A stretch of DNA of 64,000 nt from Rhizophagus irregularis (Eukaryota; Glomeromycota; Glomeromycetes; Glomerales; Glomeraceae): contig NC_089443.1 of the NCBI RefSeq assembly GCF_026210795.1, forward strand, positions 4,712,001 to 4,776,000. Reading direction: 5' to 3'. The notes beneath the pieces are model-generated. The model saw only the letters and a program-made list of their open reading frames with translations, was not told the DNA's origin and made no database searches. Made by a program: the position numbers and the translations under genes. Numbering within the stretch: position 1 is the stretch's first letter; each line of letters starts with the position of its first letter. Positions 1 through 64,000 of the stretch are shown here, piece by piece.

Positions 1-2658
<2,658 letters not shown>

Positions 2659-3740
2659 AAAGGAAAGAAGATTTTTGGAGATTAAAAATCTAAGAAATTT
2701 CTTATAATAGGGTATTTTTTTTTTCATTCTCATTTTCAATTAGCACTATTCACTATCTTTAGATTAATATGAAAGATTTTTCATTTGGTAACAAATAAGT
2801 AGAAAGAATATTATTATTATTTTTACATGTAAAAGAAATCAATTAATTTATACCTATTAAAAAACAAATAAAATAGTAAAAATAAATTTGAACCTTTAAA
2901 CTAAAATATAGTTTTTTAAATTTAATATTTATTTTTTAATGTACCAGACACTAGAAAATTATACAGGCTATTATTTGGCCAATATAAACTGTTATAAATA
3001 TTTAAAAATGGCAAAAAATACAAATTTTGGTGGGTATAGTTGATAAATGGTTTATTGTTAAAGACATAAATGATTATCAAAAAGCAGATTTAAAATAAAA
3101 GAAAAGATATAAAAGCAATAAAACTAAAAAAAAGGCATGCAAAAAAAAATATGTAAGATGGTCTAAAATACCCTATTTTAAAATGGTTATAATAAAATAA
3201 TATTTGGTTTTTTTTTGATATATATAAGAGTTATTCTTTGAAATTTTTTAGGTTAAAGAATAATAATAATAGAAAATTTAAATGTTACATATAAGATTAC
3301 TAGAAAACTAGAGAGTTTAGCAAGTTAACAAAATGCTGAAATAGCAAAACTTTGCCAAAACTATATGAAAATTTTATTAAGAAGTTGGTGAAATTCTGGA
3401 AAAAATTAGAGCAAAACCTGATAATACTAGTCAAAATATATTAAGGTTATTGAGTATATATTTGATATCTGATATACTGTATATATCCAGTATGTATAAG
3501 ATATACTGTACATGTGTATAATATTTAATATCTGATATGTGTAGCATAAATGTAGAAATTTGGTAACATATAGGTATAGATATACAGTAGTCAGCAATTG
3601 ATCATTAATTACATGAATTGATATTAAAATTAAAGTCAATCAAAATAAAATTTAAAATGTAAATCATATATCATATGATTTACCAAAAATGTAAATTTTT
3701 ATGAGGAAAATTATAATATAATTTAAATAAAACAAATAAA
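2659..3740. other. AT-rich 3' flank of the ABC transporter, no gene seen
   Basis: No convincing coding sequence. Around 3330-3400 there is a short stretch (AAAACTTTGCCAAAACTATA) resembling the inside of the MITE at 29199-31031, and 3450-3600 is rich in iterated GATATACTGTA-type words, possibly another decayed repeat element. Confidence 0.5.
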
Positions 3741-3744
3741 ACTC

Positions 3745-4890
3745 ATACAGTTTTTTTTGTTCTATTAACCCATTGGGTTTCCCATTCATTATCTTTCATA
3801 TATTCTACTTTAAGACGTGAATCTAAAACTATATATATTACAAACATTATTAAAATTAATTAAATTAAATTAACTTAATAATCATAACTTACTTAAAGAA
3901 ACTGCATATAAAGTTGAATCAGTTTTATTGTAGTAAATTTTAAGGCTTATTAATGGCATTAATTGCCACTTCCTATTAAAAAAAGGAATTTTTTTTTTTT
4001 TTTTATTGATTATATATGCTTTATTGATATGTAGTTTATATACCATACAAACAAATTATCATAAGCTATATCCACCCAGTAGGATGCAATCATCAAAATA
4101 TGGATAAGAATAAATATGTAATAAAAATAATTAGCTACAGTCATGATTACCGATCATAAAAATAATTAATATTATGTCTATTGATTATATTATAGAAATT
4201 GTTGTTATTATATATATATATATATTTATATTTTTTTTCCCTTCCTTTTTTCCTTTCAAATTTGGCAAATTTATATATAACTTCAAATTAAGATTAATTA
4301 TACTGTTGCTAAATCAATTATAATATTGTTCACAACATTTTTTATCTTTTTATAAGCCCAACTAAACTACTAGTTGTTATTAATTAGTAAACACATTTGA
4401 TCTTGAGCTTTTTTTCTCATTCTGTAGCATTTTGATAATATGAGATTTTCATTTTTTAAGTTTTCATGCTGTACTGAGTCCAATTCCAATGATGTATTAC
4501 CAAACTCTACCATTTGATCTTCCTATGAATTTGATATATTATTCTTCTTTGATTGTTGTTTATTCTGTTTTAATTGCTTAATCTGTTGATGAGGGGATTT
4601 GAAATAATGATCCATATTTTCAGATTCATTTAATTTGTTTTTTTTCCAATATTTTTAGCCTTTTCCCATGCATTAGTAGCATTACATCTAGGCAATCAAA
4701 TTAGTTCCTTAAAGTGAATAATGAAGGAATCCAGAAGTGAGACCAAAAATAGAATGTTTTTTGACTCTAAAAATCCAAATATTTGTTTTGATATTTTGGA
4801 AAATTAGTGTTAATCTTAGCTTTCAAGGCAAGTGAGCAAAAATCAAAAAATTTTTTGTTATCACGCTGTGTTTAAACTCCGCGATGTTCC
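3745..4890 (-). pseudogene. Decayed hAT transposase relic
   Basis: Minus-strand translation shows pieces of a hAT transposase in the expected order. Near 4690 is a BED-finger-like CNATNAWEKAKNIG. Near 4640-4390 is a polar Q/N/K linker (MDHYFKSPHQQIKQLKQN). Near 3830-3760 is LDSRLKVEYMKDNEWETQW, which resembles the LDPRYKLEYF.. motif of hAT transposases. Several stops and frameshifts interrupt it and the middle is not recognisable. The fragment is bounded on the right by the hairpin array at 4905. Not functional; the family assignment rests on short motifs. Confidence 0.5.
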
Positions 4891-4904
4891 GGCCCCTGCT
4901 ACAT

Positions 4905-6440
4905 GCTAGGCTCGAAGCTTTTTAAGCTGAATAACTGAGCCAGATTAAATTGGCCTCAGGCTCGCGAAATACTCGAAAAGAGCTCGAAAGCCGTAATAGG
5001 CTTAGCTCAAAAGCTCAAGCCGTAATAAGCTCTACAAATTAAAAGCTGTTTTAACGTTTAAGCAGGTTATCATACAAAAAATGTTGCGAAACGCTTTTTG
5101 TATTATAATATATTAAAAAAACGCTTTCAACGCTTTTTTTCGATATTCTAATAAAAAACGGCGTAAACGTTTTTCCGTAATAATATATTTAAGAAAAAAA
5201 CGCTTTCAACGCTTTTTTTGATATTTTAATAAAAAATGTTGCGAAAAACGCTTTTTCAAAATATTATATTTAAAAAAACGCGCTTAACATTTTTTTCATA
5301 TTTTTAATAAAAAAAACGCGTTTTTAAAACATTTTTTATTAATAATATATTTAAAAAACGCTTCTACAACGCTTTTTTTGATATTTTAACTGAAAACGCC
5401 GCAAAAACGTTTTTTCAAAGTATTATATTAAAAAAAACGTTCTTACAATGTTTTTTTTCAATGTTTTAATTAAAAAAAACGACGCTAAACATTTTTTCGT
5501 AATAATATATTTAAATTTAAAAAAAACGCTTCACAATGTTTTTTTTCGATATTTTAATAAAAAACGCTTATGTAAAAACGTTTTCAAAAATATTATATTT
5601 AAAAAAACGCCTTGACAACGGTTTTCGATATTTTTAATAAAAAAATGTTGCAAACGTTCTTTATTAATAATATATTTTGAAAAAACGTTCTCGCAACGTT
5701 TTTTAATGTTTTAATAAAAATGTTGCGAAAACGCTTGTTTTCAAAGTATTATGTTAGAAAAAACGCTTTCGCAACGTTTTTTTTCAATGTTTTAATTAAA
5801 AAAATGATGCGAAACGTTTTTCGTAATAATATGTTTAAGAAAAAAAATATTTCGCAACGTTTTTTTCAATATTTTAATAAAAAACGTTGCGAAAACATTT
5901 TTCAAAATATTATATTTTTAAAAAAAACGTTGCAACGTTTTTCAATATTTTTAATAAATAAACGTTGCGAAAACATTTTTATTAATAATATATTTAAAAA
6001 AAAACGTTTCGCAACGTTTTTTTTCAATGTTTTAATAAAAACGTTGCAAAAACATTTTTTTCAAAGTATTATATTAAAAAAACGTTTCGCAACATTTTTT
6101 TCCGATGTTTTAATTAAAAAACGTTGCGAAAACATTTTTTTCAAATATTATATTTAAAAAAAACATTTCGCAACGTTCTTTTTCAATGTTTTAATTAAAA
6201 AACGTTGCGAAAACGTTTTTCTTAATAATATATTTAAAAAAAAATGTTTCGCAACGTTTTTTTTCAATATTTTAATAAAAAATGTTGCGAAACGTTTTTC
6301 TGAAGATAAAGCTCGAGCCTAGCTTGGCTCGAGCCAGGTTTTAATGGCTTGGCTCAGCTTTCACTTTAAAGCTGAGCCGAAATTTTTTAATGGCTTCGAA
6401 ATTTCATTGAGGAATTTTTCGAGGCCAGTAATTTTTTTTC
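4905..6440. repeat. Hairpin-forming minisatellite with GCTCGAGCC-type flanks (probable non-autonomous element)
   Basis: Interior 5050-6300 is a degenerate tandem array of units of roughly 80-90 bp, each reading like AAAAACGTTGCGAAAACG followed by TTTTTCAAAATATTATATTT. Each unit can fold back on itself (AACGTTGCG against CGCAACGTT). Left flank 4905-5045 and right flank 6305-6440 both carry iterated GCTCGAGCC/GGCTTAGCTC/AAGCTGAGCC words in both orientations, the same layout as the MITEs described below. No clean target duplication was found, so boundaries are approximate. The long open frame at 5720-6157 is repeat-derived and not a gene. Confidence 0.7.
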
Positions 6441-8190
6441 AGACAATGGTAAAGTGACGCTCAAATTGCTCGTGCGGAGCTTTATGTGTTTCTAGTATCT
6501 GGTTTAATTTCTTATTTATGATCTTAGGTGTATCCTCTGTAATATTTCGGGTGAAACTGTTTTTTGATTGGTGAAATGCCGAAACTGAAACTTAAAAAAG
6601 GTGAAACTATTCCAAAACTGGCAAAACCTGGCGAAATTTGCCCAAACTTCCGAAATTGGCGAAACTTGGCGAAATTTCCGTAACTTGGCGAAACCTCAAT
6701 TATATTAAAATTTAATGTATATAGGTAAAAAAAATGAAAATAAAACAAATATTTTATTATTAAACGCTTTATCTTTAAACTTAAATCGGAAAACTATTAA
6801 TATTTAACGTTATTTTTATTTATGATAATTTATTTGTTTTGTTTTATTTATTATATAGAAGTGGAAATGAACTACGTGCATTTATTTATTGGTTAAATGA
6901 CGAGGAGCGAGGAATAAGTCATGTGACCTGTGATTTCCATATGACTGGCAAATTAACAAGGAAATGCAACTATTAAAACATTACTTTATTTATAATTAAA
7001 ATTTTTTGAAATTTACATATTATTTATATACTATTTATATTGAAAAAACAATGAAAATAAAATAGTATACGCGCGTTATGTTTTCTTTTACATCTTGGAT
7101 ACGAATAATTATCTTTCAAATTACAGCCAATTAAAGTTTAACACATGACTTTTTTAATTTCGCCAGGTTTCAGACATTTTGCCAGGTTTCGGAAGTTTTG
7201 CCAGGTTTCAGAAGTATCGCCAGTTTCGGAATTTGACACCTTTAGCGAAACCAGTTTCGCCAAGTTTCAGAAGTTTCGCCAGAAAGTGAGTTTCGGTTTC
7301 GCCCGAAACACTAATCCTCTGTTATATTACTCCATTTTTGGATTATAAAAATCACATCATTTTGTATTCTGCTTTTGATTATAAGTCATAAGTTCTTATT
7401 GGCCTTACATTCAATAAAATGGTATCTGTTTTCTTCTTTGTTAGCATTGCACCTTGGACAGACAAACTCTTTATATAGATTTGGTTTTCGCTGTAGTAGA
7501 ATAGTACCTATAGGAAGAAGTTTAGCAAATAGTTTAACAATAAATATTAAGTGCCAATATTTTTTAACTAAAATACAATTAAACCCTTTATATCTATGAA
7601 TTAAGTTTCAAATTATATTTCAATCAATTGGAATTTCATGTCCATTTGATTTTAGTATTGACCATTCTGCTGCCACTTTAGTATTCATTAGAGTTTTAAT
7701 AAATTTCCTTAAGTTGTATTCAATGGGGATCTGTTTAAAAATTGGAAAAAATCTGACTTTCCTATTGCTATAGTTAAATTTATTGTTAAAGTAACAGCTG
7801 TTGTTACTTGTGTTTTTAGCTAATTTATCTACCATTTCATTCATAACATCTCCACTGTATCTCTTAACTTTTACTAACATTAGATCCATCTTTTTTTCCT
7901 GTAAAAGAATATCTATCTTAAGTAAAATTAAAGAATTAGACTATTTCAGTAATTTTCTACCTGATTTATTATATTTATTATTAATCATATAGATGCCACT
8001 TTGACTGTCTGTATATATCTTAATTTTTGCATTCATAGGAACTTGTGAGTAATGCCAGAAAAATAGCCACTAGTTCTGCACATGTAGATGAGGGCCATAA
8101 TGATAAATTTGCTTGGGCAGATAAGGCAGGTTCATCATTGACACAGAATGCTGCACCTATTTTTGTGTTCACTAAATTGGGATCTTGTAT
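6441..8190 (-). pseudogene. LINE-type retrotransposon ORF2 C-terminal relic (RNase H plus zinc-knuckle tail)
   Basis: Reading the minus strand leftwards from about 8190, recognisable RNase H pieces occur in order. These are IGAAFCVNDE; STCAELVAIFLALL with the catalytic-type Glu; DIYTDSQSGIYM with the catalytic-type Asp; and, near 7830, DVMNEMVDKLAKNT with the last Asp position. Downstream are WSILKSNGHEIPID and a CPRCNANKEENRYHFIEC zinc-knuckle-like segment near 7470-7420. Stops and frameshifts are present. The relic is split by the MITE at 6540-7313. The same protein family occurs on the + strand at 41000-43023. Confidence 0.7.
6540..7313. mobile_element. hAT-like MITE, 774 bp, TSD ATCCTCTG
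   Basis: Flanked by exact 8-bp duplications ATCCTCTG at 6532-6539 and 7314-7321. Terminal inverted repeats: left TAATATTTCGGGTGAAACTG, right (reverse complement) TAGTGTTTCGGGCGAAACCG. Both subterminal zones are filled with iterated CGAAACT/AGTTTCG words. No coding capacity. It interrupts the LINE relic. Confidence 0.9.
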
Positions 8191-8619
8191 TAAAAAAAGG
8201 AATTTAATTACATTTAATATAAATATTAAATATAAATAAATTTACTTTTCCATTTTCAAATCTATTTGAAGTATCCTGAAAATCCTCTAATTTATTTAAC
8301 AAAATATTGTATATAGGAATCATATATAACAGTGTTGGATATGCTTTCCCACAAATTTGCTTTGTTGCTTTAGCAAAATACTAAAAAATAAAAATTTTTA
8401 ATAAAACTATAAAAATACATAATTATATATATAATATTAAAATTTAACCTTTAATAGCTCTTCTATTTCTAACAAATTAATCTATTTATCTTCATTAATT
8501 GTAAAAGGACAAAGATTTGAATCACTGTTACTTAATATATTAAGAGGTTAAAAATAAAATTATAATTGTTTTTAATAAATTAATTAAAATAAAAATTAAT
8601 AAAATAACAAACTTACTTC

Positions 8620-9001
8620 TAGAGATGCTGGGCGAAACCGAAATATTTAGTTATTTGACGAAACCGAAATAGTTTAGACATTTAAAATTAAAAGACGAAA
8701 TGCCGAAATTCCATATTCCATGGTATTTTTATGGATTTTTCATAAATTTCCATGGATTTTTAATTATAATAATTATTTAAAAAAATAAATTTTTATTAAA
8801 ATATAATATTTTTTAAAAAGAATTTATAAAACTATTATAAATATAATTAATTTTATATATTTTAATAATTAAACTATAATTTTATATAATTAAAATTAAA
8901 ATTAAAAATTATTATTATATAGTTTAGTCAATGACGAAACCGAAACTAGTTGGTGACGAAACCGAAATTTTTTGCAAAAAGAGTTTAGGCAGGCACCACT
9001 A
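8620..9001. mobile_element. hAT-like MITE, 382 bp, TSD CTTACTTC
   Basis: Exact 8-bp duplications CTTACTTC at 8612-8619 and 9002-9009. Ends read TAGAGATGCTGGGCGAAACC and, on the other strand, TAGTGGTGCCTGCCTAAACT, an imperfect inverted pair. Iterated GACGAAACCGAAAT words lie near both ends. The centre is nearly pure A+T. Inserted in the hAT transposase relic. Confidence 0.88.
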
Positions 9002-10135
9002 CTTACTTCCTTAAGTTTTCTTGCCCTTACAAGCATATCATATGTAGAGTTCCATCTAGTGCGAACATTTAGTATGTCATTTAGATTTGGAACATTTGCA
9101 ACTTTACATTGAGCTTTGAATTTATCTACTTGTTGGGGTGATACTTTTATTTTTTTAATGAGAGTACAAAGCTAAAAGGCAATACAATTTTTAATAGATT
9201 TATTAATTAAATTTTAATAATAATAATATAATAAAATTATTTAGCTTAACTATCAAATTACCAACTTCTTCATTTGATGATTCATCATTATCTGTGGCTT
9301 TAAGGGTAGTAAGGACTTGTTGCGCTACTAGATTGATTACATGGGCCAAGCAACAAACATGCTTATCATCACTATCATAATAGATATATCTTTGAGAAAA
9401 ATTAGATTCAACAGCTTTGAGAAATGTAACATTGTTGCTGGCATTATTAGTTGTTACCCCAAGAATCTATATAAATTTTTTTTTTAATTTTTATTAAAAT
9501 TATTTTACTATTTTATAAAAAAAAAAACTAACCCTTGATTCAATATTAAAATTTTTTAAGCTTTTTAAAAAAAGCATCTTTGATATTGGCACCTGAGTGT
9601 GGCCCTTCAAGTTTAATAAAATCTAAAAGGAAACTTTTTAATTTCCAATTTTCTGTAACCCAATGAGCTGTTATCCCTAAAAAAGAAAAATTATTTGATA
9701 AAATCCATGCATCAATCGTAAAAGAAATTTTACTAGACGTATTCTACAAAAATTAAAATAATAATTAATAAAATTCAAATAAAACTATTATTAAAAAATA
9801 TTAATATATATAACCTGTAAAATAGAAGCAACTTTTTTTTGACTATCATTAAAAGATGTCATAATATAATTTTTGATTGTATCAGCAAATGGAATGAATG
9901 CATTTTTACGTAAAAGAGAAATCATATTACAAAAATCTTCAGATTCAACACAAGTAAAAGGAAGGTCATTTTTTACAATCCATCGAATAATAAAGTTTCT
10001 TTACTATATACCTAAATATGAATATTAATAAAATACATGAGTTTATAAATTTAAAAATTAAAATATTCATATTTAATGCACAAAATTATAACCTATAAAC
10101 TGAATAAAAAGAAATGAATATTATACTTACAATTA

Positions 10136-11925
10136 CCGTATATCGCGGGCCATAGTACCCCCCTATACATAGTACCACCCTTGAAAAATTTCATAGAATT
10201 GTATAGTACCCGGGGGATATTTTACAATTATCTCGTGATCTAATGATCAGATTTGAGCCATCTTTTTTTTGTTTGATAGCTCTCATTGAGCTCTTCAAAA
10301 TAAAAAAAGATCATTTAAATTGGACTGGTAGATCATAAGATATTCGCAAAAAACGGAATTTTTAGCTATTAAGACGCAGAGTGTACAAACCCCTTTTTAA
10401 TTTTTGTAAAGCGCTGTGGCAGGACCCCGAAAAATACATATAAAAGTCAGAGATGATCGGCAAAATTTTGCCTTAAAATAAGCAAATGTTTTTACTAAAA
10501 TCAATACGCAAAGTTGACTTCTGACTTTATAATTTATATTAGAATAAGCAAATTTTTTTTATGACATTTGTATATTAAAAAAATGAAATCATGGCTTTTT
10601 TTTTAATTTAATTAGTTGTATTTAGAATATACTTCCAGTATAATTGATTTTCAATTGCTAGCATAATGCCAAATTGCATAAATTAATTTGTACATTTATA
10701 CTACTATATTTAATTATTTGATAATTCAAGTATTAACACAAAAACAAAAAGATTGTTCGTTATTTTTTTATAAATTATAACAAAAACTTAGAATATAATT
10801 TATAAAATCATTTCTAAAAGAAGATCCTATTTCTAAAGAAAAAAAATATTAATACTACTTTCACATATAAAACAAAAAAAATTCCACCCTATTCTCAACT
10901 TACTAAAAATTTCAGTTTAGTTTTAATCTAAAAACCATTTCTAATAGAAAAACAATAGAAATGTTAATAATACTTCTAAAATAAACAAAATAAAGCTAAA
11001 AAATTCTTTACTTACAGTAAGCATTGGAGTTCCAGTCTGAATTCCAAGTTCCTAAGAAAAAAGTAAAAGGAATATTAGTATGGTAATATTCCCAAAAAAA
11101 TTGACTATACTTTTCTCTTAACTCATATTTTTCCAATATATTGGTATCTAAAATAATAAATTTTAGATTTAAGAAGTTGCTTTTAAAGAAAAATAATAAA
11201 AAGGAATATTAATAACATTCTAAACCAAATATTTTTTTTTAATAAAATGGCTTGTTGTTAAAAAAATATAACAGTAAAGGCCAAAAAAAAATTTTTATTG
11301 AATAAAATGGTTTGTTACAGACCAAAAAAAATTATTTTATTTTTTTCTTTCAATAAAACGGTCTGTTAAAAGTCAAAAAATTGAAAAAAAAATTATCTAT
11401 TATCAATCAGATTAGCCGTCAATTACGTTTTTCAAAAATTTATGTATTATACTATACGTAATGCTGCTTATTAGGGAATTCCAAGGCATTATGCTGCTAA
11501 TTAGTAGAAAATCGCTGGAATTCCAAGGCGTTATACTACTAATTAGTAGAAAATCGCTGGAATTCCAAGGCGTTATGCTGCTAATTAGTAGAAAATCGCT
11601 GGAATTCCAAGGCGTTATGCTGCTAATTAGTAGAAAATCGCTGGAATTCCAAGGCGTTATGCTGCTAATTAGTAGAAGACTGCTGGAATTATATATATAT
11701 ATATATTTTATTAAAAAATACCGTTGACTACGCAAATTAAAATATATGACATATATAAAAATGATTGTTATTACGCAAACTATATATATAACCTTTTAAA
11801 AAATCTCAAAATCTATGCAAATAAAATTTTATGACTTTTGGAAATTTTACTAATATGGTTAAGCAAACTTACATGTGACCTTTATATGTATTTTTCGGGG
11901 TCCTACTGTGGCCCGCTATATACAG
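10136..11925. mobile_element. TA-flanked (Tc1/mariner-like) non-autonomous element, 1790 bp
   Basis: Ends are an inverted pair: left CCGTATATCGCGGGCCATAG, right (reverse complement) CTGTATATAGCGGGCCACAG, each flanked by TA (10134-10135 and 11926-11927). A segment at about 10425-10450 (GACCCCGAAAAATACATATA) repeats, in direct orientation, the reverse complement of the right subterminal region at 11875-11905, suggesting that one element end lies inside another. No transposase is encoded. A + strand frame and a - strand frame at 11412-11735 are both open only because of the 42-bp repeat there. Confidence 0.72.
11478..11685. repeat. 42-bp minisatellite, about 5 copies
   Basis: Near-perfect tandem copies of a 42-bp unit containing GGAATTCCAAGGCGTTATGC, TGCTAATTAGTAG and AAAATCGCT. 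Because 42 is a multiple of three, both strands stay open, but no gene is implied. Lies within the TA-flanked element. Confidence 0.9.
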
Positions 11926-12095
11926 TACTTCAAAATTATTAATAGATTCACGTATTGTAAGTTGTTTTTTTCCTTTTTCTTTTATTAATTTATGTTTACT
12001 TTTAATATGACCAGCCATTCCCGTCGTACTTCCTTTATTGCAAGCAATTAAAATCTTACAATGCTTGCATTTTGCCTTCTTCACAGTTTCATTCA

Positions 12096-12479
12096 CAGGT
12101 CGAATGAAAAAAAATCGGATTTTGACCCTTTTAAAATAGTTTTGCCGATATTAGCATATACATGCAGATTTTTCGCGTATTTATGTATAGATTTGCCCAT
12201 TTATGCCGATTTTTAATAAAATCTGATACATCAGTCGGAAATACCAATTTTTAATGGCCGATCTTTGTTAATATTAAATTCGGATGTTGTTATTATTATA
12301 TAGTATTGTCCGCTTTTCACATCGGAGGTTTGATATACAAATCGAAATTTGCTCCTTTAAATATAGCCATGCCAATTTCAGTATAGCTTTCGATGAAATC
12401 CGATAATTCAGTCGGAAATATCAATTTTTAATGACCGATCTTTGTTAAATAAAACCGATATTAAATTCGGATGTTGTTA
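12096..12479. repeat. 179-bp tandem repeat, left part (CACTA-like subterminal zone?)
   Basis: Begins CACAGGTCGAATG, which resembles the CACTGGTCGAAATAG terminus at 55876, and is full of TCGG/CCGAT words. A unit containing CAGTCGGAAATA recurs 179 bp apart (12232 and 12411). The array continues at 15416-15770 on the other side of the inserted transposon. Confidence 0.7.
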
Positions 12480-15415
12480 GGGGACTTACACATATCACGT
12501 AATTATAGATTACTATATAACCAACCCCCCCCCTAGTGAGATTATACTATCGCGTCATACGTAATTAATTCATAATTATAGTAACTGTCACACAAGTGTC
12601 ATCATATTTTATATAGAACTCAAAATTTTCTCATCGATCTAATTTTGACAATATTTCTTTATTCTCTTTTTTTTCACTATTTAATATATGCCTTTTAAAT
12701 TATGACTGTTTTACCGCTATAATGAATATAATAGTCAAACAAAAGAATTTTTTACATTTTTATTAATAAATCCGATCAAATTAAAAAATTACATTGTTTT
12801 TTGCAACTGTACACATGTGATTCTGCGATTTTTTAACGTGACTCAATATTTAATACACGTAAAAATGATCTGATCGCGTTTTAAATCTCCCCTTTAATTT
12901 CTTTATCTGATCTTTTTAACATGCAGACTTTCCTAACTACACCGAAATATAACAAGTTTTACATTTATAAAACTCCCATAAATCAACACCAGAAATTCTG
13001 CAATGCTTTTGATATTATTTTATGGTGAATGCAAAAAATCCTGTATACCCAAAACTTAGTTTACGTACAGAATGTACTAATGCATGGAAAGAAATTCGGC
13101 ATAAATCTCAAGAAGAAATCGAAAATAAAATCCAGGAATATCTAACAACTCCAGTTCCAATTCAAGGTTTTTTGCAAACTTTTCATTCGCGACCAGGTTC
13201 ATCTGGCTTCTCCGAAATGCAAGTCAAAGTTCTTAACAAAAGCCAATAGAAGAGACTATCATAGCTGATGTTAATCCACCTCCTAATGCTGCTGCGCAGA
13301 AGAAAGCTGCAGAAATTATTAATGCAACCAATATGAAACTTGCTGAGCTTCAACAAATTTACAATTCCACCAGTGATTATGAAATTCGGTGTAATTTAAT
13401 GGAGCGTATGACAAATCTTAAAGAAATTTTGTGCAGTGAGAATAATAAGGTTAAGAAATTAAAGCGTCAAGCAGGTTATCAACGTAAGAATAGAGAAAAA
13501 AAAGCAAAGCTTTTGCAAGAACGTCAAGAAGTAATACAGTATAGTTCACCTGGTCGTCCACCACTTTTGACTCAATATCCTGATTTACATGAACATATAC
13601 ATGAATGTATTGAGTTCGGAGCTGCAGATAAAAAAAGAAGAAAGGAGGTTATTAAAGTTAGAACAATCCGTCACCTCCAAGAAGAACTCAAATCAAAGTA
13701 TAACGAATACCTTTCTCGTACTACTCTCAGCAATTATCTGCTACCATCTCGATCAAATTCTATAGCTGCAAGGACTCATCACCACCCAGCTAATATTGCA
13801 GTTGCCTCCGTTTCTAGAGATGAAAAAAATGAACATCCTGATGAGCACTATTGTCTTGCTTCTGTAAAAGGTGCAAAACAATTTGCAGCCTTATTTCCAA
13901 CTCATTCTGTTATCATTTCTCAGGATGACAAAGCTAAAGTTCCTCTTGGTATCCCTGCAGTTGGGAGAACGTTCAAAACTATACAGAGCTTTCAAGAACC
14001 AGTTACACTACCTGATCATGATTTTCCGGTTGGAATGCAGCAAAAGCTTATTCCATCAGTATATTTACTCATTAATCCACATGACACAAATGATACTTTT
14101 CGTAATGGCCAACTTTCAATTTTCGTACGTCCACAATACCAAGTTGGTACAAGTGCAGCCACTCATATGAATGATCTTAATTCGTTAACTCAAAACAGCC
14201 ATTTTGATGAGATATTAAAAGTTGACGGCAAAATAAAACCTATTTGGATTCTTTTAGTTGATGGAGGTCCAGACGAAAATCCCCGCCATATGAAAAATAT
14301 TTACCAATATTGTAGAATGTTCCGCGCCTTTGACCTTGATTATCTTTCTATTCGGACTCATGCACCAGGTCAATCGGCTTATAATCCTGTTGAGCGTAGT
14401 ATGTCAACACTTTCTCAAAAATTGGCCGGTATAACATTACCTATTAACAAATTCGGTTCTCACCTCAATTCTCAAGGCCAAGTTGTAGATTCGGAGCTTG
14501 CAATGAAAAATTTTCGTTATGCTGGTGAGGTTTTGTGTACTCTTTGGGAACGCGATCCTATCTTCGGGAAACCAGTCACCACGCAATATATTGATCACAA
14601 AAACACTCCATTCAATGATGTTATATTTCCTGGATCTGAAAAAGAAAGTAACAATGAATCAAACGTACCCTGGCGGTGGTTAGAAAATCACACCAAAATG
14701 TGTACATACTCACTTGACATCAAGAAATGCGAAGATCGCTCTTGTTGTTTACCTAACCGTCATGAGGAAGCAGCTATTCTTCTTGCTGAAAATAATGGAT
14801 TTCTCCCACCAGTAACGAAAGGAAAAGATGGGCATTTCTTAAATCCACTCCATATACTAGAGTATTGTGACAAGCTTAAAATACCCGGATATGATGCCCA
14901 TTGTCCTTCTATTAGCTCAAGCACTTATAGTCGTCTTTGCTGTTCTGAGTGTAATGTGTACTTTCCAACACTTTCCATTGTTGCTCAACATAAGAAAAAC
15001 CAGCATCCAAAGCGACGAGGACGACCAGCCAAACAGAAAAAAGTATTTACAAATTCTGTTGACGATTTTTCGGTGCCTGCATGGGACGTACAAGTTTTAA
15101 TTATAAATGACCGAGAGGTGCAATCGGAAGGTGAGTAAGGAGGTGGTTTTATACGAAGTGCGAAGTGGCTTTACTTTAGAAAATTATGTCTTAAAAAAGT
15201 GGTAAAAAATGTTTTTTTTTAATAAAATTTTATTACGGCATGTTACACTACAGAAATAAAAAATGTATTTTGTGATACAAGTGATTTTCGTTAATTCCAG
15301 CTAAAATTACAACCACGAAACTAATTTTGGCCAAAGGCCATAAAGTATCACGTGATAGGTTAGATATTCGGGATACCCCCCCCTTCCGATAATTACGTGA
15401 TATGTGTAACTCCCC
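12480..15415 (+). mobile_element. DNA transposon, 2936 bp, TIR GGGGASTTACACATATCACG, TSD TTA
   Basis: The inverted termini match over about 26 of 27 bases, starting GGGGACTTACACATATCACG (left) and GGGGAGTTACACATATCACG (right, reverse complement). Both are flanked by TTA (12477-12479, 15416-15418). The uninterrupted target (GTTGTTATTATTATATAG) is still present in the neighbouring repeat copy at about 15598, which independently confirms the boundaries. A run of nine C lies just inside the left end (about 12526-12534) and a similar C-run inside the right end. The only gene is the transposase. A 3-bp TTA duplication is known for PIF/Harbinger, but the protein does not show that family's recognisable motifs to me. 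Confidence 0.88.
13022..15138 (+). CDS. DDE-like transposase with C-terminal C2H2 finger (one frameshift)
   Basis: The only gene of the 12480-15415 element. The first segment, 13022-13246, is open for 75 codons. The frame then shifts by one near the AAAA run at about 13236-13240 and continues open as PIEETIIADVNPP through ATG 13333 to stop 15138 (601 codons from that ATG). N-terminal third: basic coiled coil (KKLKRQAGYQRKNREKKAKL). Middle: candidate catalytic acidic residues in IISQDDKAKVPLG (first Asp), WILLVDGGPDENPRH (second Asp) and YNPVERSMSTLSQKLAG (Glu), an order compatible with a DDE/RNase H fold. C-terminus: CCSECNVYFPTLSIVAQHKKN.H, a C2H2-like finger, then basic RRGRPAKQKK (AT-hook-like). 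I do not recognise the superfamily. Apart from the single frameshift, which could be real, programmed or an assembly error in the A-run, it looks recent. Confidence 0.8.
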
Positions 15416-15770
15416 TTATTATTATATAGTATTGTTCGCTTTTCATATCGCAGGTCTGATGTACAAATCGGAATTCGCTCCTTTAAATATAGCCATGCCA
15501 ATTTCAGTATAGCTTTCGATAAAATCCGATAATTCAGTCGGAAATACCAATTTTTAATGACCGATCTTTGTTAAATAAAACTGATATTAAATTCGGATGT
15601 TGTTATTATTATATAGTATTGTTCGCTTTTCATATCGCAGGTCTGATGTACAAATCGGAATTCGCTCCTTTAAATATAGCCATGCCGATTACAGCATATC
15701 TTTGCCGATTTAAAGTATAATACTGTCACGGTAATACTGCAGACTTAATAATTTTAATATATATATATAT
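15416..15770. repeat. 179-bp tandem repeat, right part
   Basis: Continuation of the repeat at 12096-12479; about two more units (TTCGGATGTTGTTATTATTA, CATATCGCAGGTCTGATG, CAGTCGGAAATACC). It carries the empty target site for the inserted transposon. The far right end near 15730 has no recognisable terminal repeat, so the host element appears truncated. Confidence 0.75.
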
Positions 15771-16104
15771 ACACTAATGTACCGACTTCATAACAATGAA
15801 AATTCGGATAGAGAAGAAAAAAAGGAAGCATTGGAAAATAAGTGAATTAAACCTTCACGATATACTTAAAGATAATAAACTTAGGACCTTAGGTGGAAAA
15901 TTACTTAGTTAAGTGCTTCTTAACTTAACAAATGGAAATATACTTATACCATATAAGAAAAAGAGAACATAATTATTTAAAAAAAAATTATTTTGATTTT
16001 TTTTTTATTATTATTATTATTATCAGGTAAGTTGGAGCGCGAACGTAATAAGTTTCTCAGATTTTTTAGAGCTTGATTTTCCGCTGAAATTAACAAAAGA
16101 TATG
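15771..16104. other. AT-rich spacer, nothing recognised
   Basis: Contains short microsatellites (TATATA, TTATTATTA near 16005) and no gene or terminal repeat that I can support. Confidence 0.4.
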
Positions 16105-16778
16105 TTAATGAAATAATATGAAATAATAGGACAAAGATATTTTTAAGTAATAAGGAAGATACTTACATCGTAATTTGCGTATTTGCCGGTGAAGAGTAGA
16201 AATTGATTCTACTTCATGGTTCTCCAGCTCCTCAACCCTATCTTCTGCGTCCGAGTGCATTAATAGTCCTTTGGTGAGCATTTTGGAGCTCTTGTAGTGC
16301 ATTAGTAGTCCTTCGATGAGCATTTTGGAGCTCTTGTATCTTGGTTTGCGAAGCATCTAATGCTTTTTTCGTTGCTTTTAACTCCGCAAGGCATGTTCCC
16401 AGGCCTCTGTTATAACAATCGACATTCACTGAGCAATAAAAAAAAATACATATATATAAAAATAATGGGTGGTTAGCAAAAGCTAAGTGAATAAGTCGAT
16501 AGTCCTTGGAAGCATTCTTCAGGATTGTTCCATTTAAGAACCGAGACTGCCCTGGAGGTACAAGACTTCGTCTCTTCAGGTGACCCATCTAAGAACCAGA
16601 CAGCTCTGGGAGTATAAAACTCCGTCTACAGGTGACTCCATTAGAGAAATACAACCATGAACCTTGCGTACGATACCCACTTTTCAAAAATTTTACGGTC
16701 GTCATACGCTTCGCTTTGAGCGTCTTAAAACGCTCCTTAGATTTTTTCTGCGAGGTTGTGGAACGGCGAGAACCCATA
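16105..16778 (-). pseudogene. Small basic/coiled-coil gene, frameshifted
   Basis: ATG at 16778 gives a very basic N-terminus (MGSRRSTTSQKKSKER, LKAKRMTTVKFLKSGYR) that stops at 16589. A related frame continues to 16238. It contains two near-identical stretches (CTGGTTCTTAGATGG and CGGTTCTTAAATGG contexts) and then a heptad coiled coil (KIQELQNAHRRTTNALQELQ). A one-base shift near 16255 moves the coil into the frame EDRVEELENHEVESISTLHRQ, ending near 16170 at a possible GTAAGT donor. Basic leader followed by coiled coil is also the plan of the small gene at 23788-24243, so this may be a diverged relative. Function unknown. Confidence 0.45.
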
Positions 16779-17039
16779 ATGGCGTTAATAAAATATAATT
16801 GATGAAAAGACAAAAATTATTGAGCGAAAGTAAAGGGCATGGAATGATGAAAGGTAGACTTTATATAATAAAAATACGCGTCCTGAAAAACGCGAACAAG
16901 CTGATGAAAATACACGTGAATTTTAGAATAATTATTTTTAGAATAAGGAGAATAGCAACTTTAAATTAGTAATATATTATTTTGAGATTTGAGCCGATTT
17001 TTAATAACGTTATTCAAATTTATAGAAAATTCATTTTAT

Positions 17040-17275
17040 TAAAATGTTATTTTTTTATTTAAAGGAATAACTGCCATATAATTTTTTATCTTTCTCACTT
17101 CAACATTAAATTACATGTAATAATACATTATATATTGGTATTATACTATCTCTATCCATAATTCTATATTACATGATTTTATGTCGTTATATACTTGACA
17201 ATAAAATCTTATCTTGAGAATCATGAATCAGTTTATACCATTTAACTAGTGCAAGTAATTATTTAAATAGACCTG
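17040..17275 (-). pseudogene. Tnp2-type transposase, C-terminal fragment
   Basis: Nucleotide stretches such as CATAATTCTATATTACATGA and TACCATTTAACTAGTGC match the C-terminal end of the Tnp2 gene at 20133-20400. In translation, LVKWYKLIHD and RKIKNYMAVIPLNKK parallel EYLAVNPISRKY at 47400. Only this piece remains; the rest of that gene copy is gone or diverged. Confidence 0.6.
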
Positions 17276-17639
17276 TCCCTTAAGGTCTATAGGTCCGGAA
17301 TGTCTAAAAATTTGCAAATCACATGAATTTTCACTCTGGACCCACAATGGTTAGTATTTACGAGTGATAGTTTAGCTGTTTCCAAACTGATACATACGCC
17401 CAATTGCAACAATCATGATTAAAAAAAATACTTTTGTCAATTGATTGGTTACTATAAAATCGCCTTATATTGTTCGACATTCCAATTGTCAAAAACGGCA
17501 ATAATCGTAGTATAATTATTTGTTAATATTTCACGTGAACAAACAAATCAATAATTATTTATATAAAACTTTCTCCATCCCTTTATCGAATTTTAGAACG
17601 ATGGTTGATTGATTGTTTTGCTAAGTAAATTTCATTTTA

Positions 17640-17830
17640 CGATTTTTAATAGTGATATATACATGATAATTAATTAAGTGATATCGATGGTATCGATTTT
17701 TAGTTTAATTTTAATAGTGATATACACATGATAATTAATTTAGTGATATCGATGATATTAATTTAATTAAGTGATATCGATGATATTAATTTTTAATTAA
17801 GAGATAACGATTATGATATTATTTTAATGA
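17640..17830. repeat. Short tandem repeats upstream of accessory gene 1
   Basis: Several imperfect copies of a unit built of GTGATATCGATGATATTAAT and ACATGATAATTAATTAAGTG. Similar non-coding repeat blocks lie upstream of the related genes at 25464 and 52733, so a promoter role is possible but not shown. Confidence 0.6.
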
Positions 17831-17902
17831 TGTAAGTAATGGTTAAATAGGTGACTTTTCACCTTTCTTTTCGTTTCAATCTTGTTTCTTTACATTATTA
17901 AA

Positions 17903-19966
17903 ATGAAAAAAAAAAATAAATTGACGCTTATTCCTATTTTACGTAGCGAATCACATCCTCGTTCTCCTTCTCAGGGTCGCTCTCAGCAATATCATCAATC
18001 TCCTTCCTCTCACTCCCATCGATGTCGACGTCGACATCATTCTCGTTCTCTCTCCCCCTCTCCCTCCTCTCACTCTCGTCGACATCGACGTCAACATCAT
18101 TTTCGTTCTCAACACCATTATGATTCTCTCTCCTCCTCTCCCTCCTCTCACTCTCGTTGACATCAACGTCGACATCATTCTCGTTCTCGACACCATTATC
18201 ATTCTCTCTCCTCCCTCTCCCTCCTCTCACTCTCGTCAACGTCGACATCATTATCATTCTCGTTCTTCCAATTCTCATTCTCAACAATCCTCTCTCCCTC
18301 TAGGGGGAGATCGTTAACAAAAAGTATTATTATTTATATTTTTATTGAAATTGTATTTAATATGACCTGTACTAATTACTTGTAAAATAATAGGAAATTT
18401 GCCGGATTTATCGGAAGGTGGTTATATATATATATTATTATCAAATTAATTAAAAATATAATAAATTTATAATATTTTATTAACTTCTGATAGGTGGACA
18501 ACAGCAACATCATCAAGAAGAGCAATCTTCGCAATCTTTAGGTGAGGACCCATTCATATCATCGCTTCATCAACTTCGCGCTTCTTTGCATAACTGTTTT
18601 TCCTATTATAAAATTATTAAATCAAGAAATTCAAGAACTAAAAAGCGCGGTATCACAATTGTCTAGTCGACTGGAGGCTTTGACAGGCAGTAACTCCAGC
18701 CATTCCAGTGATAAGACGATCGCGAGTATAACAACAAGTGTTAATCGAAGTCTATCACCCGTAATAAGCAGAAATAAAGGAAAAAAACTATCACCAATGA
18801 CTCCAGGCTTTAAAAAAACACTTCGTGTAAGTTACACCTCTATTATAAAATATTTATCTTTTATAATCTTTAATCATATTCATTATTATTTTAAATAGGA
18901 TGAAGTTGTTCAAATCATTAATAATTTAGGTTCCAGAATTTCGTTTGATGTTTTACAAACGTTTAGTGACTAGAAGAAATCAATAAACAAAAAACTTTTA
19001 CCAGCGGTAAAAGCGGCAATGAATCCATCGATTGAAGTATACGATACCGAGATTGTTAATGTAATCAAACAGCTTCATAAGTCTCGCCGAGATATCTGGA
19101 AAATAACCCAGGATGGCAAATTAGATACGCACAGTAGACATCAACATATGACTTCTCGGCGAGACCAAGTACGAAATTTAATAAAATGCAAAATTTGTCA
19201 ATTATTTCTAATTGTCTATGCAATCAATTAACATTATTAATTAACTATTAATTAACTTTTTAACAGAAAATGACGTGACGTAAATGCGGTTTACAACACA
19301 TGATTAACACAAAAGACAAGGTTTTAAATGACTGCAAACCTCAAGAAATTACCTGGGACGAGTACATGAAAGATTGTGAAAAAATTGTAGTGATCTCGGA
19401 ACTTCATTCCGATGAGTGGTCATCGGAAGATGAAAATCTTGCCAACAATGAAAAAAATCTAGAGAAAAGACCAGAACGTTTAGATAAATCGAATTCTGTA
19501 ATCAAAATACATGAAAAAAAATGGAAATCTACGAGAGTATGTAAAGTTATTTTTTTATCAATATAACATTTATAAATAATATTTTTTTTTTTAATTAGAT
19601 TAGGAGAATTCTAAGTAGGGCGGATGAAATCGGGGAGAGTATTGGAACTGGTCTAATCCGTATGTGTCATCGTTTAGATAATGTCATCGATAATAAAAGT
19701 AGACCAACAGAAATAATGCCAGACTGGTGGATTTCTTCCACCTGGGCGCCAGTTAGCGAAGACAGCGAAGACAGCGAAGACAGCAATGAAAGTCGTAATG
19801 AAGGTGGCGATAATAATGATGACAATAATAATAATGATGACAATAATAATAATGATGACAATAATGATGAGGATGACAATAATAACAATAGTGGCAATAA
19901 TAATAACAACGAATTCGATGACAACAACAACAACAACAACGATAATAACCCTTTAGTAGTTTTATA
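17903..19966 (+). pseudogene. Transposon accessory gene, copy 1 (SR-like / coiled coil / acidic tail)
   Basis: Multi-exon gene of unknown function, paralogous to copies at 25464-27700, 59164-61387 and, more distantly, 52733-55186. The order of parts is the same in all. N-terminal Ser/Arg/His-rich repeats (about 17960-18290). Coiled coil (NQEIQELKSAVSQLSSRLEAL, near 18630). KKTLR then a GTAAGT donor at 18828. Core exon 18900-19170 with DEVVQIINNLG, KLLPAVKAAMNPSIEVYDTE and QLHKSRRDIWK. Exon about 19267-19540 with GLQHMINTKDKVL, ELHSDEWSSEDENL and VIKIHEKKWKS. Last exon about 19599-19966 with MPDWWISSTWAPVSED and a long Asp/Asn-rich tail. In-frame stops (TGA at 18160, TAG in the core exon at about 18971, TGA near 19275) indicate decay. 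Nuclear/DNA-binding role is inference only. Confidence 0.65.
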
Positions 19967-20132
19967 AATATAATATATGTAACAATAATATAATAATAAT
20001 ATAATAAAAATATGATATATCCTTTAATAAAAAAAATTAGTTATAATTTAATCAAATACAAATGTTATATAATTCAAATTCGTCATTCTGATTTACATAT
20101 AAACAATTTTATATAAGATTCATTTGTTTTTT
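19967..20132. other. Spacer between accessory copy 1 and Tnp2 gene, microsatellite-like
   Basis: ATAATATAATAATA-type simple sequence, closely resembling the 3' flank of accessory copy 2 (27700-27790). The two genes converge here. Confidence 0.5.
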
Positions 20133-23100
20133 AAAACGAAATTTTTTTATTTAAAGGAATCACGGCCATATATTCTTTTATCTTTCTCGTTTCAATATTA
20201 AAATCACATTTTATAAATTTTCCTAATATATGATGTACCGGTATAATACTATTCGACTCATATCATAAAATCCATTTGTCCATAATTCTATATTACATGA
20301 TTTTATGTCATCGTCTACTTGACAAAAATATCTTGTCCTATGATCTTGCCGGCCTGTACCATTTAACTAGTGCTAGCGAATGAGTTAATGATGATGAATT
20401 TTTTAAATAAATAGTATGTTCAAAATAAAATTGAACTTGACCGGGGTATGTGTCTATAGTTCCATCTTCCTGCTCCAAAACGAGCTAATATGTATGATGA
20501 TTTCTCATGACGAGCTGCCTGAATGGAACCAAATATATCCGCCCCAATTCTTATTCTACCGTATTGTATAATTTTGGAAATTACAACAATATCGTTATTT
20601 GGACCCGTTATAGAATAAATGGGGACGAAATGTTCTTCATACAAACTATTATAAAACTCAACCAGTAAGTCCAAGACGCGGTTTGGGAGACATGTTTCTT
20701 GGCGCGGTTTCATTAACAACCCGGGAAAACGTTCTGTTCCATAAGCCGATTCATTTTCGATAAGTGAAAGCCTCAGAAAATTTTGATACTCATCACTTGT
20801 AAAATCGTCAAGTGCAGCCAAGCTTCCTGCAGATTTTCTAGGTTTTATAATGTCCAAAGTGGTGTTTAATATATTGCTATCGCAATTTGTGAGGTAATAG
20901 TTTAAAAAGGAACTTTCAACCATTATTTTTAATAGCTCTGGTTCAATGTTACGTTTGCTATTTTTATACGATCCTATGTTCTTAAGAAATAAATTGGTCA
21001 ATCTGTATAAATTAAAAAAAACAATACGATTTTCAAATCGGCGAAATTAATATATCATACCTAGAATTCCGTTCATTCGTTCGAAGCTAAAACACCAAAA
21101 TGAGGATAAAGGTCCATAATCTAAAGCGCATTCACATATGTGAAGGCATAAATGAAGATTTGGGCTTATTTTTTTTGTCCGTATTTTTTTTCAATTAATT
21201 TATTCATTTCGAGTAGTTTTGTAAATGCTTCGTTTAGATCACTTTTTTGTAGTTCCCAATTTGTTAAAATTTTACAGGAACGTACAAAATAAGCAAGAAT
21301 TTTTCGATCGATCTCTCCCAAGAGATTCCATGTGATAGGTATTGCAAAATTAGAACAAACGTCTTCCACATGTCCGCCGTAAAATTTGAAAAGCCGTCGC
21401 CAGCGGCTATTCTAACGGGACGGCGACCGAGTCACTTAAAAATTTTATCAAGTCGGCTCGCTCTTGCATTATTTTGAGCTTTTCATTATTTAATATACCT
21501 TTGTCGATCCAGAGCTTCATTACAATCCACTTTGCTACCCCGAGAAAGAGGCAGCGATGGGATCAACTACGCAAAAGCGCACAGAATTAAAATAAGGTAA
21601 TTGGTATACTTCCGACCAACGAACATGATACTGTAAGCATACGAGCCTTACGCGATTCTTCGGTTGCACATTTCTTCCATTCACGTGCCTTCTCCCTTAT
21701 TAAATTAATATCTCTCTCAACAAACCAGTCGTCAATGTCTCAAACCCACCAAAATTGGGTTGATTATTTACCAAGTTTGCTGATTTATAGCATCGATAAC
21801 ATGCGATTCGAGCTGATATAAAACCACATAATTTTCGAGTCGCAGGAACGTCACTAGCACAACCTATTATCGCGCCACAGATAAAACGACCGTTGTTATA
21901 TTCGTAGGTTTTTATATGATACCCTTCCCATAACCGATTCAGCTGATTTATGATGGGGTATAAGTAATTGTTGATTTCATGTTTCTTTGGCTCTTTAGGA
22001 CCGGGTATAACTGCTAGTGTGAGAATATTGTAGGGCTTGAAACGTTCGCTTCAGGGTAAGTTACAAATAACGGCATATATTACACCGACAGAATATTGGG
22101 AATTTATATAGGGTTGAAACCAATCCATGTTTAGCATTAATCCGATATGAGTTTCGGTGTATTCTTTTTTGAAGAATGATTCTCCTTTGCCATCTTCAAA
22201 ACTCATCCAAATCCTCCCATCATAAATGTCAAATAAGGCTTCAGTTTCGTTTTCCCTTTCTGCCCACTTTCGACATGTCACCTCAAAATCTTTGCGACCG
22301 AAAAATAGGGTTAGTTGGCGCCTAATGTTAACTAATGGAAATGTCATTATCGGACGGATAATTGGATTATTTCCACCATCTTTATTACTGTCTATTTTTT
22401 TGACTAGAGGGTTATTACATTTTTGTCGAAATCTTTCTATGCTATGATTCGGGTAGTTTATAAAACTACATGTTGGTACTTCGGTTGTGTTTGATATTTC
22501 ATTTATGTCATACAATTTGTGACATTTATTACATGCGGCATATTTGATAATATTCGTTGATATTCCCAATATTTTTTTGGCTACGTACAGGGGAAGAAGA
22601 AAAAGATGAAAATTTATTTTCATCTACCATTAAAAGAAAAAAACCTTAGAAATTTAAATAAAGAATCTATTGAAACATTAGGAAGCTTATATCTTTGTTG
22701 ATATTGTAATATCCATAAGATAATCCAGGTATAATTATCATTGTTGATATTAGGAAGTTTTGGTTCACCATCGTCAAAATCTTTTGACGCAAAATTGACT
22801 TCTTCCTCATCATCATCTTCAAAATCTTCAGAGTCTCTATATTCTTCATCGCTTTCAAAATCTCCAAAATTACTGTCTTCGTCATCATCTTCAAAATCGC
22901 TAGAAACACCATCTTCGTCATCATCTTCAAAACTTTCAGAATCTCTATTTTCGTCGTCATAGTCTTCAAAATCTCTATCTTGATCATCATTCATATCTCT
23001 TCCGTTATCCGGTAATAAATTTTCAAGAACGTGATCAGATATTTTCCCTTTCTTTGTGAATTTATGTTTTGCCGATTCATGTATAGGTATCATCTCGAGT

Positions 23101-23388
23101 AAAGGTTCGCATTCCATTGCATTATTATCGTCAGTATATTGTCCAACATCAGAAGGCCCAGCCTCGATAATCATCACCAAAATTATTAGATGGATTAGCA
23201 TTAGAAGGCTCAGCTTCTTGATAATTGTTACTAAAATTATTATTCGCATAAGATATATTATATTTTAACCCATGTTTAGTTTTCGTTCTTGGGTCCACTA
23301 ACTTGCCATTACATTCTTTACAAAAGCAGTATACTTTAGTTCTTATTCTTGTTCTATTAGATTTGGCAACAGCTCGAGGGTTAGACAT
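20133..23388 (-). pseudogene. Tnp2 (Plavaka/CACTA-type) transposase, decayed copy
   Basis: Family function: DDE-type cut-and-paste transposase of CACTA-like elements. ATG at 23388. N-terminus: Cys-rich CFCKECNGKLVDPRTKTKH. Long acidic stretch of repeated FEDDDED words. Then NYTWIILWILQYQQRYKLPN, CNKCHKLYD zinc-ribbon-like, YDGRIW, LMLNMDWFQPY and VIYAVICNLP at about 22060, VIPGPKEPKKHEINNYL and DVPATRKLCGF at 21840-21990, ERMNGILG at about 21060-21090 followed by a likely intron, and IIPVHHILGKF near 20240. Lesions: a 2-base deletion near 23178 relative to the right-arm copy, plus several later stops/frameshifts. The related copy at 47364-51564 supplies the missing landmarks (DPMHCLFLGIAKW). 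Non-functional. Confidence 0.8.
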
Positions 23389-23787
23389 TTTTTTATCTAG
23401 AAAATTTTTTGAAAATTTTTTTTTATATAGGAAATTTTTTTGAAAAATTTTTTTATCTAGGAAATTTTTTGAGATCCTGAATTAATATTAAAAGTTAATT
23501 TCTGATTCACAAAAAGCTGCTAGATACTTATTAAAGTGAAACAATCAGCCACATTTTTTTAATTTGTATTAATTATAATATTACAAATATTTACTCAAAA
23601 TCTTTCGGGATTTTAACCAATTTATATATATATGATTGGAAAATACCACCTGACAGGCACTTTTGTGCCTCTCCCACCCCCTAAAATATAGCATAATGAA
23701 TGTTATTAGCCATTTTTAGCAATAATACATGCTTTATTCATCGAATTATAAATTCCGAGATTAGCCAGAAAGATTATTTTCGCAAAA

Positions 23788-24243
23788 ATGGGCAAACTAT
23801 CGTTGAATTCTCGCAAATCCTCGCGAAATCGCAAAAAAAAATAGAAGAGAGCGAATGCTAAAGGAATTAAAGGGTAGGATAAGGAAGTTGCCAATTTGCA
23901 AGTCCAGTTGCTGGACTTTAAAAAAGTTGTGTACGATTCGGGAGAGAAATTACTTAATAAGTTGGAGAAAAGTTCCCGTGAAAACAATAATTTGGTGGAG
24001 TGGTTAAAAATATATGACGAAAAAATAAAAGACTATGAAAAAGAAATTTATGATTTAAATTTACGATTATATTTTTCGCAACAACATCAACAAACGCAGT
24101 CGCAACAACAATCGCAACAACAATCACAACAACAATCGCAACAACAATCGCAATCACCTACATTTAGCAGCTTATCAGAATACTTCAAATTTCACAAGTC
24201 ACGATTAATCAATTATATTTCATTTTTTCATTTTTTAATTTGA
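23788..24243 (+). pseudogene. Small coiled-coil / polyglutamine gene in the Tnp2 element, left copy
   Basis: ATG at 23788 starts a basic leader (MGKLSLNSRKSSRNRKKK). The same frame then meets TAG at 23842 and TAG at 23875 before running open to 24243. The open part is a coiled coil (VQLLDFKKVVYDSGEKLLNK, WLKIYDEKIKDYEKEIYDLN) followed by a (QQQS)n tract and SPTFSSLSEYFKF. Both TAGs also occur in the right-arm copy (62697-63054), so they predate the duplication. Alternatively the leader and coil belong to separate exons. Lies between the divergent Tnp2 (-) and accessory (+) genes. Function unknown. Confidence 0.5.
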
Positions 24244-24897
24244 AAATTCCTTTATATTTTGTAAATATGATGTTTTTTTTTGGCTATTAAACCAGCTTCT
24301 TTTTCATAATATAAGATAAGATAATATTAATACCTTTAAAATCGATTTAAAATGTCATAAATTTTGTATAAATCTAATAGTAATTAATTATCATACTGCA
24401 TGTAACAAGTATCTCAACGAACGATTTGTCTATCAGGCGCCGAATGATCGTGATAAACTTGCATCTATCATTTTAGTAGTAATACATATGAACTATAATT
24501 TAAACAAAAAGTCAGTCTAGTATGGGGATCATCCTCCCTATCGACATGGGGAACATCTTCCTGTAGATGTTATTCATGTACGCAGGCAGAATGGAACTCA
24601 GAACTTTATTACATCAACGATGTTATTAGTGGTTAAATTTATGCGCTGTTTTTTTAATCAAGTTTCATAAAGAATGAAAAAAAAAATTTTGGCGATTTTG
24701 TATGTTATCTAGTTGAAAGATTTTATATTATTTTTTATTAAAAATTAATTGATTGAGTTATTTTTAATCAAAATATCAAAATCACGTATAAAAGTATAAA
24801 AAGTTATTCTTTTATTGCCCAATAAGTACTAATTTTCTGCCTTGGGCGCAGTTTGTTACTACACGTGACTGGATGATGCATAAGTGTCACGCGCCAG
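24244..24897. other. AT-rich spacer inside the element, no gene seen
   Basis: Shared almost base for base with 61980-62690 in the right arm. I see no open frame or recognisable motif. Confidence 0.5.
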
Positions 24898-24980
24898 ATG
24901 CATAAATCCTACAAAATCAGAGGTGCCGATCATGATATATTTGTGTATGTTTACCACGCTTTCTTCGACGATATTTATAT

Positions 24981-25180
24981 CGCTTTTTTTCGTTCACATC
25001 ACAGTTTGAAATATTTCCTCTCTTTTCGTTCACATCAGCAGTTCGAAAATATTTCCTCTCTCTTTTCGTTCACATCACAGGTTCGAAAATATTTTCTATC
25101 GCTTGCGTTCACATCACGGTTTCAAAAATATTTCCTATTGCTTTTTCGTCACGTATCGCTATTTCGTCGCGTCACAGATT
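24981..25180 (+). repeat. Tandem repeat of about 45 bp upstream of accessory gene 2
   Basis: Four to five copies of CGTTCACATCACAGTTCGAA followed by AATATTTCCTCTC. It lies in a frame open from 24898 to 25215 that ends at ACTTCCGTAAGT, a good donor, with an acceptor at about 25340 (TTGATTAG). This may therefore be a 5' exon or leader of the accessory gene. The right arm (61680-61880) has the same array with small differences. Confidence 0.6.
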
Positions 25181-25463
25181 TCCTACCGGAAAAACAAACT
25201 TCCGTAAGTAATTAATTTAATTAAGTTTAATGATATTAATTGATTATTAATATATTTAATTGATGGATAGCGATGTAGTATAAATTTATTGATATGTGAT
25301 AACGAAGTTAATAATTTATTTTATGTTTATTTTGATTAGGCAATTATGCGTTAAATGATAGGATGATTCAAAATATATATATAAAGTGCCTTTTTATCTC
25401 TTGTCCGATCTTTAATAATAAATACCATAATGAAAAGATTTAAATTTTTACAAATTTCTCGGG

Positions 25464-27700
25464 ATGCATAGGAACCTCAATACTAGATCTCAACAAAAAG
25501 AATCAGATTCCCATTCTCACTCACATCGTTCTCATCAACGATCCCATTCACGTTGTTCCCATCGTCGTTCTCACTCACGTCGTTCTCATCAACGATCCCA
25601 TTCACGTCGTTCCCATCGTCATTCTCACTCACGTCGTTCTCATCAACGATCCCACTCATATCATTCTCACTCACGTCATTCACATCGTCGTTCTCATTCA
25701 CGTCATTCCCATTATCGTTCCCAACCTCGTAGTCGTAGTCATTCCCAATCTCGTAGTCGTAGTTATTCCCAATCTCGTAGTCGTAGTCATTCCCAATCTC
25801 ATAGTCGTAGTCATAGTCGTTCCCAATCTCGTAGTCACCGATTACGACAACAACATATCTCTCCATCCCATTCTAGTTCCCCTATCCATTCACGTCGACA
25901 TCATCGATCACATAAATCACAATCTAGATCCCACAGTTCTAACCATCATCGATCCTATTATGAAGTATCTGATTCTAATGATCAATTTACCACTCTCTCA
26001 TCCAAAGATTCATCACCACAAAATAGAGGGAGATCATTAACAAAAAGTAATATTATTTAAATTAGTCTTAATTACATTTCAAAACATATACCGATTTAAC
26101 ATAATTATTATAGGAACACTTACAAATCAATCTTCGATATTGCAAAATCAACCTTCCTCTTCAATTACTCCGGCTCTAAATAGCGGTATTATTTCCCTCA
26201 CGCTCCTATTCTGACTTACATGTAAAAAAAAAATTTTCAAAATGAATTATATTAAATACTGACTTATAATAGGTGGCGTTGAAAACCAAGAAATTCAAGA
26301 ATTAAGAAATGTAATCTTAAATCTCACACAACGCTTAAATAACCTAACCGAAAAAAATGCTAGTCATGAAGAACCTTTAGTTAATCGTCCCAATAGAAGC
26401 TTATCGCCTATTCTTATTAGAGAACAGAAACGTGAGCTGCCACTCACAAGTCAAGTAATTATAAGAAGACACTTTACGTAAATATACATTTTTATTAAAA
26501 TTTATCTTTATTAAATTAAATATTTGATCATTTAATGACTGTTTTATTAAATAGGATGAAGTAGTCCATATTCTCAATAATCTTAATCAGTCGCTTCAAT
26601 TCGACCTATCAAAGACGTACAGTGAACAAAAAAAAACAATAGAAAGAAAACTTTTGCCAGCAGTAAAATCGGCCATGAATCCTTCTATTGTAGCATATAA
26701 TATAGAGATAGTAAGAATCATAAAACAATTGCATAAATCTCGCCGAGAGATTTGGAAACTGCAAAAAAGAGGGTAAAATGCCGGAACATACCAAAAGACA
26801 ACACATGATATCCAGAAGGGATCAGGTATAAAATTCATTATTTAATAATAAAAACATATACAATTAATTAATTTTTTAATTTACTCTTCAATAGAAGATG
26901 TCCCGGCGCAGAAGAGGATTGCAGCACATGATATCGACACGAGACAAACTTTTGACTGAATGCCAACCTCGTAACTTAAAATGGGAAGAATTTATCAAAG
27001 ATTGTATAAAGGCGACTAATACTTCAGACATACACTCGGATGAATGGTTCACAGAAGACGAGGAATTAGCAAACAAAGAACGCAGTAAAAATACAAGATC
27101 AGGTCGATTAATTAACAATAATTCAGTAATAAAGATTTACGACAAGAAGTGGCGGTCGTCGGGAGTATGCGAAGTCGTGATGTTATTAATGAATATAACA
27201 TTTATGCTTAATAAATTATAAATTTTTATTAGATTCAAAAAATTCTACATCAATCGGAAGAAATTTGTATTAGCATCAGATCTGGTTTAAGTCGTCCACG
27301 TTACCGCTCAGATGAAAATTTTGACAAAAAAAGCAAACCAAAGGAGAACATTCCCAGTTGGTGGATTTCGTCAAGCTGGGTTGCACAAGAATCCGACGAA
27401 GATGGTGATGAAGAGGATAATAGTGACGACGATAACAATGACGATAACAATGACGACAATAACGACAAAGATAAAAACAATGCTAGTAACGATAAAAACG
27501 ACAATAACGTTAACGATGATAATAACGATAAGAATGATGACGATAAGAATGATGTCGATAAGAAAACCGATAATAATGATTATATTTTTATCGATGACAG
27601 CGATGAAAAGGATGATCCTTTTTAACTAGTGGTTCCAAAAGAAATTATTAGGAGATCAACTACTAAAAAACGTTCTCTTTTAAAAAGTGAAAAAAAATAG
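25464..27700 (+). pseudogene. Transposon accessory gene, copy 2 (left arm)
   Basis: Paralogue of 17903-19966 and near-identical to 59164-61387. Exon 1 from ATG 25464 encodes about 190 residues of RSHSRRSHQRSHS-type Ser/His/Arg repeats. Then a short exon (TLTNQSSILQNQ, from about 26115), a coiled-coil exon (NQEIQELRNVILNLTQRLNN, from about 26273), core exon 26556-26826 (DEVVHILNNLNQSLQF, KLLPAVKSAMNPSI, QLHKSRREIW), exon 26896-27170 (RRRRGLQHMISTRDKLL, DIHSDEWFTEDEEL, VIKIYDKKWRS) and a last exon from about 27235 (IPSWWISSSWVAQESDED) with an Asp/Asn/Lys tail. Lesions against the right-arm copy: +2 bases near 26445, one extra A near 26763, and CAA changed to TAA at 27623, which cuts off a basic tail (RRSTTKKRSLLKSEKK) that would end at 27700. 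Confidence 0.65.
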
Positions 27701-27882
27701 TAAGATGATTATAGCACATAGTAATAATAAATATAGCAAGAATATAATAATAAATATATCATAAACTGCAAAATAAAAAAACGTATATTACAATGTGTTC
27801 ATATAAATTAAAATCGGTCAATAATAGAAAAAAACGGGTAATGATGAATTACGAAAAAATCAAAAATAGAAAGATTCTGGCT

Positions 27883-28205
27883 TACTCGAAATAAAAACAG
27901 GCATAGATTATTTTAAGTATTGCTCTTACTGATCTATGAATTGGCATTTCTATTCAAAACTATTTGTGATCGAAATAAAAACAGGCATATGTTATTTTAA
28001 GTATTGCTCTTACCGATCTATGAATCAGCATTCCTTTTCAAAACTATTTGTGATCGAAATAAAAACAGGCATATGTTATTTTAAGTATTGCTCTTACTGA
28101 TCTATGAATTGGCATTCCTTTTCAAAACTATTTGTGATCGAAATAAAAACAGGCATATGTTATTTTAAGTATTGTTCTTACTGATCTATATATCGGCATT
28201 TCTAT
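27883..28205. repeat. About 85-bp tandem repeat x4 in subterminal zone
   Basis: Four copies of a unit containing GAAATAAAAACAGGCATATG, TTTTAAGTATTGCTCTTACT and TGATCTATGAATCGGCATTC. Mirrored at 58660-58985. Confidence 0.85.
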
Positions 28206-28695
28206 TTGTGAGAATGGCATGATTATCGCAGTCCGATTTTGGATGATTACTGCATGAATCTGCATGGTAGTATAAGTCTGTTGTGCCAATTTATAAATCG
28301 GCACTTATTTTTTGAAAAATTATTATACGAATCGGTACAATAGGCAGTCCGATTTGAGAGATTATTGAAGAATCGGCAGGTAATATAAAATGTTTGTTTT
28401 TCTGATTTAAAAATCGGCACTTCTATATGTTATGAATCAGCATGTTTATTTTCATGCCGGCAGTCTGATTGTGATGATATTTTGTAAATTTATTTACAAG
28501 TCGGCAGTCCGATTATTGTTTGAATTGGCATGATAGTTTAAAATGCGGCATTCCTATTTTTTGTCATTAAAAAGAGGAATTTCTATTTTTAGCAATTCGC
28601 GCCATAAAATCGGCTGAATAAAGCCACGAATCGGACAAATACAGCCAAAAATCGGCAGTTTGATATTTGACTGATTTTTACTTATTTGACGTGTG
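28206..28695. mobile_element. Right terminus of the Tnp2/accessory element (TIR CACACGTCAAATAAG)
   Basis: Zone dense in AATCGGCA and CAGTCCGATT words in both orientations, as expected for subterminal transposase-binding repeats. The similarity to the right arm stops exactly after GACGTGTG at 28695; the other copy begins CACACGTCAAATAAG at 58170. Both copies therefore end in the same CAC-starting terminus, typical of CACTA-like elements. The opposite terminus is not identified. Confidence 0.72.
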
Positions 28696-28782
28696 ATTAT
28701 ATGTAAAGTGCTCCTACACCCAACTATGTTTCTTCATATTAGTTTTTTCTTATTCTACTTTATGCTCAATATTTTTTTCGAT

Positions 28783-28950
28783 CTACTGCTCCTCAGTTTC
28801 AGTATCATCAATTTGATTTTCTTCAGTCTCAGACTCAGCCTCTTCCTCAGTCTCATACTCAGCTTCTTCCTCAGTTTCATACTCAGCCTCTTCCTCAACT
28901 TCTTTCTCAGCCATTTCCTCAATATCGTTTTCTTTGAACCCAGAAGTCAT
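28783..28950 (-). CDS. Short Glu-rich repeat ORF, 55 aa, hypothetical
   Basis: ATG 28950 to TAG 28783. Contains imperfect repeats EEEAEYETEEEAEYET. No homology recognised; no flanking exons found. Strong composition bias makes chance openness possible, although the run is stop-free only on the minus strand in this reading and the repeats preserve the frame. Confidence 0.3.
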   Translation of the reverse strand: MTSGFKENDIEEMAEKEVEEEAEYETEEEAEYETEEEAESETEENQIDDTETEEQ

Positions 28951-29204
28951 TATTATAATTAAAATTATTATTATTATAGAGAAATTAGTATATAATTAAT
29001 ATTAGAGAAATGTAAAAAAATGAAAAAAATGTAAAAAAAGATTAAAATTGATAAGATCGATCTGCAAAAATTTGGTAATTAAATCAGAATACTCAATTCT
29101 GTAATATTGTAAATTGCACAATTTTGCAATCATGTGATTTGTGCGAGAAGAACGATACTAACGTCCTTGATTAAAAAAAAAAAGAATTTATTACTAATTA
29201 AGGT

Positions 29205-30785
29205 TAGTGCTCCGAAAAAAATCTGATCTGATCTGGGATCCGCAGATTTGATCTGAGTCAGATCGGTTCGGTTTTCAAAATTTTGATCCGTAGATTTAAA
29301 AAAATCTGATCTGATCAGATTCAGATCAGATCAGATCAAACACGAGAAAATCTGATCCGATCTGAACAGATTTCAGATCAGATTTTTTTTTTAAAAACCC
29401 TTTCCTGGACGAATGGACACTGGACGACCAAGATTTAAAAGAACGAACTAGGTAAGTTCTTTCTTTTTTTTTGTTATTTTTACTTGAGGGAACTTAATTA
29501 ATGGTTCCCTTCTTTTTTATTAGGAAACCTGGACGAACGAAGCCTAACGACCAGAATTTAAAAAAAAAGAATGAACTTATGGTGAGTTCGTTCTTTTTTT
29601 TAAGGTTTTTTTTTATTTTTTATTTAAGAAAACGTAATTAACGTTCCCTTTCTTTTTTTTAGGAAACCTGGACGTGGACGAAGTCATTAACGACCAGGAT
29701 TTAAAAAAAGAACGAACTATGATAAGTTCATTTCTTTTTTTAAGTTTTTTTTTTTATTTTTACTTAAGGGAACATAATTAACATTCCCTTTCTTTTTTTT
29801 TAGGAAACCTGGACGTGGACGAGGCCATTAACGACCAGGATTTAAAAAAAGAATGAACTATGGTAAGTTCGTTTCTTTTTTTAAGTTTTTTTTTTAATTT
29901 ACTTAAGAGAACGTAATTAACGTTCCCTTTCTTTTTTTTTTAGGAAACCTGGACGTGGACGAGACCATTAACGACCAGGATTTAAAAAAAGAATGAACTA
30001 TGGTAAGTTCGTTTCTTTTTTTAAGTTTTTTTTTATTTTTACTTAAGGGAACATAATTAACGTTCCCTTTCTTTTTTTTTAGGAAACCTGAACGAATGAA
30101 GTCGTTAAGATATTAACGACCAGGATTAAAAAAAAGAATGAACTATGGTAAGTTCGTTTCTTTTTTTAAGTTTTTTTTTTTTAATTTACTTAAGGGAACG
30201 TAATTAACGTTCCCTTTCTTTTTTTAGGAAACCTGGACGTGGACGAGGCCATTAACGACCAGGATTTAAAAAAAGAACGAACTATAGTAAGTTCGTTTCT
30301 TTTTTAAGTTTTTTTTATTTTTACTTTAGGGAACGTAATTAACGTTCCCTTTCTTTTTTTTTAGGAAACCTGGACGTGGACGAAGTCGTTATAGTTCATT
30401 TCTTTTTTTAAGTTTTTTTTTTAATTTACTTAAGGGAACGTAATTAACGTTCTTTCTTTTTTAGGAAACCTGAACACGAGACGAAGCTGAACGACCAGGA
30501 TTTAAAAGAACGAACTATGGTAAGTTCATTTTTTTATTTTTATTTTTATTTTTTTTTATTTTAAGGAACGTAATTAACGTTCCCTTTCCTTTTTTTAGTA
30601 CAAGGACCAGATCCGAACCAGATTCGGATCAGATTCAAATCGGATTCAAATGGATCTGAACCAGATTCGGATCAAATTGAACCAGATCTGATCAGATTCG
30701 GATCAGGTCAGATCTATTAAAATAAAAATCAGATCAGATCAGATTTAAGCTAAATCAGATCTGAACCGATCTGTTAGGAGCACTA
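29205..30785. mobile_element. hAT-like MITE, 1581 bp, TSD ATTAAGGT, with internal array
   Basis: Exact 8-bp duplications ATTAAGGT at 29197-29204 and 30786-30793. Ends TAGTGCTCCGAAAAAAATC and, reverse complement of the right end, TAGTGCTCCTAACAGATCG. Subterminal zones are runs of GATCTGATCAGATTCAGATC words. The interior is the 140-bp array listed separately. Inserted six bases into the terminal repeat of the older MITE. Confidence 0.9.
29430..30598 (+). repeat. 140-bp tandem array with splice-site-like units
   Basis: About 8-9 units at spacing 138-142 bp (unit starts near 29520, 29661, 29802, 29942, 30080, 30222, 30362, 30462). Each unit reads GAAACCTGGACGTGGACGAG, GACCAGGATTTAAAAAAAGA, ACTATG, then GTAAGTTCGTTTC, a palindrome GGGAACGTAATTAACGTTCCC-like core, and CTTTCTTTTTTTTAG. 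The last parts look like a consensus 5' splice site, pyrimidine tract and 3' splice site, giving an apparent 59-nt exon and 80-nt intron per unit. Confidence 0.8.
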
Positions 30786-31059
30786 ATTAAGGTTGCTTGC
30801 TGAAATCTAGGGGTTTAGGTAATATTGCATTTCGCTAAAAAGTGAAATTCTGCCAAAACTATATTAAAGTTATATTAAAAAACTGGCAAAACTTTGGAGA
30901 AAGGCGAAACTGCCGAAACTTATTATAAATGCCGAAATTGCCAAAACTCTACTAAAATTATAATAAATCTATAGTAAAATTTTGACGAAACTAATCGTAG
31001 GATTTTGAAGAGGTTTAGACAAGCAACCTTATTACTAATATTGTTAAAGAAAAGAAAAG

Positions 31060-31900
31060 AAAAAATGTTGTACTTTGATGTTTTTTAATAAGAAAAAAAT
31101 TAATTAATTAAAAAACGCCAAGTGTGACGTTTTTAAACTAAAAAATTAAAAAAAAAATGTATTTTTTTATTAAAAATGTTGCACTTTGACGTTTTTTTAA
31201 TAAAAAAAAATTAGTTAAAAATACCAAGTGCAACGTTTTTAAACTAAAAAATTGTATTTTTTTATTAAAAACGTTGCACTTTGACGTTTTTTAATAAAAA
31301 ATAAATTAAATTAGTTAAAAAATGTCAAGTGCAACGTTTTTAAACTAAAAAATCAAAAAACAACTGTATTTTTTTATTAAAAACGTTGCACTTTGACGTT
31401 TTTTAATAAAAAATAAATTAAATTAGTTAAAAAATGTCAAGTGTGACATTTTTAAACTAAAATCAAAAAATATTTTTTTTATTAAAAACGCCACATTTTG
31501 ATGTTTTTTAATAAAAAATAAATTAAACTTAGTTTAAAACGTCGCACTTGACGTTTTTAAACTAAAAAATAAAAAAAATAATAATTTTTTATTAAAAACG
31601 TCACACTTTGACATTTTTTTTAATAAAAAATAAATTAACTTAGTTAAAAAACATCAAGTGCGACGTTTTTAAACTAAAAAATAAAAAAATAATAATTTTT
31701 TATTAAAAACGTTACACTTTAACGTTTTTTTAATAAAAAATAAATTAAATTAGTTAAAAAACGTCAAGTGCAGCGTTTTTTAACTAAAATATTTTTTTTT
31801 TAATCAAAAAGTGCCAACTAAGTTTGACGTTTTTAATTAATTAAATAAAAAAATTATAAAAACGTCAAGTCTGACGCTTTTATTTTTATGATTTTTGCCG
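31060..31900. repeat. Hairpin minisatellite, about 110-115 bp unit, about 7-8 copies
   Basis: Units contain AAAACGTTGCACTTTGACGT and the near-inverse ACGTCAAGTGCAACGTTTTT separated by AATAAAAAATAAATTAAATT, so each unit forms a stem. It may be the interior of the element whose right end is at 32446. Confidence 0.75.
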
Positions 31901-31959
31901 CAATATTACAGTCATCCTTATTGGTATGATTGAAGTCCGAAGCCTAGTTGCAAAACTTT

Positions 31960-32446
31960 TTTTTACCAAATTGCCAAATAAAAAATGTTTCGCAACATTT
32001 TTATAAAATCAACAAAAGAAAAAATGTTGCGCAACATTTTTTTTTTTGACTAATAAATGTTTCACAAAGTTTGGTAAATCAGTTCGGTAAATTTACCGAA
32101 ACTGATCAATAAATCTACCAAAACTGAATGGTAAAGTTTACCGAACTGAATGGTAAAATCTACCGAACTGTTTAGTAAAATCTACCATAAAATCTACTAA
32201 ACTGTTCAGTAAAATCTACCGTAAAATCTACCAAACTGATCGGTAAAATTTACTGAAACTTACTGAAAGTTTCAGTTTGGTAAATCAGTTTGGTAAATCA
32301 CAAAACTGATACCAAAACCGAAGTTACTGAAACTGATCAGTAAATTTACCGAAAGGTTCAGTTTGGTAAATCAGAATACCAAAACTAATCTGATACTGAA
32401 ACTGATCGATATGATTCAATAGTTACCGAAATCGATTGGAGCCCTA
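31960..32446. mobile_element. Probable hAT-like MITE, right end defined, left end uncertain
   Basis: Right terminus, read inward, is TAGGGCTCCAATCGATTTCG, matching the TARNGNTC pattern of neighbouring MITEs. It truncates the polymerase relic at 32447. Interior consists of iterated CGGTAAATTTACCGAAACTG words in both orientations. I found no exact copy of the expected duplication CTTTTTGC on the left, so the left limit is approximate and the element may include the array at 31060. Confidence 0.55.
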
Positions 32447-35264
32447 CTTTTTGCTAATTTCTTTATGCTTGGACTTCATAGACTTATTTGCCAAGACATA
32501 GTGGTATGACTTTGCATAAATATGGTAGAATTTAGTAATAACATTTTCAGGAGTTTTATCCTTGAAAAGTCTGATAGTCTTAATATCATTAAGATCGAAT
32601 AGGTCTGAACACTCTGCTATATCCTTTTTTGTCTCAATATGATAGATAAAAGAGTCAGTATCTATATATCCAAGTTGTGCTTTGTCTCCATACTTCTTCT
32701 TGACGAAACTATACCAGAAGCGATATATTAAGAATTTAACAGATGCACTGACAATGATATGGTGGTCGTCATCTATAAACAACAATATTAATAATAGTAT
32801 AGTCTGAAATTTAAAATTTTATTTATTTATATTATATAACTTATTTTTAAAGTACTTTGCTAAATATAATAATTGCCACGTAAGCGGCAAAATTTTTTTT
32901 TGCTATATTACATGAAATTTTTGTGGATTTTCATAGAATTTTTGTAAAATCCATAAAAATTACATAAAAACTAGTTCAAAATTTTATGTTTTTATTATTG
33001 CTACTTATTAAAATTATCTAACTTTAACCCATAATATTAATTAAAATTCTTATTAAATTCTATAAAATAATCTGATAGAAATGTTCAGTGCATATTATTC
33101 TATCATTTTATCAGTTTAGTTTTTTCTTTTTACTATTTAATTTACAATTTATAAAAATTTGAAGTCACATAATATTAGTGGGATTTATAGATAATGGCTA
33201 CCATAGGTTTATTGAGAGTTATACTAGTCTTTTTCATATGTGCACCTACAAGTGTATTGCCAAGTTGATGAGTATACTTGAAGGAGGGCTTACGAACTTT
33301 CTTAAAAAATTTCTTTTCATCATTTTCATTGATCATTTTCATAAGCTTAATGTCTTGATACTTACATATATTCTCCATAGTCTTGCCATAGACTAAGTTA
33401 TTCATAAGTTTAAAGAAATCCTTCTTGAATGAATTCTTGGCCTACTGACATAGGTTTGTATTTTTTGCAATATAAGGTGCCAACCAATTAGTCTGTTTAA
33501 ATGACAGAACCTGTGTAACTTCATCTATGACTATATCTAACTTAACGTAATACTGGAACTCTTGGTAGTGGATAATATAATCTTCATGCTTACCAAGATG
33601 TAGAACTAATTTTTCTGTTTTGGAAAATTATCCTCCATCTAAGTTTTCAACAAGATTTGCGATATATGGGCTTAACCTATCCTTTTTTACTGCAATACTT
33701 TTTATGGCAGGAGGTAAATTTCTCAAATAGTCATAGGTTTAAGAGGGAAATGTACTTTGATATTTAGAAAATATCCATGAGGTGAATCTGCTGGTATATA
33801 TCTTTAGTATTCTTTCAAGAATTTTCTTCTGAAATTCTGGATAATCTCACAAGTCTGGAGAAACTGCACTACTGATTTGAGACACAGTTTTCTTGGAAGT
33901 ACTGGAGAACACTTCACTTTCTTCACCAAATAATATCCATGTATGATCTGGCTTATACTGCTTCTGGTGATAGTATTTAAGAATGAAGCGTCTATCTTTG
34001 CAGAAAAATCCATATTGCTAGTTCTTTTTATGTAAGACTTCACAAATGGGACATGGTTTAGAAGACAAGGCCTTAAAACATGCATAACTATTTTTAATAC
34101 TGTAAAGATGAAGCTAGCTATACTTGGCAGAAACTAGGTCTGAAGCCTTAGTTAATGCAAACTCATCTTTTATGAGTTTCTATTCTACTTCTTCCCCTTC
34201 AGAGAAGAAAGTACGAGGCCAGATTTCCAATGAAGTCTTTAGTTGGATTAAATAATCATCAAGTTTTTTATAACCTTTGTTACCTTTCTCAACTGAAAAA
34301 ACTGCTGGTTTTTTTATTCTGTCTCCTTTTGGCGAACCAAAAAGTCAGAGACTGAAACGTGATTTGTAAAGTTCAAGGTCAATATAGTTTGCATATGGTC
34401 TTTCTACTTTTTCAATAATCTTTTCTACAAAGCCTTTAATATCACAGTAGTTAATAAAATATGCGTATGGATAAACAATATACCAGCTGCATTTATCCTG
34501 ATTAGGAATGGTAACGGTCACGGTTATTAATCAGTTATGACTGGTTATGACCGTAACTGATATCGGTCGGTCAAAGGCTTCTGACCGACCGTTTAACTGA
34601 CTGTTTAACTGATTATTTAGCCTTTTTTTACGAACTTAATCAATAAAAAAAGCTAAATAGCGTTTTTTTTGATTAAATTCCACTTTCTTCTTTTTAACAA
34701 ATTTTAATTAAGAAAAAACGTTAAAAAGTGATCAGTTAAACGGTCGGTTAAATGGTTAGAAAAACGGTCAGCCAAAATGGTCGGTTGGTCAAAGGCTCTT
34801 AACCGGGTATGACCAACCGATAACCGACCGTGACCGACCGTTGCCATCCCTAATCCTGATTTGAGGAGCTGGCTAATGCAAATGATTCTGGTGAGGCAGG
34901 TACTTTAAGATCTAAATAAAGGATCAGATATCTGCACATGCATTAAGAATTCTAGATAATAGATCATTGCGAATGACTGGCTTTCCATAAACCTCCTTTG
35001 TAATTATTCTTCTAATCACATAATTATTTCAATATCTAGGGTTACAATAGATCGAACTTGCATTTTCCATTTCTGCTTTAGACGATCATAGGATGGTGCA
35101 CCATGCCAGTATACTAGAACTCCAAAATATATATAAAAAGGTAAGGTGACCTTTGAACTTTTTACTAATAGCTGTACGCAAGGGTTTTCTATAAGTTTAG
35201 TACACAAAATTACCTCCTTACTTTGGATAATTGGAAAAAATACGCAAATTAATTTCCTAACCAC
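32447..35264 (-). pseudogene. Relic of family-B DNA polymerase with upstream primase-like region (viral/plasmid-type)
   Basis: At 32785-32447 the minus strand reads LGYIDTDSFIYHIET, the YxDTDS metal-binding motif C of family-B polymerases. At 33405-33175 it reads NNLVYGKTMENICKYQDIKL and LVGAHMKKTSITLNKPMVA, typical of the organellar/viral DNA_pol_B_2 group. Further upstream, near 34050, PCPICEVLHKK resembles the zinc-knuckle of helicase-primase proteins, and scattered frames extend to about 35264. Many stops and frameshifts, plus the MITE at 34503-34852, make it non-functional. Origin from an integrated DNA virus, a Polinton-like element or a linear plasmid cannot be decided here. Confidence 0.6.
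34503..34852. mobile_element. hAT-like MITE, 350 bp, TSD ATCCTGAT
   Basis: Exact 8-bp duplications ATCCTGAT at 34495-34502 and 34853-34860. Ends TAGGAATGGTAACGGTCACG and, reverse complement of the right, TAGGGATGGCAACGGTCGG. Subterminal zones are runs of CGGTC/GACCG words. Inserted in the polymerase/primase relic. Confidence 0.92.
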
Positions 35265-36110
35265 AGATAATCATGTGATTTACATATTGTTTTGTTGATC
35301 AAACTTTACATTTATCGAAGAATTGTTTTTTTAAAAAAAAATTAATAACTTTATATGTCACATAATTATATAAATGTATTTATTAATGCACAAGCATTAC
35401 ACATTTTTTTGCACTAAATAAAGTTTTTTTGCACTAATGGTTATTTATATTTATTTTTATTTATTTCAATGAAATATATATATATATGATCAGTCAAATT
35501 ACTAAAAATACGCAAAATAAATCCTTACTTAAACAAAAAACCTGTTAAAAATATGCATTTTAATAGTCTGACCATGGCTAAAAAATCCTCAGGTTGTACG
35601 CAAATCAATACCTAACCCCATAAAATTTCTCTATGCTTGCGACGCAAGTAGTGCACTAGGTTAGCCGTCAACTCCTCATCATATTGATTACGTTTACAAT
35701 AATAATAATAATAATAATTTTTGGTTGCATGTGACTTATATAAAAGTCACGTGGTTCATAAAAAATATTTTTTTTTTGTTCGACTCCCCCGAACTTTTAT
35801 AAACAACTAATGTAAAACAGATAATCAAATTGGTTCAGCCTAATTTTAGTATAGATTTTAGTATATATAAATAATATATTTATTGGTTGTTATTGAACAA
35901 AATATTTAACAAATGAATAAATAATTTAACGATTTTAACTATTAATTTAACGAGTCCGACTATTTTCGATATATATCACGTGACATTTTAATAGATATAT
36001 ATCCTCTAAAAAAATTTCCCGATGATGGGCGTTTATAAAGAACTCTATATTAATAATGGTTCCTATATAACACAGTAATTATATAACAAACTTTTATTCT
36101 TGTAGAATCA
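35265..36110. other. AT-rich spacer downstream of the Ca2+ ATPase, no gene seen
   Basis: Simple repeats (TATATATA near 35470, AATAATAAT near 35700) and no recognisable element. Presumably holds the 3' end of the ATPase transcript. Confidence 0.5.
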
Positions 36111-39100
36111 TCAGTTCATTATAGAATTGATACTATCCACATTACTATCGTTATCTCCAATATCTTGAATTACATGTATTGCTACTGAAGCAGAAATTAA
36201 ACTGGGCAGCATCGCAGCTGCTGCGATCGCCTTTGAACGTGTTTCAGATTTATCTTTTCTATCCCCAAAATTGGCTCTGAATCTACCACCACGAAGTGTC
36301 TTAAAAAAGTGTAATTGATTCTGTACTTCTGTAACTGCATCGTTCCATAGATCAATATTGTCTGCTGGAGGAGGTGTTGTATGATGATGATCAGTAGGGA
36401 TTAATCGAATTAAAAATCCGATAGGAATTGATAAAAATCCCAATATGACACTTACTACCCATTCTTTTATACTAAGAGGTTCTACTTGGAAGGCAGCACC
36501 ACCAAACTGGACAATTAAGAATTGTCCAACAACCATTATAACAAAAATAATCATTAAAAATTTGTTTGCCAAAACACCTTCAAAAATATTCTTTTTATTA
36601 TCCAACTTTCGACAGCTATGAAATATATAATTAGCAATAATTCGCTATAAATATTTAGTTAACAAAAAATAAATAAATCAATCTTACTTGATTTCATTAA
36701 AAATCTGTAAGAATATAAATGTGTTAAAAATAAAAGTGTTTTTTTGTGCCAATTTAGCAAAACTTGGTTTATCGGCTTTATAGGCAAAAAACAAACCCAA
36801 GGTGATTACCAGCTGACATATACTTTGACCGATAATCATTTTCCACATATCTATAGAGATTAGGGGTGCATAATGTCTAGATTCAGGTTTTTTATCTAAT
36901 AATAGATCTTTAGCAGGATCAGTTGAAAGAGCAAGAGAAGCAAAAGTATCCATTATAAGATTGATCCACAATAATTGTACAGGTGTAAGAATGGGATCTC
37001 CTAATATAGATGTAATGAACGTAAGCAATACGGCAGTAATATTAACTGTAAGCTGAAATTGTAGAAATTTCTTTATTGCTTCATTTATATTTCTTCCCCA
37101 CAAAATAGATATGATAATTCTTGAAAAATTATCATCCGCTAAAATAATAGATGAAGCTTCTTTAGCAACTTCTGTACCAGTTATACCCATAGAATAGCCA
37201 ACATCGGAAAGCTTTAGGGCAGGACCATCATTTGTACCATCACCAGTGACAGCAACAACATCGCCTAATTTTTTCAAATGACCAACCAGTAATTTCTTAT
37301 CTTCAGGGCTACATCTAGCAAGAATTTGAAGTTTTGGTAATATTCTATCCATTTGTTCCGGAGAAAGCTTACGAAATACTGGACCCTCCATAACCTCACC
37401 ACCCGTGTAAATTCCACATTGCGTAGCAATAGATTTGGCAGTATAGATATTATCACCGGTAACCATACGAACCTTAACACCAGCTTTTATACACATTTCA
37501 ACAGCTTTATGAACTCCTTCCCTTAATTGATCCTCGATACCCACGATACTCAATAACGTTAATTTGTCAAATAAATCCTCATAAGAAATTTCACCCTCAG
37601 AATTTTTTACCATCTCTTCAACTTGAGATTTTTCAAAATCGCGATAAGCAATTCCTATTGTTCTTAGACTTTGACCGGCATAATTATTGATTGCATTTTG
37701 GACTTTAACAAAATGATCTTGAGTTAAATCAATTATGTTGTCAGTTATTATATTATCGTCAGATTTTACTATATTTATTATTTTTACTGATCTTTTTAAT
37801 ATAATTTCACTAGCACCTTTTACAAAAAATCTCCACTTGGAATCTTCAATTTTTACGAAAGTTCCCATTGACTTTCTTTCAGAATTGAATGTGAACAATT
37901 TAACGATTTCGGCATTACCTTTTAATAATTTAATATCATCAAGATTTAAGTCAGATAGAAATTCTAATAATGCAGTTTCTGTTTTGGAACCGACAAAAGT
38001 TCGTTTTCCATCCTCAGAAGTTTCAAAAGCCGTAGAATTGATGGCTATTGATTCTTTCAACAATTGTAAAATATCTTCAGGAAGTTTTTGATTTATATCT
38101 TCTAATAAAACTTTGATGCCGGTACTATCTTTTTTAAGTGCTGAAGAATAATCATTACGATTTCTAAAAAATGAAAAAGATAGACCTATAGTTCCAGTAA
38201 CAACAGCCATTTTATTTTGTGTTAAAGTTCCAGTTTTATCCGAACAAATCGTTGTTATATAACTCATTTTCTCACAAGCCGAAAGAACACGTACAATAAT
38301 GCCATCCTCAAGCATACGTGTTGTAGAGTATGTAAGTGCTACAATTTAAATAACATTTTAATTACATTAGTTAGTTTGTGTGAAAAAAATTTGAACCGTC
38401 CTTACCAAATTTGGTAAGTTTTATGTGATAAGCAGCACTTGATGTATAAATTTCTTATGCGGGTTAAGATATATGTTCAATAGAATTAGAAGAGATTATT
38501 ACCTAGAGTTATTGCTAAAGGCAAACCTTCTGGTACTGCAACAATTACGAGAGTAATTGTTGAAATAACGATTCTAATTAAATCATCAAATATCTCGATG
38601 ACTGCAGGTATTCCATTACGAAAACTAATAAAATACTTTATGAGAAGAATTATAAACATTAGAAGAGAAACACTACTCCCCAACTTTGCAATTTTCTCGG
38701 CAAAATCATTTAATTTTTTCTGAAGAGGGCCATCTTCAGGTTCAGTCTTTAATGCTATTAAAGTTATTTGAATATTTTAATATCCATATTGTATTAAATC
38801 AAATATATCTTAAAAAAACAATATATATATACTTACACATCATAATTTTACCATAAAATGAATTAACACCAATACCAGTTACAAGATAAGTACCAACTCC
38901 TTCTGTTACTTTACTACCACTAATTATAAAAGGATCAGCTTTATGGTGATATGCAACGTCGTCATCATCATTTTCTTCTTTTAAACAATCTTCATATTTC
39001 AATTTTTTTACAGCATCACTTTCACCTGTAGCAGCAGATTCGTCGCAATGTAAATTAAAACCAGAAATTAAGACACCATCAGCTGCGGTGACATCACCAG

Positions 39101-40625
39101 GTTCCAAATCGAGTACATCTCCAACAAGGATATCATGTACTGATATAAGGGTTTTTCTACCATTTCTATTAGCTTTTATCTTACGATCTTCTTTATTAGT
39201 GTTTAATTTATGAAATTGTCTTTCTTTTTGCCAGTCATTCAAACTACCAATTAAAACAACAATTAGAACTGTAATGATAATAGCAACACCCTCTATCCAA
39301 TGAATTTTGGTTTGATTAACTTCTTTAACTCCAATATCTCTATAAAGGCCAAGGACTAATGAAAAAAATGCAGCCATTATTAAAAGAATTAAACTTTTTT
39401 CTTGTATTGCCATCCACATTAACTCAAAAATAAATTTTGACTTTTTTTCTGGCAATGAATTTTTTCCAAAAACCTTTATTCTTTGATAAAATGGAGAACC
39501 TTCTACAGGATTTTGTTCATCATCTTCATCTCCAAAATCCCCTATTGGCTCTAATTCACTATTTAAACCTGCCTGAGAGTCACTATGGAGGCCTTTTATT
39601 AAACCATCAGTTCCTTCATTTTCTTCCAAAAATGACCAATTTTTTAGCGAGGGTTCAAAGAGACGACCAAGATCTTCTGAAGTGAACGCGAAGGGATTAG
39701 ATGAATCTGAAGTATTTACGCATACCCTTGAATTTTCTTCGTATAATGCAAAACTTAGAAAGCTTTGAACTAATGTTGTTGAAGTAGCCAGAAAGTCATC
39801 AGGCATCTTATCAACATAGTAACTTACATTTCGTGTTAAAGATAGAATAAGTACAAACAGCCATAATTTTACAAAGTAAACATTAATTGGCCATTTCAAC
39901 ATGATTAATAAAGTTTGCAAAGTATTCGGACTATAAAACCAGAATATTGCAAAAATATGCACCCATCTTCTTTTTTGATGTTTTACGTAATTTTTGAAAG
40001 CATAAATTAACAATATAAAGAGAATGGAAATCAATATTAAACCAAATAATATTAGAAAACAAGTATTGATTAAATCAAAATTATGTTGAATTGTAATATA
40101 GATAGTCCAAAATATTGGAATGACTATAACCGGAAAAAATATTAAGAAAGAACGAATCATTTGAGATAAATATTGAAGTTTTAATTCAGTGTTCATTTGT
40201 TTTATTGTCTTGTGCAAGGAGATTGCGATTATCGCGCAGATTACATGCAAAAACATGTTTACAAACGCGAATATCTTTATGATCAACAAATCATCATAGG
40301 AAACAGAGACAATTAGCGGAATCAACCAAGTGACTATATTATATAATATATCATCTAATATTGGTAACAGATTTTTTTTCATGCTTGTGCTCGGAGAATT
40401 TTTGAATGAGAACAAAATGACGAAAAAAATCGGAAAAAGAACATTGAGAGTCCCATCATATACATCTTGATAAGGTACATAAACTTTGTCGACAATAGAT
40501 GCTTTCGCAGACGGGATAATTGAAAAGAAACTTATAATGAAGTTCGAAAAATTATGCTTTTTAGACCCTTTGAAAAAATAATTGCTCATAATCGATAACA
40601 GTAAAAGTTTCAGAGACAAAAACAA
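36111..40625 (-). CDS. PMCA/PMC1-type Ca2+-transporting P-type ATPase with N-terminal multi-span extension
   Basis: Pumps Ca2+ out of the cytosol (plasma membrane or vacuole in this family). Four exons join in one frame: 40625-38837, 38754-38503, 38338-36688, 36615-36111, total 4197 nt, 1398 codons without internal stops. A second ATG 12 codons later is an alternative start. Residues about 311-330 (FTSEDLGRLFEP) begin the usual family N-terminus, followed by PVEGSPFYQRIKVFGKN, actuator CDESAATGES (about 540), VPEGLPLAITL in M4, phosphorylation DKTGTLTQNKM (about 713) and hinge TGDGTNDGPALKLSDVG (about 1055), then the C-terminal spans. The tail NQLHFFKTLRGGRFRANFGD resembles a calmodulin-binding-type start. 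Residues 1-300 are unusual: about seven hydrophobic spans (59-75, 93-108, 115-137, 159-179, 186-210, 223-243, 247-264) in continuous frame with the pump. Confidence 0.93.
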
Positions 40626-40999
40626 TGGATTTTTTATATGGAATGTGACTGTACAATCGTGTAACTCATATGGCGTAACTGTTGAATGCTTAATTGCCGA
40701 TCGGTATTTAATGGATATCTAATTTCATCATTTTGCACTATTTTCGCAGCAATTCTTCGATCACGTGACAATTTTTGCTGATCATTTCCTGATTAATTTT
40801 GGCGATAAAAAAATATTTTTTTATATTTCAAATAAAACCTAACACATACTTTATATGGCCCTAAAATTTGCAAAATATATGTATTTTTTTGCCTTCTGAG
40901 CAAGTTTACTTAGAATATCAAAGAGGGTTTTAAATGCCATTTTTGCAAAATTCATCATTTTGAAAAAATCTATATAAAAAGCCAAAGATTACCCTAAGT
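40626..40999. other. Upstream region of the Ca2+ ATPase
   Basis: Contains CGATCACGTGAC (a CACGTG palindrome, about 40759-40770) and a 13-bp inverted pair CAAGTTTACTTAG (about 40912) / CTAAGTAAACTTG (about 40994). The second arm of that pair overlaps the LINE target duplication. No gene seen; promoter function not testable here. Confidence 0.45.
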
Positions 41000-43023
41000 A
41001 AACTTGTAGAGTACAGTCTATTTCAGCAAATATTGATATACAACAATTGGAAAAAACACCTACAATTAATTTGAATGGAGACAATTTAGGCCTATGGATT
41101 AATCGATGGATAGAACAAAATACACTTAAACAAGAACTTACAGATATAAGACATCAGTTAAAGTCGTTGAAAAATATTGAATATTATACAGATGGATCTC
41201 TAAGCTAATCAAATTATAAATAATAACGATCTTTCACATATAACAGATAATACTACTGTGGATTTAGGAGCAGCATTCTATACAAACAATGAATTAGGGT
41301 AATTTTCAGTATACTACGTTCATCTTTTATGGCCATCATCAACCAGGGTAGAAATAGTAGCTATTTTCTTAGCATTGTTAACAGCACCAGAAAATTCTAA
41401 TGTAACTATTTATACAGACAGCTTAGGTGCTATAAACTCAATTAATTCAGCTTTTAATTCAACAACTAGAACATGGCTTAAAAAGCTAATAACTTAATCA
41501 TTATTAAAATAATTACCAGCGACGTAAGCAGCTATAAATTTAAAGTTGGTTAAAATAAAAGGTCATAGTGGCATAACAGGCAATGATATAGCTGACAAAT
41601 TAGCAAAAAAAAGGCCAATGTGGAAACAATTTATTTAGGAATAATGTAGATTTTATTAATAATATATTATCTTACTTTCCTGTTTTTATAGATAATCCTA
41701 TTGAAGTTAATATTAGAAGATTTATTTTGAAAATATTAGCTACAGGTGAAGCTACTGAATGGTCATTATTAAAAAATAATCAGGAATTATGTTATGGGGA
41801 TAATAATCAGATAGACTGGAAAGTTACTTGACTTATCTTCCATTATTGCAAGGGATTTCACTGTATTAGCATGCGACTTAACTATTTATGGACCTTTATA
41901 GCAAAATTATTTCACAAAATCCTTCCTTTAGGATCTATTTTAGCAATAAGAAAACCAAGACTCTACAAGAAAATGAAATGTATTATGAAATGTAATAAGA
42001 AGGAACGTTTATTTGAATGTCGGGAGTATGAGGTGGGCAGGAAAAAATATTGGAGATTACAACAAAAGAATCTATAATTATATGTTTGAAACAAAAACAA
42101 ATCAGAGGTCAAGGTGAAGATTTTATTAGAAAAGTAATACAAAACATACTAGGAGTTACAGCAAAATCAGAAAAATTTCAAAAGTTTCAACAGCTGGCAT
42201 TGGAAGTGAAAGTTGAAACTTTTTTAACAGCAAAATTACAAAAAGACTTTAAGATATCTCTTACTGAGGCACAAATACTTATGGCTAATATTTTAATTAG
42301 ATTTATTTTAGCATTTAAAAAATTAATATGGAAACCAAGATGTGAACAAGTTATTTTATGGGAAAAAAGAAGAGGCATTTCTAGAACAGATAAAATTACT
42401 TCAGAGTCCAAGGGAAAGGACAATTCAAATCAACCTTCAGAATACAAAGTAAAGGACAATACAAATAAACTTTTAAATAAAGTTAAAGATATACAAACAG
42501 GAAAAATAGATCGATTACAAAGGTCAGTTTCCTTAGTAAAGAAATCAATGGATACCTTTGTAAGGAAATACATATGTGAGGATTGGATTCCAATAAAAAA
42601 GAAAGTTGATAAGGTTACATTATACATGAGCAAGAAATTACTGGATTGATAGTTCCAAAATAATATTTTTATTCTGTTCTCAATTATATTTATAATTTTA
42701 GACATATATTTTATTATTAATTTTATTTTATTAATATTTTTATTTTTATTTTTGTTTTTGTTTTTATTTTTATTTTTGTATTAGTTTTTGTTTTGTTTTT
42801 ATTTTAATTTTTATGTTTATAGTTTATAGTATGTTATTTTGGTTTGCTTTTTGATTACTTTTATTCTTAATTCTATTGGTAATATAATATCTAATGTTTG
42901 ATCGGACTGGCCTGGCAGGCTGGAAGTATCATTCATAGAATATTTGTGATTATTATGTAATCCAAATATATTCTAATAAAATGGTACATGATTCAACATT
43001 TTAAAAAAAAAAAAAAAAAAAAA
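41000..43023 (+). mobile_element. 5'-truncated LINE with poly(A) tail and target duplication
   Basis: Ends in a 21-base A run (43003-43023). The sequence after it, AAACTTGTAAAGTACAGTC (43021-43039), matches AAACTTGTAGAGTACAGTC at the 5' junction (41000-41018) with one mismatch, as expected for target-primed insertion. The body encodes the C-terminal part of ORF2. RNase H motifs: YYTDGSL, TRVEIVAIFLALL, IYTDSLGAINS, KGHSGITGNDIADKLAK. Then a tail with LFHKILPLGS and VILWEKRRGI near 42350. Stops interrupt the RNase H part; 42050-42649 is open. The 3' region 42650-43000 is T-rich with TTTTTATTTTT repeats. Confidence 0.82.
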
Positions 43024-43208
43024 CTTGTAAAGTACAGTCAACTCTCTTCACACATTTGGGACAGTCCATATTTGGTGATTATAAAGATATAAAAAATTTC
43101 TTATATTAGTATATCATAATTCCAATATAATTTTGGCCAAAATTATACTCAAAACTTTATTGTATTGTAACTCCGTCAATATTAATCGTAGAGAGATGAT
43201 CTTACCAC

Positions 43209-46200
43209 TAGGGTTGCAGACATTTCTTAAGGTAACTACCTAATACGTCAATACGTCATGTCGTAAAGGGTGTACTACCTCTAGATATTTTTTGCCGTAT
43301 ATATGTATGGGGTAGTAAGGTAGTAGCCGTATTTGACGTATTATATGACATATGCCGTATCATGTGTTATATGCCATATTTTATACCGTATCATAAGATA
43401 CTAAAATTATTTAGTTTAAATTTTTGCCGATCTTTAAAAAAAAATTCAGAAAAAAAAAAATTCCGTTATGTATTTATTTAATAGCTATTTGTAAATTAAA
43501 ATGTTATTATATTATAAAATACTAATACTATTAAAACCTACTACAAATTGTTATTATATTATCAAATTATTATAAATGTTTAAAAAAAAACAAAAGATTA
43601 TTCATGATTCTCCGGAATCTCTGTAAAATTCCTTTCGGTATCTCTTTCACGTTCTAAAAATCCATTTAATACATCATTGGGATTGTAATTCAAGTCTTCT
43701 GAATCTAAAGGTCGTTCTTGTATTGGATTAATATCAGCACTAACTTCTCCATTATCATCAATAGCTGCCAAATCAACAATATTGCTAATAGCTAATTCAG
43801 TATTTGAAAAATTTTCTGATGGTAAAGTTGGATTTGAATTATTCCCATTGATATTAACTATATCATTATCATCCTCTAAGCTAATAATGCTATTAACTGA
43901 AGCAATATTAATACTTTCTCTTAACTCACTTTCAGTCAGATCCTTACTTATATAACTCAATTCTCTTTGAATATTATTCATATAATAAGACCGAATTCTG
44001 GCTATAGCTTCAAGATTCTTTAAAGACAAATTGGTTCGCCTTTCACCCAAAATCCAATTAAGGATCGAAAAATTCCTTTCACAATTTGCTTGAGTTGGAT
44101 TAATAGAAAAAATTTGACATGCAAGTTCAGGCAAATGTCGTGGTTGTATTTTGATTAATTTCCACCATACCTTCGGAGATTCAAGTCCAGGAATATAAGG
44201 AAGATCAAAAGGAGCAAGTCTTAATTCAAACCTACGAAGTTGAGCGATTAATTCTTCACTTTCTTTGCGAGTATGACCAAGACTTTGCCATATTTCAATT
44301 GCAGCTAAAGCAGCTTTATGAAAAGCATCATCTTTTAGACCTTTACCTAGCAAACAAAAAAAACTTCATATTAATTATATTATATTGAGTCTTTCATAAA
44401 TCATATTTTATAATAGTATATATTTAACCTCGATAATGTGGATGAAGATAGTAAGCCAAAATATAAAGAGGATGTAAAAATTCTTCAAATCGTTGATTGA
44501 AAATATTAATAGCAAAGGGTTTGAAGATATTTGTATTTGGTAATTGGTATATTGCATAGGCCAATTTAATAAGATAGATGAAGCAATCTGATAAAGTAGC
44601 TTCATTTGCCTCTAAAAGATTTATACATTCTTTTATTGGCTTCCATATAGAACGAACTGATCGACATGTAGAAAAAAAGGATTCATCTTCTATCAAAGCA
44701 GCAACTTCATTATTGGTAATAGAATTAGCATGCTCACTAAGGATCTAAAAATTTTAAATTTAGTGTTTATTTAATTTATTAATTATATCAAATTTTACTT
44801 ACCCAATCAAATACAGGTCGAGCTCTTAATAAAGCATCTGTTGTCATGAATAATGATCCCCAACGTGTTTTTACCCAAGTTTGTAATCCACCTCCTTTAA
44901 TTTTCATATTAGTAAAACCTTGCCTTAAAAGAGCATTACTAGCATGTGATGTACTAAAATACCGATTAATTTTACCACATTCATTAATAAATTTTTTAAT
45001 AGGTTCAAGTTTAACTAAATCAGATGCGATCAAGTTGATTGCATGAGCTGCACAACGTATATTCCATATATGTGGATATGTTTGGTGAATATTTTGTCTT
45101 GCAACTCGGCAATTGGAAGCATTATCAGTAACTATCGCAGCGAACTTATCACTGCCAAGTTTTTCAATAATTTTCGATATTTCTTCTGTTAAAAATTCGC
45201 TTGTATGTAATTCTGATGAATAATTATATAAACCAATTAAGTATTCCATTCAAGTATCAGTTGTAACTATGTAATTATAAATTGATTCCATTTTGGGAGT
45301 GCTCCAACCGTCTAGTACTATTAGAAATAGAATTTTAAATAAAATGCAATCAGTATATTTTCAACAGGTGAATTTATTTAATTTTTTAAATTACCAAGAC
45401 GTACATATAATATTAACTTATATTTACCCAATGTAAGATGCTCAGATTGTTCCAAATCACGATCAATAGCTAGACCCACTCGTATATGTTCTTCAGTAAC
45501 AAGTCGGTCAGAAAGAGTAGTCCGTGATGGTGGAGAATAACCAGGATTCAGATCTTTAAATAGATCTATAACAAATGGATTTTCAATCACATTAAAGGGA
45601 ATACCAGCCATAATCCAAGCTTTTAAAACCTTTTTATCAAGTCGGTCAACAACAGACTTGGGTAAAGATTGATCAGATTTATAATGATCAGTTATTTGCG
45701 ATTAAGTTGAATTAGGTGGTCGTAAAGAAGGGAGTGATTTTTGGTTATTACGAGTATATATTGTTTGCCGGCTAGCTATAATTTCACGCCAGTATCTTGA
45801 TATCTCTTTAGGACATTGTATGCATTCGTTTGCCAGGTGCACTTCCATTTTTTGTGGCTTTCCTCTTGACCATTTTGACTTGCAATAAAAACAAATAGCC
45901 TCATAATGTCCATTATTCTTTTGCGCGCCTCTTTCATAATATTCCCAGATTTCCGAAAAGGGCTTTGTATTTTTTTGAACCTTTGGAAGTTTTATCTTTT
46001 TATTATTTGGAGTTATTTGTTCTTCGTCTGAAGAAGCTATAATTTCTGTATTTTCATCAGAAACTGGTCTTTTGCCCTTCTTTGAACTGCTTTCTCCACT
46101 ATTCATGAGTAATGAGAATAAAAAAGTTGCGAAAATACACATTACATATTTACATTTCGCGTGTTTACGTTAATTTAAATTCTATGGTAAAGGGGGAAAC

Positions 46201-46369
46201 ATCATGTGATATGCCATACGTCAAGATGTACGACATGCGTCAAGACATATGTCATACGTCAAGATCTACATCATAAGTCAGTGGTTGTAGCAAACGGCAC
46301 ATGTGACGTATTGCCATGACGTATGCCGTAAGGTAGTTACCCTCAATAAAAGAAATGTCTGCAACCCTA
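43209..46369 (-). mobile_element. hAT transposon, 3161 bp, TSD CTTACCAC
   Basis: Exact 8-bp duplications CTTACCAC at 43201-43208 and 46370-46377. Perfect 18-base terminal inverted repeats TAGGGTTGCAGACATTTC. Both subterminal zones are filled with iterated TACGTCA/TGCCGTA words (43240-43400 and 46190-46345). Encodes a transposase on the minus strand. Inserted in a CTTACCAC word of the Tigger-like element's internal repeat. Confidence 0.95.
43598..46142 (-). pseudogene. hAT transposase with BED finger (few stops)
   Basis: Cut-and-paste transposase of the 43209-46369 element. Four exons by splice sites: 46142 (or ATG 46106)-45428, 45317-44803, 44744-44429, 44346-43598. BED finger: CFYCKSKWSRGKPQKMEVHL. 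Later landmarks: LVLDGWSTPKMESIYN (split by the first intron), IVTDNASNCRVARQN with the catalytic-type Asp, CAAHAINLIASDL, and the C-terminal dimerisation block (INPTQANCERNFSILNWIL, RRTNLSLKNLEAI). The frame is otherwise continuous but has a TAA near 45702 and a TGA near 45251, so this copy appears recently inactivated or contains sequence errors. N-terminal KKGKRPVSDE is a possible nuclear signal. Confidence 0.85.
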
Positions 46370-46377
46370 CTTACCAC

Positions 46378-46900
46378 CATTTGATTCGTTTTGATGAGAC
46401 GGTTCTAATGGTATAAAATACATCGAAATCCAATCACTAGATTAATTTCCAAAATTAAAAAAATATTAATGGTTTTTGTGTAATAACTCTGCCAATATTG
46501 ATCCTAGAAAGACGATCTTACTACCATTCGATTCGTCTTGATGAGACGAATCTAATGGTATAAGATACACCGAAATCCAATCACTAGATCAATTTCTGAA
46601 ATTAAAAAATATTAAATGGTTTTTAAGTAATAACTCCGTCAATATTGATCACAGAGAGATGAGCTTACCACCATTCGATTCGTCTCGATGAGGCGATTCC
46701 AACGAGCTATAAATCGTCTTTTTACAATCACTAGATACCGAGAAATCTAGCAAAATGTTAAATGGCGCAGTAAACGTAAATCAAGAAATATTATAATGCC
46801 GATGTTTAACATTTTGTTGAATAACTCGTCAGCCAGTGATCGGAAAAGGATAAAACTACCACCATTCGATTCGCCTCAGTGAGACGATTCTAACAAGCTA
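46378..46900. repeat. About 120-bp tandem units with palindromic GTCTCG..GAGACG core
   Basis: Imperfect units carrying ACCACCATTCGATTCG, TCTCGATGAGACGATTC and AATCACTAGAT words inside the Tigger-like element. A related inverted pair occurs in the MITE at 50482-51418 (50770-51075). Confidence 0.7.
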
Positions 46901-47139
46901 TGATACATCTTTGTACGATTATTAGATGCCAAGTTATTTAATATATTCTTTATATAACTGTGATTATAAACGGTTCTTTTTAATATAAGATTTTTGAGGA
47001 TAGGTGTGATAGTGACTATAGATAGATTGTGACTATATAGGATAGATTTTAATAATAAAGTGTTTTGAACATTCAACTGGTGTGACTATATAGTAGAATG
47101 TGACTATAACGGGAGTGACTATAGAGGGAGTTGACTGTA

Positions 47140-47363
47140 TATACTTTAGATTTATGTAAAATTGACAATTCAATAAAAATTCAATAAAAATTTGGCAAAA
47201 AATTATTATATTTGATTGATGGCTGATTGATACAAAAAAGTCATCAAAATTAACTTTTGAAAAATATGATTTGTCATTAAAATTCAGAAATTCGGAAAAA
47301 TCAACACCAAATTTATAGTCAATTACTCAATTTATTATAAATTTATGTCTAAAACTTATAAGT
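47140..47363. other. 3' flank of Tnp2 gene, possible left subterminal zone
   Basis: AT-rich with AATTCAGAAATTCGGAAA words like those at 55300-55700. No terminal repeat found; the Tigger-like insertion ends at 47137 and may have separated it. Confidence 0.4.
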
Positions 47364-50300
47364 TTATAATTGGTATTTTCTACTAATTGGATTTACGGCT
47401 AAATACTCTCTTGCATTTTGCCGGTTTGAGATTTGGTAACTTACTGGTACAAATCTACCTAAAATATGATGCACAGGTATTATACAATCACGACTTATTG
47501 GATAAAATTCGGTATTCCACAACTCAACATTACAAATTTCATCACTGCTGAAATAGTATCGAATATTGGTTGAATTTGCGTGTTTATACCAACGAACGTA
47601 TGCTAGAAAATGTTCGACGGGACCATCCGGAAAGTCTACTACGTGAGTAAAATAATACTGAATTTGACCTGGATAGGTGTCGACATCTTCATCATCCATA
47701 ATAAATTTCGCTAAGACGTACGAACTTTTTACATGTCTTAACGATAATGACGATCCAAAGACTTCTGAACCAATCCGACACCTTCCGAATTGGTTAATTT
47801 TGACCCTAATTATTATATCGTTATCTAAACCTTCTACAAGAGGCCTCCAAAATCCAAATGATTCGTAAGTCGCATTGTAATATTCGACCATTAAATTTAA
47901 CATTTCACTTGAAAGTAGTATATTATGAGATACCGGCTTAAGAAATTCACCTGGGAAACCTTCTTTGCCAGAAATCTGTGAATCTTTAATATTTTGTGAA
48001 TTCAGCCAAAATCGATGCATCTCATCTGACGAAAATTCATCAGTAACTGAAAGGGACCCGATAGTACGCTGACTGTTTAGCAATTCAAGACCTTTTACTT
48101 CGATACCTGAACTTATGATATTTTCGATTTGTTTATCAAACATTAATCGACGCATAAGTTCAGACTCAATTTTCCTGTTGCTATTTGGTAACGAACCTAA
48201 AAGTGCGAAATCAATAAATTATAAGCTAATATTGAAATCGTTAAAATCGTTAAAAAATCGTTAACAGATATTTACCTAAAATACCGTTCATACGTTCGAA
48301 AGAGAAACACCAGAACGCATATAATGGTCCATAATCAGATGAGCAATCACGCAAATGCAGAGAAAGATGAAGATTCGGTGTGATCTTATCTCTGCCGTGG
48401 TGATTCTCAATGAGCTTGACTATTTCGATAAGACTTCTATGGGCTTCATCCACCAAATTAGATTCTAGAATCCGATTTACCAAAATCGAACAAACCCTGA
48501 CAAAATGATTCAGGATTCTTCTATCTACGTCTGAAAGGTGTTCCCAAAGTGATACAGTTGAATAAATTGTAAAGAATATTCACCACTGATCGGCCGTAAA
48601 ATTGGTGAATCCCTCTCCACTATGAATTTTTCCTGGAATTCGACCTAAATCGGATGGTATCTGAAACTCGTCCATCTTTTTCTGAATTTTGTTCAAAGAA
48701 TTTGGTATCAAAATACCCCCATCGATCCAAATTCGTTTTACTATCCACTTCGCAATGCCCAGAAATAAGCAATGCATTGGATCGACTGTAATAAATCTAA
48801 TAGGGTCAAAATATAATAGACGCAACAATTTGGACCATCTAACGCCAGTTTCTTTGACGAAGCGCTTTCTAGCAGCGTCTGAGTTGCATCTTCGCCAACC
48901 TAATGCGTTTTGCCGGTGCTCATTCGAATCTCGAGCAGAATACCCTACATCATCCATTCCAGCAAAATTATGCTGCCCATTTTCATAATTTGCTTTTTTC
49001 TCACACCTGTGACATGAAACTAAGGCAGAAACATGACCGCAAATTTTTCTTGTGGCGGGAATGTCACATGATACTAAGATTAAAGCGCCACGAACTCTCT
49101 TTCCATTTTCGCATTCATAAGTACGATTTAGTGTTAACCCAGCCCAGAGTGTTTCCAATTCGTTAACTATTGGTGCTAAATAGTGGTTCACTTTATGTAG
49201 GCTGACCTCCTTTGGCCCAGGTAAAATGCCGAGAGTCAATAAATTTTCACGTCTAAATCGGATATCGCGTGGCAAATTGCATATAGCGGCGTATACGACA
49301 CCGATACTATAAATGGTACTATCATATGGCTGAAACCAATCAAGATTCAGCATCAAGCCAAGATGAGAATCGGCCACTTCGCTTCTGAAAAAATTTGGCG
49401 AATCTTCATTGTCCGATTCTTTAAAATTCTTCCACACTTGCCCATCATATATATCGGTCAAAATATTATCAAAATTTGACCGATTAGTTTAATGTCGGAG
49501 AGAATTTTCAAACCCAGGCCGACAAAACATAGTGGCAAGTTGTTGATTGATTCCAGCAAACGGATACATTAAATTAGGTCGTATTATTGTTCGATTTGTC
49601 GATGCGCTAATTTTTTCAGATAATGCCGTATTGCAAAGACGTGATCTGCGAACTGAAGAATTGGGAAATTCTATGTGTTGACATTTCATTATAGCAGGAT
49701 TGTCCTCTTGTTTGAAATCTACCACTTCCTCTTTTTTATACAATTTGTGACATTTCGGACAAGGTACAAAACTATGAAATTGGTCATTTAATCCAAGCTT
49801 CTTTCTTGTTAAGTAAAGCGAATCTGGGAAATCATTAAAATCGTCACTACTGAACTCGCACAGGGCCAATTTCATAAATTTTATTAGAGTCTCAGTAGCT
49901 GTCTCTGCGATATTGAATCTTGTTCGAAAGTTCATTATCCAAAGTAAAATCCATAAAAATCGATCATAATTCGATTCTAAATATGGTGGGTTTTGAAATG
50001 GTTCATAACTAGGTGGTGAATAGTCTTCAAAAATTTCAGAAATTCCAGAAATTGGATCATTATCTGATTCACTGCCTATAGACAATGTATCACTGTAGAT
50101 ATCTTCCTCTGTAGTATATTCGGATGATGATGAATCTTCTGGATCTTCTGAAATTTCCAGATGATTTGTATACTTTCTTGCACGTTGTCGAGGTAAGAAG
50201 TTAAATTCGACATCTTGATGTTCATCATCAACATCATCTTGATTACTGTTATCTGATTTTTCCGATTCTTGTCTAATAGATTCATCAATCATTCGTCCAG

Positions 50301-51564
50301 CTGAAGCGGATATTGATGTTTCACCTATTTCAAGTTGACGAACTTGAGACGAAATTGTACCTTGCGAATCTTGGTATTCTTGATGTCTAGAATCGTGAAT
50401 TTCTTTTGTGCGAGAATCCACCAAGTTGCCATCACAATCAGGACAATTACAAACTACTAGTTTTTTTTTATTACTTGTTGGTAAGGATGGTCATCGGTCC
50501 TACCGGTCCTACTCGGTCCTGGACCGGTCGGTCCCAGGACTTGTAGGACCGGACCGCGGTCTTGCATTTTTTTGTGGCGCAGTAGGACCGGTCCTGAGGA
50601 CCGACCAGTCCTCATACCGGTCTTCATATAATAAATGATTTTTATATTGAATAAACCTATTAATCTGACAAAGGTCTTCATAAAATAATATAAAGACCGG
50701 CCATTTCCAAACCAATAAATAATAACAATCACTCTTCCCACTTGTAGAGTTGCTTGTCAAAACGCTGAAACTCCGAAAGCTCCAAAAAAGCGTTTAAGCG
50801 GAATATCTCGTCATCCAGTGATCGATAAAAGGATGAAACCACCGCCATTCGAATCGTCTCGGCGAGACGCGTCGAATGGTGACTAAATCATGTTTCTAGG
50901 ATCGATAGATAGTCGGTAATTATTGAATTTATTATCAAATAGTTTTGCCGACGTAATTTTTTTTTTATCGATTCTAAAATCATGATTTTGATACCATTCG
51001 ACGCGCCGCAGCGAGACGATTCGAATGGTGGTAAAATCATCCTTTTATAATCACTGGATAGCGAGATATTGCGTTTTGAAGTATTTTTTCTCAAAGCTTT
51101 AAATTTTGCATGACGTTGTGATGATATCCAGGTGATTTGTAAAAAAAAAATTTATATTAAAAACCATCCCAATTAGTGTTCATTTATAAAACAAGGCTAT
51201 TCCTAATAAAGTTAGGGAAGAAAATCTTTTTTTATTTGCAAAAAAAGAAAAAAGACCGATCGGTCTTAAAAAGACTGCGGTCCTTAAAAAGACCGACGGT
51301 CTTATTATATGTGATACAGGACCGAAAGACCGCGGTCCTACACTAAGACGGACCGGTCCGTCTTTTTATGGTGTAGGACCGTAGGACCGCGGTCTTCTAG
51401 GACCGATGACCATCTTTACTTGTTGGTCTAGCAGAAGATACTATTTCTTCGTTTATTATACCAGAAATTGATCTATTTCTACGAGTAGAAGATGGCTGAT
51501 TTGAAGGTGATTCTTCATCATCAAGATCGTCAAGTATACTAGAGACTGACCTTTTTCTGCTCAT
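47364..51564 (-). pseudogene. Tnp2 (Plavaka/CACTA-type) transposase, best-preserved copy, split by a MITE
   Basis: ATG 51564 opens MSRKRSVSSILDDLDDEES and runs to 51427. A 937-bp MITE then intervenes, and the frame resumes at 50481 with CNCPDCDGNLVDSRTKEIH (Cys-rich N-terminus). Next come acidic linker, NFRTRFNIAETATETLIKFM, CPKCHKLYKK, TDIYDGQVWKNF, LMLNLDWFQPY, VVYAAICNLPRDIRFRRENL, GILPGPKEVSLHKVNHYL, SCDIPATRKICGHVSAL..CHRCEKK, DPMHCLFLGIAKWIVK and FSFERMNGILG. An intron 48197-48275 follows, then SLPNSNRKIESELMRRL to VHHILGRFVPVSYQI and the stop at 47364. Besides the MITE there are in-frame TAA (49489-49491) and TGA (about 48586). The TAA also occurs in the fragment at 56060-56675. Confidence 0.85.
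50482..51418. mobile_element. hAT-like MITE, 937 bp, TSD CTTGTTGG
   Basis: Exact 8-bp duplications CTTGTTGG at 50474-50481 and 51419-51426. Ends TAAGGATGGTCATCGGTCC and TAAAGATGGTCATCGGTCC. Subterminal zones are GGTCC/GGACC/GACCG words. The centre (50770-51075) is a long imperfect inverted repeat built from CCATTCGAATCGTCTCG words like those in the Tigger-like element. Removing it together with one target copy restores the Tnp2 reading frame across the site. Confidence 0.92.
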
Positions 51565-51814
51565 TTGTTTAGTATTTGAATAAGTTTAATAAGTTTGGCA
51601 AAATCCAAATTTGTAAAAAGGCCGATTTTTATAAAATTTGGAATAACACAAAATTTGTATAATTTGTATGTATAATTAATGTAATCCTGGCTTCTATGAT
51701 TATTTCAATAATTTTTTAGGATTTAATATTTTTTTTTCGCAAATTTGGCAATTTTATATAATAAATTTGCGAATTTTCTAATTAATATACTTTTAAAAAT
51801 TGCAATATGATTTT

Positions 51815-51915
51815 ATTTTACAATAAAAAGCTTATTTTTAATAAAAAGCTTATTTTTAAAATAAAAAGCTTATTTTATTTTAAAATAAAAAGCTTATTTT
51901 ATTTTAAAATAACTT
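51815..51915. repeat. Tandem AAAAAGCTTATTTTA repeat
   Basis: Five or so copies of ATAAAAAGCTTATTTT between the divergent Tnp2 and accessory genes. The open frame over it (51807-51992) is repeat-derived. Confidence 0.7.
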
Positions 51916-52079
51916 TTATTTACAAGATAATCACTTTATCATCCCTTTATCATTTTCGGATGCCAAACAAACCTTATCAAAAGAAACTGTAAATTTTAGC
52001 GAAAGTTGAAAAGTAACAATTTTGTATTAATCGAAGTGGTATTGCTATAATAACAATATATTTTCGATTTTACTGCAAA

Positions 52080-52715
52080 TTTCGATAAAGTATAACTTGC
52101 CGCATTAAAGTATATCAAATTTTAACGCAGTAGAACGCTAACAATTTTCGTAATTTTAATTTATTTGTCTTTTTTAATTATGATTTATAGTTGATTTTCC
52201 TCGAGAAATCAACGCAGTAGAACGCTAACGATTTTCTTATTAATTAATTTATTTGTCTTTTTTAATTATGATTTATAGTTGATTTTTCAATCGAGAAATC
52301 AACGCAGTAGAACGCTAACGATTTTCGTAATTTTAATTTATTTGTCTTTTTTAATTATGATTTATAGTTGATTTGTCAATTAAGAAATCAACGCAGTAGG
52401 ACGCTAACGATTTTCTTAATTTTAATTAATTGATTTGTTTTTTTTAATTATGATTTATAGTTGATTTTCCAATCAAGAATTCAACGCAGTAGGACGCTAA
52501 CGATTTTCTTAATTTTAATTAATTTATTTGTCTTTTTTAATTATGATTTATAATTGATTTTTCAATCGAGAAATCAACGCAGGACGCTAACAATTTTCTT
52601 ATTAATTAATTGATTTGTCTTTTTTAATTATGATTTATAGTTGATTTTTCAATCGAGAAATCAACGCAGTAGAAACGCTAACGATTTTCTTATTAATTAA
52701 TTGATGATTTTTAAA
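52080..52715 (+). repeat. About 90-bp tandem repeat x7 upstream of accessory gene 3
   Basis: Units share AACGCAGTAGAACGCTAACG, TTTGTCTTTTTTAATTATGA and TTTATAGTTGATTTTTCAAT. The array ends just before ATG 52733 and lies between divergent genes, so it may be the promoter or transposase-binding zone of this element. Confidence 0.8.
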
Positions 52716-52732
52716 TTTATAAATAGGACGAT

Positions 52733-55186
52733 ATGACGATATTGAACCCGCTTCAATTTTTTAAACGAATATTGAGTGAATATAAAATGTCAAATAATAG
52801 CAATAATAAAAAAAACAATAAAAAAAATAACAAACAAAAGCAACAGAGGTTTCAAGAAGAAACACCTGACGAAGGATCTAATCGTCAACGGGGAAGAACG
52901 GAAGAAGAAAGTAATCTGAATGAGACGAGTGACAAGACCAATAAGTCGACTAGCAAATCGTCACCCACCAAGTCAAACAAACAAAAGCAGCAAAGGTTTC
53001 AAGAAGAAATACCTGACGAAGGATCTAATCGTCAACGGGGAAGAACGGAAGAAGAAAGAAATAATCCGAATGAGACGAGTGACAAAACCAATAAGTCGAC
53101 TAGCAAATCGTCACCCACCAAGTCAAACAAACAAAAGCAGCAAAGGTTTCAAGAAGAAACACCGAGCGAAGGATCTAATCGTCAACGGGGAAGAGCGGAA
53201 GAAGAAAGTGATCCGAATGAGACGAGTGACAAAACCAATAAGTCGACTAGCAAATCGTCACTCACCAAGTCAAACAAACAAAAGCAGCAAAGGTTTCAAG
53301 AAGAAACACCTGACGAAGGATCTAATCGTCAATGGGGAAGAACAGAAGAAGAAAGTAATCCGAATAAGACGATTGACAAAACCAATAAGTCGACTAGCAA
53401 ATCGTCACCCATCAAGTCGATCCTCAAATCTGCAAAGTCGACTAAGCCGACTCAAGAAGAGTCTGACGATGAGGTTATAGAAATTGAACCGCCAAATATT
53501 CCTAAAGGTAATTGAATTTTGGAAAATTGCTGATTGACATGTACGATAATTAATAATTTTTATAGATCAACAAGAGATGTTATCGGAAATGAAAAAACGA
53601 TATGGGAATATTCGAATTCCATAAAAATTCGTATTAGTGGTTAAAGACGATCAAGGTAATAAGAGGATGATCGATGACGACGATACTGATTTAGAAGCAG
53701 GTACGATTTTGACTTCATTCGTATAAATTCAGAATTATTCGTAAAAAAATATTACTATTAATAAAATTCTTTATTTAGAAAATCTAAAATTAAAGAAACA
53801 AATTGAAGAAGTACAAGTAGAGAATGCAAAGCTTCAACGCGAAAATAACCGATTATTCGACGAAAATCGTTTTTTGACTTGAATAAACGAGGCCTTTGCA
53901 GACGAGAATGACGATCTATGTGAAAGCTTAAACAGGTATTCGAGAATCCGTCTGCCTAAAGCCATTCATAGGCAGACGGATCTCGAACAGCCGGCAAAAT
54001 GTCAAAAAAGAATTAAGACAAAAAAGTCCGAGCGATACGAGGAAGAATCGGAGGAAAAACGGTCTGGTTCTAACAATAATGATGAGTACGACGAAAAAGA
54101 AGCTAGGGTATATTAATTTTATTTGTCTGATTCAGTTATTTAAAATTGCAGTATTGAGTAATTAAGTACCGGTTATCATTATTTGATTGTTATATTTAGG
54201 CTGAAATGAAGTCTATTTTGAAAACCTTCGATGAAACTCGAGGACTATATTACAATGAAACGTTCAATAGCGTGAAAAATCTCAAGATTCGTCGTAAGCT
54301 AGTCCCTGAATTGCGTTCAGCCCTTGCTCCGTGTTTTCCCGCTTCGAATAAGCAACTTACAAAATGGTTGGGTTGTCTCCACAAGTCTCGTCGTTCTCAT
54401 CAAAGATTAATGGATAGGGGAAAAGCCGATGAAAATAAACACCGGGTGCACTCAAACAATTGAGTACACGACGTTAGTAATGATTTATAATTATTATGCT
54501 GAATTTTATTCCGATTATGTATTGAATTTTATTCAAATTATAACGTATTTTAGAAGAAAATCCGCCGAATTAAGGCGGCAAAGAGATTATATAGTTTTGA
54601 CGATGAACGGATAACAAAATATGATAAGCGTAGATTACTAAAGATGTTATCCAATCGCTTATTTCATTCTCCAGAAATAAGCGAGACAGACGAAGAAGAC
54701 CCAACAAAGTCCATAATCGCTATTTACGACTATTCGTGGAGATCTGATGAGGTTAGAACTTCTGAATCTTGATTTTTCAGACGAATCGCTGGATTTAATT
54801 TTTATATTTTATTGTTTCTTCAGCTTAAAAATTTGCTACAAAATGTACTCGATGTACACTCGTCAAATAAGTCGAAATTAATATGCGAACGTAGATACGA
54901 TGACGAGGTACAAAAATATGACCGACCACATCCGTCGAATGCTCCCGAATGGTCTTATATCGTACAACAACAAGATTTAATATTCGATACTGATATCGAT
55001 CAGGGTTTAATCACTGAATATGATGAAGAAGAAGAAGAAGTTAGTAGAGGGACAACACCAGCAACTGGCAACACCACCGAAAATGATGAAGACCATAACA
55101 AGGAAGGAGAAGAAAAACCATCAAAATCAACGGTCGGCGACAATCATAATAATTCAGATTCTGATTTACATATGGACGACGCGTAA
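52733..55186 (+). pseudogene. Transposon accessory gene, copy 3 (divergent; charged repeats / coiled coil / acidic tail)
   Basis: Six exons by splice sites: 52733-53507, 53566-53700, 53779-54107, 54200-about 54476, 54554-54751, 54824-55186. A second start, ATG 52787 (MSNNSNNKK), is plausible. Exon 1 has four near-identical repeats of about 50 residues (KQKQQRFQEETPDEGSNRQR, ETSDKTNKSTSKSSPTKSN). Exon 3 is a coiled coil (NLKLKKQIEEVQVENAKLQR). Exon 4 has GCLHKSRRSHQRL, matching QLHKSRREIW in the other copies, and exon 5 has IIAIYDYSWRSDE, matching IKIYDKKWRSSG. The last exon is acidic (EEEEEVSRG..). In-frame stops: TAA near 53623, TGA near 53880 and TGA near 54461. Same divergent position beside a Tnp2 gene as copy 2. 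Function unknown; a second transposition protein is an inference. Confidence 0.65.
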
Positions 55187-55299
55187 TGAACGAATCTGAA
55201 TTAATTTGGTAGAAAACTTTCTTTTTTTCGTCAAAAATCTATATATATATGTAATTAATATTCCAAATTATTAGTATTAGAATTTTCCATAATTCAAAA

Positions 55300-55876
55300 T
55301 AAATTTGTCTTAATTCAGAAAAAAATTAATTACAATTCGAAATAAATTTACTGCAAATTTACCGCAATTCAGAATAAAATTTACTGCAAATATACCATAA
55401 TTCAGAATAAAATTTACTGCAATTCAGACGCAATTCAGAATAAAATTAACCGCAATTCATTAAATTTTTACCGCAATTCAGAATAAATTAACCGCAATTC
55501 ATTAAATTTTTACCGCAATTCAGAATAAATTTACCGCAATTCAGAATAAAATTTACCGCAATTCAGAATAGAAAATTTACTGCAATTCAGATTAAAATTT
55601 ACTGCAATTCAGATTAAAATTTATCGCAATTTATCAAAATTTATCATAATTCAGAATAAATTCACTGCAATTCGGTAAATTTATGAATATATTTTTTTAA
55701 ACAATTCGGATCAAAAATACTAAGCAATTCAGATACAATTTGGATATTCTGATCGGCGTCGATCGGCCTGCCAATCGGAACTTTGCCTAAATTAATAAAT
55801 CGGCCATCTTTATCACCAAATTCGGCCTAAAATCGGACATCCGATTTCTAGCCGATTTGGACTATTTCGACCAGTG
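55300..55876. mobile_element. Right terminus of the 47-56 kb Tnp2 element (TIR CACTGGTCGAAATAG)
   Basis: Subterminal array of TTTACCGCAATTCAGAATAA (about 15 imperfect copies, 55300-55690), then CCGATTT/AATCGGAC words, ending GGACTATTTCGACCAGTG at 55876. Read inward this is CACTGGTCGAAATAGTCC, a CACTA-type start. The opposite end was not found. Confidence 0.7.
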
Positions 55877-56059
55877 TATAATGAGCTTTTAAACAAGATT
55901 CAATATTGCAGAGACTATACTTCTCAGTAGAATTAAAAAGTCAATGTCAAAATATTACGGCATAGCCAAAAACAATTACGTCAGTACAAATGTTTACTAA
56001 TAAAACATATAATTACGGCGAATTACGGCATTTTAATTACGTCTGTCATAATTCAAAAA

Positions 56060-56675
56060 TTCAATTCCGCTGATAAGTATAGCAGAGACAGCTACTGAGA
56101 TTCTAATAAAATTTATGAAATTAGTCCTATGCAACGATTTTAATGATTTTTCAGATTCGCTTTACTTAACAAAAAAGAAGCTTAGATTAAACAACCAATT
56201 TCATAGTTTTGTATCTTGTCCGAAATGTCACAAATTATATAAAAAACAGGAAGTAGTAGATTTCAAATAAGAGAACAATTCTGCTATAATGAAATGTCAA
56301 CATATAGAATTTTTCAATTCTTCAGTTCACAGATCATGTCTTTGCAATATTGTCTAAAAAAATTAGCGTATTGACAAATCGAATAATAATGTGACCTAAT
56401 TTAATGTATTTATTTGCTAGAATCAATCAACAACTTGCCACTATGTTTTGTCAGTCCAGATTTGAAAATTCTCTTTGACATTAAACTAATCGGTCAAATT
56501 TTGATAATATTTTGACTGATATATATGATGGGCAAGTTTGGAAGAATTTTAAAGAATTGGACAATAAAGATTCACCAAATTTTTTCAGAAACGAAGTAGC
56601 CGATTCTAATCTTAGCTTAATGCTGAATCTTGATTGGGTTTAGCTATATAATAGTATCATTTATAGTATCAGTAT
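56060..56675 (+). pseudogene. Tnp2 transposase fragment
   Basis: Translation matches the middle of the Tnp2 gene at 49900-49300: AETATEILIKFMKLVLC, CPKCHKLYKKQEVVDF, IYDGQVWKNF, LMLNLDW. It has several stops, including the same CAT-TAA-ACT stop (56482-56484) as the copy at 49489. Truncated at 56676 by the next element. Confidence 0.75.
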
Positions 56676-58169
56676 TAGAGCTCTGCAACCTGACTTGACC
56701 GATTGGGTGACCTGACGGGTTGACCTGAAATATTCAGGTCAGGTCATCAAATTCATGACCTGATATGGGTCAGATCAGTACTAATTGGTACCTGACCTAA
56801 CCCGTTGACCTGATATATATATATTTGGGTCAAATAAATTAAAAAGCACTGAAACTAATAGTTTCAGCATTTTTGTATATAAAATTAAAGGAAAAAATGC
56901 TGGAACTAATGATTCTGGCATTTTTACATGTAAAATCGAAAAAAAAAATGCCAAAACTGATAGTTTTAGTGTTTTTTACATGTAAAATCAAAAAGAAAAA
57001 TGCTGGAACTAATAATTCTGGTATTTTTACATGTAAAATCAAAGAAAAATGCTGAAATTATAAGTTTCGGCATTTTTTACTTGTAAAATCAAAATGAAAA
57101 AATGCCAGAACTAATAATTCTGGCATTTTTACATGTAAAATCAAAATGAAAAAATGCCAGAACTAATAATTCTGGCGTTTTTACATGTAAAATCAAAATG
57201 AAAAAATGCCAGAACTAATAATTCTGGCGTTTTTACATGTAAAATTGAAAAAAATACTGAAACCAATAGTTTTGGTATTTTTACATATAAAATCAAAAGG
57301 AAAAATGCCAAAACTAATAATTCTGGCATTTTTACATGTAAAATCGAAAAAAAATGCTGAAACTAATAGTTTCAGTGTTTTTACATGTAAAATCATGAAG
57401 AAAAACGCCAGAATTAATGATTTTAGCATTTTTACATGTAAAATAAAAAAAAAATGCTAAAACTAATAGTTTTAGCGTTTTTACATGTAAAATCAAGAAG
57501 AAAAATGCTGGAACTAATGATTCTGGTATTTTTACATGTAAAATCAAAAAAAAAATGCCGAAACTATTAGTTTTGGCATTTTTTACATGTAAAATCAAAA
57601 AGAAAAATATTAGAACTAATAATTTTGGCATTTTTACATGTAAAATCAAAATGAAAAAATGCCAGAACTAATAATTCTAGCATTTTTACATGTAAAATCG
57701 AAAAAAAAATACTGAAACTAATAGTTTCAGTGTTTTTACATGTAAAATCAAGAAGAAAAATGCCAGAACTAATAATTCTGGTATTTTTACATGTAAAAAC
57801 AAAAAAATGCTAAAACAAATAGTTTTAGCATTTTTATATATAAAAACAAAAAGTAAAACGTTAGGACCTGACGTTTTTTCAATAAAAATTAGAAAAAAAT
57901 CATTTTTTTTTAATTAAAAATGTTAAACCTAACATTTTTTGTATAATTAAAAAAAAAAATGTTACAAACTATTTTTTTACTTGAAATATTTAATAATAAA
58001 ACTTCAGGTAACCCATATTAGAGCTTCGCATGGGTCAGGTCAGGTCAGGTTATCTGATTAACCTGAACTGAAATTTTTTTTCAGGTTAGATAGGTCAGGT
58101 CAGGTAAACCGTTCTGACCTGACTTGACCCATTTGATCTGAAAGTATTCAGGTCACTTCAGGTAACTCA
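56676..58169. mobile_element. hAT-like MITE (left end defined) with palindromic array
   Basis: Left terminus TAGAGCTCTGCAACCTGACT follows the TARNGNTC pattern; subterminal words are GGTCAGGTCA/CCTGACC. No right-hand copy of the expected duplication ATCAGTAT was found. A second, directly oriented start (TAGAGCTTCGCATGGGTCAG) lies at 58019, and everything stops at 58170 where the inverted Tnp2 element begins. So this is probably two related elements, the second truncated. Confidence 0.6.
56830..57860. repeat. About 55-bp palindromic tandem array, about 19 copies
   Basis: Each unit is itself a hairpin: AAAAATGCCAGAACTAATAA opposite TTCTGGCATTTTTACATG, followed by TAAAATCAAAA. Paired substitutions occur in the two stem arms (for example CCAGAAC with TTCTGG, CTGAAAC with TTTCAG), so the stems keep pairing while the sequence changes. 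Long frames on both strands are artefacts of the array. Confidence 0.88.
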
Positions 58170-59163
58170 CACACGTCAAATAAGTAAAAATCAGTCAAAT
58201 ATCGGACTGCCGATTTTTGGCTGTATTTGTCTGATTCGTGGCTTTATTCAGCCGATTTTATGGCGTGAATTGCTAAAAATAGAAATTCCTCTTTTTAATG
58301 ACAAAAAATAGGAATGCCGCATTTTAAACCATCATGCCGATTCAAACAATAATCAGACTGCCGACTTGTAAATAAATTTACAAAATATCATCACAATCAG
58401 ACTGCAGCATGAAAATAAACATGCTGATTCATAACATATAGAAGTGCCGATTTTCAAATCAGAACAACAAACATTTTATATTACCTGCCGATTCTTCAAT
58501 AATCTCCCAAATCGGACTGCCTATTGTACCGATTCATATAATAATTTTTTAAAAAATAAGTGCCGATTTATAAATTGGCACAACAGACTTATACTACCAT
58601 GCAGATTCATGCAGTAATCATCCAAAATCGGACTGCGATAATCATGCCATTCTCACAAATAGAAATGCTGATATATAGATCAGTAAGAACAATACTTAAA
58701 ATAACATATGCCTGTTTTTATTTCGATCACAAATAGTTTTGAAAAGGAATGCCAATTCATAGATCAGTAAGAGCAATACTTAAAATAACATATGCCTGTT
58801 TTTATTTCGATCACAAATAGTTTTGAAAAGGAATGCCGATTCATAGATCGGTAAGAGCAATACTTAAAATAACATATGCCTGTTTTTATTTCGATCACAA
58901 ATAGTTTTGAAAAGGAATGCCGATTCATAGTTCGGTAAGAGCAATACTTAAAATAATCTATGCCTGTTTTTATTTCGAGTAAGCCAGAATCTTTCTATTT
59001 TTGATTTTTTCGTAATTCATCATTACCCGTTTTTTTCTATTATTGACCGATTTTAATTTATATGAACACATTGTAATATACGTTTTTTTATTTTGCAGTT
59101 TATGATATATTTATTATTATATTCTTGCTATATTTATTATTACTATGTGCTATAATCATCTTA

Positions 59164-61387
59164 CTATTTTTTTTCACTTTTTAAAAGAGAACGTTTTTTA
59201 GTAGTTGATCTCCTAATAATTTCTTTTGGAACCACTAGTTGAAATGGATCATCCTTTTCATCGCTGTCATCGATAAAAATATAATCATTATTATCGGTTT
59301 TCTTATCGTCATCATTCTTATCGTCATCATTCTTATCGTTATTATCATCGTTAACGTTATTGTCATTTTTATCGTTACTAGCATTGTTTTTATCTTTATC
59401 GTTATTGTCGTCATTGTTATCGTCATTGTTATCGTCGTCACTATTATCCTCTTCATCACCATCTTCGTCGGATTCTTGTGCAATCCAGCTTGACGAAATC
59501 CACCAACTGGGAATGTTCTCCTTTGGTTTGCTTTTTTTGTCAAAATTTTCATCTGAGCGGTAACGTGGACGACTTAAACCAGATCCGACGCTAATACCAA
59601 TTTCTTCCGATCGATGTAGAATTTTTTGAATCTAATAAAAATTTATAATTTATTAAGCATAAATGTTATATTCATTAATAACATCACGACTTTGCATACT
59701 TCCGACGACCGCTACTTCTTGTCGTAAATCTTTATTACTGAATTATTGTTAATTAATCGACCTGATCTTGTATTTTTACTGCGTTCTTTGTTTGCTAATT
59801 CCTCGTCTTCTGTGAACCATTCGTCCGAGTGTATGTCTGAAGTATTAGTCGCCTTTATACAATCTTTGATAAATTCTTCCCATTTTAAGTTACGAGGTTG
59901 GCATTCAGTCAAAAGTTTGTCTCGTGTCGATATCATGTGCTGCAATCCTCTTCTGCGCCGGGACATCTTCTATTGAAGAGTAAATTAAAAAATTAATTAA
60001 TTGTATATGTTTTTATTATTAAATAATGAATTTTATACCTGATCCCTTCTGGATATCATGTGTTGTCTTTTGGTATTTTACCCTCTTTTTGCAGTTTCCA
60101 AATCTCTCGGCGAGATTTATGCAATTGTTTTATGATTCTTACTATCTCTATATTATATGCTACAATAGAAGGATTCATGGCCGATTTTACTGCTGGCAAA
60201 AGTTTTCTTTCTATTGTTTTTTTTTGTTCACTGTACGTCTTTGATAGGTCGAATTGAAGCGACTGATTAAGATTATTGAGAATATGGACTACTTCATCCT
60301 ATTTAATAAAACAGTCATTAAATGATCAAATATTTAATTTAATAAAGATAAATTTTAATAAAAATGTATATTTACGTAAAGTGTCTTCTTATAATTACTT
60401 GACATGAGTGGCAGCTCACGTTTCTGTTCTCTAATAAGAATAGGCGATAAGCTTCTATTGGGACGATTAACTAAAGGTTCTTCATGACTAGCATTTTTTT
60501 CGGTTAGGTTATTTAAGCGTTGTGTGAGATTTAAGATTACATTTCTTAATTCTTGAATTTCTTGGTTTTCAACGCCACCTATTATAAGTCAGTATTTAAT
60601 ATAATTCATTTTGAAAATTTTTTTTTTACATGTAAGTCAGAATAGGAGCGTGAGGGAAATAATACCGCTATTTAGAGCTGGAGTAATTGAAGAGGAAGGT
60701 TGATTTTGCAATATCGAAGATTGATTTGTAAGTGTTCCTATAATAATTATGTTAAATCGGTATATGTTTTGAAATGTAATTAAGACTAATTTAAATAATA
60801 TTACTTTTTGTTAATGATCTCCCTCTATTTTGTGGTGATGAATCTTTGGATGAGAGAGTGGTAAATTGATCATTAGAATCAGATACTTCATAATAGGATC
60901 GATGATGGTTAGAACTGTGAGATCTAGATTGTGATTTATGTGATCGATGATGTCGACGTGAACGGATAGGGGAACTAGAATGGGATGGAGAGATATGTTG
61001 TTATCGTAATCGGTGACTACGAGATTGGGAACGACTACGACTATGACTACGAGATTGGGAATGACTACGACTATGAGATTGGGAATAACTACGACTACGA
61101 GATTGGAAATGACTACGACTACGAGGTTGGGAACGATAATGGGAATGACGTGAATGAGAACGACGATGTGAACGACGTGAGTGAGAACGACGTGAGTGGG
61201 ATCATTGATGAGAATGACGTGAGTGAGAACGACGATGGGAACGACATGAATGGGATCGTTGATGAGAACGACGTGAGTGAGAACGACGATGGGAACAACG
61301 TGAATGGGATCGTTGATGAGAACGATGTGAGTGAGAATGGGAATCTGATTCTTTTTGTTGAGATCTAGTATTGAGGTTCCTATGCAT
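59164..61387 (-). pseudogene. Transposon accessory gene, copy 4 (right arm)
   Basis: Same exon plan as copy 2. Differences show which copy is damaged where. A CGA to TGA change ends the Ser/His/Arg repeat exon at 61202. A 10-base deletion near 60080 shifts the core exon. On the other hand the coiled-coil exon joins the core in frame here (PLMSSNYKKTLY then DEVVHIL), and the C-terminus reads through CAA at 59240 into the basic tail RRSTTKKRSLLKSEKK, ending at 59164. Confidence 0.65.
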
Positions 61388-62696
61388 CCCGAGAAATTTG
61401 TAAAAATTTAAATCTTTTCATTATGGTATTTATTATTAAAGATCAGACAAGAGATAAAAAGGCACTTTATATACATATTTTGAATCATCCTATCATTTAA
61501 CGCATAATTGCCTAATCAAAATAAACATAAAATAAATTATTAACTTCGTTATCACATATCAATAAATTTATACTACATTGCTATCCATCAATTAAATATA
61601 TTAATAATCAATTAATATCATTAAACTTAATTAAATTAATTACTTACGGAAGTTTGTTTTTCCGGTAGGAAATCTGTGACGCGACGAAATAGCGATACGT
61701 GACGAAAAAGCAATAGGAAATATTTTTGAAACCGTGATGTGAACGCAAAAAGTGATAGAAAATATTTTCGAAACTGTGATGTGAACGAAAAGAGAGAGGA
61801 AATATTTTCGAACTGTGATGTGAACGAAAAGAGAGAGGAAATATTTCGAACTGTGATGTGAACGAAAAAAAGTGATATAAATATCGTCGAAGAAAGCGTG
61901 GTAAACATACACAAATATATCATGATCGGCACCTCTGATTTTGTAGGATTTATGCATCTGGCGCATGACACTTATGCGTCATCCAGTCACGTGTAGTAAC
62001 AAATTGCGCCCAAGGCAGAAAATTAGTACTTATTGGGCAATAAAAGAATAACTTTTTATACTTTTATACGTGATTTTGATATTTTGATTAAAAATAACTC
62101 AATCAATTAATTTTTAATAAAAAATAATATAAAATCTTTCAACTAGATAACATACAAAATCGCCAAAATTTTTTTTTTTTCATTATTTATGAAACTTGAT
62201 TAAAAAAACAGCGCATAAATTTAACCACTAATAACATCGTTGATGTAATAAAGTTCTGAGTTCCATTCTGCCTGCGTACATGAATAACATCTACAGGAAG
62301 ATGTTCCCATGTCGATAGGGAGGATGATCCCCATACTAGACTGACTTTTGTTTAAATTATAGTTCATATGTATTACTACTAAAATGATAGATGCAAGTTT
62401 ATCACGATCATTCGGCGCTGATAGACAAATCGTTCGTTGAGATACTTGTTACATGCAGTATGATGATTAATTACTATTAGATTTATACAAAATTTATGAC
62501 ATTTTAAATCGATTTTAAAGGTATTAATATTATCTTATCTTATATTATGAAAAAGAAGCTGGTTTAATAGCCAAAAAAAAACATCATATTTACAAAATAT
62601 AAAGGAATTTTCAAATTAAAAAATGAAAAAATGAAATATAATTGATTAATCATGACTTGTGAAATTTGAAGTATTCTGATAAGCTGCTAAATGTAG

Positions 62697-63054
62697 GTGA
62701 TTGCGATTGTTGTTGCGATTGTTATTGCGATTGTTGTTGCAGCTGCGTTTGTTGATGTTGTTGCGAAAAATATAATCGTAAATTTAAATCATAAATTTCT
62801 TTTTCATAGTCTTTTATTTTTTCGTCATATATTTTTAACCACTCCACCAAATTATTGTTTTCACGGGAACTTTTCTCCAACTTATTAAGTAATTTCTCTC
62901 CCGAATCGTACACAACTTTTTTAAAGTCTAGCAACTGGACTTGCAAATTGGCAACTTCCTTATCCTACCCTTTAATTCCTTTAGCATTCACTCTCTTCTA
63001 TTTTTTTTTGCGATTTCGCGAGGATTGGCGAGAATTCAACGATAGTTTGCCCAT
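62697..63054 (-). pseudogene. Small coiled-coil / polyglutamine gene, right copy
   Basis: Mirror of 23788-24243. Shares both TAG codons near the start and additionally has CAA changed to TAA inside the glutamine tract, shortening the open part to 62722-62946. The glutamine tract also has fewer units than the left copy. Confidence 0.5.
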
Positions 63055-63453
63055 TTTTGCGAAAATAATCTTTCTGGCTAATCTCGGAATTTATAATTCG
63101 ATGAATAAAGCATGTATTATTGCTAAAAATGGCTAATAACATTCATTATGCTATATTTTAGGGGGTGGGAGAGGCGCAAAAGTGCCTGTCAGGTGGTATT
63201 TTCCAATCATATATATATAAATTGGTTAAAATCCCGAAAGATTTTGAGTAAATATTTGTAATATTATAATTAATACAAATTAAAAAAATGTGGCTGATTG
63301 TTTCACTTTAATAAGTATCTAGCAGCTTTTTGTGAATCAGAAATTAACTTTTAATATTAATTCAGGATCTCAAAAAATTTCCTAGATAAAAAAATTTTTC
63401 AAAAAAATTTCCTATATAAAAAAAAATTTTCAAAAAATTTTCTAGATAAAAAA

Positions 63454-64000
63454 ATGTCTAACCCTCGAGCTGTTGCCAAATCTAATAGAACAAGAATAAG
63501 AACTAAAGTATACTGCTTTTGTAAAGAATGTAATGGCAAGTTAGTGGACCCAAGAACGAAAACTAAACATGGGTTAAAATATAATATATCTTATGCGAAT
63601 AATAATTTTAGTAACAATTATCAAGAAGCTGAGCCTTCTAATGCTAATCCATCTAATAATTTTGGTGATGATTATCAAGAGGCTGGGCCTTCTGATGTTG
63701 GACAATATACTGACGATAATAATGCAATGGAATGCGAACCTTTACTCGAGATGATACCTATACATGAATCGGCAAAACATAAATTCACAAAGAAAGGGAA
63801 AATATCTGATCACGTTCTTGAAAATTTATTACCGGATAACGGAAGAGATATGAATGATGATCAAGATAGAGATTTTGAAGACTATGACGACGAAAATAGA
63901 GATTCTGAAAGTTTTGAAGATGATGACGAAGATGGTGTTTCTAGCGATTTTGAAGATGATGACGAAGACAGTAATTTTGGAGATTTTGAAAGCGATGAAG
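63454..64000 (+). CDS. Tnp2 transposase N-terminus, right copy (runs off window)
   Basis: Open from ATG 63454 to the window end, 182 codons. Same protein as 23388-22844 on the other arm but without its 2-base deletion: here DDYQEAGPSDVGQYTDDNN stays in frame. Cys-rich CFCKECNGKLVDPRTKTKH, then a Ser/Asn-rich region, then acidic FEDDDEDG repeats. Whether the catalytic part is intact lies outside the window. Confidence 0.8.
   Translation, partial: MSNPRAVAKSNRTRIRTKVYCFCKECNGKLVDPRTKTKHGLKYNISYANNNFSNNYQEAEPSNANPSNNFGDDYQEAGPSDVGQYTDDNNAMECEPLLEMIPIHESAKHKFTKKGKISDHVLENLLPDNGRDMNDDQDRDFEDYDDENRDSESFEDDDEDGVSSDFEDDDEDSNFGDFESDE

Follow-up and report, generated by a model that had tools for sequence, protein, structure and literature searches.

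Subterminal words in the hAT elements of Rhizophagus irregularis follow the transposase lineage beneath a common tip

The 64-kb stretch of the Rhizophagus irregularis genome analysed here (the window) very probably samples a large community of hAT elements and their derivatives, in which lineage-specific subterminal words are putative docking arrays that diverge slowly, together with the transposase. The elements have common tips, 8-bp target duplications and iterated subterminal arrays; elements A, C, F and O have coding partners with the same word, and the words covary with the transposase tree. Binding of the words, the role of BED fingers in it and the resulting specificity are inferences.

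Elements of the window

The seven intervals for which exact 8-bp target duplications had been claimed are all flanked by identical octamers (7/7), at exactly the coordinates claimed (Table 1). A strict scan of the window, requiring TARNG ends, an exact 8-bp duplication and a TIR of at least 9/14, found five elements, all of them claimed ones, as compared to 0.32 in each simulated window (maximum 2, n=50). The relaxed scan, with a TIR of at least 12/16, found seven as compared to 0.29 by chance (maximum 2, n=100), namely five claimed elements and two that resemble AT-rich or internal-repeat chance pairs. The elements at 8620 and 29199 have a TIR of just 10/16 in the relaxed scan, a level reached by 18 pairs vs 4.45 by chance. 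The reality of the element at 29199 is backed by genome copies, and the element at 8620 is supported by its exact duplication and by its right end. Elements O and C are nested, and the duplication of the inner element, ATTAAGGT, spans the junction of the outer one.

All ends had been described as roughly TARNGNTGC, which proved too narrow: among the 36 ends of 18 representative elements (two from the window) only 8 match it exactly, whereas TARNG is found at 34 and T at position 7 at all 36, leaving TARNGNT as the common tip. At their left ends, 6540 and 34503 lack G5, and L054, an element outside the 18 representatives, has C at position 7 of both ends. The earlier note assigned every element its own word, but this privacy is incomplete; since CGAAAC is common to 6540, 8620 and the outer element at 29199, the nine elements do not carry nine separate words. 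Two further single ends, at 32446 and 56676, turned out to be real repeated ends with 21 (at most 3 mismatches) and 63 (at most 2 mismatches) genome matches, respectively, and 0 in controls. The second ends of G and H were not found; none of the right ends in the window carries the 8-bp left flank of G. Full copies of element E comprise one at 99% and three at 83%.

Table 1. Positions of hAT elements and transposase segments in the window, the seven elements with duplications standing in interval order
Feature	Position	Strand	8-bp target duplication	Remarks
Element A, non-autonomous hAT	6540..7313		ATCCTCTG	word CGAAAC/GGCGAA; partner L035
Element B, non-autonomous hAT	8620..9001		CTTACTTC	words CGAAAC/CCGAAA; right end fits O-type pattern
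Element O (outer), MITE of ~250 bp broken by element C	29199..31031		TTACTAAT	word GCCGAAAC
Element C, inserted into O 6 bp from the left end	29205..30785		ATTAAGGT	word AGATCTGATC
Element D, MITE	34503..34852		ATCCTGAT	words CGGTC(A) and related
Element E, coding hAT	43209..46369	-	CTTACCAC	multiple open frames with introns or breaks; word ACGTCA/TACGTC
Element F, non-autonomous hAT	50482..51418		CTTGTTGG	word CGGTCC/AGGACC; partner L017
Element H, single end	32050..32446			tip TAGGGCTCC at 32446; GGTAAA/TTTACCGAAAC iterations
Element G	56676..58169			left tip TAGAGCTCTGCAACC at 56676; GGTCAGG iterations flank tandem-repeat interior
E transposase, C-terminal open frame	43601..44365	-		Dimer_Tnp_hAT PF05699, 27.7 bits, cut-off 21.4
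E transposase, middle open frame	44791..45249	-		DUF659 PF04937, 63.7 bits
E transposase, CCHC BED-type finger CFYC...HLANEC	45822..45893	-		identified by its motif alone, not by Pfam; open frame 45705-46169

hAT identity and duplications genome-wide

The assignment to the hAT superfamily agrees with the 8-bp duplications, the TARNG tips and the presence of the PF05699 dimerisation domain. Genome-wide, PF05699 gave 150 scored matches from 836 candidates, and the domain lies between the ends of L017, L033 and L034. Among 26 dimerisation-domain loci, hand-chosen from the 150 scored matches for long open frames, a de novo search found the domain enclosed by an exact 8-bp duplication and inverted tips in 19, a tally that counts L042 (later unused) and omits L064 (tip match 9/14, later used); for mismatched locus pairings the figure was 9/650. 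A TAR tip is present in 18 of the 19 enclosed loci, the exception being L042 with its AT-rich tip. For a putative RNase H-like DDE/DDD catalytic triad the signs are indirect: L062 aligns with Hermes, and L043 has a sub-threshold match to PF14372.

The end patterns of four sets of elements (A, B/O, C and D/F) have 58-711 matches in the 147-Mb genome, with 0 for reversed controls: the B/O right-end pattern has 711, the D/F pattern 412 and the C pattern 124, a count that includes some places twice (two gap lengths). Such ends mostly carry duplications in the D/F, C and O groups, sampled among the first 100 matches listed per pattern. For D/F, 15/20 are exact and 18/20 match at 7/8 or better (20 of about 29 pairs among the matches listed); for C, 7/10 are exact and all ten reach at least 7/8 (first 10 pairs among the matches listed); and for O, 11/12 are exact (12 of the first 13 ends among the matches listed, L069 being the thirteenth). 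In the E family duplications flank five of the six copies with both ends found, the window copy included. The short A pairs, by contrast, mostly lack them: of eight such pairs outside the window, taken from all 58 matches, two have exact duplications and three match at 7/8 or better, which counts against our main explanation. The duplication is also absent from the only coding copy of O in which both ends could be located.

Coding partners of the non-autonomous elements

Same-word coding partners are L035 for A, L033 and L034 for C, L017 for F and L067 for O, and E is itself coding. Word profiles of A, C, F, O and the E-type MITE L011 have cosines of 0.57-0.89 with those of their coding partners (for the window copy of O from the right part only), with 0.78 for A and L035, 0.89 for C and 0.80 for F. 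L017 has a 579-aa open frame, and the C partners are coding but frame-broken. Near an A end at C5:127649 lies an 86%-identical, stop-bearing transposase. Among copies the words are conserved and do not vary at random.

The earlier note had proposed to look for one autonomous hAT per word class, and coding elements were thereby obtained for A, C, F, O and E. Element B has weak word cosines (0.24 to O, 0.22 to A) and no clear coding partner. None was found for G and H by genome matches of the ends at 56676 and 32446 and by word profiles of the sampled coding elements, nor for D among the first 100 of the 412 D/F end matches listed, the nearest word being that of L065 (0.22); the missing partners of D, G and H count against the main explanation. 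L018 is a D-type element of 3994 bp with D ends and without a recognised hAT frame; L037 and L063 were rejected as D partners because they are separate elements that lie next to or within D-type copies. No resolved coding element was obtained from L036, L068 and L069. L069 and L066 each contain an O MITE (flanks 8/8 and 7/8).

Words and transposase phylogeny

Enriched 6-mers occur at both ends in most of the 35 elements compared, with exceptions such as L009, in which the class word is one-sided. The word classes are our own labels derived from these 6-mers, and three of them hold one element; the Mantel tests are label-free. Elements with unresolved ends (L005-L008, L036, L038, L039, L042, L049, L050 and L057-L060) were left out beforehand, as were the second copies L003 and L004 and L012, L066, L068 and L069, while O_L067 was retained despite a mismatched duplication. 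L018, F_L055 and E_win were left out of the tree.

Word similarity follows transposase identity with a Mantel r of 0.75 for 28 coding elements and 0.51 for 17 representatives, values as high being reached in 0/5000 permutations in either case; the interior-DNA control gave 0.015-0.08. Mean word similarity is 0.58 at transposase identities of at least 55%, 0.33 at 40-55% and 0.18 at 30-40%, and drops to some 0.015 below 30%. On the tree the ten word classes need nine changes, which is the minimum, as compared to a mean of 18.0 after shuffling (as low in 0/200). Pairs without a subterminal blastn hit of 40 bp, some of which still have hits of 24-36 bp, retain mean similarities of 0.31 (12 pairs at 40-55%) and 0.17 (58 pairs at 30-40%), falling to at most 0.02 below 30%. 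Some close pairs have low word similarity (L044/L046, 0.18 at 61%; L009/L010, 0.23 at 84%) and count against the main explanation; L044, with ATCCGA as its main word, is the weakest member of the CCGGAT class. Spacings of 5 bp (46/388) and 10 bp (28/388) are the commonest when all words are pooled, as raw counts without a shuffled control, and no spacing common to all words was established from these 388.

The earlier note had proposed rapid co-diversification, i.e. recent families that already possess private words while the tips stay fixed. The joint divergence of words and transposases is retained, but its rapidity is rejected. One window with a common tip and different words would fit a rapid process, as would related pairs at 32-37% identity with unrelated words (A vs the E group, 0.00-0.03; F vs L065, 0.02-0.03). 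Set against this, all 13 pairs with at least 55% identity share alignable subterminal DNA and word class (by our labels), similarity exceeds 0.3 in 8/13 pairs at 40-55%, and the nine elements of the CCGGAT class keep related words down to 30-31%. Together with the similarity by identity bin, the persistence of words without alignable DNA and the nine-change tree, these data make rapid change improbable. The different words of the window represent long-separated lineages, not recent diversification.

Because MITEs descend from coding copies, word sharing alone needs no function, and the words might be inherited noise, that is, arrays made by slippage or captured once, passed on within a lineage and bound by nothing. 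The 5-bp tandem period of C agrees with such an origin, as does the observation that CCGGAT and AATCGA words can often be read as overlapping palindromes. We consider it very unlikely, given that words persist at 30-55% protein identity without a 40-bp blastn hit, that interior DNA similarity is not kept and that arrays lie mostly at both ends. A main role of the words in host or transcriptional control, such as that of CpG methylation targets or promoter elements, instead of docking would fit the CpG content (3.85 per 100 bases subterminally vs 1.61 in element interiors and 2.69 in the whole window), the decay of O copies (transitions at 13.3% of CpG vs 2.3% at other C/G) and the CG methylation of transposons reported in Rhizophagus irregularis (PMC8647823), but would leave unexplained why the word tracks the transposase tree or sits at both ends, and is hardly credible. 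Control and docking roles can coexist.

BED fingers and contact residues

PF02892, the BED-type finger domain, passes the cut-off in two proteins, L062 and L063, and falls short of it in L053, while for others that were scanned (e.g. L035 and L040) no match was reported; the BED finger region was aligned in 25/28 transposases. The alignment of L062 to Hermes (chain 8edg, E 9.3e-12) covers the BED finger. L061, for which no BED finger was aligned, has a match to PF10683, the DNA-binding domain of Hermes, in its N-terminal open frame, which counts against docking by BED fingers as part of the main explanation. Covariation of the word with the finger in particular, for which the earlier note had proposed a test, was not shown for the finger as a whole: given core identity, whole-BED identity adds nothing, with partial r of -0.05 for 25 elements (3794/5000 permutations as high) and -0.09 for 14 representatives (3958/5000), whereas core identity given BED yields 0.50 (0/5000) and 0.53 (1/5000), respectively. 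This result, too, counts against the main explanation.

Residues equivalent to Hermes positions 66 and 67, which were taken from the Hermes paper and analysed after viewing the alignment, are uniform in the CCGGAT (G-N) and AATCGA (S-S) classes and nearly uniform (T/S-T) in the CGGT classes (CGGTT, CGGTCC). L048 has T-T like the CGGT classes, yet another word, and L064 has N67 in common with the CCGGAT class but a different word. In the ACGTCA class the word is the same though 66/67 differ (Q-K and V-A), and this variation at 66/67/70 counts against the main explanation. Their ranks among 556 columns, 17 and 21, are due to the CCGGAT clade. Same-word pairs (n=39) have a triad identity of 0.60, those of them outside the CCGGAT clade (n=10) of 0.23 and different-word pairs (n=70) of 0.16, so the class specificity of 66/67 appears to arise mainly via one clade. 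A bolder reading, which we regard as doubtful, predicts that one genome with at least ten mutually exclusive hAT address systems holds a readable protein-DNA code in which residues 66/67 set the word; as CpG is present in most words, its methylation by the host and its decay may then erase addresses and retire non-autonomous copies.

Comparison with known hAT systems

The transposases of Ac, Tol2 and Tag1 bind short subterminal repeats, and in Ac/Ds these repeats are common to the non-autonomous partners. These elements differ from those of R. irregularis in words and organisms; their subterminal repeats are also noted in the Herves work (PMC3143072). In Herves from Anopheles gambiae the motif CG(A)ATTCAT is repeated at both ends, like the R. 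irregularis arrays, and suffices for transposase binding; according to its authors, hAT transposases bind differing sequences, which ensures specificity (PMC3143072). That work deals with a single element, and a test of motif against transposase phylogeny is absent from the available text (PMC3143072).

Hermes of the housefly shares with the R. irregularis elements the 8-bp duplication, short tips, a BED-type transposase and an iterated motif at both ends (PMC10368747). Its BED domains bind iterated subterminal repeats via S66/N67/R70, and the binding site is AAGT, not the repeat originally proposed (PMC10368747). The word repeated most often may therefore not be the one that is bound, a point against the main explanation. 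Hermes differs in its words, in AAGT being followed by AT-rich DNA and in the asymmetric use of its ends (PMC10368747); binding in R. irregularis is a prediction. For BED-Hermes DNA-binding domains of the CGGBP/hAT-19 type, 22 proteins are described with clear and diverse motifs, mostly with CGG; for four hAT proteins the motif corresponds to their own subterminal regions, and one Rhizophagus irregularis protein has an AT-rich motif (PMC8097297). As described there, that set consists mostly of host genes from many species (PMC8097297), whereas ours comprises ten word classes in one genome. That hAT transposases differ in the subterminal motifs they bind is already established, and R. irregularis would be a rich example.

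Proposed mechanism and implications

The tip TARNGNT and a staggered 8-bp target cut are common to the lineages. By analogy to Hermes, the iterated word would form a subterminal binding-site array for the N-terminal BED fingers of the lineage's multimeric transposase. The array may act as an address that loads the right transposase onto the right ends, and MITEs would be mobile because they retain both tip and array. Word and transposase diverge jointly and slowly, the word often surviving to 30-45% amino acid identity and changing between deep clades.

With numerous lineages side by side in a single genome, and both coding and non-coding partners at hand, it becomes possible to measure how fast recognition words change relative to the divergence of their transposases. 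The near-common tip, ten words and matched BED fingers also provide a ready panel for studying DNA recognition by BED fingers, which is relevant to hAT-derived host proteins as well.

Elements of the window and their families

The window (G000:C15:4712001-4776000; 30% G+C, in a genome of 146.7 Mb and 32 contigs) was described in an earlier note as holding seven hAT elements (A-F and O) with exact 8-bp target site duplications (TSDs). All seven were recovered on re-checking (7/7), and such pairs of TSD and inverted tip were far rarer in simulated windows than in the real one. Element C is inserted within the first six bases of element O. Element E encodes a hAT transposase spread over several open frames, with a dimerisation domain, DUF659 and a CCHC BED-like finger. 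The tandem units of C are bounded by recurring 'GTAAGTT' and 'TTTAGGAAACC', of which C has 6 and 7 exact copies, and look like repeated intron/exon-like units.

Positions of elements and other features; short coordinates are window positions and L-numbers are genome loci fetched for comparison
Feature	Position	Strand	Remarks
Element A	6540-7313
Element B	8620-9001
Element O	29199-31031
Element C	29205-30785
Tandem array in C	29466-30385		140-bp unit, 6.6 copies, between word arrays
Tandem array	31246-31789		112-bp unit, 5.0 copies, next to O
Element H	32446		one end
Element D	34503-34852
Element E	43209-46369	-	coding
Element F	50482-51418
Element G	from 56676		one end
Tandem array in G	56852-57852		100-bp unit, 9.9 copies
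Transposase remnant	13237-15138	+	633-aa frame, sub-threshold DDE_Tnp_ISAZ013 match
P-type cation ATPase exons	36684-40718	-	ca. 1.8 kb from D
Transposase_21/tnp2 remnant	48580-49488	-	PF02992, 47.8 bits
O-type coding element (O_L067)	L067:854-5001 on to L070:308 (G000:C10)		572-aa transposase frame
Element with D-type ends	L018:21-4014 (G000:C4:3133050-3137043)		3994 bp
CGGTTC-type hAT	L063:322-4958		23 bp from end of a D-type element
F-type coding element	L055:135-5691		nested

End patterns derived from the window matched the genome 412 (D/F), 711 (B/O right end), 58 (A), 124 (C, some counted twice), 63 (G) and 21 (H) times, and the reversed control patterns of these ends gave 0 matches. Element E has one full-length copy at 99% and three at 83%, with further relatives near 67%. 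Exact TSDs flank most fetched pairs of the D/F (15/20), C (7/10) and O (11/12) types, so the objection foreseen in the note, that most loci with such ends lack duplications genome-wide, does not hold; the exception is the A type (2/8, or 4/10 with the exact TSDs of L035 and the window copy added). Five A-type end pairs with MITE-like spacing (L083, L085, L086, L088, L090) differ from most C, D/F and O copies in that their flanks agree at 2-5 of 8 bases; these are possibly recombined or end-to-end copies.

A common tip in coding elements

Coding elements were sought independently of the window words, by an exact 8-bp TSD and inverted tips around the dimerisation domain, at 26 hand-chosen loci. 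Such a combination encloses the domain at 19/26 loci as compared to 9/650 mismatched pairings; among these 19 loci, L042 differs from all others in its tip. Among the 36 ends of 18 representatives (16 coding and two window elements), TA, R3 and T7 are present in 36/36 and G5 in 34/36, with variable positions 8-9. The common tip is therefore TARNGNT, which preserves the first seven positions of the TARNGNTGC ends proposed earlier and drops the final GC. Outside this set, L054 has C at position 7.

The hAT at L063 is a second nested insertion close to an element tip, as C in O. The F-type element at L055 is enclosed by a shorter element, which has TAAAGCTCC tips and words of the CGGTT class; together with C and H, this host shows that the CTCC tip occurs with several words. 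The L018 element has no recognised hAT frame, and a Pfam search of its 203-aa frame gave no match. O_L067, whose flanks show no TSD match, carries downstream of its transposase a 122-aa frame that by eye looks Myb/SANT-like; many 572-aa frames related to its transposase occur elsewhere in the genome.

Subterminal words and transposase divergence

In every element, 6-mers are strongly enriched in the end zones (up to 300 bp scanned). The resulting word classes are CCGGAT-like (nine elements), ACGTCA/TACGTC (E, L009/L010), CGAAAC (A, O), CGGTT(C) (L037, L062, L063, L065), CGGTCC (F), AATCGA (L045, L047) and GATCTGATC (C), besides the single-element words AAATCAAAT (L064), ACCCGG (L061) and AAGTCGA (L048). 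The check suggested in the note, one autonomous hAT per word, gave profile matches to coding elements for four non-autonomous window elements (A-L035 0.78, C-L033 0.89, F-L017 0.80, O-L067 0.59), but no clear coding partner was found by word profile for B, D, H and G, whose best matches are B-O 0.24, D-L065 0.22, H-L037 0.17 and G-L061 0.08.

Word similarity was expressed as the cosine of enriched 6-mers in 28 elements, excluding the outer 20 bases and using the left zone only of O_L067. Its mean is 0.58 at transposase identities of at least 55% (13 pairs), 0.33 at 40-55% (13) and 0.18 at 30-40% (60), and 0.021, 0.015 and 0.013 in successive bins below 30% (69, 90 and 133 pairs); interior sequences gave 0.015-0.08 in all bins. 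Scatter is wide (L044/L046, 0.18 at 61% identity; L009/L010, 0.23 at 84%); in the latter pair, one end zone of L009 includes a tandem repeat. Pairs lacking a 40-bp blastn hit between end zones averaged 0.31 (12 pairs, 40-55%), 0.17 (58 pairs, 30-40%) and at most 0.02 below 30%. The Mantel correlation of word with transposase is 0.75 (28 elements) or 0.51 (17 representatives), each reached by 0/5000 permutations.

On a quick-mode IQ-TREE phylogeny built from the transposase sequence that follows the BED finger, with long-branch warnings for L061, L064, L048 and L065, the ten word classes require nine changes, which is the minimum (shuffled labels average 18.0). The CCGGAT group occupies one side of a branch with a support of just 67. 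The CGAAAC elements are not one clade; since A and O diverge before the ACGTCA group, this suggests that CGAAAC is the older word in this lineage and ACGTCA derived.

The BED finger

Word similarity is correlated with identity over the whole BED finger (r 0.63 for 25 elements, 0.30 for 14 representatives), but the correlation vanishes with core identity controlled for (partial r -0.05 and -0.09, respectively). In Hermes, S66, N67 and R70 contact its repeat (PMC10368747); the equivalent positions were placed via alignment of L062 with chain 8edg. Residues 66/67 are G-N in 9/9 CCGGAT elements, S-S in 2/2 AATCGA elements and T/S followed by T in 6/6 CGGTT and CGGTCC elements. Counterexamples are L048 (T-T) and L064 (T-N), whose words are different ones, and the ACGTCA class, in which a single word goes with two residue pairs (Q-K, V-A). 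These residues are a lead as word determinants.

CpG content and decay

End zones contain 3.85 CpG per 100 bases; the corresponding values are 1.61 for the interiors (31 elements) and 2.69 for the window as a whole. Transitions affect 13.3% of CpG versus 2.3% of other C/G positions in 11 aligned O copies (odds ratio ca. 6.6 from rounded rates), and 7.7% versus 4.5% in 13 D copies. With CG methylation of transposons reported for R. irregularis, where numerous hAT copies are low (PMC8647823), these values make loss of words through methylation plausible.

Relation to known hAT transposases

The private words had been read as binding sites of different transposases, and by analogy with Hermes and Herves such binding is most likely. 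A multimeric transposase would load through its fingers onto an array of short sites and its catalytic core would act on the short tip that the elements have in common. An array specific to the lineage would confine each coexisting transposase to its own elements, and a MITE retaining tip and array would be mobilised along. hAT transposases are reported to bind subterminal motifs that differ from element to element (PMC3143072). Related BED-Hermes domains bind varied motifs, often with CGG, and the motifs of four hAT proteins match their own subterminal regions; one R. irregularis CGGBP-type protein was shown to bind an AT-rich motif (PMC8097297). Since this principle is in print, and titles and abstracts found in searches of the open-licence literature yielded no paper that relates words to clades of the transposase in a single genome, the elements described here are new, rich examples of a published hAT principle.
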